Positions 1-64,000 of a DNA stretch of 64,000 nt are shown piece by piece. The DNA comes from Nereocystis luetkeana (taxonomy: Eukaryota > Sar > Phaeophyceae > Laminariales > Laminariaceae): the NCBI GenBank assembly GCA_031213475.1, contig JARUPZ010000002.1, positions 7,674,830 to 7,738,829 on the forward strand. Reading direction: 5' to 3'. The position numbers were made by a program, and so were the translations under genes. Position 1 is the stretch's first letter. The number at the start of each line of letters is the position of its first letter. Below the pieces are notes generated by a model. It was given only the letters and a program-made list of their open reading frames with translations. It made no database searches and had not been told where the DNA came from.

Positions 1-51
1 ATGGGTTTTTATGAGTACCATAGGTCCTATTTATTATGGCCCCCCGTAATA
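1..51 (+). mobile_element. MITE-1, right part, cut by window edge
   Basis: GTACCATAGGTCCTATTTA followed by TGGCCCCCCGTAATA is the right terminal inverted repeat of the family seen whole at 3,553-3,675. Confidence 0.7.
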
Positions 52-1891
52 CCCATCATGGTAACGTAGTTTTGCCCCCCGCAGCATCTTCGACGACGAC
101 TACTGAAGAGATCTACCATCCGCCTGGAGAACATCAATCTTTTAGTGAAAGTCATTTCTTCATCGGTGATGTACCCATTGTGCTATGCTCTCTCGCCTGA
201 AATGAAACATTTGCGCGTTTGTGCGAGCTTTTCGTGCCACGAGTACTCGCTCGCAACGTTGAGAACACAAAAGCAACTCGTGAGTCGTTTCTGGCTGCCT
301 ACGACTGCCGTCTGGCGCACCCGACGCACTCACACACCCCTTCAGGAGCATCTCTCAATTTCGCGGGCTGCAGTTTCCTGCGAGGAGCTGTAGCTTTCCG
401 CCAGTGAAGTGCAAACGCCCAGATGGGGGTCATTTTTTGTCTTTTTTTTGCCTACCCCAAAGTCGACCAACTTCGACAACTGCAGCATCTCTAAGTCGAG
501 GCGTAGGCCTGCGTTGAGAAGCTGCGGGAGATCAATCTCGAGAGAAACACAAGCTGCTGGGATGAACCTCTTCCAGGTCACGGTCGATTTCCGGTAAGCA
601 CGAACCAGCCGAAGTTCTAAACGCAGCGTGTTCAGTGTTGGAACCGCGCCAAGAAAGGTGAGAATCGCCTTTTTGTTGTTGTTTGATCGCGAATTCATCG
701 TCGATGAAAAGTAATGTCGCATATCGTGTATCAATCGTGATATTCGGGCACAACGTGGTGCATTTCAAGAGGAACCCAACTTATATAAAGCAGTAGCCAA
801 GGACTTGCTCAGCACCCGGCGCAGCGGGGCAGTGCAAGTTTGAACTAGTAGCCATTGCTTGCGTTAAACGTATTGGCTGAACACGGGTGAACGCAAAGGA
901 ATGCATTACACCGAAGCAACGAGACCGATGATGAGCAGGGGTGTCTGAGATCCATGTCCAGCCACGATCCCACAACCAGGCTCGTGTTGTATCTATATAC
1001 TGGTAAATGGGCATCCATGAGTCCATGAAGCATAAGCGATGTCGGCCCCTTGAGTTGATTGTTGTATTCGTAACTCTGTACTCGACATTATTTCACCACC
1101 TACGACCACGACCACGACCACCGTTTCATTCGCCACAACAACACAACCACCAGACACAATCAATTCGCGCGCAAAGGCACACAGACAAAGACACACACGA
1201 TGGCGTGGCGTGGTGCATGCAGGAACCGAGATAGTCACCTAACAACCAGCAGGCTTGCGGGATGTCTGTCCTGTGGAGACGTATCGGAGGCTCTGTTGAA
1301 CAATCGAGATCGCGGGTCAATTTTTTGCGATCACGATAACCAGATATCGCGATTCAATCGTGATCGCAAAACGCGATTTACAACACTGAGCGTGTTACAA
1401 TAGCCATGTTTTTTCAAGTTCCCATAAAACACCTAGAGATTAGAGTGACCGGAAACCCGGGGACCAGGAGACGCTTGGGTGCCAGCGTGGCCTTAACAAC
1501 ACGTATTTGATTGCTTGTGCTTGCTGCGGCGTACCGTCAGGGGCAGGGATTAGCTATGAACCCAAAACTTATGCTCGTGTACATAATAGCTCCGTACGAC
1601 TATTTTTCAAGGCCGGACGGGGGATACTTCAACCACGATACCAGGTATACTGATACAGGCATGAAAGTGTAGCACAGCTAGAGGATCTTCTTGCAGTTCT
1701 TCATTCGGGATGTGTGCGATGCGATATGCGAGGAAACCCCAAATAGTACCGACGGAACATGCCGCAAGACATTCATGTAGTCTACTGGAATACTTCTGCT
1801 CCAAGTTGCAACGGAGTCTTACAGCAGTAGTAGACAATGCACCCAAGACGCGCGGAACGACTCACATACTCGCACGGATACTCGTACATAT
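52..1891. other. Non-coding, no gene recognised
   Basis: No conserved protein was seen. A leucine-rich open segment on the minus strand (about 665-430, LNTLRLELRLVRAYRKS and LPQLLNAGLRLDLEMLQLS) looks somewhat coding but has no recognised family or clear splice sites. Confidence 0.5.
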
Positions 1892-3011
1892 TATAGAACT
1901 ACATACTTAGATCACAACCCCTGAGCGTGCTCGGTTGGTGCATCCCTGGCCTCTCAGAGCTCCCACTTCCAAACCGCCTCCTTTCATTACCTGCCGGACC
2001 TTTCCAGCAGTTCTTTGTTTTCTCGGTCATTTCTTCCTTTTTCGTCTTTCGTTTCGTGTGCGTGCGTGTACTCCGAGCACGGCATCGCGGGAGGACCCGG
2101 CACCGTCGCGGGTGCCAGCGGGTGCTGGCGGGTAGAGGGGGGGTTGCAAGGAGCGCGGTCGCCGCTTTCGTGCCTAGGCGTCGCGTGTGCCTCGAGACAC
2201 GAGGGATGCATGAACGGGCTTTGTCTGGCTTCGATTTATGATTGTTGATAGAGTATGTACGAGATTATAAAGGTCGTTCGGGAGGGAAAGATAATGTTCA
2301 AGCGGTGCTTATTTTTGCGACCACGCTGAAGTTGAAAGAGGGAGGTGTGCAGTTCGAACACCAACGTTATCGAGCTGGCGAACGACGGCCACGGTGAGCA
2401 CCGGGCTTCACGCGGGGCGGGCGACGGGGCTGATTGTATAAAAGCTTTACCCGGACCGAATCGGTAGCGAGGTGGTCGCGAGAGGGGCGGGCGGCGTACA
2501 AGGCTGAGAGAGAAGCTCTTCTGTGCGATTTTTTCTTTCCTTCTTTCCGACCGGGTGTAAGGTGTTCCAATCAGACAGAAAAATATTACACGAGAGGGGA
2601 CGGGGATTTTTTTTCCTTTCCGAGTTTTCGGTTTCATTTTCATTGTTTTTGCTGGTACTGTGCCGTGCTGTGCTTTGCGCTTTCTTCGTACATACAGCAC
2701 AGACATAGACCATATCGAAAGAAGAAAATAAGTACAGACAGTAGTACCCTACCTGGGGTGTATGTAAGTACGTACGACATCCGCGACGCGTAGCGTATAT
2801 GTGGCATCCAAGCTGACGTCGGAGCTGTTTTTTCCTGAAGCATGGCGGCGGGACTCTTGGCATTATCAAGTCGCCGGTTTGCAATTACGATCCTTGAAAA
2901 CACTAAACTCAATCGTGGGCCTCTGTTCGCTTCGCATAATTTGATGTACTTTTTCCTTCCTGAGCGAGCGCAGCGGGCGGCGTAGGCCGCCCGCGGAGCG
3001 AAGCGCCTTGT
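1892..3011 (-). repeat. R1.1 dispersed repeat, copy 1
   Basis: A 1.1-kb repeat present three times. It runs (repeat sense) from CAAGGCGCTTCGCTCCGCGG, a strong hairpin (GCGGGCGGC with a short loop), through purine-rich DNA to GTTGTGATCTAAGTATGTAG. No conserved protein was recognised and the open frames are shadows. It lacks TG...CA ends. Class unknown; the terminal hairpin recalls Helitrons, but there is no clear TC start or CTRR end. Confidence 0.75.
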
Positions 3012-3552
3012 ATATACGTATGACAGTCATCACCGGTGCGCAATGAGGAAGGTCTGGAGTTTGATTTGACGCCGCAGCTCTGTGTTCTGAAACTGGAGAA
3101 CGAGGGAAACGAGTGTTGCGCAAAAACACATCGTACCCCGTATGACAATTGACTGATGAGTATGCATCAGTAGCTTGTCCTCAGAGGTCTGGTCTTGGAC
3201 ATGGCAACCGGGCGATCTTACTGCAGAGCGACGTACTGCGTGGTCTGCAACAACGCAACACACCAAATGTTCTTGACTGAATACTGCTGTGTGTATGTAA
3301 GACTCGTGATACCACCCGGCAGGAACACCCTATCCTATCGGGAGACGAGAAAAAAGGCAACCCGCAACTCGCTTATTATTTGATCATTTGTACCAGAGGT
3401 ACACTGCTGTACCTGTCCTGCTGGTGTGCGTTACCAAAGTGTAATTTCAATTTTGAAATAAGACTTACCAGGTATATAAACAACAGCAGCAGCACGAGTT
3501 CATACACCAGGTAAGTGACTAAGTGACACAGGTACCAGGGACATGGGTGTAC

Positions 3553-3675
3553 TATTACGGGGGACCATAGTTAATAGGACCAAATATTGTTATTAATAGT
3601 AAAAATGGTCAAATATATACCGGTAGGTTTTCATGTATACCATACCAGGGTAGGTAACTATGGTCTCCCGTAATA
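3553..3675 (+). mobile_element. MITE-1 copy
   Basis: About 120 bp, with terminal inverted repeats TACGGGGGACCATAGTTA and CTATGGTCTCCCGTA and a TA at each edge. Too short to encode a protein, so it is non-autonomous; TA edges suggest Tc1/mariner-type mobilisation (inference). Confidence 0.8.
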
Positions 3676-3749
3676 CGAGTATACGAGTATTTTGTACCTT
3701 GGTAAGAAACTAAAAGAGCACGTCAGCTGTGAGTTCAACCGATCGGCAT

Positions 3750-4060
3750 TTGTATTAATACGAGTAGCAGCAGTCAACACAGCAGTAAATAGCAGTCAGT
3801 AGTATTAATAGTACAAGTAGCTGCAGCGACGGCAGCAGCAACATAAATCAGGAGCAGCAGCAGGAACAACGACAACCACAACAACGACGACGACAACAAC
3901 ACAACCAGCAGCAACATAAAACAGAGGCAGCCAGCACAGGCAGCAACAGCAGCAGCGGCAGCAGCAGCAGCAGCGGCAGCAACAGCGGCAGAAACAGCAA
4001 GCAGCAGAAGACAGAAGCAGCCGCACCGCAGCAACGAACGAAAGCTGAAGCATCAACACC
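3750..4060 (+). repeat. CAG/CAA-rich trinucleotide tract
   Basis: Long run of CAG, CAA and CGA triplets with interruptions. The open frames across it (poly-Ala, poly-Cys or poly-Val) are composition artefacts. Confidence 0.85.
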
Positions 4061-4878
4061 AGCACACAAACATCAGTACGTCGTATTAGTAGCTCCAACT
4101 CTCGCTCCCAATACTCACTTTCTGTGTTGCAGAAGTACGCGCATCTCGTCCGAGTTGACGACCATGCTGTCAGTGGGAAGGGGGGGAGCCTGCTGGGACT
4201 GCGAGGATGCCTCCGACCCCCGCAGCGGAGGACTGTCACGAAACGTTGTGCAGTTGGGGATACACCCGCGCAGTGCGGGCGACGGTCCTTTTTTATCCCC
4301 ACCTCCACTTCACCAGTTCGTCTACACAGTATGTTGTTCCCGTTATCACGTTATCGCGCCCGCGTGCGGTATCGGTACTGGTAGATGGTACAGATGTCTC
4401 AGATGCTCCGGATTGGGTTCTAAACCAGCAGCAGAAGCAGCACGTAGCAGGGTAGCTGTAGCAGGTACCAGGTAGCAAGGTACCTGGTACTTGGAGAAGG
4501 TACCGCAGCGAATTTATCTATTGCTTGAAACTTACTTTAGCTTTTCGACAGGGTAATAATCACCACCGACCCCCGACTCCTTTCTATGCTTGCCACCAAG
4601 GTGCGCCTCGTGTTACGCTATTTTACGAGGTACTAGTGCACTGCCGCACTGGTGGCTGCTCTACGTACTACTCTGTACGTGCTCTGTGAGTTGAATTTCT
4701 TGCGAAAAAGCACCGCACGGAGTTCAACAAATCTCAGAAGCGTTTTTATGTAGGGACGATGAAATCGTTGTTTCTGCACGCCCAGCCCCCCCCCGCCGCG
4801 CTACGCACTCTCATACATTGCTTGCCCCCCGTTGACCTCTACACGTCCAGTAGAGCCCCGATTCCTCGAGTGCTCATC

Positions 4879-4975
4879 ATGAACATCACGAGAGGAAACT
4901 TCGAGGATAAGTTCGAGGTCATATGCGAGGCCATCCGAGCATCGCACTTCATTGCGATCGACGCCGAGTTTACAG
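4879..4975 (+). CDS. PARN: PARN exon 1
   Basis: Encodes MNITRGNFEDKF through IAIDAEFTG, matching the start of PARN proteins, and carries the first two metal-binding acidic residues (AIDAEF). The likely donor is ACAG|GTATCC, which leaves phase 1; a weaker donor a few bases on would leave phase 0. Confidence 0.88.
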
Positions 4976-7900
4976 GTATCCGTGTTCAAATTTTGATTTG
5001 GTTTTTGTAAGCAGTACGAAATATAATAAAATGACATATTTTGTACCGCCGGGTATCTTTTGTTCTTTATATTATATACAATAATCCACTACCGCTGCTG
5101 CCTCCCACTGCTGTCCACCCTCGCGCTTGCTTGGCGCGTTCGCTTTCAAGCTCAGGCCTACGACTCCCAGATGCACCAAGGGAGAAGGCTACCGACAGCG
5201 TTAAGGTGACTTCCATGCGAAAATAAATATGTTTTTTCATAGCCATCCATCGGGTTCAGCGATCTGTACGAGACGAACCTGCTCTGCTCGTTTCGTATTG
5301 TCTGACGCCAAGGGGCTGGTCATAGTTGACGAACGCAGGGCGGAGACGGCAGTCTGGGTAGCAAGGTACCAGGCGGATTAGCAGGGGGAACCTGGCTATA
5401 CTACTCGTACCACAAGCTGCTGCCGCCACCTGGAAGGTGCTTTGGGCTTTGGTCTGCCTGTTATTTCCCCTTTGTTATTTTTCCTTTCGTTATTTTTCCT
5501 TGTTACTTTTTTCCTTGGTTCTTTGTCTTACTCTGTTTACAAGCAGTGGTGTTTTTTCTTATTTATTTATTTATTTTTCTTTCTTTTCTCCAGCTCGTTC
5601 TTTTTCAAGTGTTGGCCACGTCGCCTGCGGGGGGGGGGCATGACAGATTGTTTCTCCTAGATTTTGCTTTCATTTTTTTCTTTCTCTTTCGATTTGTCTA
5701 CCTTGTTTTTGTTTTCTCTTTGATTGTTTCTTTTCGTTTCACTATTTCATAGATTGTGTATGTCGTGCCTGTCGTATCTAGTATGATGACATGGCTTTGC
5801 ATTGCCCACTGCAGTGAACACTGCACTCGTGGCAACGTAGTATCTCTGTGGCGTAGCTTTGTGGCCACAGAACTTGTATCTCTTCTAGAATTGAAGAATC
5901 GGCACGGACACTGGTTGTGCTGGATGTCGACGGGTAGAAAGAACGGTTTAATGTGAAGAACACACACACACACACGAGCGTACGTGCACGTCTCAGCAGA
6001 TAAGGAAACACGACTATAAACTGAACTGCACGTGTCCTCTCCGTGACAGCTCGAAGCGGCATTTGAAACATCCGTACAACCACAGAGCCTAGGTATCGCA
6101 CTGCCCTTTGCTCATCAAGCTGTCTTGTCGATCTGCCGATATTCACGCAGCAAACGGACTCGCACAGCTGCAGCGGAGTGCCATCTATGAACAGAGAGTA
6201 TGGTGATGAGAAGAGAGGCTGAAATTGCAAGCAGAAAAAAAAGAGAGAAGAGAGGGGTTGGAAACAAGGCGGCGCAATTCAAATCAAACCCACAACCTGC
6301 AGGCTGGAGGCAGAGAGCAGATGACGCTGCGACGCTGTTCGACTCGTGCATGATCCCGTGGTCACAGCAGCTACGTACAGCAGTGCGGAGGCGTATTATA
6401 TCACCGGTGTGACGATACCGGAGACTAATGTATGAGTAAGCACAGACATAATAAGTTATATTGGTGTTCGCACATGTCGGCACCTACCTGCTTTCCGGGT
6501 GCATGTATGATGTTGTCATCGACACTGAACACTTGCGCGCGTTATCGTAACTCTGGTATACAAGGCGCTTCGCTCCGCGGGCGGCCTACGCCGCCCGCTA
6601 CGCTCGCCCAGGAAGGAAAAAAGTACATCAAATTATGCGAACCGAACAGAGGTCCACGATTGAGTTTAGTTTTTTCAAGGATCGTAATTGCAAACCGGCG
6701 ACTTGATAATGCCAAGAGTCCCGCCGCCATGCTTCAGGAAAAAACAGCTCCGACGTCAGCTTGGATGCCACATACGTATACGCTTCGCGTCGCGGATGTC
6801 GTACGTACTTACATACACCCCAGGTAGGGTACTACTGTCTGTACTTATTTTCTTCTTTCGATATGCTCCATGTCTGTACTGTATGTACGAAGAAAGCGAA
6901 AGCACGGCACGGCACAGTAGCAGCAAAAACAATGAAAATGAAACCGAAAAATCGGAAAGGAAAAAAAATCCCCGTCCCCTCTCGTGTAATATTTTTCTGC
7001 CTGATTGGAACACCTTACACCCGGTCGAAAAGAAGGAAAGAAACAAATCGCACATTAGCTTCTCTCTCACCCTCGTACGCCGCCCGCCCCTCTCGCGACC
7101 ACCTCGCTACCGATACGGTCCGGGTAAAGCTTTTATCACTCTCTGCCACAATCAGCCCCGTCGCCCGCCCCGCGTGAAGCCCGGTGCTCACCGTGGCCGT
7201 CGTTCGCCAGCTCGATAACGTTGGTGTTCAAACTGCACACCTCCCTTTTTCAACTTCAGCGTGGTCGCAAAAATAAGCACCGCTTGAATATTATCTTTCC
7301 CTCCCGAACGACCTTTATAATCTCGTACATACTCTATCAACAATCATAAATCGAAGCCAGACAAAGCCCGTTCATGCATCCCTCGTGTCTCGAGGCACAC
7401 GCGACGCCTAGGCACGAAAGCGGCGACCGCGCTCCTTGCAACCCCCCCTCTACCCGCCAGCACCCGCTGGCACCCGCGACGGTGCCGGGTCCTCCCGTGA
7501 TGCCGTGCTCGGAGAACACGCACGCACACGAAACGAAAGAAGAAAAAAGGAAGAAATGACCGAGAAAACAAAGAACTGCTGGAAAGGTTCGGCAAGTAAT
7601 GAAAGGAGGCGGTTTGGAAGTGGGAGCTCTGAGAGGCCAGGGATGCACCAACCGAGCACGCTCAGGGGTTGTGATCTAAGTATGTAGTTCTATACCAGTA
7701 CGTACATCGCACTCGTACAGCCACACAAAACTGAGCAGTGTGCGCCCGTTTCGTTGATGCTTTAGCGACCTAAAAACCGATAAAATTGCGGTGGTGTTCA
7801 TCAAGCATCTACTGATACGAGCAAAAGCGTGCGGCAGCAGTACAGGTATACCCGGTGCCATACATATCATCGTAATTCAGCGCGCGTGACGTATGCACGC

Positions 7901-10900
7901 ATCCCTGAACTGCACGTCGGACGCATCCCCTTTCCGAGAAGCCTAAACTGCTGGAGAGCAGCTCAGCCTGATTATTAATAGCTCAGACTGCATAGGCTTC
8001 ACGTGGCCGAGGCTGGAATCGTATAATACTGTTGTGAATAATGCAAACCAGGCTTGGCTTGCAACAGCGCACCGTTGAATGGTCATCCATGTTATCAACG
8101 CCTCTTGTTGCGGAATAATAGGTAAATCATGAATGGTGCTGTCGGCCCAGTTGACGGGGCTCTCAGAATGAAGGCAGGCGGCCTAGATCGGCCTATTAGT
8201 TCATGTGTATTATCGTGCACGTTCAGGAGAAGAAGTAGTTCTCGAAGTAGTTTTGGAAGTGGAAGGGGGCTCGGCGCGAGCCCATACCAACACGAAAAGG
8301 GAACCACCTTGGTCAAGTGAAACCAGAACTCAAAGCCAAATTCCCACACGTATCTCCCAATATTCCCGCCTTGTCCCGCCAGATTTCCGTACCAGATCCA
8401 AATCTCCGTACCAAATCTCCAAATAACTATTACTGCTGTCACAAGGATATTGATGCCATGAGTACATCTTTCACGGAATGTGTCGGCAGCTCTTCATTTT
8501 CCGGCACTTTCTGCGGTAAGATTACCCGGGGTCATTCGTCACTCTATTTAATCTTCATATATGCGCCTTGTATATACCGCTGTAGCCGGTCCCCGGTGGC
8601 TTGGTTTGGTAGGTGGTCCGCGAGCCTATCAAGATCAATTTCGTGGGTTCGAGTCTCACCAAGTGCATGCTCGTAAGAGACTTTTTCTTGCACAAAAACT
8701 GATTAGCGGAAAGCGCGAGGGCGCGAGTTAGCTACATTCGATGAAAACCGACGAGCTTTGGGAATGCTGAACCCTATGCGCGACCAAAAATGAACGCACG
8801 CGTTTGGGTGGGGGAGGGACGACACCTGTGACCACGGCTGGTCCAGAAGATCGCTGACGGGAACACCTCCTACGATTTAGGCCGGAAAGTAAAAGTGATG
8901 GTTGAAAAAAAAAAAAAAAGGTAACATCCAACGCCCTGTATCCTACCCCCCCGCCTGTCGCACCACACCTTCGATCACAGAACTATCGCACGTAACAGTA
9001 CTGCTGGACATATATACGCGAGACACAGCAGCAGCGTCTGGATCCTAAAGCCTGACTCTATGCGTAAACCTTTTTTAGCGCCGCTCGGGAGACAACCAGT
9101 AAGATCAACTAACCGTGGCCCTAACCCTAGTCTTGGTCTGACCAGAAAATATGAAAATGTAAGATACATGTCGACATTTTGCCACAATCTGAATGCCCAT
9201 GATGTTCACGAACAGACAGGCATGGCTTTGCTCTTGGGTCCAGCATGTGTCGCTATATACCCGGTCCGTAGTACTACTACTGTAGGACATGCAGGTATTA
9301 ATAGCTTTTAGCTTAGATGACGGCGGCTCGAGTTCAATCACGTGTGGAACTGAGTACGGGTGCATGGTGCACTGCTGTGGGCACGCACGTATCATATTGT
9401 AAAGCACATACGATAGCACACTCCCTGGGACAATTTTCAGAGCCACTTTTTTCCAAAACATGCCTCGCCTCAAGGGCCTACTACCTAGGGCACACTAAAC
9501 GAAAATTGTGGCTCTGGAAAGATCGCGTCGAAATATTTCCATACATAGCTGCGTCACTCGGTGTTGGTTTACTCTACGTTTCCGACAAAACCACCTTTTC
9601 TTTGAGATTCGCCCGAGGGGGTGTGCTAGTACGGGGGGCCATAGTAAATAGGAGCAGATATTGTGTGTAAAAAGAGGTAAATATATAGGTTTTTGTGTGT
9701 ACCGTAGGTCCTATTTACTGTGGTCCCCCGTGGTATCATCTCGCGTGTTCTGTCGATACGGTAATATGCGCTTGAGTGTGTTGTCAAGCGTTTGGAGTTT
9801 GCAGTGGGCGCAGGCATGCGGAAATGGGCGACAGGACACGAGGGACCTACCTCATCGCGTGGTTGTTTGATTTAATACCATGTCATACGTATGACACGCT
9901 CGTCTGGCCTTGTTGCACACACGCATGTTTCCTTGATCTATAAATTTGCCAGTTTCTCAGTAGGTGGGACCAGTCAACAAGACGATTCTGCTCTTCAGAC
10001 TTGAGCCTGTGAGACGATGCTGCTGCTGCTCGCTCTACACAAGAATGCACCACGATAAACAAGCTGGAGTTGCTGTGATTTGCTTTCTACTTGTGAATTA
10101 CCAGGGAATCTATAGGGAAACACAACACCAGCGACCTACATCCAGCCGACTATTTATGTTTTATGATAGATGTCATGTGTTTTTCCAGCCCTTTGCATTT
10201 GCCTGAGAAAGAAGAAAAAAAGTCCCGCCCAAATTGGATGTACTGCACGGAATTATTTTCTATTTCCCAAGAGCTTCCGCTATTCCATAATCAAGATAAC
10301 ACATCCCCTGTGGGACGAATTTCAGACCGGGTTTCCCCCAAAACATGGGGGCCACACCCAACGAAAGTTACGGCCTTGGAAATATTTCGTCGAGAAGGTT
10401 TGCATAGACGCATCGCTCGTCGTATTCAGTACGCCCTCTCCGTTGTCGAGAAACCCAGCTCTGAAAATCGTCCGAGGGGGTGTGTTATCTTATCACCCTA
10501 TTGCGGGGTTCCACAGTGAAAAGGACCAAATATTGTTAGTAAAAATAGCGAAAAGTATAGGTTTTTGTGTGTACCGTAGGTTTTATTTAACATGGTCCCC
10601 CCGTAATAGTATGATACGGTATACTGCGGCAGAGCTGTCTGGAGGGTGTAGAACGTGTACGTAACGTGCTCGCGCGAAACGTAATCCCCGAGGGTCCCAG
10701 GGTACACGCCCGTAACGTATTCGCGTTGATATCCACGATGCAAGCGCAATGGCATGACTATCTACTGTACACGAATCGTATGGACGCATTTTTTTTCCCC
10801 CCCCCCCATTCGGGGCATGAGGGGGGAAAGAAGTGTCGAACGAAAGTGACGATTAGTCTCTTCACATTTGTTACATTATTTACAGCATCGGCCGCACGGA

Positions 10901-13900
10901 GCAGTTTTGGCTATATACGGTACTGCTGGCCCTGGCTATGGTTGTGGTGAGGCACGGAATGTGTCCCGAGTGCGAAGGAAGAGAGGTGTACGACACGTCC
11001 GAAGCATGATCGGAGTATGTGATTACACCTTTTACACACCTTTTACATACGTACTCGTACAACAACACAATATGGCAAGACAAGACACGCCCGCCCCCCG
11101 GGGATGAATTTCAGATCCGTTTTTTTTTTTTTTTTTTTTCCCAAAACGAGGGTGGTGGGGTGCACACAAACGAAAACGGCGGGCTTTTGGGAAATATCTT
11201 CTCCATTGAATCTCTCGTCGAGATCTGTGTGCCCATAGACGCGTGCGCCGCTCGGCGTTTTTGTCACTCTCCCTGTTGTCGAGGATAAAACAGCTTCGAA
11301 ATCCCTGCGAGGGGGGGGGATGGGGGGTGTACTCGATAGGAGAGATGTACTCGATCTCATGCATGGTCGTAGTCGTATGACCATAGACCCTCGCATCCCT
11401 ACAATGACGGGACGGAGTATGACGACGGGTTTTCACCGACCCCAGGCAGACATTGCTTGCACCGAGCGCGAAGCGCCGTGAGGTGTCTGGCGAGCCGCAT
11501 GAAGGGTGAGCTGCATGCATCCTACTAGGAACCGCTTGTGGGGCGGACTTGCATGTGGATGACAGCTTCAATGAGTTCATTTAATTTCCGGTGTAGCCAC
11601 TTCCTGAGACAGCAATGGGAGTACTATGGAATTGCCTCTTCCTTGCCGTGAACACTACCAGGTACGTGATACGATCAATTCCCTTGTGCGGAGTAAAGGT
11701 TCTTTTCCTCGCACAAATGATCTAACTCGACGACCAGCTGTGGGCGACCGCCAATTGTTTTTTAGAAAAACGGTACCCTGGTTGTCTAGCTCACGTAGTG
11801 AGCGGCATGTTTTACAGTGTCGTTGCCCAGCCGACGCCAACCCAACCTATATATAATAGGGGGGGGGGTACTCATTTGTTGCCTGCCTTAGTCATTTGAC
11901 CATTGACCACGCATCCCTTTCGAGACGGAGCACTGTTCCTACTCCTAATAGAGACACCTCCAACAATTGGGCGCTCATCACGTTGTTTCCATATATTACA
12001 TAGAAACTTTTAGCTAGTCTTATCCCCTTCCGGTTTCGCCGCCTGTGGCTATCTTTTTCCTAGGATAGCGATCGTTTTCTCGCTGCTATCTAGTGTGTCA
12101 AACTCCTCCATGTCACATTCGTCTATTTCCCTCATCTCCTCTTCTAACACATCCCGTTCCTCCTTGTATATTTCACATTCTCCTACTATGTGAGTTCTAC
12201 TCTATTGCTTTGCCACACGAGCACATCTGTGCATCTATTTTCTCCTCCTCCCGGCTACTGGTATACCTCTTTATTCTTTCTGGCAGGTCCAGGTCACCTA
12301 CACGAAAGCGCAGCTTCAGCGTTTTCGCGAAGTCCATTGAGCCGTGCAGATACGTTTTCATTCCTGTTCCTTCCCTCAATCTCCCGTATATCTCTAGGTG
12401 TTTTTCCGATTCCACCTTGTTTCGCGTAGCGCTAGCCTTTCCCTTCTTTCTATCCTTTCTTCTACTTCTGCCTTGTACTCCCCAAACTTCCCGGCGAACA
12501 TCACCTCTTCTTGGTTTCCCCCTATATCCTTCCATACTTCCTCAACTACGCTATCCCACCTTATTCCAGCTCGCCCTTTTGTTACTTTCTCCCACATAGC
12601 TCTATCAACTATGGCCGGCAACCTCTTTTTGGCATGTTCCTTACTTTATATTGCCATTTCAACTTTCTCATATCCCTGTTTGTCTTGAGTGGGTGCATTC
12701 CCAGTTCTGCTCTTGATACTGTATTACTAGTGGTACTTGAGCATCTTAGGGTTTTTTTAGCTGCTGTCATCTGTACTGTTCCAACTGTTTTACGAGTTTC
12801 GCATTCCATTCCCATACTTCTCCTGCATATTCTAGCTTTGGTACTATCACATTCATCAGGATACATCTCTTAATCCTGGTGTCAAGGCGCGAGTCTGTTA
12901 GGATCGCATCCATCTTGCCTACGTGTGCTTTACCCTTTCCTATTACTTTTGCTATATGTGTATCCCAAGAGCAGTCTTTTGAGATATCTACGCCAAGGTA
13001 CGTATACTGGTCTACGATCGGCAATTCATCTTCTCCCCACTTCCAACTGAAATTTATCGGGTTCACCTTATCTTCGTTACAAACAACTACTGCGCATTTC
13101 TTGACGTTCGCCGTCACCCTCCATTTCCTAGTGTATTCTAGCGCGTTCTCTATTTGTTTCTGCAATCCTTCAGGTGTTTCTGATATCCCCACGAATTCAT
13201 CAGCAAACATCAATCCCGACACTGTATCTTCCCCTACCGTGACTCCCTGCCTTGCTGCTTCAACTGCTACTATCAGGTCGTTAATACATATCTTGAATAG
13301 GTTGGGTGACAGCGTACATCCGTGTGCAACTCCTTGTAAAATATCAACATACTTCGATATTTCCCCGTCTAGCATCACAGCACTTCTCGCACATTCCGTC
13401 ATATTTTTCATCTTTTTCCGCATCTTTCCTCTGATTCCTATTTCCCATAGTTTTTTCCACAATACATTTCTCCATACTGTGTCGTAGGCCTTCTCTACAT
13501 CTAGACAGAAACAGTACGTTGGTAGTCCCGCGTCTTTCCTACCTTGGATTATCTTACCTAGAGTGTACCCATGGTCTACGCAGCTACGGTTTGGCCTAAA
13601 CCCTGCTTGCCCTTCGCTTATGTTGTCTTCCTTCTCCATCATCGTTCCCATTCTATCGTTCAAAATCTGACAAAATGTTTTGCCTACAGTGCATAGTAGC
13701 GTTATCCCTCTATAGTTCCCCGGGTCAGCCTTATCTCCTTTCTTGAATAAGTTTACTACTACTCCTTCTCTCCACCTCCTGGGTGCGTACTCGTTTTTCC
13801 ATATCCAGTTATACAACATAACCAGCATGGTAAGCATTCCTTCTCCCTCGTACTTGATAAATTCAATTCACTATTTGGTCTGCCCCTGCTGTTTTTCTAT

Positions 13901-16900
13901 TCTTAAGTTTAGCTACACAGTTTTTTACCTCTTCCCTTGTGAACTCTCTCTGTATCCCTTCCGAACCACTGCCTTCCCTTTCTGATGCATCTACGTTCGC
14001 CTCTGCCCACGCGTTGATTTCCTTCTCGAATTCTGCGTCGAACGTTTCGTTGGCTGTGGGTGTTCCTAGCTTTCGGTAATGCTCAACTAGTACTTCCCTT
14101 TTCCCTTCGACCTACTAACCATTTTACCGTTCTGGGCTCTCAAGGTAGCTATTCCCGTGTCAGCCTCTCCTGCTTATTTGCCCAGTATCCCTTTTATCCC
14201 TACCCACATCTGCTTCATCCCGCCCTCAATGTCTTCATTCGTTTTATTTACTACGTCTTTCCATATCCCTTTCTTCTTCTTCTCTACCATCTCTTTTACT
14301 TTCTTTCTAGCTACCAGGTACCAGGGTATATCATATTCCTCCCATCCTGTCGTAGTTTTACTCGATGTATACCTTGCGTGTGCCTTTCTCCTTACTGTTA
14401 TAGCCTCTTTCACTTCTTCATCCCACCGTTTCACTGCTCTGTTGCATACTCTCAACTTTTCCCCTATTACTTTAGTTGCTGTGGTCTTGACCAAATTCTC
14501 CCATCCTTCTATTATCCTAGCTCCTGCATCATCCCTCTCTATATCGTTCCTTGTTGTACCTGTTCTTTCCAATAGCTCGGGAAATTGCTCTGCATTTTTG
14601 GCCATCTCTTTCTTGGAAGTCTTGCCGTTTCTCTTTTACTTCTAGTTTATCTATTCTCCTGTGTAATTTCCTACCTCGTCTTTGTTTGATAACTTTTGTC
14701 GACTGTCTGTCCACATTCGACAGTGATCCGTAGTTCCTACGTCCGTTGCGCATACTATATAATAGGGGGGGGGCGTATTCATTGGTTGCTTGCCTTAGTA
14801 ATTAGGCCATTGACCACGCATCCCTTTCGAGACGGAACACCGTCCCTGTTCCTAATAGAGACACCTCCAACATTTTGGCGCTCATTGCGTTGTTTCCGTA
14901 TATTACGTGATTTTGTTTTGCTAATTGATCTTACCCCCTTCCTGTTTGGCCGTCTGTGGCCACCATCGATCTCCTAGGGGGGGGGGGGGTGTTGTCATAA
15001 CATGCATGCATGCATACTAACAACCCCCCTCGGACGAATTTCGAAGACGCAGAGTTTCTCGACATAAACGAGGAAGGTGCGAAAATGCCAAGCGATGCGT
15101 CCACGGAAACATCTCGTCGAGGTGTATAATTCCAATACCACCGTTTTGGTTGTGTGTGTGAGTGCTCCCCTGGATTTGGAGAACTTCGGTACAGAAGTTT
15201 GCCCCACGAGGTGTGTTGTTACCACCAGACGTGTCGTATACGGCCCCAACACCTACCAGGTACAATGCACCCTGGCATACTCGTATGTGATACTCGTATA
15301 ACCCTTCCACTCGTATAGGAAAAAAAACAGCAACTATGAGCAGCCGACCTTTTTTTGTTGGCCAACGTTCCACCTCAATGCCGTGCCTTGTACGAGTACC
15401 TGATAGTTGCATATGAATATGTGTTTTTGCCGCTGCTTGCCGAGGTGTTTGCCTGCCCGCGGGTGTCATTTCATCTGAGTGGATTACGTAGGTATGGTCC
15501 CATCATGCAAATCATGTTGGCACTATCAATAATATACTGCTCGTATTATAGTATCGTATCATGGTACTACAGTAGTATACGGCTTGTTTGCATCTTTTGC
15601 ACGACGCCGGCACCCTCTCCCGGGGGGACGCAAAAATGAGAGGTCTACCGTCAGCCGCGACCGACTTCTCGCAACCACTTCTGAGTGTCGTAGACTATTA
15701 AATACCCTGTACCAGGTACAGTTTTTTTAGTGCCTGGTATTAAAATAGTATCTGGTGCTACGTTACGTACGTACGTGCAGCAGGTCACCTCGGCTAACAG
15801 CGCAACTGCAGAGGAGACTGACGGTACATGCTTCCGGTGTTCCAGGTATATATTATACCCTGGGAATATAATACAAGGCGCTTCGCTCCGCGGGCGGCCT
15901 ACGCCGCCCGCTACGCTCGCCCAGGAAGGAAAAAAGTACATCCAAATTATGCGAACCGAACAGAGGTCCACGATTGAGTTTAGTTTTTTCAAGGATCGTA
16001 ATTGCAAACCGGCGACTTGATAATGCCAAGAGTCCCGCCGCCATGCTTCAGGAAAAAACAGCTCCGACGTCAGCTTGGATGCCACATACGTATACGCTTC
16101 GCGTCGCGGATGTCGTACGTACGTACGCACGTACGTACATACACCCCAGGTAGGGTACTACTGTCTGTACTTATTTTCTTCTTTCGATATGCTCTAGGTC
16201 TGTACTGTATGTACGAAGAAAGCGCAAAGCACAGCACGGCACAGCAGCAAAAACAATGAAAATGAAACCGAAAACTCGGAAAGGAAAAAAAATCCCCGTC
16301 CCCTCTCGTGTAATATTTTTCTGCCTGATTGGAACACCTTACACCCGGTCGAAAAGAAGGAAAGAAACAAATCGCACATTAGCTTCTCTCTCACCCTCGT
16401 ACGCCGCCCGCCCCTCTCGCGACCACCTCGCTACCGATTCGGTCCGGGTAAAGCTTTTATCACTCTCTGCCACAATCAGCCCCGTCGCCCGCCCCGCGTG
16501 AAGCCCGGTGCTCACCGTGGCCGTCGTTCGCCAGCTCGATAACGTTGGTGTTCAAACTGCACACCTCCCTTTTTCACCTTCAGCGTGGTCGCAAAAATAA
16601 GCACCGCTTGAATATTATCTTTCCCTCCCGAACGACCTTTATAATCTCGTACATACTCTATCAGCAATCATAAATCGAAGCCAGACAAAGCCCATTCATG
16701 CATCCCTCGTGTCTCGAGGCGCACGCGACGCCTAGGCACGAAAGCGGCGACCGCGCTCCTTGCAACCCCCCCTCTACCCGCCAGCACCCGCTGGCACCCG
16801 CGACGGTGCCGGGTCCTCCCGCGATGCCGTGCTCGGAGAACACGCACGCACACGAAACGAAAGAAGAAAAAAGGAAGAAATGACCGAGAAAACAAAGAAC

Positions 16901-19900
16901 TGCGGGAAAGGTCCGGCAAGTAATGAAAGGAGGCGGTTTGGAAGTGGGAGCTCTGAGAGGCCAGGGATGCACCAACCGAGCACGCTCAGGGGTTGTGATC
17001 TAAGTATGTAGTTCTATAGTTCTATACTGCTGTGCCTCCCTCGGCTTTCCTTCTGGAGAGCGGCAACGGTGGTAATATTTTATGTTTGTTGATCTAATGT
17101 TGTTGTCGTTCGTGTCGCCGCTGTCGTCGGGATACGGTCGTAACGCCGCACGCGACAGGAGGCAAGCACACCGCCCTTCGTATTGGGCACCCTGACCCCG
17201 TCATGTCGTGCCGTCGTGCCTCCTGCATACCCCAGGTAGAATATGGATGTTTCCGCACCTGGTGTATGCTCGTATACGAAGTAGAGGTACATGGGAACGC
17301 TTGGTGTCGCAACTCGAGACCGCTCGTGCCTCGCACACTAGCAGCACAGGGCACAAACAAATAAACACGCCACGTCTGCACTCCTCATTCCGAGAATACG
17401 TACGTAACGTGCTGGCGCGACGCCACGGCTGTAAGATAGGCGGGTGTTTTTTTTTTTTGTTCGTTTAGGTCAAAACATGCCTCTTCTGTCCACACACCTG
17501 TTGTTTGCTGCTGACAACGTATGAAGGACTGTCCCCCGATCACGTGTTTTTTTGTTTTTTTTTTGCGTTCCGTGGTGTCTGTGCGTGCTGTCGCGGTCTC
17601 GTGCGACCGGACACACTCTCCAGCGATTGCTCGTGCGGTCTGCATTGCTGTCGTAGGCGTGTGCATGCATCTGTATGGTACTGCTTCTAATGTAGTATCG
17701 GGCGTACGCGTGATACAATGTACAAGATCAGTTGCGTATATTCTCGTTCCACGAAATATACAAATACCCGCTCTTTGTTTCAATTTTTTAATACTACTAT
17801 TAATAATAGTTTCTTGACCTTTACAAAATGTAAAAATAATAAACATATGTTCGTTACGGGAAAAAAAAAACACTCATCATATTTATACACGTGATACCGT
17901 ACTTCACATTATACGAAATATGCATCGCTGCTGTACTGCACAGCTTGTACTCAACTCGTAACGCGCAGAAAGCCATACCCAACTCCCGAGATACCCACCA
18001 ACAACATAGGCCTGCAGATTCTTTACGTATTTTTACCAAATTGTTACTGCAGCACTACACAGACAACAGCTGTACTCGTATAACCCGCAGGCAGCAAAAG
18101 TTAACTCCCAAGAGACCCCTAACCATATCAGCGAGTATATACTGGCTGTAGGTCTGCAGATGATGTACTAACTTTGACCCTCTCGTAACGGCCGATTTTT
18201 TCTTGCGACTAATTCCGAGTGTTCGAACAGTACTTTGTCCCCGAAAGACGTGGCGCAGTTGTCGAGAGGTTCCACCCGTGTGTTCCCCCCCCCGCTCGTG
18301 CGTACGTCGTACGAACGAACGAACCCGAGCAGCAGCTCTTGTGGATTCGTCAGGACATGTGTCACTTGCACTATCGCAGTCGATCAGCACCCATGCCGCC
18401 GTAAATACGAGCTGCAGTACTGTACGTAGTGCGTGCCAGGTGTATTATCGGCGTGAGGTGTGGCGGGTGTGAGGGGTGTGGGGGCATGGTGCGAGTAGGA
18501 GGATATATGGATGTATACGGCGGTGCATGCGTTCGTTCGTTCGTTCGTTCGTTTGTTCGTTTATTCGTTTGTTCGTTTGTGGCCGTGGCGGCGGCGGTTG
18601 CCTCGGTCAACGGCCTACTAATTGTACTTTGTCTAATCCGTCGTGCATGGCCTCTATAATTAATTGTCCTTAAAAACCGATTCGTACCTGGTATATTATA
18701 CGTGTTCTGGTTTTGTAGTGTGAAACATTTTTTTGTTACGGTTGTCCGTCGAAAAGGGCAATACGTTTAGTCAGTTGTTGAAAACCATCGCATCATGCAT
18801 CTTTGGTTGAAACGTTGCCCACGGTGTGGCGGCCACAGCGGTGGGTTTTGGAAGAAAATGTCGTTGAGAGCTTTCTTTAGACGAGTTCGGTCGGTTTTCG
18901 CGGCCTCTTGATTGTGAAGAATTCAAGCTTTTGAAAACCGGTCTATTTAGATTTGGGGGGGGGGGGGGGGGGGGGGGGGCGACGACTCGCATCCGTAAGG
19001 TACACCGTTACGTGATCAGTACGATAGCAGATGCAACAAGAAATATCAGTATACACTAAAAGCTATCAACCCCTTAGATTATCCCCTTGACCCTTTTAAG
19101 GCCGCAGTTCCGTTCAGGGGACAAGCTGCTTGAAAACTCGAGTGCTTTGCCCCCAAAACGAGACTGCAGCTCTAGAAGTTTTTTTTTTTAACCCGTGCGA
19201 TGTAAGGCCCATTTTCATCAGAGAGTCTTTTTTCCAGAATTCTTCACCTCTGGAAATAATCTCGAAAGGGATGCGTGGTCAATGGTCAAATCACTAAGGC
19301 GAGCAACGAATGAGTACGCCTTCCCCCCCCCCTTACAAGCGGTTCGTAGTAGGATGCAGCTTACCCTTCATGCGACTCGCCGGACACCTCACGGCGCTTC
19401 GCGCTTGGTGGAAGCAATGTCTGCCTGGTCGGTGAAAACCCGACATGCTCCGTCCCGGCATTGTAGGGATGCGAGGGTCTATGGTCATACGATTACGGCC
19501 ATGCATGATATCGAGTACATCTCTCCTATCGAGTACACCCCCCCCCCCCGCCCTGCTGTAACCTGGCGCTTTTTCACCCCAGGCACGCTACGAAATGGCT
19601 CGGTCTTCGGGCTCAAGTTTCATGTTGACGCAATACGGCGTCTGCTGCTTTAGGTACGACGACCAGGGCCGTCTCGAGGCCCGCCCGTTCAACTCCTTCA
19701 TCCTCCCCGGCACGAACTTCGGCAAGGACCCCGTCTACAGCTGCCAGCAGTCGTCCATGGCTTTCCTCAGGTATTGGGTACCGGTCTTGTGCAACAGCAG
19801 CAAAAACAGTAGTCTATTAATATGCGCGGTTAGTTAAGGCACATTTTTCGGGGTGGTTCTTCGTGTGGATGTTGGTGGTGGTGTTGGTGATGGTGTTGGT

Positions 19901-22900
19901 GTTGGTGGTGTTCATGCTGGTGGAGGCGGTGGTGTCAAGGGTGGTGATGTTGGTGTTGTTGTCGTTGGGGATGGTGTTGGTATTGATATTGTGGTGGCAT
20001 TGGTGGTGTTGGTGTCACCGTTTCGCGCTTGGGTCGGGCATGAGCGCGGAGGGTTGCGCCGTTGCGCCACGTTCATGCCACGACGCGCACTGAGTGTCAC
20101 GGACTGCGGGAAGTCCAATGGGCCGCCCTGACGAGGAGTGGCTGTTTGAACCGCGCATCCTTTTTTTTTTAATTCTAGGACGTTCGTATGTTTGTCGCTG
20201 CTGAATCGAGCGGTATTGGTGGGGCGGTTGCGCGTGAAGTTTTCGCTTGCAAGGGATGAGGCGAGCAGGACGTCCATTGCGCGAGCTGGAGATCTGAATG
20301 AAGTGGAGGTTCTGGCGCGTTCCGCTTAACGTGATGCTGAATGTCGATGCTGAAACCTTTGTGAACTAAATGTAGGGCGTATATTGATACACCAGTATTT
20401 TCGATCATTACGCAGCATCCGACATTTTTATTCATTCATCAATAGCGATGCTCTGTGGAGAAATGTGAGCTCCGTCTGGGTGTCGTTTGGGATATCAAAA
20501 CGTTTCCTTAAATTTCATGACAGACTGATAAAGTAAAAAAAACAAAAAAAACATGCAGGTGATGGAACATATGTGTGTCTATGGCGCATTCCGAGATCGA
20601 GTGTCCGTCTCCGTAACTATCAACCATTGGAGTTTCTCTCGGTGAAAAAAAGAAAAGACCGTAGAAATAGAAATAACTCCCAAGGTCACTTTTGGGGCTA
20701 AAAAATTATGCGGCGGAGTCGATTTCGCCACCAACATCAACGATGTAAACCTTGTTCTCCGCGGCAATCGACTCCGCTGGGTCGAATCAGATACGGAGAA
20801 CACCACCTGTGTGGTCGCCCGTAGCTACGGTCCGAAATTAGCTGCCTGCACACAATGAGTAGCGCCGTCAAGCCAGGATAGAATCAACGAACTAAGCTCT
20901 GAAATCTCAGTTGTAGGGGACACGGTGTTACGTTTGTCAGCTTGTCACTTGTTAGATTACGTGCCCCCTGTCGGGAAAAGACGGCTTTCAGCCAATTTTA
21001 CGGGTTTTGAATGACTTTTTATGTGTGAGAAAAGTGAAAAAAAGTCATCTTTCTTTTTCTGAAAGCGATACTCGTATGTACGTGGTATATATATTTTGAT
21101 TTTTCCATCCCCTGTTTCGCTTTTCCCATACATTGTCAGTCATACAAAACTCAGAAATTTCTGAAACTCGACCTTTCCCGACCCTGGACGTACAATCTGA
21201 CGCGCGCAGTCGTTTCTATACGGGTAGAGGTGACGATAACCAACTTTTCGGAGCTCAGATAGGTTCGATAACACCTTCAACCGGAGCGATGGGCACTCCC
21301 ATCGCGGAAACCCTATTTAAATGCGCACTTCCGTGTATAAGTGTAACAAAACAGTGTACATTGTACCGCGATTCTGCTGCGTACGTACCTGGTATGCATT
21401 GCTGCGCCATCATGCATGCGTACGCCTCTCGGCTCATCTCTCCGTCTCACCCTATCCGCATCATCCGCATGGCAGCACACACGGGTTCGACTTTAACGCG
21501 TGGATTGCTGACGGCGTGTCGTTCCTCTCGAGGGCGGACGAGGCGGCGATAGAGGCGAAGCTCAGAGCCAGATGGGTGCGGGATGCAGCCGCCGCGGCCG
21601 AGAAGGAAGCGGCTGCGGCCGAGGCGGTCGCCGTCGCGGCACCTGAGGGGAGTGTCGAGGCTGTGGTGGCGAAAGTGCACACCGCCCGAGATGGTAAAAC
21701 AACCTTCGAAAGCCTCGACGAAGCGCAGCAGGCCATGATCCTGGATGCCCGTAAAAAGGTACAATAGTCAGTATGTGCTCAGGTATATACCAGGTGTATA
21801 ATTATATGTATATATATATTGTATACTACATACCGCCGTACCACGTACCTGGTACATGTGTTTTTTCTTCTCTTTCCGCTTATTATTGTTACTAGTATGT
21901 TCGCCCTTCTTTTCTCTCCTCCTATTGATGGTCGTGACTCAGATCCGGGGTCACAAAGCAGGCTCTCCCCCCCCCCCACTACGGTTCGTGTCTTGCATTT
22001 TTATCGCAAGGGAGACATGAGCTATTACATACCAGGTACCAGGTATATACGTACAGGAATATAACCTGACGGTTTCCGTCAGAGTTTGCACTGTCACATT
22101 TGGTACATGTGCTGTACCGCAAATCATCTAATGAATAGGAACCTACGGTGTGTCGGGCGAGGGAGGGCCATGTAGGCGACCCAGGAAGAAACGTGTGCTA
22201 CAAAAGGTATGCTCGGAGTGTATACAGACATACATACTGCTCTATGAAAGAAACATCTAAAGAAAAAAAGAAGACATGCGTACCTGGTATGTTTTAATAT
22301 TATTAGTGAGACCGAGGACTTCGTCGAAACCCATTTTTTGCATGCATATCCTTCGAAGTACGCGTGTATACATACGTACGGGTTCAGCATATATTGTATG
22401 TTTAGTGTATTTTGTATACTCGCAATGCGGACAACGCCAATGTCGCCGCCGCCGATTTTTTGTGATTTGAAGGTTGCCGCTTAGGACTGTCGTTGCCGTT
22501 GTCGCTGCCGCTTGCCGGTTTCTGTGTCACATTTTTTTTTTCGGGTGGCGTCGCGCGGTTCCTAATGTAGTTCGCTCGTTCATTCGTTCGTTCATTCGTT
22601 CGTTCGTCCGTTCCTTCGTTCGTTCGTCCGTTCGTTCGTTGGTCCGTCCGTTCGTTCGTTCGTTTGTTCGCTGGGTTGGTTGGTTGACCCCAGAGGTACA
22701 CACTTTCGCGTTGGATTTCGCCGGCCGACATCACCACCCCCCGGTCGTCGTCGACCGCCTTCCGGTTTTGTTGATCTCAGGTTATGATACATCTACGTCG
22801 ATACTCGTATGTACACATATAGCTAATATTAATAGTTGTCTTTTTCCGATTGAGCCAGTGGTCGCGAAGAGGCACAAGGTGTCTTGTCTGTCTCTCTGTA

Positions 22901-25900
22901 TGTCTGCCTTTATGTAGCATACAAGCAGTAGGGTGATACTATACAGCACCAAAAAAACTACTGCTGTAGTACTATTTTCGTCGGGGTGTCGGGGGTCCGG
23001 GATGCCACACGCCTTTTCCACGACCTGTTTGTTCATGTTGACACCAACATGAAAACAATAGTTTTTTTTGGGGGGGGGGATAAAAACTTGTACCTGGTAC
23101 TTCGTTTAAAGTACGCCAAAACATTGAAAAATAAGTTTTTTGATGTTGGTAAAACGAGTAAAACCCTAAAACTTGTTGCCCCCCTCGCGCGCGCGCTGTG
23201 CGGATGTATCTTGAAAGGTGGAAGATCTGGTCAGGGAGGCCACCCGCGGAGGCGAATACACTCAAGTTTCGCTGACGTTTGACCCCATGGGCGGAAAGGA
23301 CCGGTGGCTTATGTACGAGTTCGTGGGCGCCAACACTCCCGCCATCAAGCTGTCCGTTCTCCGTGGTCCCTACAACGCACGAGGGATTGAGGTATGTGCA
23401 AGGGCGACATCGACCGGCTACGTGCTACCTACTCAATAGGGTCCGTCGCGTGCACCTTTCGTCCCTGGTACGTAGTGTCCCGGGGGTGGGGCGCATATCG
23501 TACAGTATTCAGAACCGACGATCATGGGGGGAAAAAGGGCCAAGAAGCTGAAAAAAAAAAGAAGGTACCCCCCTGCTCCATTTGGTCCATACACAGGTTG
23601 CATACTGAAACCGAGTAAAATCACACGCCGCATGCGGTGTTCCTTGGCCGTGACATATCATGTGAACATGTTTTGTTTTTGCGCATCAACAGCTGTGAGC
23701 GGTCTGAAATAATGTGTACCATGTAGTGATTGTCATGCGTCGTGTACGAAGTACTCCATTCATATATATGTTCGTACTTTGTTCGATTTCACGCCCACAT
23801 TCACTATTCTGTTGCCTAGTAAATAGGACCCAATGTTGTGTTCGTAAAAATAGCGATTTATATACCTGGTAGGTTTTTGTGTGTACCGTAGGTCCTATTA
23901 ACTCAAGCCCCCCCCCGTAAATAGCGTACGTACGAAACAGCAGTGTCGGGCTTGATTTGAGGTGAAACTGCTCGCTATCCTTACCACTTCAGCACGCAGC
24001 ACCAGTATATGTATATATATGGCAAGAGACCTTGTGCGCCATCCATGTAGCAAAAGTACGTCTGGCGCCCACCCCCCCTCTCCCTCGACCAGCCTCGAGG
24101 AACAGCTCGCACACGGCGGCACGAACTTCCTCTGCTGTTGCTGTACGTTTTGTTTTTTCAAAGGGAGCCCACCTCGACGAGCGGTGCGACAGACAAGTTG
24201 CATTATGTGTCCATCGTGTTGTATACGAGCGCATCATAGGCACAGCGTGTCGATGTGGTGGAACCGCGTGTTCGTTCGTAGCGTGATGATCTCTCCGTTT
24301 CGGGGCGTATTGTGTTCGTGTGCCCTGGTTGGCGCAAATTCGGCAAAAACAGGTGAATTCTGAACAAATTAGACAGATCCAGGTATACCACCTGGCCCTT
24401 ACAAGCGAAAATCAGACGCGGCGGTGTGAAGCCGGCCAACCGCAGGACTCCTGGCGAGTAATTTGTGCTTGGTTTTAGTGTTTACCTGTTTTCGGTCCAA
24501 AATGGACTATTACGGGGGACCATAGTTAATAGGACCTATGGTGAAATAAAACCTGTATATTTGACCATTTTTACTATTACGGGGGACCATAGTTAATAGG
24601 ACTAAATATTGTTGGTAAATATGGTTAATTATATAGGTTTTCATGTATACCATAGGTCCTATTAACTATGGTCCCCCGTAATAACAATATTTGGTCATTT
24701 TTACCAACAATATTTGGTCCTATTAGCTATGGTCCCCCGTAATAGGTACTGGTATATCGTTTTTCACAAAACCCCCAACGAAGCGAAACGTCACGCATCT
24801 GCTCATCACGGAGACCCCCCCAGTGTTTCGTGGATTGACCACTCGTTTTTTTTTTTTCGTGCGACACCAAACTCTTTGTAGCGAGGTTTGGGCGCAAAAG
24901 TTGGGTCTTTTCTGAGAAATAAATTCCGGTGGATGTCAGTTGACCGATGTCAAGACTCGAAACAAGTTGCGTGTTCCGTGTCTTCCCATCCACCTCCGCA
25001 TGGCTTCTCTGCTGACCAACTATTCGCGTCTGCACCGCATCCCACCGCACTACCCCACCACGCATCGTACGCCACTGCACCCCACCACACCGCACCGCAC
25101 CGCACCAAATTACCCCGCATCAGGCCAGGACGGTCTGCCCTGACCGGAAGCTGCAAGCGATTGCGGAGGCGAAGCTCCGCGTTAAGGCCGAAGCGAAACA
25201 GCTGGAGGACCTGCGCAGGGCGGCAGGCTTCCGACGGGTGGTGGATTTTATCTCTAAGGCCGGAAAGCCGGTCATCACCCACAACGGGCTGCTGGTGCGC
25301 TTTTTTTCCCCCGCGGACGATACCATCTTCCTTTTTTTTTTTTTCTCTTGTTTACCCTTGTTTCGTTTTTTCTTTCTAGTCTTGGTTTATGTTCTTGTTC
25401 TTGTTCTTGTTATTTATTCTCCTTTGTCGTGTTATTGTTCTTGTTCTCGTTCTTGTTCTCATTCTTGTTTTTGTTCTCACCCACAGCGGACTTCTGGTGC
25501 GCTTTTCCCCCGCGGACGAAACCATCTATTTATTTTTTCTCCGTACTTTACCCTCGTTTTGTTATCTTCGCAGTCTTTCGTTTTTTATGTTCTTGTTCTT
25601 GTTCTCGTTCTTGTTCTTATTGTTCTTGTTCTTGTTCTTGATCTTGTTTTTTTTGTTTCGTGTTACTTTGGTGTGATGTTTTGCAAGATTTTTGTGTGCG
25701 TTCTCTAGGAACATGCGCGCCCCGGGTTTGGTTTTCGCGCGGAACGGGGGGGGGGGGGGGGCGGGGGCGGGGGCGCCCACGCACCTTACCCTGCCAAATG
25801 GCCCAACAAACCTAATTTCATTGCGGTGTGTGTGTTTTGGTCCAATTCCGAGGGGCGACCGACCCTACCCTGCATGTCAAGGACGATGGCAGCGCGAGTT

Positions 25901-28408
25901 TTTTTTGCATCGAGCTTGTCGGTGGGCGAGTTTTGAGAAGGGGTGAAACCAAGCGCCTCTGTGCCCCTTCCGCAGAAAATCCCTGTTTGAATCATGGCTC
26001 GTATCATGTACCAGGTACCTCGTATATAAATACATCACACCTGGGTACGAGTCAGCACCTGATTCTACATACCCGCGGTGCAGCGGAAGGGCACCCTTCC
26101 CCAACCGCCTCGCCTCGCCCCGGCCCGCCTCAAACTGCATTTCTTCACCTCTATGCGCGACCCCGCCGCCTCGGCCCTTCATAAAAAATCGCCGTTCGTT
26201 TTCCCCCGCATCTCCTCTGCTTACCGCAGGACCTTGTCCACACCCACGACAAGTTCGTGGGGCCCCTACCGGCGGACCTAGACGAGGGCACGCAGGCCTT
26301 GCACGCCCTGTTCCCGCTCCTTATCGACAACAAGGTGGCCATGACCAGCGCCACCGCCTCGGGGCTACGGTTTCCCTCGACGACGCTCGGCGAGGGCCAC
26401 CGGTGGCTCCGCACCATGTTCCCGCAGCAGCCCAAGGTGGAGGACGCAGAGGCGGCGGCGACGGCGGGGGCGGCGACGGAACCCGGGTCGACGAACGGGC
26501 AGGCTGGGGTGGCGGCGGTGGCGGTGGCGGGGGCGGTGGCAGAAGATGTGACGGTAGGGGCGGCGGCGGCGGTACTCCACGCCCTCCCAGCAAGCGGCAC
26601 AGGCGGAGACGGAGACAAGGTGTCGCCACCGGGGGGAGGCGGAGGGGACGGGGTCGAGGTCGTTGCTGGAGGCGACGGCGAGAAAGGGGAGGGCGGGGCT
26701 GGGGAGCAGGTGGCGGCGGCGGTGGCAGCGACCGAGCTTAAAAGGCGGGCGTGGGATGCCACGTTTGCGCCCGGCTTCGAGGAGCGGTACGCCGCGGGCG
26801 GGCAGGAGCACGAGGCCGGCTTTGACGCGTACCTCACCGGCTGCTGTTTCGCGGCGTCCGCTACGCTGGGGCTGGGGGTTGGGGTGGACGAGCTGAAGGG
26901 GATGACGTCCGGAGGAGGGGTGCCCGCGGCCCTTGAGGTGGTGTCTAATGCCGTCCCGCTCTTCAGGATTGTGAGTAAGAGGGTGGGTGGGTGGGTGGGC
27001 GGGGCCCGTGGCTCGACGCGTTTTCATCACTGCTGAAATGAACGCGCTCTGATTTCAAAGCAGTTTTTTTTTTTGTCGCCGGAAAATGGGAACTGCGGGA
27101 TTGGGGTTTATACTCGTATATAGATCTATAGATACCAGTACTCGGCACGTCGCCCCTTTTTACTGCTCCAAGGGTGACCCAACTCCTGCGTTCTAGCAGT
27201 TGTATCGCCGGAAAGTGGGCGCAGTAGAAATGGACCTTTACTCGAGTTTCACAGAGTATGGTGTGCTATTTTTTTTTTGTATGCACTGGTTATTGTTTGT
27301 TTCTGGACATTACTGTCGAACGCAAGTGCTGCTGAATAAGTTGGCGTGGGTGGCACTGGTTTGTGGTTGGTTTCAGGAACGTTTGCGAGTCCGTTCGCCT
27401 GGTCAGCGTGTCATCCAATCTTGCTGTCGAGACTCCGCACCTGTGCGATGGGTGATAATTTGAAGGTCTCCGGTTGCGGTACCGGCCTCGGCCGTACGTA
27501 CCACGCGACGGCGAAGACGCCCGCAAAAGAGAGCTGAAGAACTACTGTACGTCGTGCGTTTTCCGCCTAAACGGGACCTGAGCCGAACTCTGCGGCGATC
27601 AACGATGGCTTGTGTCGACCCCACCGTGCCGCACCGCCGCCACAGTCTTAACGCGTCTGCTGTTGTACGCGTCTAGGCGTCAACTTCTGTAGCTCATTCC
27701 ATTGCGCAGAGGAAATAGAGACAAGCTGGTCACCAAGTAGCTGCTCATTCCGTATAGGGTTGTGTAGACCAGGATTTCCGACCCCCACCCCTCTCCCCCC
27801 CCGCGCCACCCCACTCCCTCTGCCTCGCTCCCGGTGCCGCCTGACCCGCCCCGCCCGCCCGCCTTCCGTTCTCCACGCCGCACCAGCTGGGCGGACAGCT
27901 TGTATGCCTGCCGGGCCCCTCGCTCCCCCTCGACTTCAGCTGCTACGTGCACGTCTCGGGATTCCCGACCGCCGCCCGCACGGACGCCGTCATGCGCCCG
28001 CTCAAGGCCGTCGACGGCTGCGAAAGCGTGTGGTTCCACTGGATCGACGACACGTCCGGCTTGGCGGAGTGCCCGTCCGCGGAGGGGGCGAGGGCGCTGC
28101 TGGAAGCCGCTGCGACTGCTGCTGCTGCTGCTGCTGCTGCTGGGGATGCCTCGGTGGCCAAGAGCGAGCCCCCTCCGCGAGTGGTCGATCCTACGCAACT
28201 TGGCCTGGAGGACATGAAGCTAGTACAGCTGAACAGTGCTCTCCTTTACAGTGACGACGGCGGCCAGCAGAAGGAGGGGGAGGAGAAGGAGGGAGAGGAG
28301 GCCTGCGAGAAAGAGGGGAGGGGTGCGAAGCGGCCCCTCGATGAGAGCGAGAAGGTTGAGGAACAGGCTTCCAAGAAGACGACCGGAGGCGATGCCATGG
28401 TCCTTTGA
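4879..28408 (+). CDS. PARN: PARN-like poly(A)-specific ribonuclease, whole split gene
   Basis: Deadenylase of the DEDD (CAF1/PARN) family, which removes mRNA poly(A) tails from the 3' end with help from the 5' cap. I built it from exons whose translations match PARN in order: the N-terminal IAIDAEF (first catalytic Asp and Glu), LTQYGVCCF, HGFDFNAW, GKPVITHNGLL, GPLPADL, FPLLIDNK (third catalytic Asp), HEAGFDAYLTG (catalytic His and last Asp), then an RRM-like segment with the HWIDDTS motif that holds the cap-stacking Trp in the human enzyme. All catalytic residues are present, so it looks functional. Length is about 730 residues against 639 in human; the excess is mainly an Ala/Gly-rich insert in exon 7 and a Lys/Glu-rich tail. 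Exons 3-8 join in frame with GT-AG introns. The exon 1-2-3 junctions are not settled. The intron before exon 3 is about 14.3 kb. An in-frame upstream Met at 4,759 is possible, but the family starts at MNITRGNF. Confidence 0.93.
5241..5279 (+). CDS. PARN: PARN exon 2 (tentative)
   Basis: A short segment after the acceptor TTTTTCATAG. One frame reads PSIGFSDLYETN, which resembles the stretch before the conserved RY in PARN, but that frame does not join cleanly to both neighbours. A 23-base exon (5,241-5,263, donor CT|GTACGA) keeps the frame arithmetically but reads less like PARN. Boundaries are therefore uncertain. Confidence 0.35.
6561..7692 (+). repeat. R1.1 dispersed repeat, copy 2
   Basis: Nearly identical to copy 3 and slightly more different from copy 1. 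The flanks read TATAC on both sides (GGTATAC before the repeat, CTATACC after), a possible 5-bp target duplication. It lies in the large PARN intron. Confidence 0.75.
8595..8668 (+). repeat. tRNA-like remnant
   Basis: GTGGGTTCGAGTCTCAC forms a T arm and B box, with GGCTTGGTTTGGTAGGTGG upstream as an A-box-like stretch. The anticodon arm does not fold properly, so this is a pseudo-tRNA or SINE head. Confidence 0.4.
9419..9628 (+). mobile_element. MITE-2 copy
   Basis: Inverted ends GCACACTCCCTGGGACAATT and ATTCGCCCGAGGGGGTGTGC; middle part similar to the 10.3-kb copy (GTCGAAATATTTC). Confidence 0.6.
9626..9735 (+). mobile_element. MITE-1 copy
   Basis: Diverged copy (AGTACGGGGGGCCATAGTAA to TGTGGTCCCCCGTGGTA). 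It lies directly beside a MITE-2 copy ending at about 9,628. Confidence 0.7.
10290..10495 (+). mobile_element. MITE-2 copy, best preserved
   Basis: Long terminal inverted repeats of about 32 bp: GATAACACATCCCCTGTGGG with ACGAATTTCAGA on the left, TCTGAAAATCGTCCGAGGGG with GTGTGTTATC on the right. No coding capacity. Confidence 0.7.
10499..10608 (+). mobile_element. MITE-1 copy
   Basis: Left end altered (TATTGCGGGGTTCCACAG), right end CATGGTCCCCCCGTAATA. It lies within 15 bases of a MITE-2 copy ending at 10,484. Confidence 0.7.
11088..11320 (+). mobile_element. MITE-2 copy
   Basis: CCCCGGGGATGAATTTCAGA at the left and TTCGAAATCCCTGCGAGGGG at the right, with an expanded poly(T) inside. It abuts the SINE-like repeat at 11,325. 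Confidence 0.6.
11325..11545 (-). repeat. Short dispersed repeat sharing the LINE 3' end (SINE-like), copy 1
   Basis: About 220 bp, an inverted copy of 19,322-19,557. Read on the minus strand it ends TCTCCTATCGAGTACACCCC. The GAGTAC-plus-C-run terminus is the same as that of the LINE above, as expected for a SINE mobilised by that LINE. No pol III boxes were recognised. Confidence 0.6.
11846..14750 (-). mobile_element. Broken non-LTR retrotransposon (LINE) in the large PARN intron
   Basis: On the minus strand, segments of one LINE polyprotein follow in order. A pre-RT segment (14,605-14,174) has RRKAHARYTSSK and MKQMWVGIKGILGK. The segment to about 13,860 has EFTREEVKNCVAKLKNRKT and AGADQI. 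The reverse transcriptase is at 13,837-12,767. A C-terminal part (12,870-12,070) has a Cys-containing MCSCGKAIE knuckle and ends WWPQAAKPEGDK. The pieces lie in different frames with at least four frameshifts or stops (for example near 13,862, at 12,767 and near 12,200). No endonuclease domain is visible, so the 5' end is missing. The 3' untranslated end (about 12,000-11,846) finishes with GAGTAC and a poly(C) run. Confidence 0.85.
12767..13837 (-). pseudogene. LINE reverse transcriptase fragment
   Basis: 356 residues open on the minus strand with the RT motifs in order: NLFKKGDKADPGNYRGITLL, GQAGFRPNRSCVDHGYTL, CLDVEKAYDTVWR (motif A Asp present), GVAHGCTLSPNLFKICINDL (motif B), LMFADEFVGIS (motif C) and ANVKKCAVVV. 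The motif C box reads FADE where active enzymes have FADD, so the second catalytic Asp is replaced by Glu and the enzyme is probably dead. It belongs to the CR1/Jockey/I-like side of LINEs rather than LTR or Penelope RTs; the exact clade needs a tree. Confidence 0.88.
14753..14985 (-). mobile_element. Second 3' end of the same LINE family, head-to-tail upstream
   Basis: Direct repeat, with moderate divergence, of 11,846-12,065: both run from the last ORF codons (WWPQ-like) through GTCTCGAAAGGGATGCGTGG to GAGTAC- or GAATAC-like sequence and a poly(C) run. It lies just upstream (minus-strand sense) of the longer LINE, so two LINE copies stand head to tail. Confidence 0.75.
15018..15233 (+). mobile_element. 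MITE-2 copy, degraded right end
   Basis: Left end AACCCCCCTCGGACGAATTT is well kept; right end CCCCACGAGGTGTGTTGTTA is worn. It lies just beyond the LINE 3' fragment. Confidence 0.5.
15874..17016 (+). repeat. R1.1 dispersed repeat, copy 3
   Basis: Nearly identical to copy 2, with an expanded CGTACGTACG run near 16,115-16,140 and a short duplication (AGTTCTAT) at the right edge. It lies in the large PARN intron. Confidence 0.75.
18525..18585 (+). repeat. GTTC tetranucleotide microsatellite
   Basis: Imperfect (GTTC)n run with GTTT interruptions, in the large PARN intron. A matching array lies at 22.57-22.69 kb. Confidence 0.85.
18953..18980 (+). repeat. Long poly(G) tract
   Basis: An almost unbroken G run of about 26 bases. 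Similar G or C runs occur at 31,103-31,122 and 35,350-35,372, some of them at repeat ends. Confidence 0.85.
19085..19180 (+). mobile_element. MITE-3 copy, diverged
   Basis: CCTTGACCCTTTTAAGGCCG with GGGGACAAG at the left and TTTGCCCCCAAAACGAGACT at the right form an imperfect inverted pair, as in the 37.5-kb copy. Confidence 0.55.
19240..19330 (+). mobile_element. LINE 3' end fragment
   Basis: Contains TCGAAAGGGATGCGTGGTCA and GAGTACGCC followed by a poly(C) run, matching the LINE 3' end on the plus strand. A copy of the short poly(C)-ending repeat begins directly after it. Confidence 0.65.
19322..19557 (+). repeat. Short dispersed repeat sharing the LINE 3' end (SINE-like), copy 2
   Basis: Runs from a poly(C) tract and TTACAAGCGGTTCGTAG to CTATCGAGTACACCCCCC. 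It closely matches the minus strand of 11,325-11,545 and lies just upstream of PARN exon 3. Confidence 0.65.
19583..19770 (+). CDS. PARN: PARN exon 3
   Basis: The acceptor CACCCCAG is followed by ARYEMARSS and LTQYGVCCFRYDDQG, then FNSFILPG and CQQSSMAFL, which align with human PARN ERYQKL, FQFGLCTFKY and CQSSSIDFL. The donor is CTCAG|GTATTG, phase 2. Confidence 0.93.
19858..20015 (+). repeat. GGTGTT/GGTGAT-rich microsatellite
   Basis: Irregular array of GGTGTTGGT-type units in the PARN intron directly after exon 3. Open frames through it are artefacts. Confidence 0.8.
21476..21758 (+). CDS. PARN: PARN exon 4
   Basis: The acceptor CATGGCAG completes a Ser codon with exon 3, then THGFDFNAWIADGVSFL follows (human SQGFDFNKVFRNGIPYL). 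The rest is Ala/Glu-rich and probably helical, ending ILDARKK at the donor AAAAAG|GTACAA, phase 0. Confidence 0.93.
21880..22020 (+). repeat. Diverged repeat shared with 48.64-48.78 kb
   Basis: CAGATCCGGGGTCACA-AGCAGGCTCT, a poly(C) run, CTACGGTTCGTG and CATTTTTATC are shared in order with the 48.6-kb copy. Class unknown. It lies in the PARN intron after exon 4. Confidence 0.55.
22568..22690 (+). repeat. TTCG/TTCA microsatellite
   Basis: About 120 bases of imperfect (TTCG)n, in the PARN intron after exon 4. Confidence 0.85.
23218..23391 (+). CDS. PARN: PARN exon 5
   Basis: Phase-0 exon encoding VEDLVREATRGGEY and RWLMYEFVGAN, in the position of the R3H-like and linker region of PARN. The acceptor is TTGAAAG and the donor ATTGAG|GTATGT. 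Confidence 0.85.
23804..23923 (+). mobile_element. MITE-1 copy, degraded
   Basis: The internal part (AAATAGGACCCAATGTTGTG, GTGTACCGTAGGTCCTATTA) is clear and the ends are eroded. In the PARN intron after exon 5. Confidence 0.6.
24508..24744 (-). mobile_element. MITE-1 copy split by a second MITE-1
   Basis: Outer element in reverse sense: left arm 24,508-24,574, right arm 24,684-24,744 ending CTATGGTCCCCCGTAATA. A second, forward copy sits between the arms. The right arm also carries a small internal duplication of CAATATTTGGTC. Confidence 0.78.
24575..24683 (+). mobile_element. MITE-1 copy nested in another MITE-1
   Basis: TATTACGGGGGACCATAG to CTATGGTCCCCCGTAATA. Compared with the uninterrupted copy at 3,553, the insertion point duplicates TA, which fixes the element ends at CGGGGG...CCCCCG and the target duplication as TA. 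Confidence 0.8.
25124..25294 (+). CDS. PARN: PARN exon 6
   Basis: Phase-0 exon ending AAGFRRVVDFISKAGKPVI and THNGLL, matching human [23 protein letters not shown] of the nuclease core. Acceptor CATCAG, donor CTGCTG|GTGCGC. Its 3' edge plus the start of the intron is duplicated about 0.2 kb downstream. Confidence 0.9.
25265..25560 (+). repeat. Tandem duplication of PARN exon 6 end plus intron start
   Basis: ACCCACAACGGGCTGCTGGT with the following CCCGCGGACGATACCATC recurs at about 25,480-25,530 as ACCCACAGCGGACTTCTGGT with CCCGCGGACGAAACCATC. A (CTTGTT)n tract lies between the copies and again after the second, at 25,585-25,660. The unit is about 0.2 kb. Confidence 0.75.
26230..26970 (+). 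CDS. PARN: PARN exon 7, second half of nuclease domain
   Basis: Begins DLVHTHDKFVGPLPADL directly after exon 6 in phase 0, as in human PARN. It carries FPLLIDNK (catalytic Asp) and HEAGFDAYLTG (catalytic His and Asp). Between these lies an Ala/Gly/Val-rich stretch of about 100 residues (roughly 26,440-26,745) encoded by GCG/GGC-rich DNA that human PARN lacks. Donor GGATT|GTGAGT. Confidence 0.95.
27887..28408 (+). CDS. PARN: PARN exon 8, RRM-like cap-binding segment and C-terminus
   Basis: The acceptor CGCACCAG continues from exon 7 in phase 0. SCYVHVSGFP and WFHWIDDTSGLAE match the RRM of PARN, including the Trp that stacks on the mRNA cap in human PARN. A (GCT)n Ala run follows at about 28,110-28,140, then a Glu/Lys-rich tail with a possible nuclear localisation signal (AKRPLDESEK), ending at TGA. 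Confidence 0.95.
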   Translation: MGGQLVCLPGPSLPLDFSCYVHVSGFPTAARTDAVMRPLKAVDGCESVWFHWIDDTSGLAECPSAEGARALLEAAATAAAAAAAAGDASVAKSEPPPRVVDPTQLGLEDMKLVQLNSALLYSDDGGQQKEGEEKEGEEACEKEGRGAKRPLDESEKVEEQASKKTTGGDAMVL

Positions 28409-29204
28409 TCGCTGTTCTTTTTTTCGTCAGTCGTACTATTTATTGATACAGCTATTACAAGTAGTATACGTGAAGCGTTTTGGAGGATATCGAGAACGAG
28501 TAGGAAGACCGGCCGGTCTGTCGACCGGCATGTTTCGTTTGTTTTTTTTTCCCCCTCTTTTTTTTTTTTTTTTTTTTTCTATTCTAGTATTCCTAACGAA
28601 ATTTTGTGTTAGCCCGAGGGCATCCATGTATTACGTACGAGAGAGCCGCGGCAGGTGGGCATACACTCGTACACGGAGCGGATTCCTCTGTTGTGGCCGT
28701 CACTGAACGATTTTGTCGTGGAAGTGGCTGACGAGGAGCTCACGCGTACTTAAGACTCAGGTGGACAGGCCAGCGTTGCCGAGAAGTCTCTTGGTGTGGT
28801 GATGTCACGTCCTGGACATGTTAGAGCTGTCGATACTATCAGGACTCTACGTGAGTGTTTACAGCGAATTTGCGCAGCCTCGTTCAGGAAAGGAGTGGCG
28901 AAACGCCCCTAGGAACCCGGTATCGATTTTTGGTTATCTTCAGCGGCACATTTTACTCAGCGTTCCTTCAGGGAGGGCGGCCGTCCTGCGTCTGGTTCCA
29001 GCCCTGTATTTGTTCGTGCCCACGTGAGGGGGAGGGAGGAGGGGGAGGCGGGGGGTGCATTCATGGCATGCATGGCCGTAGTAGTCGTATGGGGGGGGAG
29101 GGGGGGTTGTGACTTTCCGAGACTTGGACGGCAAGCGATGACCGGCCTGCAGGTGGGAACTGGGTGCGGTTTACAATAGTACCGTTGTCACTATACTCGA
29201 AATC

Positions 29205-30450
29205 ATGCAGGGGTCTGGCGAGTGACATGGTATCACTGTATAAGCAGCACGAGTAAAAGGCGCCGGGCACCTGATATACAGCTAGCATCACAGTTGGTAC
29301 TAAATGCGCGAGCTATACGTAGCACCCAAGAGAGTTCGGCGCTCAGCCCGGACGAGCAGCCTTTCGAGTGTTCCCGTGCCGCATTCATGCGCGCCTGGGT
29401 TGTAGGAGTTGTCAGCTGCTCCAGGCACTTTTTGGTTGATTGATCAAGCGTGACCGGCTGGAGTGGTTCTGTCTTTTTTGGTGCGCAACAGGTGCGTGCG
29501 CGCCCACGTGCGGTCTAGGAACAGCCGAGGGTATTATAATCTACAGCGAGTGTCTGGCGAGTGACATGGTAGCTGTATAAGTGCAGGAGTAGGTAGGATG
29601 AAGGCGAGCAGGCAATACTATGTAGCGGTGATACACGAACTGTTGTGGGTAGGTGAAGCTTTCAGCGTTCAGCCCGGGTGGCTATCCTTCCTACTTACTG
29701 TACTATTCCCGCGCTGTGTGGTTGTGCACCGCGTGAGGGGTGTAGTTGTGAGCTCCTCCCCGAGACTTCAGCTCACGAATACGCGAGCAGCTGACTGTTT
29801 TCGTCAGTTGCGCACAAAACGCGCACTGGGTGTGGTCTAGAAAGCAGCCAACGGCGGGATCCCCTGTCTGGTGCAAGAGCGTGTGAGTAACACGGCAGGT
29901 ATAATAGGGTGACGGGCGGCGAGTGATGCTATAGCATAGATAGATGAAAGGTGGTGCACTAGCTGCACGATTTACCACACGCACACACGAGGCTTCGACG
30001 TTAAGCCGGGCGGGGAGCCATTTCCGACTCTTCCCGCGCTGTGTTCGTGGAGTGGTGAAGTCCCTTCCGACTGGTAGACTCTAGCGAGCGTGAGCAGTCG
30101 ACTGCCTGCTTTTGGTACGCATCAGGTGTGCGCCGCGCGCCAGGTGTGGTCTATATGACGGCCAACATATTCTGCCGAGTACCAGGATCTGGCGAGTGAC
30201 ATGGTCAAGACTATGGAGAAGAGTTGCATAATATGATGCGATAAAACGGAGCAATCAATGCCATTGGTAATACCTGGCACGATACTTCGGCATCCAGGCT
30301 GGATAACCTTCCTCCCGACTTTCCTCGCGCAGTGTTCGAGGGCGCGAGGGATGCATTTATGTGAACTGCCGAGACGTGAACACGCCTGAAATGAGCAGCC
30401 GACTGCGTGATTTATGCGCAACAGGAGATGCGCACCACAGTGTGTGGGGG
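29205..30450 (+). repeat. Diverged tandem repeat of about 0.3 kb, four units
   Basis: Each unit starts GTCTGGCGAGTGACATGGT or similar (about 29,213; 29,552; a worn one near 29,880; 30,187) and passes through a TTCAGC-CC-GG stretch and GTGCGCAACAGGTGCG-like sequence. No protein is conserved between units. Confidence 0.65.
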
Positions 30451-30893
30451 CCTTGAAGTATTAAAGGAAGTCGACACGATAGATCGCCTTCGATAAGACA
30501 AACAAACGAAAAACATGGAATCGATGGCGCGATTTTTGGTTAGTCGATACGACACGTATGTACGCCGAACCTAAGCCTTTTCGTTCAGTGTCGGCACAGA
30601 TGAACGGGGGTGCCAGGAGATGGCGGGAGGGTAAAAAAAAGCGTTCGATACGATATATATCCAAACATCATGAAGTGGGCCTGGAATCAACCCTTGGGAC
30701 GTGATGCATCCGCATGCTCGCAATTGTCCTCTTGTGGTCGGTTCACGCCCTCAACCCGAGGAGCGCTCGTGCTCAATGGCCGCCGTGAAGTCTCGCCGTG
30801 TCGTGGGAACCTCATTTTTTCCCCACAATAAATCCCACTATTAATAGTTTGTCTCCAAAAACGTCGGGGCGGTAAAAAAAACGTGGATGCGTC

Positions 30894-31006
30894 TATGACG
30901 GGGGGCCGTATTCGATAGGGACCCACGGTACAGACAAAAAACCTACATATTTCGCAATTTTTACTAAACAATATTTGGTCCTATATACTTAGGTTCCCCC
31001 GTAATA
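30894..31006 (-). mobile_element. MITE-1 copy, degraded
   Basis: Left TGACGGGGGGCC, right TTAGGTTCCCCCGTAATA, with the reversed core CAATATTTGGTCC. In the PARN-to-thioredoxin intergenic region. Confidence 0.65.
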
Positions 31007-31431
31007 GTGGGAGCACAGCGATCGTACAGTACCACAGCAGTAGTACTGTAGTAGATTTACTTAGGTTGCCCCCCAGCGGGGTGGCATCGATATTTTGATT
31101 TGCCCCCCCCCCCCCCCCCCCCGTGGACAGCGACTACCAGGTATTTTTTTTAGTGAAACGTTGTCCCCGGTGTTAAGGGGTTAAGGAGGAATCTCGTCAA
31201 GGAAAACAGACAACGCTAACACCCCGGAGATAACACAGCGTTTTGACCACATTTTCGACCATTTGGCGGAGGGGGGGAGGGGGTGGGGGACAGGACATCG
31301 TACGGGGGGGATAATATGGAAGGGCAATAGGGTATACCAGTATGAGAAGCGCGGTCCTAACAACCGTGTATATTACGTACGCGTTCTACGATAGAGGCAG
31401 CACATTTTCCGCGAATACGTTTTCAGAACGA

Positions 31432-31531
31432 CGGGGTTTCATTTAGAACCGCAATTCCGTTTTGGGGACAATCCAGTCAATTTCTAAGTAGTTTGTCCCC
31501 AAAACGGGACCGCGGTACTAAAAGGGTTAAA
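31432..31531 (+). mobile_element. MITE-3 copy
   Basis: AGAACCGCAATTCCGTTTTG with GGGACAA is inverted as TTTGTCCCCAAAACGGGACC with GCGGT. Confidence 0.65.
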
Positions 31532-31827
31532 CACCCAAAAAAACGTCGGGATTCCAGCCTTTGTTTCGATCAATGATGTTTCGGTATACTTGGGCCATCA
31601 AATTATTCGTCGGGATGCAATTTGATTTTAGCTGACGTCAGTCTTCGGGCGAGGTAGGGAGCTCCGTAAGTGAGGAGCCTCAGAAAACGAAGGGTCAACC
31701 TCTGTCGTAGAACGCCTCTACGGTATACGACGAGTAGTGCCACAATGCGCGCGTGTGTCGCAAAAACTCCTTGCAATGTTGAAGTCGAGTCGGTTACTAT
31801 CATTACTTCGTCATCATCCCTTCATGA

Positions 31828-32105
31828 AGCGGCCCGGGCTGGTTCGTGTGGTCGATGCCGGGAAAAATCGTCCTTCGGTTTGGTCACTTTTTCCCTCTGA
31901 ACATCTCCAGATAAATAGTTTTTCTGCCCCTTCTCCCAGCAGCCCGGGCTGCTTGGCGTGGTCGAAGCCGCTTCACCCAACAGCCTGGACTGCTTCGTGT
32001 GGTTGGTCGGTGCTGCTGAACCCAACAGTCGGGACTGCTTTGTATTATGGTCGATGCTGCTTCACCCAACAGCCCGAGCTGCTTCGTGTGATCCGTGCTG
32101 CAAAA
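31828..32105 (+). repeat. Tandem repeat of about 45 bp
   Basis: Units of the form AGCCCGGGCTGCTTCGTGTG plus GTCGATGCTGCTTCACCCAAC. Two copies of AAATCGTC-TTCGGTTT-GT flank the array as longer direct repeats (31,867 and 32,115). Confidence 0.7.
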
Positions 32106-32522
32106 AAAATATAAATCGTCATTCGGTTTCGTTACGTCTTCCTTCTCGAAAATCCCATACGATTTTTGTTTCTTTCTTCTTTCCTCAGAGTTAATAGCTC
32201 GTCGCAGCAGTCGTCGTCGTTCCGCTCTACACTCTTCCCTACCTACTGCTGTAGTCTCTGCCGATCTCACTTCGCGAGCCCGTCGGGAATCGGTCTACAT
32301 TCGGTTCTATTATCTGTTTCGTTCCGTGGGAGGCAAAGCTGCGCAAAAAATACCAAAGCGCGTGGGAAAACGCCGCCAATGACAGAAAAACCATACCCGA
32401 AAGAAAATATGGCATGAACAATAACCACAATGTTTTGAGGTATGTCGTACCAGTACCTGGTACGTTGGTACTAGGATTCTCTCCCTTTCGAACGCTGTGT
32501 CGAGCAGCAGATCGAATATTCA

Positions 32523-32605
32523 CCCCCCCATGGTCATACGACTACGGCCATGCGTGAGATCGAGTACATCTCTCTTATCGAGTACACCCCCCCCCCCCCC
32601 CGCCC
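32523..32605 (+). repeat. 3' fragment of the SINE-like repeat
   Basis: Matches the last 70-80 bases of the 19.3-kb copy (ATGGTCATACGACTACGGCC, then TCGAGTACACCCCCC) and runs into a mixed poly(C) tract. Short core matches (GCATGGCCGT) also occur between G-runs near 29,060-29,110 and 33,790-33,830. Confidence 0.55.
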
Positions 32606-33466
32606 CCCCACCCCCCCCGCTCACAAGCGACGGCTATGCGTACATAGACGACAGCTTACGCGTACGTACACAGCAGAGGCACTGCTGTACGTATCGTTTT
32701 CGTTGCGGTACGCGCCAGCCCAATTCCAGCCCACCATCAAATCTACTTCCCACATTTCCCCGTTTATAATACCACCAAATCAATAAAAAAATAACGTGCT
32801 CGTACGCAGCGTCCAAACAGAAACGACGGCATCTGACGACTGGGAATACGAAAAAAGCTGCTCAAACACCCAAACGCAAAAGAAAGACGACTTTTTTTTT
32901 TGATGACCGCTGGGAAGAATATATACGCGAGCGACGACCGGACTGACTGAAAAATATTTAAAAACTACCATCCATACCTGATGCTGCTGCTGCATCACAC
33001 GATAAAACACGTACGCACGTGATCCGCACCCTCCCCCGCGACGTTCCAAACATTCTAAGGCTGAGCACGCAGGGCCATCTGTGCTGGTTGCGCCGAAACC
33101 AGCACGGCTCCAAAGGCACACCGGATATGCTTATAAGTAGAAGACCGGTCTCAGTTTTTCCGGGCGTGTGAGAGGGAGCGTCTCTTGTCGGCCTTGCAAA
33201 AGCCTCTTTATAGCACTGCACCTGCAACATACTTGAAAATACTGTACGTACATAAACAAAATGTTCGCAATAGTAAAAAAAGGGGGGGGGCAAGAAGGCC
33301 TCTTTTGTTTGCATCTTAATAGTTTCAGTGTATATCGGAGGGGGGGAGGGGTCGAAAGGAGAGAATATCAAACCAACCGCGGGCTCCTGTTTTGCTGCAT
33401 CTGGCATGTTACAGCCTCTTTGCAGCACGCCACTCCAAACCGCATCACACCACACCAAAAACCCCT

Positions 33467-33757
33467 CTATCCCGCCACGGAGTCCCCCCTCTCGTCTCCC
33501 GCCCTCTCCACCCCACCGCCTCCAGGGGAAGAAGCGGCGGCTGGCCGTCGCCCGAGGAACGGCGGGAGGGTGCTGCCGGACGCCCCTGCCTCGTCCGCGC
33601 CAAAATCCCCCCCTGCCGCCTCTGCTGCCGCTGACCCTTGGCCGACTTCCCCCGCGCCACCCTCCGGCCATGTCCAGAACTCTCCCTGTTCGTCTTCGCT
33701 CGCCGCCGCTACACCTCCTTCAGCCTCCTTTGCTTTTCGGAACATCTCAACGTACGC
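33467..33757 (-). CDS. Thioredoxin-like gene exon 9 (terminal)
   Basis: The acceptor GCGGCAG is followed by AYVEMFRKAKEAEGG, then an acidic, Ala/Gly-rich, probably disordered tail of about 80 residues to a TAG stop. No conserved domain is visible. Confidence 0.65.
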   Translation of the reverse strand, partial: AYVEMFRKAKEAEGGVAAASEDEQGEFWTWPEGGAGEVGQGSAAAEAAGGDFGADEAGASGSTLPPFLGRRPAAASSPGGGGVERAGDERGDSVAG

Positions 33758-36700
33758 CTGCCGCGCGCCGGGGGGGAGGGGGGGGGGGGGGTGGACTCAT
33801 TAAAATCATGCATGGCCGTGCGCCGGGGGGGGGGGGTCGTACAAATTTGTTGCTTGCCTTAGTCATTTGACCATTGACCACGCATCCCTTTCGAGACGTA
33901 GCATCGTTCCTACTCCTAGTGGAAATACCTCCAACATTTGGGCGCTCATTGCGTTGTTTCCATATCGCCGGGTTGGGGGGGGGGGGGGGGGTCCTTAGCG
34001 TTGAGACAAAAACGCGGTGAGTTCAGCAAGAGGAGGGAGACCCATCCATCTCGGGAGAACGAGGGGGGACAGCGAGAGAACAAAAACATATAAAATGTGT
34101 GGTGTACTATAGTCTCGTAGAGAGAACATACTACCCGGTGAATAACATTTTTGAACTTTTTTTTTATACGGCATTTTTTCTGCAACCCACCAACCCCCAC
34201 GTTTTGTTTTGTCCCCGAACAAGTGGGTGCGATTCTTAACCCTTAAACAACCACTACGAAAAAATCACCCCGCTCGAATTTCAGCTACTCCACACCCCGG
34301 ACCGATCATTGATTCCCACAGTTCCATGATCTAGACCTTTTAAGGCAGATAGATCATCCATTCCCGATATCTTGTACCAGGTATGATCTAGCTCATGCTG
34401 GCGGGGGCGGCCCGCAACAGTCTGAGTGATGCTACATTTAGCACATGTTTGCTGGGTTGGATCTGTACTACTACGCAGATCCTGCACACAACCTCTCGCA
34501 AAGGCGGGCAAGGAACTAAATGATCTATCTGCAGATAGATAGATCATGATCTATCTGTACGAGAGGTGAACGAAGTAATGTAACCCCTCCCTCCCCCCCC
34601 AAAAAGGTGGGGTTGCAGTCCGAGAGGGGTCCATGGGTACATAGCGCGAGGATATACATCACAGGAGTGCATGCGGCGGTAAACGGCGGGAGTATCATAC
34701 CAGGTATACAAGAGGGGGAACAAAATCTACAGAGAGGGTTTGGGAACCCCCCCTATCTCTCGGCGTCGGTCCTTTGCATCCTCGCAGGCGCCCATCAGCC
34801 CTCCGGTTCTTCTACGCAAGCGCCCCTAACCGCGAGGTACACGCCAGCCTCCATCTTACGTGCCCACGTTGCGGCCGCCGGCAGGTGCACGGGAGGCCGA
34901 GCTGCATGAGGAGGGGGGATCCGGCTCGAAAAATCATTAGCGGGTATCTGTAAACTGCACACGCATGCCGCACACGCGCCACCCCGCGGAACACGGATAC
35001 TCCTCCACACGCACGCACACACAACCGAAACAACGCTTGCAACAACCGGCCCGTCTCCCGAGGATACACTGCGAGCAACCCTACGCCTGTCTACAGCAGC
35101 CGCGGCAGGCCGATTCGCCCATCTCAAGCACCGCGGGAGAGCGCTCCCTAAAGAAGCCTCCCACCATCCAGCAATTCATCCAAACTCGGACACAGAAGAG
35201 TAAAGCCTCTGCACTCCTACAATCGACGTCTTCCCTACGTACGTACACACACCGCATCTTGTACGCACAGTAGTCTGGTAAATAAGCGCCAGATACATAC
35301 ATACTGCCACCTACAGCAGAAACTACAAAACAGAATGCCACGGTGTGGAATCCCCCCCCCCCCCCCCCCCCCCTCCCCTCCTCCCACCCCCGCAGGGCAA
35401 CAACGCAAGCACGCACGTACCTCCAGGAGCTCCGGGGTGAGGCAGTAGCTCGTTATCTGGCAGCCTTCTTCGAGCAGAGGGCAGCTCGGGGGCCAGCACT
35501 CGGCACCCATGAACTCCGTCGACACGCAGGACTGGCGATATAAAAAGTACGGAGAGGCGTGTCGGCAGCAGGGGACGGGGTGGGAAACGGACACATTAGT
35601 GGGTAACAGCAAGACCCATTGGGTTACGAGGTGTTGACTGTGCGGGGGGGGGGTATTCTCAGTACGATTCACCGCATCTGCTAGGGGCTGTTGTCTCTAC
35701 TGGTACTATAGCTGCGATATTGTTGTTGCCGCTTTTCAAAGGAGTCGGGAAGAGCGGCGGCGGAATGCTTTGTAGTGCATCGCGGACACCGCCCGATGCC
35801 GATATCGGATGGTTTCCGCTTCGCAGGCTGATATTCGCCGGACGTCAACGGATTACGCGGACCACGACCTCCACAAGCAACGCGCGCATTGCTTTGCTCC
35901 TAAACGTATGCTGATAATGTTTAGGTCGTTCGCCCATTTGCTGCACTTCGCGGACGTTTCTTTCTTTTGTTGCCGGTAGTTTCGGCCCAAAAAATGTCTA
36001 AGATTTCATTTTGATAAACCGATCAAATAGATGGTTACGGTCGAGGGCCTGTAAAAACATGAGGTGGTTCACTTGTGAATTAAAAAAAACCATACACATA
36101 TTGGTTTTGGTCCGTTCGAAGGACGAAAAAGCTTCTCCTTAGCACGTCCGTCCTCGAGGCAAGGCAGTGTACGTACACCACTACCCCACTACCTACCGCT
36201 TACCCAGCCCGTCCGCATGCTCCGCTATATATGCAAGGCATGAACTAATAGTCGAAAACCACACACACACACACAAAAAACGTCGGTTGCGAGGGCCGGA
36301 GGACACGGCGAAGAAGCAACGCGCTTGCACCTTCCAACCGAATCGCAAGAGTCGACCGCTTCGTTCTGATCAGGACCCCCACACGACACACGACAACCAT
36401 TCCGAGTGTTTTCGCTAACTGCCAGGTGGTGGTGGTGGTGGTGGTGATGGTGGTGGTGGTAATGGTGGGCGTGGTGTACTGCCGACGACGCGGGAAACGG
36501 ACGAACGCCCCAAGAAATCCCGCAACCCGGCCCGGCGGCCCGCTTAAACGCGCACGTATATGGCATACTCCTACCTCAAGAGTGCTGCACCACGGGTCGT
36601 TCTCCTTCACACCCTCGACGTCGCAGTACTGCATCGCCATGTCTATCACGCAGGTCATTACGGGGTCGAATTCCTCGTCGTAGTCGACCTGGCGCACGCA

Positions 36701-39700
36701 GGGGACAGCATCGTAACGTACACGTGCGGCGCTATCGGCTAGGGCGGCTGGCCGCGATGGTTCAGGAACGTTTCATGTCCCGTGCGCAGGCAGGGCGGTA
36801 CGCCATAAAACATCCCGGGTACTCGATACAAACGGTGGCCGGGGTGCATTCAAAACGGGGCACGTCGCCCCCACGGTGGTCAAAAGATGGCTGCTTCATC
36901 GCCCAAAAGCTGCTGAAAGGCTGCAAGCCGAAAAAAAACACACACAAGCCTCATCACAACAAATCACGCAGAACTAAAAAAAACCCCGATCAAGCACGGT
37001 CGGTTTTGGTGCAGTCTGCCTGGCCTACACACAGAACAATACCATACTGAAAAGCGGACGGTACGGCGGGGCTGGCTGCGCTCCTGTCTTCTCGCAACTG
37101 CGACGCCGGCCGAATCGTTTTCTCTGCAAGCATCCAACGTGATCCTCACCTCCCATAGCTCCTTGTAAGGATCCCCGTAGCCATAAGGAAGTACGGTCGC
37201 CGCGCCGGCCGCCCCTGCGCCGCTCCCACTAGCCATTGCATCCTGCAGCTGGTGATTCTGGAGCCGCGGACACAGAGCGCAAACTACCTTCTTGGTTCGT
37301 CGGTTTTGGTCGAACGACTCGAAAACTCTTGCACAACAGCAGTACCCACAGCATCAAAGCAAAGCCTCTGCCGCAACTCTGACATCAAAAGCCCACACAC
37401 GGCGCAGAACTGCTTCCCACACCCCACCCCACCCCACCCCACCCCACCCCACCCCCCGCGGCGAATCATCCGCCGGTTTCATCTTGACCCTTTTAGAACC
37501 GCAGTCCCGTTTTGGGGACAAACCCGTCTAATTCTAAGTAGTTTGTCCCCGAAACGGGACTGCGGCCCCAAAAGGATCAAGGCCGTTCGTTCCACGAAAA
37601 TATACCTCCCGTCTACTCTGCCCTGGAACACAGTCCCCGTTGGGACTCCGATATCAACATCAAACGCAGCTTACATCACCGGCAAGAGCGGTGTGGTACT
37701 ACGAGCGAGCATATAAACCACAGCGCGTATATCAGGTAAACATGCTGGCAGATTGCGAAGGATTTCGTCGAAACTCGTCTTTACGCATACCTGGTGTGTA
37801 ATCAATGTGGCGTCGAGACTCGTCTTTACGTCTATACCATATACATCATACCACCGATGACTACCACTACCGTTCGACGACGGACAGACAGCAGACTCGA
37901 GGGTGCGAAAACCACGTCAACAACGACCCACCTGCCGCTCCAAAGCTTCGATTTCGGCCACCAGCCGCTCCTCAGAAGAGGCCTTTTTGTCACCCCTCCC
38001 CAGAAAATTCAGCCTGTCCATCACCCGGTTGGAGCTGCTCACGAAGTGCATCGCCTTCACCCAGTCCAACATAACCTCGTTGTACACCATGGCCCCCGAA
38101 GGAAACTGTTGCGTCGAGCAGCCGCCGCCGGGGGGCAAAAGATGGTAGGCAATCCGGCCGGTACATTTCGAGCGGGATCAAGCGAAACACGCTGATGGGA
38201 AAGTTCCCCGGCACGGGGGGACGTACCTCGCTCGCGAGCACTCCGCTTGCAGCATGACAATCGATCCGCATCGCCGTGACCGCAGGCGGACAGCCTTTCC
38301 TCACGGAACTTTCATGCAACAGGGGCGACATGGCAGTGAGTGCACACCATCCCCGCTCGTGTACGCATACAAATAGTCAGCGACACGCAAGCATCACGCA
38401 TCATTGGTGCGACGATCGATGCAAATGCGCAGAAGAGTTGGCGGCGTTAGAGCGCTCGTCCCCGTGCCCCCACCCCCCGGCCCTGAACAGATTTTACAGT
38501 CGACGCCGGCGACGAAAAAAAATACGCCGAATAGGTACCGCAACCGTCATTCGTCCGCATCGCGTCACTTAAAGTTTCTACCTATCAGGGTATTAAATTT
38601 CCCTCCAAACTCGACCAACCCTTGGCTCCAATAAATGATATAAAACACGAGTACCAGGTATAGTAATTACACCCGAGTCTCCACACGGCCAAGCCGGTCA
38701 GCGTGCAAAAAAAAACTTACGCCGGCGACGCACGCAGAGAGAGACTTCAAGCCGACCGTGAAGCCAAAGTTCACTAATATCACCTTAGCGCTGGAGTCGT
38801 GTTCGGTCGGTTTGGGGCCCAAAACCATCCCCGTCACCGGGTCGTGGTCGTGGAAATTCCCGGAGCCGAAAAACATGAAGGTGGGGTAATATAGCAACTT
38901 GATCTCCTGGCAGAAAGACGCCGCTGCCGTGTCCTGCGCGCAGTGACCAAGTCGTCGATGGGACATAGCCGCCGGTCAAGGGGTCGACGCGGGGTTCTGA
39001 TGCTCGGTAGAAGTTGCGCCTGGCGTGATACGAGTGCAATGTTCTTCGCCGCCCGTGGTGAAGCTTGTTTGTATTTTGTTTTTTTAATCCCGTCACGTCT
39101 AGGTACAGTAGGTAAAGGTGTTTTCGAACAGAGGAGACGCATCACAGACCACTCGGACTACAGCAGCCTCATATCATTGATGGCACTACAGCAGGGCATG
39201 GGGCGGGCCCTTTCCATGACGTGGCTCTTCGCTACACACAGTGCAAGTATGTAGGTTGCACGTACGATCCATCGCGCCTGAAGAAGAGCGGTGTGTCGCC
39301 GTCCTAGGCGAGGGGATGGCATGGTATCTATCACACATGGATCACACACACATTTCGGCAGAATTGGCGATACGTGTACTCGTACATACGCGTATGGCTT
39401 GGTCACAGGTGACTGCGTCTCGATTGTGTCTTTCCGATAAACCCAAGGGGCGTGGGGGCTGAGGGATTTCAAGTCGGGGTCTTATCCGGGAGATCGTCTG
39501 CGCGCACGAACGATAAACCTCCCCCCCACGCTAGAGGCGCCGTAGTATATACCGAGTGTGCATCAAACTCCCATTTTTAATGCGTTCCTCACGTACTGAC
39601 CTGCTTCTACAGTACCAAGCAAGTAGCAAAACTCGCACGACAAATCAGTTCGGACTCACTGCCGCGGCATCTTGTAGACGCTAAGGACGAACCTGCTCGC

Positions 39701-42242
39701 AGTCGAACTTGGCCATGACCAGTTTCTTCTTTTGTCTGGGGTCTTCTTCCGCCAGCTGCATCGCCACCTCCTGCCACATCGGCAGAAAGGATTCCCTGTG
39801 TGCCCGCCAGCCCCCGAACGGTTGCCGTATGGCAGCCGAACAGCAAAACAATGTCGTTGCCGAGGGAGTGCACCATTGTGTTTGGGACGCTGACGGTTGA
39901 ACACATTTTACCAGTGGGCGGGCGCAAACATAGTGCCCTGGTATCTGATGTATTGGAACGTGCGGAGCTTCTGTCTCGTAGTTCGTATGATACAGGACTC
40001 AGCACTGGACTGTCAGCGAGTGTATAAAAGCGTCCATACATTTAATATCAGAACTATCACAAGCAGCTGGCAAAGGAGGCGTTTGGGGGAAACAAATCGA
40101 TCTCACAGTCGTTGAGGTGTCTTCTGCACTTTTATACGAGTACTGGTATAGAGACATCCTTAACCCGTCACAGTAAATCAAGCTACCTGTCCGTCCAAGG
40201 GCAATTCTATGTGTCACATGTGTCCCCTACTCCTTGGTAGAAAAGCCCGACTGTGTGGAAACCTCATTTTTTTTTTTGGTGCTGCTGGTTACTCGCTTTT
40301 CATTTGGTTACTTCCAAAAATTGATATTCTGTACTCGTATATACCTCGTACGTAGTTCAGTTGCTTTCCACTTTTTCATGCTTTCGAATTGGCCGCGTAT
40401 GAAGTAAAATGTCTAAAAAATCAGACTGGAGAACACAGTACCAGGTATTGTCAACACGTTCACGTGTCGAACAAAAAACGGGGATTTTCACGCCAAGTCT
40501 CCGGGTTTTGGCTGTCAATGCGTTTTCCTTGACAAGCGTCTGTCAAGGGGCGAAACTGCTGTCCCCCGATCGGGGTCGTGGACCGAAAACGAAACATGGC
40601 TAGGCCGATTTTTCGTTTTTTCGTCGAATAATCGGTCGGTTTCGGTCGGTTCTTACACTAAAACCGAAACCGAACCGGACACTTCTCGTTCGGTTTCTCC
40701 GTCGGTTTCTTGGCGAGATCAGCCAAGTTGGCAACGTTTCGAAGGATTTGGTGTAAGTTCGTATTATGTTGGTATCATGTGATGACATGATTATATGGTG
40801 CCATGGTGGCACGTGACCAGGGTTGTGAACCGCCTCGGGGCGTGACTCGGTCGGTTTTTCGTTTTTATGCCGAAAGCATCGGTCGGTTTCGGTCGCTCTT
40901 TGGGGGTTTACATGCAGAGGCAAGTAGGCGTTGATGGCAAGGGGAGAGGAAAAAAAACGACCGGAAAAGCTGAGTCGTCTTTCGTTTTTGTTTATTTCGA
41001 CAACCGGAAAACCGACAAAAAAAGTCGGTGGTGCAAAAGCAAAAGCGGATAAAAACCGACCGAAAAAAACGGCTTTCGGTTTTCCGTTCACTCCCCTGCT
41101 CCTGATATCTTGTTTTACAGCAGTACCCATGCGTACACACCAGTACCTGGTATGCGAATACCTGATAAAACGTCGCATGAAGTACAACCAGCAAATGTAT
41201 ACCAGTAGTACACAGGTCTTCCACGTGATGGCGGTTCTAATAGCCCCCAGAGTACGGACCTCCAGCACGAAGCCAACAAAACAGCAGTGCCGTAATAAAT
41301 AAGTATCACATACCCGTGATGACCATGATGCAAACACCCTTGCAAGGTCATACCGGTACGAAGTACGCTACACGAATATTCAAATAGTGTGTGTGCTTTA
41401 TTACCGCCGGGACACTGTTTCCATGGGACTCACCACTCACCACCCGGGGGTGACCCGGCGACTTCGGAGACCCGTGCATCTACTGCTTGTAGTGCATCAA
41501 GACTTGATGATACTTGAAGTATTGACAGTAGGATTGAATTGAAGAGCTCCCCTAATTTCAACTACTGCTGTGGTTGCGTATATGTGGGCCTCGGCTTGAA
41601 CAGCCGCGTCGCCGGCGCCACGCGCTGGCAGTGCATTGCTTATGACGAGGCCTGGAGCTATTTTCATATATATACTACTGGTACGTGAAAAGGTCGATTC
41701 CTGGTACACGGCGGTACAGATCTCTACGCAGTACGTACTCATTGGGACACCAATTATGAATAATGAAATACCAGGTACGAGACCGAATGAGCTACAGGCA
41801 TTAAATACCTGGTCGATAGAAGCGGTGGGAGTAGTCGTGGGTCGTAAAAACGCTCAACGATATGTAGTGCTGATACTGCTGTCTGTCTGCTGTCGTGTTA
41901 GCTCTGCGCACCAAAAGGTAAACTCAGCTGTCGTTGCTGAACCACAATATATATCAACACAGGATGCATCGAACGCGTAAGTTTCAACCCTGCCATGACG
42001 CACTTGCAGTGGATGCACCAAGGAGCGTAGAACATCACCGCGTAGTCCGTCGTCCAATGCCGCATGTTGCTCGTCAAAGTCGCAGTATCGACGGGAACCA
42101 GAGGCTCTGTCACCGAACTTCCAGACACGGACCCCAACAGCCCCCCCGCGCCCAGTGCCAGAGCCGCTGCCACCGTCCAGAACAACGAAGAAGCTCGCCG
42201 CCGATATCTATGGGTCGCGGACTTCGCCATTCTCTTCATCAT
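33467..42242 (-). CDS. Thioredoxin/PDI-like secretory or membrane protein with Cys-rich C-terminal region, whole split gene
   Basis: Nine exons joined in frame give about 438 residues. Residues about 18-45 are a basic stretch followed by an Ala/Leu-rich hydrophobic segment, so a signal peptide or membrane anchor. A thioredoxin fold follows with the redox motif YAPWCIHCK, then SFLPMWQEVAMQLAEED, VMAKFDCEQ, YYPTFMFFGSG (containing the cis-Pro) and VMLDWVKAMHF. The C-terminal half has ten Cys in about 90 residues (exons 6-8) and ends in an acidic, Ala/Gly-rich tail. Likely role (inference): disulfide exchange in the ER or on a secretory membrane. After the first intron (phase 2) every junction I placed is phase 0. 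I do not recognise the Cys-rich region or the exact orthologue. The gene converges on PARN and diverges from the ZNHIT3-like gene. Confidence 0.85.
33840..33965 (-). mobile_element. LINE 3' end fragment
   Basis: Minus-strand copy of the LINE 3' region (on the plus strand: GACCACGCATCCCTTTCGAG and GGGCGCTCATTGCGTTG), ending in a poly(C) run, here seen as poly(G) on the plus strand. Confidence 0.7.
34860..34901 (-). CDS. Thioredoxin-like gene exon 8 (micro-exon)
   Basis: 14 codons, LGLPCTCRRPQRGH, adding two Cys. Acceptor CATGCAG, donor GGGCAC|GTAAGA. Too short to be sure of alone, but both splice sites and the phase fit. Confidence 0.6.
35421..35531 (-). CDS. Thioredoxin-like gene exon 7, Cys-rich
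   Basis: 37 codons, phase 0, with five Cys (SCVSTEFMGAECWPPSC, then GCQITSYC). Acceptor TATCGCCAG, donor CTGGAG|GTACGT. Confidence 0.78.
36424..36468 (+). repeat. GGT trinucleotide run
   Basis: (GGT)n with GAT and AAT interruptions, in an intron of the thioredoxin-like gene. Confidence 0.85.
36575..36688 (-). CDS. Thioredoxin-like gene exon 6, start of Cys-rich region
   Basis: 38 codons, phase 0: VDYDEEFDPVMTCVIDMAMQ, then YCDVEGVKENDPWCSTLE, with three Cys. Acceptor GCGCCAG, donor CTTGAG|GTAGGA. Confidence 0.78.
37150..37242 (-). CDS. Thioredoxin-like gene exon 5
   Basis: 31 codons, phase 0 at both ends: a Gly/Ala-rich linker, then VLPYGYGDPYKELWE. Acceptor GCTGCAG, donor GGGAG|GTGAGG. 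Confidence 0.75.
37422..37456 (+). repeat. CCCCA pentanucleotide run
   Basis: Six to seven perfect CCCCA units, in an intron of the thioredoxin-like gene, just before a MITE-3 copy. Confidence 0.85.
37483..37581 (+). mobile_element. MITE-3 copy, best preserved, almost wholly palindromic
   Basis: 99 bp: CTTGACCCTTTTAGAACCGC with AGTCCCGTTTTGGGGACAAA, and the inverted arm TTTGTCCCCGAAACGGGACT through AAAAGGATCAAG. Lies in an intron of the thioredoxin-like gene. Confidence 0.7.
37932..38105 (-). CDS. Thioredoxin-like gene exon 4
   Basis: Phase-0 segment FPSGAMVYNEVMLDWVKAM, then HFVSSSNRVMD and an acidic helix EERLVAEIEALERQ. Acceptor CAACAG, donor CGGCAG|GTGGGT. An open upstream extension exists, so the 5' edge is slightly less certain than the 3' edge. 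Confidence 0.75.
38784..38933 (-). CDS. Thioredoxin-like gene exon 3
   Basis: The acceptor GCGCGCAG is followed by DTAAASFCQEIKLLYYPTF, including the conserved YPT (cis-Pro) before the fourth strand, then MFFGSGNFHDHDP. Donor GCTAAG|GTGATA, phase 0. Confidence 0.9.
39693..39795 (-). CDS. Thioredoxin-like gene exon 2
   Basis: The acceptor CACACAG gives ESFLPMWQEVAMQLAEEDP and LVMAKFDCEQ, the helix and strand that follow the CxxC motif in thioredoxin folds. Donor GAGCAG|GTTCGT, phase 0. Confidence 0.9.
40600..41090. repeat. GGTCGGTTT-rich degenerate array, partly inverted
   Basis: Motifs of the type TCGGTCGGTTTTTCG and their complements (AAAACCGACCGAAAA) recur on both strands with GAAACCGAA spacers. 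It sits in the first intron of the thioredoxin-like gene. Open frames here are composition artefacts. Confidence 0.65.
42004..42242 (-). CDS. Thioredoxin-like gene exon 1
   Basis: Starts at tandem ATG codons (MMKRMAKS), followed by a basic then hydrophobic segment (FWTVAAALALGAGGLLG) and VMFYAPWCIHC, the CxxC active site. The donor CTGCAA|GTGCGT leaves phase 2; the G of exon 2 completes the Lys of CIHCK. Confidence 0.88.
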
Positions 42243-42872
42243 GAACAGTCAGCTGATTGCAGTACGCGCTTTGGCGCGCGGATGCAGGTGTTTTTGGGGG
42301 GTGCCATGGTGTTGAATGCCCCTGTATAAGAAAACTATCTCACTTTTATGAACTCCATTGTTGATCAACATCAAGATGGGAATGCCATCCCCATTGGCCT
42401 CGACACGCCACCCCTGCGCTTGCCGACGGACCAGATAAGGGCTTCGCAGGTCTACCATTTTGTTCGGGAACGACGAACTCCGGCCAGACCAGGGTACGTT
42501 GCTCTCCAGGGTGTCGCTATTCCGCTTGTCAGCCACGCTTTCGAAAACCAGGTACGACTCTGGACGGAAATTTAAGGACCATAAATACATTCATATACAT
42601 CAAACGGTCCTTATATTTTAGTCCAGACTGGCACAAGCGAAGCAAGTACCAGTATGGCACCACTGGCTGTGTATACACTGGTGCCTCAGGTACCTCTGGT
42701 ATTTGCACCGGGTAGGAGCAGCAGTACCGGGGGTAGATATATATGTCAGAGCTATCCGAGTAGTAGCAGTATCCGAGGGTACGATCTTCACAACCCGACT
42801 CTCCCCTTCTGTTGCATGCCTGTCCAACAGCGGTCGGACCTGCCTAGCCCCACACAGCTATCGAAATCAAGG
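42243..42872. promoter_or_regulatory. Shared upstream region of two divergent genes
   Basis: About 630 bases separate the start codons of the minus-strand thioredoxin-like gene and the plus-strand ZNHIT3-like gene, so both 5' ends and probably a bidirectional promoter lie here. AT-rich stretches near 42,575-42,620 (CATAAATACATTCATATA) could serve as TATA-like elements. A long in-frame extension exists upstream of the ZNHIT3-like Met, but it does not look coding. Confidence 0.45.
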
Positions 42873-43283
42873 ATGGGGAAGATCGAGGGGGAAACATGCA
42901 GCGTCTGCAGAGAAAAAGCGTCCAAGTACCGCTGTCCCGGGTGCTCCGCGCCCTACTGCTCCTTGGCCTGCAACAAGGTCCACAAAGCCGGAGGCGGGGT
43001 CGGCAGCCCACGCCCTCCCTGCACCGGAAAACGAGTAGTGCCGGGTAGCAAACAGGCCGGTGGACAGAGCAGCAGGAAGCGGCCACGATTCGGTGGAGGT
43101 GATGCAGACGCGACCGAGCCGGCAACGAGAGCTTGCGTTCGCAAGGGCCGGGACCAATGGCGAGGAGGCAGGGAGGACAGGGAGGAGGAGGAGTGGCAGA
43201 TGAGCGCCGACCAGAGGGATCGGATATCGGGGTGCTCGTGGCTTAAAGTCGCCCTTCGAGACCCAAAGCTTCAAGGCCTCCTG
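42873..43283 (+). CDS. ZNHIT3: ZNHIT3-like exon 1
   Basis: Holds the whole HIT finger, the basic linker and the first half of the C-terminal helical module up to DPKLQGLL. Donor GTGAGT in phase 0. Confidence 0.9.
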
Positions 43284-46200
43284 GTGAGTCCGGTTCTCTG
43301 TACGCTCGTGCTGTTTGACGATTACGGTTCGATTGCCCAACATGTAGTATGAGCTGTTGACGTAATTAAACTACCTGGTACCAGGTACCTGGTATTGGTA
43401 CATATTTATCTGTTACAGCAGTCAGTAGTTATCATAGTCCCCGATTATCATTTTTCTGGTATTTTTTTTCGTGGCGCCTACTTTTACTGAGATCGTAACC
43501 CAGAATCTGGAACAGATTTGTTCCCCTTTGTGGCTGTGAAACCCACACAAGGCTCTGCCTTTTTTTTACGTTCCCAAACCAACCCTACTAAGACCTACCT
43601 GGTATGCCAATGGGACAGCGAAGTTTCAATAAAAAGTTTGAATTTCAAAGATACCCGCCAAAACTTTTCAGAACACGCTTCCTATGGGCCACGTTAAAAA
43701 AAAAAAAAGTTCCCAAGACCTATGCCAATGGTACAGCCAAGTTTCAATAAAAAGTTTGAATTTTCAAATATACCCGCCAAAAAAATTCAGAACACGCTTC
43801 CTATGGGCCACGTAAAAAAAAAAAAGTTTCTAACGTTTGGAAAAGCCCGGAAAAAGCAAATCTGGGGCCGATGTTGGCCCAACATCGGCTTGATAAAAAC
43901 TCAGGCCGATCTTCGGTTCGAAGCGGCGAGATTCCGAGTCCTCGACAGACATCGATCAACAAAACCAACGATTATTGCGTCATGAATTCTGAACGGAGTG
44001 CGCTCGTTAGGGGCTCCGACCCACCCTACAGTCACCGTCTTCACACCATGGCCGGTGTCACGTGGCGGGAGCTGACCAGGCGTATGATAAAAAAACATTT
44101 GGCCGCTGGTTTGCACAAAACAGAAGACAAAACTTCTCCATCCGTCTCGAATGGCAAAAAAATGACTTTTTTTCATGTTTGGGAGGATACCGTGGGACGC
44201 CGCCGGCAAGCTCTCGCCCCCTGGACCATGGATCCACCTGATATCCTCGAGGCCGTCATCTATATTCGTTGGCCTTGCCAGGTGCCGAGCGGGTTGGCCG
44301 TGGGCTGAGTCTATGTCGAGATCGGGCGTCGATCGTCGCACGAGCTGGTTTCTAAACCGTGTTGACAATTTGCAACCAGAAAAAAACAAATTGCGCCGCC
44401 TGCAGCCGTTGGGGGGGAAAAAAAATCAAAAATCAAACATTTTTATCTTTTTTTTCCCACAGCTAGCGGCGGTACGAGATTTGTTTTGGGCTGTTTTTTT
44501 AAAGCAAAAGTATTTGGAAAAAAACTTTTGAGCTTCGGGTTTCCATTGGCATAGGTCTAACAGGCAGAAAACAATTCGGCGCTATTATTAGTAGACACAT
44601 CCGTATTAATATCTGCCGTCACCGAGTGGTTGCCTCACTGATCACGTAGCACGGGTCGCTACAGCACTTGAAGAGGGTGTGTGGTGCACTGGGCAGGGCG
44701 TGGTCGGTGGCAAGTTTGAGAGCCATACAAGGTGGTCTGTGTCCGGAGTTTTCGCTTGGGGCGAGAAAGTTGGTCCATTTCTGTCTCGACGTTTCACCGG
44801 ACAGAGGTAATTTCCGTTCAGAAAAAGTGGATCCAAAAATGGATGATGCTCTCACGCCCCAAGCGAGACCTCCGGACACAGGCCACCAACGGCCCTCAAA
44901 CTTGGCAGCGAGAACGCTCAGATCAGAATAACGTACATTCTTGGGTTTTTTTAGAGCGATCCATGATCCGTGCTCTGTGAGGCGAGGACTCGCGGCGGCG
45001 GCGGTGGGTGCAGTGTGCGAAACGCACGTTTTTATTTCATGTGGGCAACGTCCAGAAATGGCCCGTGTTGTTTGTTGTTGTTCTCACATTAACTCACAAT
45101 ACAACGCAGTCCGTGGTCGCAGGACAGGCTCCAATAACTCTGGAGTGGAAGAATTACCTCGGTAGTAAAACAGAGGCAAAAACAAAAAACAAGCATACGC
45201 ACTCCACCACTGCGGACACCAGGGAAGCAAAACGGAACTATTAATAGCAGACAAACACCTAAAAAAGAAGAGGAAGCGAAGCAAAAACAAAACAAAACAA
45301 AACAAAAACAGAAGCAGATAGCAAAACGCAAAAAAAAAGGCAAAACGGACCATACTAACAAAGACATAAAGAGGTACAAACGGGAGTGAAAGAGAGATGA
45401 AAAAAAGAAGGGACAAAAAGCGATAATCACGGGCGGGGGGGAAAGAAAATACGAAAGGCAGGCACTGGAGGATACAGATACGGAAAGTTGCCCAGATGGC
45501 ACCATGCTAGTTACTTGGGTCCCAAAGAAGGGAGTGCACCATGACGATGATGGCCATAGCCAGGCTTCAGTCTGTTCGGCAGACCGCCTCCTATCTACAG
45601 ACTGCACTGCTCGTTGGCGGGTTTCTGCTCGATAAAAGAATGCCTGTTTTCGATCCTGTAATAGTCATCAGCCCCAGGCCAACTATTATCTAATACTGGG
45701 ATCGGGATCCAAAATCCAGAACAGGTCTTTCCTTCATCGTGCAGAAACCCGCGAGCATTTGCCGTCGGGAGTGATGGGTCTTTTCTGCGCGCTACCCACT
45801 GAAAGAAAAATCCGTTATTTGTCGCACACAGCACCCACCGCCGCCGCGAGGGGCGAGTCCTCGCCTCATAGAGCACGGATCACACTAAAAACCTCCATGA
45901 ATGTATGCACGTATGCTCCATTTCTCTGAGGGCCCTCGTTGCCGAGGTTTGAGGGCCGTACGCAGGTGACCTGTGTCTGGAGGTCTCACTTGGGGCGTTC
46001 TGAGAGGATGGCCCATTTCTGGATCAACCTTTTTTTTGTCGGAAATTTACCTCCTGTTAAAGTCCAGCAGAAAAATGAAGCAGAAATGGACCGGGCTTCA
46101 CGCCGCAAGCGAGAACTCCAGACACAGATCATCTACGGCCCCCAAAGTTGCCACCGACGACTTTCTGGTCCGTGTACCCAACCCTCTCTACAGTAAGTGC

Positions 46201-49200
46201 TGACCGACCCGTGCTCTGTGAGGCGGTTAGTGCTGTGTCGAAACACACGTGTTTTTTGCTGCCTCGGGCAGGTTTCGGAACGTTAAAAAAAGGGATTTTC
46301 GGAGGTCAGGTCAAACCTCACGGCTGACCCAGCCCGACCCGCGAATTTTTTTAGGTATGTTGACCTGACCCGACCCGACCCGCGAGATTTTGAAAGCCTC
46401 TTGATCCGACCCGACCCAACACGTGAGATTTCAAAACTTCCTGACCCGACCCGACCCGACCCGACCTGCCAACTTCTGATTGACCCATGAGACACGGGTT
46501 TCATGCGGGTCGGGTCACCTTGACCCGCGAGACCATTTATCTTGACCCGAAGGTTCGACCCGCGGATCTGGACAGTGGGTCGGCACTTCAAAAACAGTAC
46601 CAGGTATAATTTTTCACCTTAGTGCCCCACAGCGATACATGACTTGGCTGTAGTGGGTATGAATGGATGCAGGCATGCGTTTATAAATTTGGCAGTGTTT
46701 TAATGTTTGAATATAATACAAAAGCAGTATGATTGAGTATTGGTGCGAGAAGAGCGGGAAGTGATTGAAGTGTCGGATCCGCGAGCCGAATGCGCGGGTC
46801 CGACCCGCGGGTCAGTAGAAAACAACTCAAGGGTCATGCTGGCCTGACCGGCGAGTGACCCGCTTCTCGCGGGTCATGACCTGACCCGACCCGTGAGCTT
46901 TTCATCACCTCTTGACCCGACCCGACCCGACCCGCGAGATTTGAAAAACTCTTAACCCGACCTGACCCGACCCACGAGATTTGAAAACCTCTTGACCCGA
47001 CCCGACCCGTGAGGTTTTGAACACTTCCTGACCCGACCCGACCCGTGACATTTTGAACACCACGTGACCCGACCCGCGGGTCGGGTCATGACCCGCGAAA
47101 AACCCTGAAAAAAAAAGAAGCCAGAGCCTTGTGTGGGTTTTACAGCCACAAAGGGGATAAAACCTGTTCTGGATTCTCCATTCCGATCGCTTACGTATAC
47201 GTAGCCTGATTCTGATATCCGCGTTTTTTAGAGCGCAAACTGCATGCTCCAGAACAATGATCTACGGCTGTGATACCTGATGCTATCCAACAGCGCAACT
47301 ACAGTCAGTAGCTCCACCTACAAGGACGAGGTACTTCTGGGATACAATCACTGCAATGCAGCACCAGCGATATGCGTTGCCGTACTGCTTCATTATTTGG
47401 GTAGGATGGCCGTGGAGGCGGTTACCGTTTCGGGCAACAAGAAGTGTGAACGATGTGCGTGCAAGTTACAATTGAGAACGAAAACGAAGTACCGATTGAC
47501 CTGGCTATGCTTGAGAGACAATATACGCCAGAGAAAAGGACACACGCGACGGCTGCTACTGCGGCAGCAACGCCTCTGTCGCCGCCGCTGCTGCTGCTGT
47601 TGCTCTATGCTGTGGTCACGTAAAAGGCAGTCATGCGAATGACGTCACCGAGGCGCGTTGTGTAGTTTGTGCATGGAGCGTGCTGTGCGGTGCGAAATGT
47701 GTTCTGTTCGGCTCTCTCTCCCCAGCCAGCAGGCATGCACGCATCCGACACCTCGATTCGATACACGCTCGCAATCGCTCTCGTTGTGTGGCCAACTGGC
47801 TTTAGGTACCGCAGTGTCCCCACAAATCCGAGGGGCGTCCTTTTGCCGATTTGTGCGTTGCACATGCGTGCGCCTGCTGCAAAAAAACAGCAAAAAACAG
47901 CGAGGTAGCTAAATACAGCCATTGATAGGCTCGTTGTTGGTGGTGGCTGGTGGTGGCTGGTGGTGCCCCCCCCCTCCTTCCGAGCAGTTGGCGGTGTGCT
48001 CGTTCCTCTCTTCGCTTCTACAGTAGTCTCTCTAGACAGTTGCGTACGCTCTGTTTCATTTGATTATTGTTGTCTTCAGCTGCCATTTCACGTCCACTTG
48101 ACTACGTAGATACGTAACTTGCTTACATACACAGATCATGTATGCAGTGTTTATTCCAGTAATTGGATTAGACAGGCATTATAATACCGGATTGACAGAC
48201 ACGGGACTAATAGGACACCTCTTCATCGGACGAGACACGTTCGGACTTTCCGCCACAGGAGACCCCCCAGTATACTGGGGAACAGTTGTGTGATATTTCG
48301 GAGCTACTCGTAGGTAATGCAGTGTTCTGCATACGTTCAAACGGTACGATGATGAGCGCAGTGCGCCCATTCGCGTAGGGTGTGACAATATTTAACCGCG
48401 ATCCGAACGATCGTGACGTGCAGTCGACGCGTGCCGCTTTTCCCGGCCCTCTGGCGTGGAGGATGGGTGTGACAGCTCAACACTGCTACGCATTATGTAC
48501 TGTATGTACAGGCGTTGTGACATGTGCGTCATCGCATCTGGTGAGATAATGTATCTGCTTCTTTGTACGGAGCGTTATCACGCAACCAGCGCTCGCTTCA
48601 TAGTTCATCTCCAGTATATATATACATATTTTTTTTGCTCATCCCGTTCATTTTCTTCGCCCATCTTCTTCTCTCTCTCCTTCCAACTCGTAAATCAGAT
48701 CCGGGGTCACATAGCAGGCTCTTCTCCCCCCTTCCCGCTACGGTACGTGCCTTCATTTTTATCTCGAGAAAATTTCAGCCTTTTCTTCCCTCGTCGATTC
48801 GCATCGAATTGTGCCTACCCACGCTGCAAGGCGCTCTCAACAATTGAATCCTTTTATTTTTATTTTTATTTTTGCAAATAAAGTCAAAGTCCGACCCACC
48901 TGGGGCTCGAACCCAGGACTCAAACAAGTAGAATTCGAGGTTAGCCACTTGAACCACCGGGGCGACCGGCTGTATATACATACCTGGTTCCAGGTAATCT
49001 GCAGCAGGGGCTGCCGGACCCCGCAATTGGGAGCCACGTTATCTGACTTGCAAATCACGAATTCCAAGTGACGCTCCTTCTTGCTGCTGCTTTCACGGTA
49101 TTTACGACGTGCACATCAGGCGGAAATCGACCAAGCGGATGAGCCGGAGAAGGTCTTGGCGTTTCACCGCACCAATAGGCAGTTTGGCGACTTCATGGAT

Positions 49201-49275
49201 AAACTGCTGTTGGAGATTGAGGAGTACAGGAAAGGAGGGGCGGACGAGCCTGCCTTGGTTGCTGCTGATCTGTGA
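42873..49275 (+). CDS. ZNHIT3: ZNHIT3-like zinc-finger HIT protein, whole split gene
   Basis: Two exons give 188 residues. Residues 8-40 form a zf-HIT finger: ETCSVCREKASKYRCPGC, APYCSLACNKVHK. A Lys/Arg-rich linker follows with a likely nuclear localisation signal (SRKRPRFGG), then the C-terminal helical module typical of ZNHIT3: SGCSWLKVALRDPKLQGLL continuing across the intron into AEIDQADEPEKVLAFHRTN and FGDFMDKLLLEIEEY. In yeast and human this module binds NUFIP/Rsa1 in box C/D snoRNP assembly, so a nuclear snoRNP-assembly role is inferred. Exon 1 ends CTCCTG|GTGAGT and exon 2 begins after CACATCAG, both phase 0, across a 5.8-kb repeat-filled intron. The start at 42,873 (MGKIEGETC) is preferred over an in-frame Met at 42,654 because finger proteins of this family begin just before the first Cys. 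Confidence 0.88.
43600..43830 (+). repeat. Two tandem units of about 115-120 bp
   Basis: ATGCCAATGGGACAGC... and ATGCCAATGGTACAGC... each run through TTTCAATAAAAAGTTTGAAT and CACGCTTCCTATGGGCCACG to an A-run. CCATTGGCATAGGTCT at about 44,538-44,553 is the inverted counterpart. Confidence 0.7.
44640..45050. mobile_element. Inverted-repeat element FB-1
   Basis: GTGTCCGGAGTTTTCGCTTG and CAAGCGAGACCTCCGGACAC are inverted arms around about 90 bases (GGCAAGTTTGAGAGCC with GGCCCTCAAACTTGGC further out). A related element lies at 45.6-46.3 kb. Confidence 0.6.
45600..46265. mobile_element. Inverted-repeat element FB-2
   Basis: Relative of FB-1: GTGTCTGGAGGTCTCACTTG and CAAGCGAGAACTCCAGACAC form the inner arms, and CCGTGCTCTGTGAGGCG at the right matches, inverted, CGCCTCATAGAGCACGG at the left. 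The total inverted span is several hundred bases. Confidence 0.55.
46315..47105. repeat. GACCC-rich minisatellite
   Basis: Units of about 35-45 bp of the form TTGACCCGACCCGACCCGCG plus AGATTTTGAAAACC, in two blocks (46.3-46.6 and 46.8-47.1 kb) with unique DNA between. Within the ZNHIT3-like intron. Confidence 0.75.
48640..48785 (+). repeat. Diverged repeat shared with 21.88-22.02 kb
   Basis: AGATCCGGGGTCACATAGCA followed by GGCTCT, a C-run and CTACGGTACGTG matches the PARN-intron copy. Lies just upstream of the tRNA-derived SINE in the ZNHIT3-like intron. Confidence 0.55.
48850..48970 (-). repeat. tRNA-derived SINE
   Basis: On the minus strand, GTGGTTCAAGTGGCTAAC resembles a pol III A box and CTGGGTTCGAGCCCCAG is a perfect T arm with a B box. 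The acceptor stem pairs only in part, so it is not a working tRNA. Downstream it ends in a repeated AAAAATA tail, typical of a SINE. Confidence 0.6.
49120..49275 (+). CDS. ZNHIT3: ZNHIT3-like exon 2
   Basis: Encodes AEIDQADEPEKVLAFHRTN and FGDFMDKLLLEIEEYRKGG, then ends at TGA. It completes the helical module begun in exon 1. Confidence 0.88.
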   Translation, partial: AEIDQADEPEKVLAFHRTNRQFGDFMDKLLLEIEEYRKGGADEPALVAADL

Positions 49276-51047
49276 TCTTGGGGATGGAGTGCCGGTAGTT
49301 CACTACGTTCTTGAAGGTCTAGAGCCCTAAGCTAGCTCAGGTTGTTGATGCCATCGGGCGGCAGCGCCAGGAACAGTTCGCGCGATTCGAACTGCGACGT
49401 AAAAATAGAACGAATTTGTTGAACGCAACACAGGTTTATACATCCGATGCACGAGTGCTGCTGCTACTGCTGCTGCTTTTGTAGTATATGGACTCGTAAA
49501 GCAGTAATGAGTCATGTGCGGTACAACAGGCGTCTGCTTTTGTGCATCGTAGTGCAGGTAAATGTTGCCCTCGCACCCGCCTTATAGTGGGTACTACACG
49601 GTCTGACGCCATCAAAACCTCCACACGTTTGTTGGAATCTCCAAAGCGTCCAACAAGAGAAAGCTTGCATGGTCAAGGCCAGAGGTAGCTGTGGTGTTGG
49701 TTTCGTCTCTGACGATGAGTTTCTGGATCTTTGGCGACCCTTCTCAGGGCCTCGGGTCGCTATTAGTAGGGAAGTTTTGTAATTTTTTGGCGTAGATCAG
49801 TCCCCCCCTACTTCATTGAGCATGGATCATCGACTTACATGTTGACATATGCCTGCCTTGCGTAGGTGACAGTCTCGCACACTCGCAGTAAAATAGGTCA
49901 ATATCAGCCTTTTATCCGGTTATGCCTATACGAAGTATACAAGATACAGTTTTCAGGCCATTTTTGAGCGAGGTCATATGGAATCGCAAATCCACAGCGC
50001 ATTGGGTAAGTTCAACTAATATACACCCCGTAACCTGTTACGCCAGCACACCAGCCAGCAAACGACCGGTCGATGGCAACGCTAGAAGCTGCAGGTCTCT
50101 CGAACGGTACTTTCGAAACAAGCTTACGGATGTACGTACATGATAAGAGCAGGCGCTATGACGAAAGATAAACTCCCGATCACCACATGTCAAACTGGCG
50201 ATTTGATAATTTCTATCTACCGATGACCGCCGATTTCGGCTTGGCCCCTATACCACACACCATAAGTGGCGGTGCCCGCTTTCATGAGACTCAGTCGCTG
50301 TTACGAGTTTTCGGCAAAAACGTAACCGCGACCTCAGGCCGTTTTCAAACACGCCTGATTTTTTTTTTTCGCCGATTCTCCGTTTGCCCTTAAGCGGAGC
50401 ACCGACTTCGAGCACAGGTGCACAGTATCAATCTGCTTGATGCTTTGTACCCCCGCGGTCTCCCTCGTTACTACATGATCAACCAGAATCCGCGAGTCAT
50501 GAGGAGCCGGCAAACAATTGACAAAACATCCATTGCTTGTCCAACGCGTAATGGCAGTAAAACCTCCATATACACTGCCCGGATTGGGAGAAATTAGCCC
50601 CCTCGGAAACCAACCGGTACATTACATACGTATTTCACAATTTTATTAAAAAAACAAAGCGCCAAAGGAAAAACATACACGACCCGCGGCCTTAACCTCG
50701 AGGCATTACACAACATGACGCATGTGATTTGTAGAGCTAAACATACCAGGTACATGACAGCGCGAAAATGATGCCACTCCGGATGCGAATGGAAAAACAG
50801 CAGCACATTCACCTCTCGACATGCAGTCAACACAAAATCCGTGAGTGAACTTGTTGTAGCCATGCGTCGACCATGAAATCAATCCAATCCAGTTCAGGGT
50901 CTTGTCAACAGGAAAACATCGGCAAGGTTTTCCAACAACTCTCCTATGTTTTGAGGGCCCTCCGCACTCGTTGAAGCCTTCACGGAGTTATACCGCACCG
51001 ATTTGCAAGAGCACGCGGCCTCATCTCCCATGTTTCATATCTGCGTG
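49276..51047. other. Intergenic region between convergent ZNHIT3-like and methyltransferase genes
   Basis: No gene recognised. A minus-strand open segment at 50,863-50,594 has no known family. One TACCAGGTAC word at about 50,747. Confidence 0.5.
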
Positions 51048-51199
51048 TCAACGAGACGTATCCTCTCGTGAGGACGCCCTTCTTATTTCGCATGGCGATT
51101 CCGGCTGAGCGGGTTCCAACGAAGACGCCGTGTAGAGGTATATGTTGGTGGCCTTGAACGCTGTAACCTTCGCAGGAGTCAGTCCTGGCAACGAGAAAA
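51048..51199 (-). CDS. Methyltransferase terminal exon
   Basis: The acceptor GCGCGCAG completes a Val codon, then FSLPGLTPAKVTAFKATNI and YLYTASSLEPAQP follow, ending at TGA. Downstream sequence looks non-coding. Confidence 0.8.
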
Positions 51200-52621
51200 C
51201 TGCGCGCAATGCGTAGAACAAGGCATGCACGCGCGCACACGGTGCCGGTGTCGATCGGGTTCAAAATCCGCGTTGCTTACAAACCAGAGCACCTACCAAG
51301 TCTTCAAGCTCTGCTACTGGACTGGTAGCGCGGTCGTCCTTTTTTTGTGTGCGTGTTGCTCGGCGGCAACACCACGAGCGCAGCACACCACCACACACCT
51401 GCAACGCGACACATCTCTTATGCAGGTGTATGACCGAGTATCAAGCACGCTCACTTTTTTTACTCACCATACGTTGCGACCCTAGCTCCCGTGCGAAGTA
51501 GAGAAACCATAGCTTCCTTCACTGCCGCCATTCCCGACGGGACGAGGTAGATAAACACTACGGTGGCCTCACTTGCATCTATATCCAGTACATTGCCGTG
51601 AATAATCCTAATCTACGCGCCTCCTCGCCCATTTTTCCCAACGCGAGTTGGGCACGAGAAACACATAAAACGCGCAGCGAGGGCAGGGGCGACGATAGTG
51701 GGGTTCCCGGGAAATTCAGAGTGGGCAGTGGACGCCGTCTGCATCCTTTACCTGCACCGTTTTGAACTGGCACCCTTCACGACGATTCATACACATAGAC
51801 GACGTTTCCAAGATACGGCGCAGATAGAATGCAGAGTAATACACTCTGTTTCCCGGATTTTATGGGCGGACAGGCTACTACAGGGCGACCACGGCTTCGC
51901 CAAGCTTCTTCTTTATCCGCCTTTCTCCCAAGCCGCCTCCAGCCCGATAGTGCATGAGGCAGTTTACGAGGACATTCCCCCTATCGTGCGAGGTAGAGCG
52001 CAACCGAAAGACGATCGAGCGTTGGCTGGCACTCGCTGTACATTTATTGGGCTGCCTACGAACGCGTTTGACGCTGTTATCATTTTCACCCGTCGCAAAA
52101 CTCGACCCCGCCCGGCAGCAAGAGCCAGATCAATATATATCAGGAATACAAGGCGGTTCGCTCCGCGGGCGGAATTCCGCCGCCCGCTACGCTCGCTCAC
52201 AATAAAAAACAGGTGAGATAGTTGGATTTGTCTGCTACCAGGTAGTCATTAGTCGGGCGGGGAAGCAAGTCAACTGACTGGCTGCCTCTGTGAACAAAAA
52301 ACACACCTCGGGTCACAAACGCGCCACTACTTGGGCCGCCGGCAGTAGGAATTTAGCTTGCACGCTCTCTTCGATCTTCTGCGGTAATCCTCAGAAGTAC
52401 TGTTGTCGCTGTGGCCGCGCGGGGTAAAACTCGCAGCCCGACAGGCGCCAAGTCATGTCGATATTGGCTACATATAGCCGCTACAGAAATACGACATGGC
52501 GTACTGAAGAAGCCACAGCAGCCGCCGTTGGGGGTAAACATCTTACCTTGAGGTCGAGCCCGGCATCTGCTATTCGTTTCTGCGCCCGATCCGCAAAGCG
52601 CTTGTCGTACTCCACCCCGAC
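51048..52621 (-). CDS. Class I SAM-dependent methyltransferase, 3' three exons (5' part not found)
   Basis: Three exons join in frame. VGVEYDKRFADRAQKR is the end of the second strand of a Rossmann-fold methyltransferase, with the acidic residue that binds the SAM ribose. IIHGNVLDIDASEATVVFIY is motif II/III, and LVPSGM with GARVATYVFSLPGLTPAK are the following strands, then NIYLYTASS. The order and motifs fit a class I SAM methyltransferase; the substrate cannot be told. The glycine-rich motif I (GxGxG) should lie upstream on the minus strand, above 52,621, but I found no convincing exon between there and 57.4 kb. It may be a very short exon, lie beyond the window, or have been lost. The gene converges on the ZNHIT3-like gene. 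Confidence 0.78.
51468..51612 (-). CDS. Methyltransferase exon, core strands
   Basis: The acceptor GCGTAG gives IRIIHGNVLDIDASEATVVF, then IYLVPSGMAAVKEAMVSLL and RTGARVATY. Donor CGTATG|GTGAGT, phase 1. Confidence 0.85.
52142..52200 (+). repeat. R1.1 terminal hairpin alone
   Basis: AATACAAGGCGGTTCGCTCC, then GCGGGCGGAATTCCGCCGCC and CGCTACGCTCGCT: the R1.1 left end with the loop changed but the hairpin still palindromic. None of the 1.1-kb body follows. Confidence 0.65.
52547..52621 (-). CDS. Methyltransferase exon with SAM-ribose acidic motif
   Basis: 25 codons, phase 0: VGVEYDKRFADRAQKRIAD, then AGLDLK. Acceptor GCGCCAG, donor CTCAAG|GTAAGA. Confidence 0.8.
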
Positions 52622-53219
52622 CTGGCGCGTATGTCACCCCGGGAAATGAACAGGAATTGCGCACTATTGTACATCAAAACCAGGGTATGATACAAGCGCG
52701 GTCGGTGAAAATGGCGTGCGTGCGTGTACACGTGTCGATGTCCTCGAATACATCAGCATTCTCCTCTGACGACTCTCAAGGCTGCCACCATACGTTCACG
52801 CCCGCTATGCGAAAAGTTTGCCGTATCCCAGGCGATGGTTCTAATCTCGAACAATGTCGGCACATTTGGTGGCTCGAGGCAAGTCTGAGCATGCTCTTGT
52901 TGGCCACTCAGCTGGAGCGATCTCTGATCGAAACGTATGAATGCGTGATAACGGAGCTCGTGATCACACGACAGGAGACGCTGAAATACGTTCAACAGCA
53001 AGGCACCCTCTAGGGGACAGGAATGGGTCACGATTCGTGATGGTACAGACAAGAAGGGTCTTTTCTTCGGGACTTCGAACTTGAAGTTGCACTGTGATAC
53101 AGACGTAGGCGTGCAGTTGCCGCGAGTATACGCAGTGGACGAAGTTCCTTTTAGGGAGCAAGATCTGTTTTCCACGTGGTGCCAAACGCTCCTCTTTGCG
53201 TGCTACCCCGTTTTCTCCC

Positions 53220-53595
53220 TCACATCCAGTGAAGATAGCTGCAGCCCCCCCCGTCCCGCCCCCGCCTACCGCAGAGATGCTTGGAGTGCACTTGAATGGT
53301 TTCCTCCCGCCCCCTACCTACAGTACGAGTAGCGCTGAATGGAATGCGTGAGGAATATTCACCCCCGCCCCCGCCTACTACTGTAACGATGAATGGAGCG
53401 CATGACGATTGTATACCCTCGCCCGCGCCGAATGGAGTGCATGAGCATTACTTACCCCCGCCCCCGCCTACTGCTGTAGAGATTGATGGAGTTGCACGAG
53501 GATGGTTTACCTCCGCCCCGTCTACAACAGTAGAGATGGATGGAGAGCACGAGGATGGTTCACCTCCGCCCCTGCCTATGGAGGGCGTGTGAACG
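53220..53595 (+). repeat. 54-bp minisatellite with Pro-rich coding pattern, forward arm
   Basis: Units of about 54 bp encode variants of NGVHEHYLPPPPPTAVEI in one open frame (53,296-53,592), with the third-position pattern kept. It may be a remnant of a Pro-rich repeat protein or simple amplified DNA. Confidence 0.7.
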
Positions 53596-53734
53596 ATTTA
53601 GTCCCACCCCCGCCTCCGGTACGGGTAAAATACCTGATTGGAGCGTACCAGGTACGTGCATAATTTGTTCCTGCCTCCGCGTGGAGTAAGAGCGGAAAAG
53701 CATTTTACGACCCCAGGCTGAGTTTCGCCCCATG

Positions 53735-53955
53735 CACACTGGGCGGGGGCGGGGGTAAATATCATCATGCACTCTACTACAGTAGTGGGCGGGTGCAGGG
53801 GCGGGGGTAAGTAATCCTCACACTCTATTCCATCTCTACAGCTGTAGCACTAGTAGGGGCGGGTGGAGGTGGATAATCCACGTGTGCTCCATCCATTTCT
53901 AAGGTAGTAGATGGGGGCGGGGGTAAATATTCCTCATGCACTCCATTCAGAGCTG
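53735..53955 (-). repeat. 54-bp minisatellite, inverted arm
   Basis: The same unit on the minus strand: NGVHEEYLPPPPPSTTLEMD and the next units. Between the two arms lie about 140 bases with worn units. Confidence 0.7.
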
Positions 53956-54199
53956 CTCGTACTTTAGGTGGGAAATCTTTCACGCGCGCTTCAATAAGCT
54001 CTGCGGTAGGCGGGGGCGGGCACTGGCATGGTTGGTTGGCATGGTTGCCCCCTCCGCCTATCGTACCAGCAAATCGACGACACCCAGCATGCTAATATGC
54101 TGCACAGACCGGTGCTAAGGAAGAAGCAACTTCTCGAGCTTGGTGCACTTAGGCTGATATGATCGAGAGCGCCAATCTAGAGATTTTTCAGGTTATTGT

Positions 54200-54835
54200 T
54201 CGGCGATGGTCGTGGTGCTGCAATGGCACTTGAGGCAAAGTACCGGCTTGATGGTGAGTTGAGGATGCAAGAGCTGCACGATCAGCTCACCGAACTACGC
54301 TGTTCCACCGGAGCGTGTGCAGTACCAACATGCTGGGTGGACGAACACTGCTTCATCACCGCGGGGCGGGCCGGTTCTCACCCAGCCGTACTTTGCCTCA
54401 AGTGCGGCTTGATGGTGATAACCAGCACGCTCCCTGGTGATGCAACAGTGTTCGTCCACCCAGCCTGCAAGCAGCTGTGCACGCTCCGGTTGGGACAGTG
54501 GATTTTCGCGAGCTGATCGCGTCGCTTGCACCCTCAACCCATCATTAAGCCGGCATTTTGCCTCGAGTGCCATCACAGCACCACGAACGGCTAGATGGTG
54601 AGTCGAGGACGCAAGAGCTGCACGATCAGCTCGCCGAACTCCGCTGTTCCTACCAGAGAGTGTGCAGCATCAGCATGCTGGGTGTTTCAGAAGGACTAGT
54701 TTCTCATGCTCGGTGCACCCAGATTGATGCGATGGTTGTGGTGCTGTGATGGCACTTAAGGATAAGTACCGGCTTGATGGTGAGTCGAAGATGCAGCAGC
54801 TGCACGGGCAGGTTGCCGAATTAACGTACCAGGTA
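54200..54835. repeat. Amplified coiled-coil-like module in both orientations
   Basis: A unit encoding MALEAKYRLDGELRMQELHD and CWVDEHCFIT occurs forward at 54,214-54,360, 54,585-54,690 and 54,745-54,825, and inverted at about 54,375-54,576. All are broken or partial, with no splice context recognised. Confidence 0.65.
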
Positions 54836-57442
54836 CCAAAGCATCGTAGATGTTTTTTTCTCGTTCGGGCATCTGTTTAGTTGTGTTTGATACCTGGTAT
54901 GCTTTTTTACAACAGTACGGAAAGACATCCAAGGAACGAAACAAGGATTGGGTGACCGTCGGCGGTGATATGCGGTGTGAGCTGTTTCCGTGTCAGAGTA
55001 CTTGCTGCATGCGGAAAAGGGGCACGAGCGATAGAGAAAGGGTGTCATTGAAATCGTATCTCTCGAAACCCCTGCAAATTACCACTTGAAAATCAGGAGC
55101 GCTGACCCTGGCACTTGAAGTGTACATGCAGATCGCAGATCCAAGCATTGGAAGAATTCGGCCCGGAAGTTCGATCTCAGGCTGTTTCCTATGCGGTTCG
55201 ATTTCGAGCTTGAGACGTGTGTTTTTCGATCCCAAAAATGAAAGCATCTGCTTATGCAGTCCGAATATACAAAATCTAACCGCATTTTTTCAATTCGAGA
55301 ATCCGATGGCCCAGGTCGTCCGAATTCGACCCAATTTCCGACGGCTAAGGTCATCATATTTTCAAATCGAAAAATGGCATGGTCTTTAAGTTCAAGATGT
55401 TACCCACGACATGTCACAGCAAGCAGTAGCAGAACGATCGATGTGTCCGATCGTGACAAAGCTGCGCGCCCGACGCGCGGTCGGCGGGCGGCGCGTCTCT
55501 CCGTGGCCAGACTACGGTCGGCTGGCGCGGGCTTGGGCCTAGGGACCAAGAAAAGAACACTCGGCGCGCACCTCTCCGAGGATACGTACTCGTAGACTAC
55601 AGCAGCATCAGTTAGTCACATTGTCAAATACAAAATACCAAGACAGGTTGACTATAGCGCGCTCGGCACGTCTCTTCTCCGCCAGACCAAAGGCAGTCAG
55701 CGTTTGCTCGCACGCTTGGGTCCTACGCGCAGTGCAGCGCACCCAACGTGTTTTTTCGCGGCGCCAGACCGTAACAGCAGCAGTTGCTCTCGGTGTTTGC
55801 TCGAATCTCTGCACGCACAACAAAATCAGATTTTTCCGCATAGCAAGCCTGTTTCGATTTGCGAAGTTTACAGCTAAAAATGCGATCGGGCAAAATCCGA
55901 AGCTCAAAATCTGAATCGTATAGGAAACAGCCTCACAGTTGACGACGGATATTAACGAAGCACACATACTGCGTACGTAGCAAGGGCGACAACATGCGAG
56001 GTATATATACGTACGTAGTATATACCTGAAGAGTGCAGTACTGGAGGACTAGAGTATTGCGAAATTGCAGTTGTGCGTTCCACCTGCTACTCGTATATCT
56101 AGTCTAGAGAGTGTCTCGCGGGGAGAGGAGATGGTATGGTATAGCATGCAGGTGGCGCTCTAGTCCGTGGTCACAAGACAGGTTCCGCTAATAGAGTGTT
56201 CTGAGTACAGCACTGTAGCGGTAAGATATTCAGTGGAAAATATAGCGACAAGTACCGTGGTGAGGAGGGTGGATCAGTGCTTGCTGCCTACCAGGTATGT
56301 GACACCGGATTCGAGTTAAGAAAGGGAGGAAGCTTGGAGAAACGGGGCAAAGGGCAGAGATAAGAAAGGCCCCCGTTTTTACGAAGGACACGTTTGAACC
56401 GAATCGATTCATTTTTTATGAATCGAAATGGATTCGATTCGATTTGGCGTAAAATTACGAATTTGGGTCCCCTGTCGGGAAACCACATACCTGGTGTTTT
56501 TGTCGTTTGTTTTATGGGGTCGGAAACACGCAGCATCTCACACAACGCTTGGCTCCCAACCACGGGGGAAAGTAGATGAGAGCGACAGGGCGCATCATCG
56601 CGTGCGCGCCGCCGCCGGCCTATGTCGTACTTGGGCGGTGCAGGCTGGCAAGCTATCACTTTCAGCTTCGCTTGGGTGGGCGGAGGAAGCTCTGAAACGC
56701 CACGCACGGGACAACGACGGCGATGCAGCTATCGATGTCTTGAGCTACAGTACTTTCCGTGTGTTGGGTCGATCGCTTGGTTGCGTGGCGCTTGGTCGAT
56801 CTAGCTGATGGAAAAAACGGGCTTGCGACCGGAATGTTTTTTCGGAGGAGCCACCGCCGGGGCACTCTGTGCTATGGTCTGTAGCTGTGAGTGCGGCTGT
56901 GGCCCCGATCGCCATTCGTTGAGGTTTGAGATTTAACGCCTCTGTGTTGGTCGCCGATAATGCCCAAACAGCGACCGATTGCCTCGGGGGCGTTGGCCCA
57001 GTGGGAACATGCTCTATGGTAGTTGGATGGACTCTTAGCGCCTGTATTAACGAGCAACTTTTTTAAAATTATATTTTGACAGAAAAAAGCGAATTTGAAT
57101 TGATTTAGTTTCGCGAAAAATATGACTTTGGGTCTTATCCAGAAAATACAGGTTTCCGTAGGAAACTGGCGTTTGTGAGGCGGTTTGAGTTCGAGTAATG
57201 GAATAGTTTGAACTAGGTCGACGTACAAGTTCGACGCACGCGTCCAGTCTTCAGTTAGCGTAAGACTGCGTAGGGAACGAGCTACGAGCACGTCGGGACG
57301 GACGAGGGATAAAACTGGCTCTTCAGTCGCAGCTGGTCCGGGTATCGCGGTATCGCAACCTTCGGGTGGTAGAAGGCAGCGAGACTATTTTGATCGATCG
57401 ACTTTCTTCGACAGCAATACTTCGCGCCGCAGCGCCTCTACC

Positions 57443-60400
57443 ATGGGCGACAACGTTGACTGGGCCGGGGGTCTCATCGACGTCGGTGGCGGCGCAGCCG
57501 TCGAGGGCAGAGACGCGGCCGCCCTGTCAGCAGGTGATGCTGTCGTCGCCCTGCCCCCCGAAGCGCTCTTGGCTGGGGGCGTCGGCGGTCCTGGGGTGGT
57601 ACAGGAAAACATCACAGAGAGTGGGCGAGGCCCATCCTGGCCCAGCCCCCCCCCCCCTGGTCTCGCCGCTGTCTTGCAGCACCTGCAGGCCATAGCGACA
57701 CGCCCTCGGGGCCCGCATCTCAAAAGCCCATCAGCAGGCACAGCTGCAGCCCATCCAGGCCTCCAACCCGTGGGGGGCATACTCGCGGGAGGTCAGCCTC
57801 TACTGGGAGGGGGCGCGCTGATCGCAGCTCAACCCCTCCCCCCGCCCCAAGGGCCCAGCGAGAAGGCCGCGCTCAGCGCGGCGGTGGTAAAAGCCCACGG
57901 AAAAGTCACGGCAGACCTGTGGCGGTCCTGGGAAGGAAAAAAAGTTTCACGTGGCGCGTGGTTGCTTTCACGTGCCCGAGGGGATGTCGCACGGCGTCGT
58001 GTGTCGCGTCCTGACGACGGTTGCCGGAGCATCGGACGGCGTGGTGGAGAAGCTGCGCTTTTTGTCGTTTTTTTTCTGGTACAAGACTGCTCTCCGCCCG
58101 CGCCAGCGGGGGAGGTCCCAACGGGTATGCCGGCCGAGATCCACTTCGGCACCTTTATCGCCGAATTCATGGCCGTCCTCGAGTACGGCATGGAGGACGG
58201 CCCGGTGGTGTGCACGCACACAGTCAGGAGCGTGCGGGATGCGCTCAAGCAGGTCGAGGGAGAACTCCGGGCGTATTTGCATTTTCATCACCTGGTCCCC
58301 GTACAGCGCGCAGGTGCGAGACGTGCTCATGCAGGCCATCAACGCCGGCCTGAAAGATGCCCTGTACAAGCTCTCCGTCGACGAAGCAGTCGTACGAGGG
58401 CAGCACCATCTCGTGCCACCTCCGTCAGGCAGCGGCCCTGTCTTCCGGCCTCTCGCCTTCACGAAGCTACGGGCGCTCGTGGAGGAAGGCAGCACGAACA
58501 GTCTGGTCGAGCGCCCTGAAGTGTGGTCCCGCGCGCGCGGGCCCACAAGGGGTGGGGGGTCGGGGAAGCGCAAGACCCCCCAAGGCGCCACCGGACGGAA
58601 GGCGACTGTCGCGAAGGGTGGAATGGGCCCCGGGGGGGTGGGGTGCCCCCCCTCCCACTCGCTGTCCGCTGCCCTGGGTAACCTGCCGACCAACGCGCGT
58701 CGCTACGCGTGGAGCGGCGACGACTACCCCAGGCCCGCCTGTCCTATCGATCATCACCAGGTCTCCCCTTCAGCCCGTGCTGGGGGGGCAGGTCAGGCGC
58801 GAAACACGTTATCCCTCCTCTCCCCCCCGCCCCCCCCCCTCCGCCCCAGCAGCTGCAGGCCTCCGGCCCCGGGGGAAGCGGCGCAACTCGGGGGGGCGGG
58901 GGACGGCCGCCGAATGTCGCGCGGTTCAGCAGGAGTCAAGTCGGCGGTGGGAATGGTGCGGCGTCCTCGGGCGCTGGAGCGGCCAGGGGCGGGGGCGGCA
59001 ACTGACAATACGGGCCCTGGAGCCAGGCAGGGCCGACCACGGGAGAGGGGGAGCCAGGAGGAGCAAGCGAGGCTTTCGCAGACGCCTTGAGGTCCGTGGG
59101 ACTCACCGCGCTCCCACACCCGGATTGGTTTCGCTGGCCTTGTTTCACGGTGAGTGTCCGACACAAACCAGCGTGGTGTGAACACGAATTACGCAGCACA
59201 GTGAGTGATAGCGTGCCACAAATGGACTGGCGATAGGACAAGCAGGACAGACCAGACGGGATCGTACTGCACTGTCAAGCGCGGATAGCCCGGGTAGGTC
59301 GATTCACGTACCGTCCATCCCAGATCGCCTCTCCCCTGCCCTCTCTTCGCGCGAGCACTCGGGTGTGTTTTCGTGGTTGTAGTAGGATGATCACGTGTGC
59401 GCGCACGACAGACAACCACGAGGGCCAGGTTCCCTTTTTCCTTTTAGACATTACAACCGCTCACAGCCTTATGCTGCTCGAGTGCAAGGGCTTGGCCTCC
59501 CCAGGGCTTGGTCCCCCCTCCCACGCGTGTCGGCCGTACCGAACCGCTGGACGGGTCCTTCAACCGTCGCTAGTGTACCAGGGCTAGGTTTCCCAGGGGC
59601 TAGGTTCCCCCGTCATGTCCACCGAACAAGCTTTCACAGCCTGTAGCTGCTTGAGTGCGAGGGCTAGGTTCCCCCTCCCGCGAGCGTCGGCTGCGCCGAC
59701 ATCGCGAGAGGCTTGTTCAGCTTTGGTGTTGTTTACGAGGGCCGCGTTCCCTCTTTTTCTTTTCAGACGGGACCACAGTTCACAACCTGCAGCTGCTTGA
59801 GTGCGAGGGCTAGGTTCCCCAGGGAAAGGTTCCCCCGCCAGCGAGCGTCGGCCGGGCCGACATCGCGAGACGCTGATTCAGCTTTGGTGTGTATGCTTTC
59901 GAGGGTTTGGTTCCTTCTTCCCCTTCCAAGCGGGACAGCAGTTCATAGCCTGTAGCTTGCGAGGGCTAGGTTCCCCAGTGCTAGGTCCCCCCTCCCGCGA
60001 GCGTCGGTTGTGCCGACATGGAGAGAGGCGCATTCAGCTTTGGCGTGTTTTCGAGGGCTGGGTGCCTCCTTTCCCTTTCGGACGGGACAGCAGGTCACAG
60101 CCTTTAGCTGCTTAAGTACGAGGGCTAGGTTTTCCCTCCCGCGAGCGTCGGCTGTGCCGATATCATTTAGCTTTGGTGTGTGTTTTTTATTTTTTATCTG
60201 AGGGCTGGGTTCCCGCTTTCCCCTTCAGACGAGACATCCAGTTCGCAGTCGGCAATTGTGCGAGTGCGAGAGCTCGCCCCCCCAAGGCTCGGTCCCCCCC
60301 TTCCACGCGTGTCGCCAGTACCGAACCGCGGAAGGCTCATTCAACCGCCGCTTGTGCACGAGGGCTAGGTTCCCCAGGGCTACGTTCACTGTCTCTTCAG

Positions 60401-63400
60401 ACATGGGAAGGTTCACAATCAGCTGTTGATCGCGTGCGCGGGTGTTGTTCCCAAGGGACAGGTTTCCCCTACAGCGAGGGTAGTCCGTGACGACCTCGCG
60501 CGAGGCTCAATTCAGAGCAAAACTCCAAGGTAGTGGGGCCGGTCACCCCCAAACGCGCCACGAGCGTACCCCGAACAAATACACAACAGAACGCAAGAAA
60601 GAACGGGAGCAAACAGAGGGACAGATACCCAGCGGGACGGCAGCGGTTCACAACGGTACCGCGGCCGGAGTCAGAGGGCCGTAATCCACTTCTTGCGCGG
60701 TCGACTGTACTGACCCGGCGTAAGGATCGCTTCGAGGGACCGTTGACCGGTGGCAGTTTGCACCGTACTACCCTCATACAAAACGAGGGATGCCAACAAG
60801 CCTGTATGTGCTCGAACACATGCACTTCACAGGATCGAAACAGTAGCCGTCAGAGACGAGGTGAGGCGAAATGCGCCGGTAACGAGTGGCCAAGCACACG
60901 TTCGATCGGGTCGAGTAGCGGACAGGTAGCGGGTCAGCACGCTCGCGGCTTCCTGATGGGGAGTCGCTCAGTCGACCGCAGACCGAGCTCATGGCACGGA
61001 CCTGGCATACAGAAAGAGCCAACCTTGGAGAGGAGAGGAAAACCTAGATGCACGCAGCAAACAAGAGCTGCTGTACAAGCTTGCCGATATTGACACCGAC
61101 CTGACGAGACATTTCCGCGGCGTCGTGGGCGACGTCGCCACAGCGCTGGGAGGGTCTCTGATAGACCCACCGGTAGACGCCACGCAAATACAGCGGTATT
61201 TTGGCGGCACAAAAGGTTTGGGGGCCATTGATCAACAAATCACGATAGTTACTTGAGGGGTCCCGGCGAAGGCAGTACCCCACAGGTGGGGTATGGAGCG
61301 CGCCCTAAAGTATGGTAACAACAGCAGCGCCTCCGGATACTCGCCAATGGTTTGAGAAAATCTTCGTGAAGACTTGAGACGTCAGAAATGTCTCGTGATC
61401 AAGAAAGCCGCCGCGCACGAAATTCGGAACCGACGGGTGTCACCGCTGGCAGCAGTCGTCACACATAAGGTTTTCAAAATGTACGACTTCTCCTTCGAGA
61501 CGCAGAACGGCAAGAAGAAAGGAGGATTTCACGCAGACACCGATTCGGACAGCGCGCCTCAGTGCCTGTGCGCCGAGGCCCTGCCCAAATTCCTCGCGGA
61601 AGTAGTCAGCCGGAGAAAGAAGATACCCGACCAAGCCTTATTCGAGATGAGCAAGGCTGACGTGTCTGATGCCTTTCGAATTAATTCTAAGTATTAGAAT
61701 AGACCCCGATGAGGCACGCATTTTCTGCTATACGGTGGAGGAATTGGTGGTAGTCGATTTCCGTTTGACGTTCATCTGGTCAGATCACCGGGTTCCTGGG
61801 GCGTGAAGTCGGCAGTCGCTGAACACGCTCGACTGTAACACCACGGCGACGCCGGCCCATATACTGAGAGAGGGAAGAGACATGATGGCTCACGATAGAC
61901 CGGTGAGAAGGAGGAAACCCAACGACTGTACCCGCCGATGCAAAAAAATCGAGAGAATCGTGGGGCGGGGGGGTCGGACCCCTTCTTTGTTGCCGTGTAC
62001 GTGGACGACTACTCGCTATTTAAGGTGCAGCTTGCAGACGTAGACTCGTCCGTGTTCATCGCCTCTGCCTCACTAGCCTCCAATCACGCACGTTTGTTCG
62101 GACCGGGCGAGGAAGGCGCCACGCCGATCCTAGCGCAAAAAAAAGAGTGCAGATTGGGACTCCACCATTGATGCCCTGGGCTTCACCATAAGCTTTCACA
62201 CTACTCGTTTGAGAATCTCCTTGACATGCGAAAAAAGCGGAGCGATCGAAAGAGAAAAGGGTTTCGTGCCCGCAGTTTTCTGATTGGTCGATCATTGGCC
62301 TACGCGCAGACGGCACGCTAAAGCGAGGGGCGTCCTCAGTACGGCAGGGAAGCTCTGGAATCTGACATACGTAGTAGGCGCCGGCAGGTATTTCGCGTGG
62401 AGACTGTTGAGGCTCACGGGGTTGCATAATGAGCGAAACCCTGGGAATCCGTACGGCGTGAGACTAGGCAGAGAGTTTCACACCGACCTCCTCTTTTGGA
62501 AGTGGGCGATAAATTGCAAGCTTCTACAAGTAGGGGAGGCATTTCGTGCGTCCTGCTACACCGCGGTAAAACGACCGACCAAACGGTACTACATATCCGA
62601 TGGCAATTTCAAAGCGGTCGGTGGGCACTGCGTCGAGAATAAGGTATACTGGAGACGCGACCTACCACCCAGACTAACGGCAGAACTGAAACGGAAGGAC
62701 CACGACGCGAAACTTGTACCGTCACGATCAACTTGCTAGAACTGCTGGGGATGGTAGTAACAGCGTGGGTGATGCTTGTATTGACGGGGGACAGACCAGT
62801 ATCGGTAGGAGATCCGATCGCGATGCGTGGCGATAGCGTGGTCGCCGTCACGTGGGTAAATAAGCGTGGCGGGACGGAATACAGGAGGGAGTTTTTTACT
62901 TATGATACTCCCAGCCGCCTCGAAATCAAGGGCGGGTGGAGCTACGCTGCCAAGCACATACCCGGCGTGCAAAACACTTCAGCGGATGGCATATCGCGCT
63001 GGCCCCGAGCCGAGCTGGCGGAAAAAATTAGGGAAGTGACTGATAGTAACGACTGGGTGGAGCAGGATAACGGCAGCCAAGGGTCCAATATTTTTGATGT
63101 CGTGCTCGCACTCAGGAACATTTTAAACCGGAATGACGATCGGTTGTGGGACATCATGGTCAACGGACGGGACTCGGTTGATTTTGCGTGCACGGTGCCC
63201 TGTGGGGACCACACTGCACCACCCTCTCGTCCCCCCCGTTCACTCCTTTTTAACCGGTGGCGTCCACAGGGACAGGGCAAAAAAATATGGAGGATAAGAA
63301 GGAGGTGGCGCGTCTGGTGGAGACGCTGGCGCTGGAGTCGATCGGAGAAAGTACCCGGAAAAATTACCCAAGTGAGTGGAAGGTCTGGGTTGCGGAAAGG

Positions 63401-64000
63401 GAAGCGTAGGGCACGGGGCCCTGGCTGTAACATGATCCTGACAATCCACACCCAGGGCTTTAGGAATTGATGGAGTTCATGGCAAGTCGGTGCTAAGTGC
63501 ACAACAACCAACAGTCCACTGTGAGGGGGCATCTTGCTGCCATCAAGTTCTTCCACAGGAGGTTTGCAGGGTGGGAACTGCTTGCACTGCATGATTGTTG
63601 CCGTGGGAAAGGGGATTGGCCGCGCGCACGCTGCCTCGCAGAAATCCGCACAGGTTAGGTTGCCACTGACCTGGGCCATTTTAGCCCACGGTAGGCAAGT
63701 AGTCACAAGCATGGTCGACGGATGGAATGTCATGTGGTTGGGTCTTGGGTTGTCGTACTTTCTGCCATGTCGTGTGTCGGTGTGGGCTTACGCGAATGCA
63801 AGAAGTGCACTCCGAGTTTTGTCCGACGCGAAACTGTCTTACCTTGTTTCAAGGGGAAGTACAGGTCGCGATCGAGAATAGATCTGCAAATCCAGCGCGC
63901 AGGCAGATGGAAGTTGCGAGCGTTCATGACGTGTGTGCGGGCGGCGGGGGAAGGAGCAGAATCCGTTTCCGTCGCACTCGCGCTATCGGGGTAGATTGGA
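57443..64000 (+). mobile_element. Broken DIRS-like tyrosine-recombinase retroelement, runs off the window
   Basis: A fossil element on the plus strand. Parts in order: a Gag-like, Pro/Ala-rich region (about 57.4-59.1 kb); a spacer with a tandem repeat (59.4-60.5 kb); a reverse transcriptase region (about 61.4-62.2 kb) with an RT-type YVDD box; an RNase H region (about 62.3-63.0 kb) ending in the HIPGVQNTSADGISRWP signature usual for DIRS elements; and the start of a tyrosine recombinase (about 63.3 kb onward, ESTRKNYPSEWKVWV). RT followed by RNase H and a tyrosine recombinase, with no protease or DDE integrase, points to DIRS or Ngaro rather than LTR families. It is broken in every part, with at least half a dozen breaks, so it looks old. 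Its terminal repeats were not identified, and the 3' part lies outside the window. Confidence 0.78.
59440..60480 (+). repeat. Tandem repeat of about 150-160 bp inside the DIRS-like element
   Basis: About six or seven diverged units. Each carries GCGAGGGCTAGGTTCCCC and a small perfect or near-perfect palindrome of the type GTCGGCTGCGCCGAC (clear at about 59,685, 59,845, 60,003 and 60,147). The best-kept units are spaced about 145-160 bp. It lies between the Gag-like and RT parts and does not look coding. Confidence 0.7.

Follow-up and report, generated by a model that had tools for sequence, protein, structure and literature searches.

A TA-flanked nine-base word scattered through one genome is very probably the excision footprint of a TA-inserting transposon

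Introduction

HIP1 is a highly iterated palindrome of cyanobacteria, and the Sleeping Beauty transposon leaves an excision footprint of the form TAC(A/T)GTA. The latter is printed as TAG(T/A)CTA in a review (PMC2874221). Excision of Tc1/mariner elements leaves TA-flanked footprints through end joining, according to this review and PMC4561436, and the usual footprint length is given in PMC7913693 as 2–4 bp. Putative Stowaway footprints reach about six nucleotides, and five different ones are described for one intron site, in PMC1925063. For Ectocarpus, perhaps a related host group, PMC12477816 describes many TA-type DNA transposons and MITEs, with 17 Mariner-Tc1 families in almost 12,000 copies; the words 'footprint' and 'excision' are absent from its main text.

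Here we analyse a nine-base word, TACCAGGTA, that recurs in a 64,000-nucleotide stretch of DNA (the window) and throughout the 465-Mb genome to which it belongs. We conclude, with a probability of roughly 0.9, that the word is the excision footprint of a TA-inserting cut-and-paste transposon (Tc1/mariner/pogo-like). It resembles the Sleeping Beauty/Tc1 footprint in its TA on both sides, terminal element nucleotides, central A/T ambiguity and presumed origin by end joining. It differs in retaining five nucleotides (CCWGG) instead of three, a length above the usual Tc1/mariner range, in exceeding 10^5 copies in one genome and in that its source is not seen. HIP1-type palindromes share the massive excess of a short near-palindrome, but they are made by substitution and maintained, whereas the tested copies here are insertions with TA duplication. 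With the Stowaway/mariner footprints of grasses, as described in PMC1925063 and PMC4561436, the word shares the TA target, the terminal fragments that remain at empty sites, new insertions next to older footprints and a similar upper-end length, although a single form dominates genome-wide here. The exact letters of TACCAGGTA also appear in 8 published papers, one time in each, and are assumed there to be primers.

Results

With both strands pooled, the window holds 36 exact copies of TACCAGGTA, compared with a mean of 0.44 and a maximum of 3 in 100 dinucleotide shuffles. The initial annotation, which had claimed dozens of copies (about 40) where fewer than one was expected at random, is thereby borne out: 35 of the 36 lie within its interval of 3,460–56,500, one lies outside at 1,639, and all ten of its example positions are real to within 6 bp. 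Copies identified as exact-word matches are found on the plus strand at 1639..1647, 3466..3474, 4466..4474, 15254..15262, 15710..15718, 26009..26017, 31135..31143, 34375..34383, 34698..34706, 38652..38660, 40439..40447, 41769..41777, 46598..46606, 50744..50752, 52236..52244, 53646..53654, 54827..54835 and 56289..56297, and on the minus strand at 4481..4489, 18685..18693, 21386..21394, 21846..21854, 22281..22289, 23091..23099, 32454..32462, 41144..41152 and 54891..54899. The 36 copies have flanks that differ, so they do not all belong to a single longer repeat, an alternative that the annotation itself had raised. The region at 57.4–64 kb is indeed free of the word (0 of 36 copies), as had been claimed; this absence is not significant, because only 186 of the 3,074 TAs of the window lie there and about 2.2 copies would be expected. 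The argument built on it, that avoidance of a retroelement marks the word as a property of host DNA, has no significant support once TA counts are considered, and the word comes from mobile DNA.

Genome-wide, TACCAGGTA occurs 182,395 times (91,240 and 91,155 by strand), or one scar per 2.5 kb, against 1,744 (861 and 883) for the reversed word used as control. The comparison of 9-mers with a dinucleotide background that the annotation had proposed gives the same picture: after masking of tandem arrays in 242 kb, and with words of period 1–3 set aside, TACCAGGTA is the top-scoring 9-mer, with 92 copies where 1.3 (dinucleotides) or 2.1 (third-order model) are expected. The genome-wide total is not a number of independent events, since amplified repeats contain some scars copied along with them and the two unplaced contigs that were checked (C809 and C872) are exact duplicates of a chromosome, so that their identical copies reflect duplicate assembly and not new insertions. 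As a separate observation on the assembly, contig C300 looks like plastid DNA, with a strong match of PsaD to 9ygv_D, and with chlB and rpoB recognised by reading of frames; the host is probably a brown alga.

Against paralogous repeats, the word appears as a 7-bp insertion at TA, converting TA to TA-CC(A/T)GG-TA. For this comparison isolated copies were collapsed to TA and an ungapped paralog was sought (n=95 in 309,900 bases, leaving out 20 loci fetched for a scar variant). A TA-only ungapped paralog was present at 8 of the 95 sites (54 alignments) and absent for the other 87, removal of any other length gave one at only 0–2 sites, and the word was kept in a paralog partner at 4. With the 20 fetched loci included, such a paralog is present at 10 of 100 sites (155 alignments) and at 0–3 for other lengths, and 8 sites have a partner with the word kept. 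This is a small sample and not a fully independent one: 4 of the 8 sites (6 of the 10 with the fetched loci) sit in copies of one MITE family, and the site at L001 5,266 falls inside a 135-bp tandem repeat and aligned poorly. In the window, the copy at 11656..11664 (plus strand) is a clean 7-bp insertion with TA alone in 5 paralog alignments, and the copy at 23863..23871 (minus strand; exact match and paralog alignments), within a TTAC MITE copy, faces TA alone in 10 alignments, 7 of them to paralogs that had not been selected. At the sites with such paralogs, the net insertion thus lies at TA and has TA on both sides. Other sites aligned less cleanly: the copy at 43596..43604 (minus strand) has one paralog partner with a 3-bp difference and no clean TA empty site, and the sites at L002 6,350 and L018 7,380 differ by a net 5 bp and by 9 bp.

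These insertions bear on the possibility that the host keeps the word as a highly iterated palindrome, uptake sequence or binding site, generated by point mutation and retained by selection or biased conversion. The extreme excess of a near-palindrome on both strands would suit such a model, as would the ORFs of at least 200 aa, which hold 4 copies where 16.2 are expected by length and 9.8 by TA content. Yet copies are 7-bp TA-duplicating insertions where paralogs exist, several unrelated TA-x-TA words behave alike, each with a different flank preference of its own, and frameshifting insertions would produce an ORF deficit too; we do not take the deficit as a sign of selection, given its small size and the use of ORFs instead of gene models. 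We consider a host-kept palindrome very improbable, and the same insertions speak against the protein-binding site and the spreading proto-splice site suggested by the initial annotation.

Consistent with a transposon footprint, the flanks of TACCAGGTA, when rejoined at a single TA, show a symmetric, palindromic target preference around that TA (101 sites, both halves pooled, compared with 11,140 background TAs). A/T reaches.83 at -7, A reaches.50 at -6 and.44 at -3, and T at -1 is only.04 compared with.19 in background TAs. The symmetry is also visible directly when the two flanks are viewed separately.

The word also exists in a form extended by one G, and this extension is one-sided: the CCAGGG form TACCAGGGTA occurs 11,422 times genome-wide (control 409) and the CCTGGG form TACCTGGGTA 1,578 times (control 362). 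Examples of TACCAGGGTA in the window lie on the plus strand at 3643..3652, within a TTAC MITE copy (match and alignment), and at 14319..14328, fused through a common TA with the TACCAGGTA scar at 14312..14320 (plus strand, exact-word match). Given the excess of CCAGGG over CCTGGG in these minor scars, the ends of the source element are predicted to read CCAGGG. Shorter scars lean the same way in 299,898 bases, with 55 CCA and 19 CCT scars (29 and 34 expected) and 34 CCAG and 19 CCTG scars (8.7 expected each). Counting against the footprint explanation, CCTG scars also exceed expectation, and TACCAGTA shows only a modest excess genome-wide (46,688 compared with 29,541 for its control).

Copies also abut one another. 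The doubled copies noted previously at 22,030 and about 43,374 are a doublet, 22030..22038 and 22037..22045 (both plus strand, one TA in common), and a triplet with alternating centres, 43372..43380 (minus), 43379..43387 (plus) and 43386..43394 (minus), all exact-word matches. Genome-wide there are 15,917 doublets spaced by 7 bp, of which 9,539 (60%) have the same centre and 6,378 (40%) opposite centres. Their number and their lean to one centre would fit local spread of a short palindrome by slippage or tandem duplication, slippage being one option that the annotation had put forward, and because of that lean some tandem duplication probably occurs. As a general account, slippage is nevertheless hardly credible: only 8.7% of TACCAGGTA copies begin a doublet, opposite centres are found in 40% of doublets, the extra G is one-sided by 7:1, and isolated TA insertions with a preference reaching 7 bp out are left unexplained. 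Nor are the copies arranged head to tail in one orientation, as in a simple tandem repeat.

A second scar class provides a proof of principle, since its scars match an element still present. TATTAATA occurs 93,112 times genome-wide (control 10,689), and two clean cases show it as an insertion of 6 bp at TA; in the window, at 3591..3598 (plus strand), the 6 bp are missing in 11 paralog alignments. It has in common with the outer flanks of a MITE starting with TTACGGGGG (58 distinct outer flanks) a TAC/TA preference, and that MITE persists in the genome. TACAGTA is enriched as well (77 compared with 18.8 expected in 242 kb) and plausibly represents the scar of pogo-type elements. Such elements are flanked by TA on both sides and have the termini CAGTGGGG (L020) and CAGTACCGG (L032, L054); all those with visible ends start with CAG.

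For TACCAGGTA the predicted source would have CCAGGG ends, but the roughly 300–320 kb read contained no element bounded by TA-CCAGGG. In 242 kb, TACCWGG ends with no TA following number 88 (41 + 47); paired ends sought among them gave no CCAGGG element, and the only common sequence beyond them, with one mismatch allowed, was a TACAAGG repeat. Near-CCAGGG inverted pairs number 5, compared with 3, 4, 0 and 1 in four permuted controls; the two of the five that match at 24/24 positions, neither with a CCAGGG start, were rejected as source. The pair at 2750–6826 of the window is part of a longer inverted repeat, because its outer flank is also common, and the pair at L031 244–3100 sits among abundant long inverted duplication. 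At a MITE hot spot, all 20 non-T cases fetched were variant scars and no elements. Among transposase domains, Pfam PF13358 had no match in the genome, PF01359 had none in a search run without a positive control, and PF03184 (DDE_1, pogo-type) had 28, none of them tied to CCAGGG ends; surroundings were viewed for 14 of these (loci L020–L025, L026 with its duplicates L027 and L028, L029–L033 with two matches in L031, L054 and L055). We estimate that scars outnumber recognisable copies of the source element by more than 39:1.

The missing source, in about 300 kb read, and the great uniformity of the inserted piece could also indicate that the word is itself the minimal mobile unit, or that it arises by other insertion chemistry, such as the capture of short oligonucleotides where a domesticated transposase breaks DNA at TA. 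Against this, the series CCAG, CCAGG, CCAGGG resembles variable cutting of one longer end, and a different scar word of this genome corresponds to a real MITE. We regard this alternative, too, as very improbable. A MITE identity for TACCAGGTA was rejected, because the inserted unit consists of 5 nt and TA and lacks any internal sequence. The earlier suggestion of a tiny mobile palindrome was right about the origin in mobile DNA, but the word does not move by itself and is what an excised element left behind.

Non-exact neighbours give an indication of age. On one strand, TACCAGGTA has 280,656 - 91,240 - 91,155 = 98,261 of them and the control 35,099 - 861 - 883 = 33,355, an excess of about 65,000 relative to about 90,400 exact copies. 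Their ratio of close to 0.7 would be expected if scars had formed steadily during a span of about 0.24 substitutions per site, and equally if a single burst had occurred at about 8% divergence; this arithmetic on one control does not separate the two histories.

Discussion

We infer the following course of events for the footprint. A transposon would land at TA and duplicate it; on excision, the transposase would cut inside the element ends, so that each side of the break keeps a single-stranded tail of about five terminal nucleotides, CCAGG. Two such tails are nearly complementary to each other (C-G, C-G, an A:A mismatch in the middle, G-C, G-C) and could anneal, with end joining sealing the break. 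Repair of the A:A mismatch to A or T would yield TA-CC(A/T)GG-TA, and a cut one base deeper would yield CCAGGG. A new insertion into the TA of an old scar, followed by excision, would account for most 7-bp-spaced doublets and for triplets.

Footprints themselves are textbook; what is unusual here is their number, their uniformity and the missing source. Tentatively, and at somewhat less than even odds, a single TA-inserting lineage, a 'ghost' hopper now at very low copy or lost, made on the order of 10^5 jumps and was nearly always excised through self-annealing 5-nt tails. Ciliates remove MITEs by host-driven excision, and in a bolder form of the proposal, by analogy, the host may drive excision here, with insertions of the CCAGGG-type family removed almost without exception.

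Each landing of the word adds a splice-like CAG/GTA site, which may matter in transcripts, together with a 7-bp frameshift. Motif finders, k-mer surveys and predictions of introns or regulatory motifs can be misled by unrecognised scar words. Footprints are usually studied at a single locus or in a single assay, whereas one genome here appears to contain on the order of 10^5 chemically uniform copies, and the G-extended minority reveals one further base of the missing end. Such a scar archive would allow jump frequency, natural target choice, break repair and activity period to be measured without the element. If the lineage was indeed nearly always excised, the scars are its main trace, a record in which individual transpositions could be dated.

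Abundance of the word

The word TACCAGGTA (form TA-CC(A/T)GG-TA, with TACCTGGTA as its other reading) occurs 36 times on the two strands of the 64-kb window, compared to a mean of 0.44 and a maximum of 3 in 100 dinucleotide shuffles. Across the genome (465,085,209 bases in 1,987 contigs, including the window), 182,395 copies were counted versus 1,744 for the control, the same word read backwards. The over-representation noticed by eye in the initial annotation is thus confirmed, and is stronger than could be known at that point. We also scored all 9-mers in a sample consisting of the window and 18 further stretches of the genome (241,901 bases), with tandem arrays masked and one plastid-like stretch removed. 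Excluding words of period 1–3, TACCAGGTA is the top-scoring 9-mer, with 92 copies observed for 1.3 expected from the dinucleotide background that the annotation had proposed and 2.1 from a third-order model. The removed stretch (L019, contig C300) has 29% GC and carries plastid-type genes, PsaD being recognized by match and the others by frame reading.

Each copy in the window has its own flanks, which argues against all copies being parts of one longer repeat, an alternative raised at the outset. The genome-wide total overstates the number of events, because it includes copies amplified within repeats and copies on unplaced contigs that duplicate chromosomes. In a 6-kb comparison of stretches L026, L027 and L028, the two contigs checked, unplaced C809 and C872, show 100% identity to chromosome C2 near 7.92 Mb; the assembly has redundant contigs.

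The word as a 7-bp insertion at TA

The flanks of every TACCAGGTA copy were searched against the sample for paralogs. Where paralogous repeats are present, they usually have TA in place of TACCAGGTA or TACCTGGTA, equivalent to a 7-bp insertion. Clean cases are found in the window at 11,656 and 23,863 and in three other stretches (L013, 5,925; L017, 5,126; L021, 2,269). Less clean sites show a net difference of 5 bp (L002, 6,350), 9 bp (L018, 7,380) or 3 bp (window, 43,596), or place the word inside a tandem repeat (L001, 5,266).

A length-controlled version of this comparison covered 309,900 bases, in which 95 isolated copies were tested by collapsing the word to TA or removing other lengths. 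With the word collapsed to TA, 8 of the 95 copies gain ungapped partners (54 alignments), compared to 0–2 for any other removal length; partners of 4 copies retain the word, and 87 copies have no TA-only partner for comparison. Adding 20 loci fetched for a scar variant gives 10 of 100 copies (155 alignments), 0–3 for other lengths and 8 with the word retained. These sites are not all independent, since 4 of the 8 (6 of the 10 in the larger set) lie within copies of a single MITE family.

Rejoined at one TA, with both halves pooled, the TACCAGGTA flanks show A/T at.83 at −7, A at.50 at −6 and A at.44 at −3, and T is nearly excluded at −1 (.04 versus.19 in 11,140 background TAs). Taken separately, the halves show a mirrored pattern; A at −6, for instance, reaches.53 and T at +6 reaches.47. 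TACTCGTA, TATTAATA and TACAGTA are also enriched, with preferences unlike that of TACCAGGTA. Such separate preferences fit separate TA-inserting transposases and would be unexpected for a motif made by mutation.

We estimate at roughly 90% the probability that TACCAGGTA is an archive of transposon departures, each copy being an excision footprint. The initial annotation had suggested a spreading palindrome or a host motif; the link to mobile DNA probably holds, and the rest gives way to a reading as transposon scars.

Other probable scar classes and TA-type elements

An abundant MITE, of TTAC type, has ends TTACGGGGGACCATAG between TAs (in the window at 41–51, 3553, 10598, 24508, 24575, 24673, 24734 and 30996, and at many other loci), is at times nested within itself, and has TAs that are repeatedly scarred. 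TATTAATA (93,112 copies genome-wide, control 10,689) corresponds to 6 bp inserted at TA, cleanly so at two sites, with a third case lying within a triplet array. Its flanks (T.43 at −3, A.54 at −2, C.61 at −1) resemble those of the MITE starting TTACGGGGG beside TA (.59,.60 and.67 in 58 distinct outer flanks, collected with a loose end pattern and partly from loci chosen at this MITE). A Tc1 scar retains two bases of each element end, and by analogy TATTAATA would fit a scar of this kind.

Pogo-type elements located between TAs have ends CAGTGGGG in L020 (both ends) and L022 (one end), or a 22-bp inverted repeat, CAGTACCGG..., in L032 (perfect) and L054 (one mismatch). The L032 element (1609–3586; contig C7, ~10.117 Mb; repeats CAGTACCGGCCCGCTAGTAAGA) has inserted into a TACCAGGTA scar, at the TA on its right side, and has relatives in L030, L033, L054 and L055; a PF03184 profile search gave 28 genome matches. 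TACAGTA, about fourfold enriched in the masked sample (77 versus 18.8), is plausibly tied to pogo-type elements, judging by its letters alone.

TACTCGTA/TACGAGTA, about 12-fold enriched in the same sample (52 versus 4.4) and with its own flank preference, is probably a further scar class (20 window sites, for example 1879–1886, 15278–15298 and 40332–40339). TACAGCAGTA/TACTGCTGTA (window 1820, 22959, 32244, 41116 and 53469) occurs 32 times versus 0.5 expected with tandem arrays left unmasked, whereas TACAGCTGTA (3 copies) and TACTGCAGTA (2 copies) are rare; the former may perhaps be a 6-nt scar whose A:A mismatches were repaired as one tract, or derive partly from CAG arrays. Three ~1-kb repeats, two of them inverted (window 2029–3017, 6557–7557 and 15871–16881), terminate in TA-CAAGGCGCTTCGCTCCGCGGGCG near 3012, 6559 and 15872 with differing outer flanks, and are likely another TA-type element. 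Pfam matches in the window comprise an RVT_1 reverse transcriptase frame (12767–13867), a CAF1 ribonuclease domain (26185–27036) and a HIT zinc finger (42585–43352).

Proposed mechanism and source element

According to PMC2874221 and PMC4561436, transposases of the Tc1/mariner group cut inside the element ends, so that element-derived tails stay behind and end joining yields a TA-flanked footprint. If both tails read CCAGG, four bases out of five would pair, leaving a central A:A mismatch that would be repaired to A or T. Self-annealing of such tails would account for the uniform length, free centre and near-palindromic form. Footprint lengths are given as 2–4 bp for Tc1/mariner (PMC7913693), 0–4 bp for pogo-type Passer (PMC9976928) and, for putative Stowaway footprints, 2–4 bp beside one TA and 1–2 bp beside the other (PMC1925063). 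The five-base scar is long compared to this Tc1/mariner range (PMC7913693), but inside that proposed for Stowaway (PMC1925063). This kind of scar is already known; in the literature listings searched, no scar word of comparable genome-wide extent came up, although this does not prove that none has been described.

The main scar is silent on which end the element carries, because CCAGG and CCTGG are one word on opposite strands. Variants are more telling: TACCAGGGTA occurs 11,422 times genome-wide (control 409) versus 1,578 for TACCTGGGTA (control 362), and scars in 299,898 bases read CCA 55, CCAG 34 and CCAGGG 7 times versus CCT 19, CCTG 19 and CCTGGG 1. This A-centre excess argues against slippage of G, which would affect both centres equally. 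We infer a source element with 5'-CCAGGG at TA, cut mainly five bases in. Against this simple picture, CCTG at 19 is above the 8.7 expected, and TACCAGTA reaches only 46,688 genome-wide (control 29,541). Separately, contig C1 (1305185–1308362) has seven copies of TACCAGGGTA spaced 528 bp apart, a periodicity indicating a tandem repeat that contains a scar.

At one MITE hot spot, CCWGG (W = A or T) is followed by a non-T letter at 194 places, and 85 of the 100 matches listed read CCAGGG (counted by eye). These places were considered as element insertions and rejected: all 20 cases fetched pass into MITE sequence after a few bases and are variant scars, some of which may have been inherited through MITE amplification.

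No CCAGGG-ended element was found in the ~300–320 kb read. Assuming recognisable ends, and including loci chosen for transposases, the rule of three, applied to 299,898 bases, sets an upper bound of ~4,650 element copies genome-wide, and therefore a scar-to-element ratio above ~39:1. PF13358 and PF01359 gave no genome match in a search that is weak for intron-split genes and, for PF01359, had no positive control.

Number and age of the proposed excision events

Doublets sharing a TA number 15,917, with centres the same in 9,539 and opposite in 6,378. Independent re-insertion into the scar's own TA would give both kinds equally, and tandem duplication would give a single kind. Under these assumptions, separate events account for ~80% of doublets or more. 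On one strand, the excess of one-mismatch neighbours is ~65,000 and exact copies number ~90,400, so scars were made over a long time or at middling age, and are not a very old remnant. If production was neutral and steady, we estimate, with an assumed mutation rate, that it would take of the order of 0.01 scars fixed per genome in each generation. At so low a rate, tens of elements, ordinary hopping rates and millions of generations would suffice.
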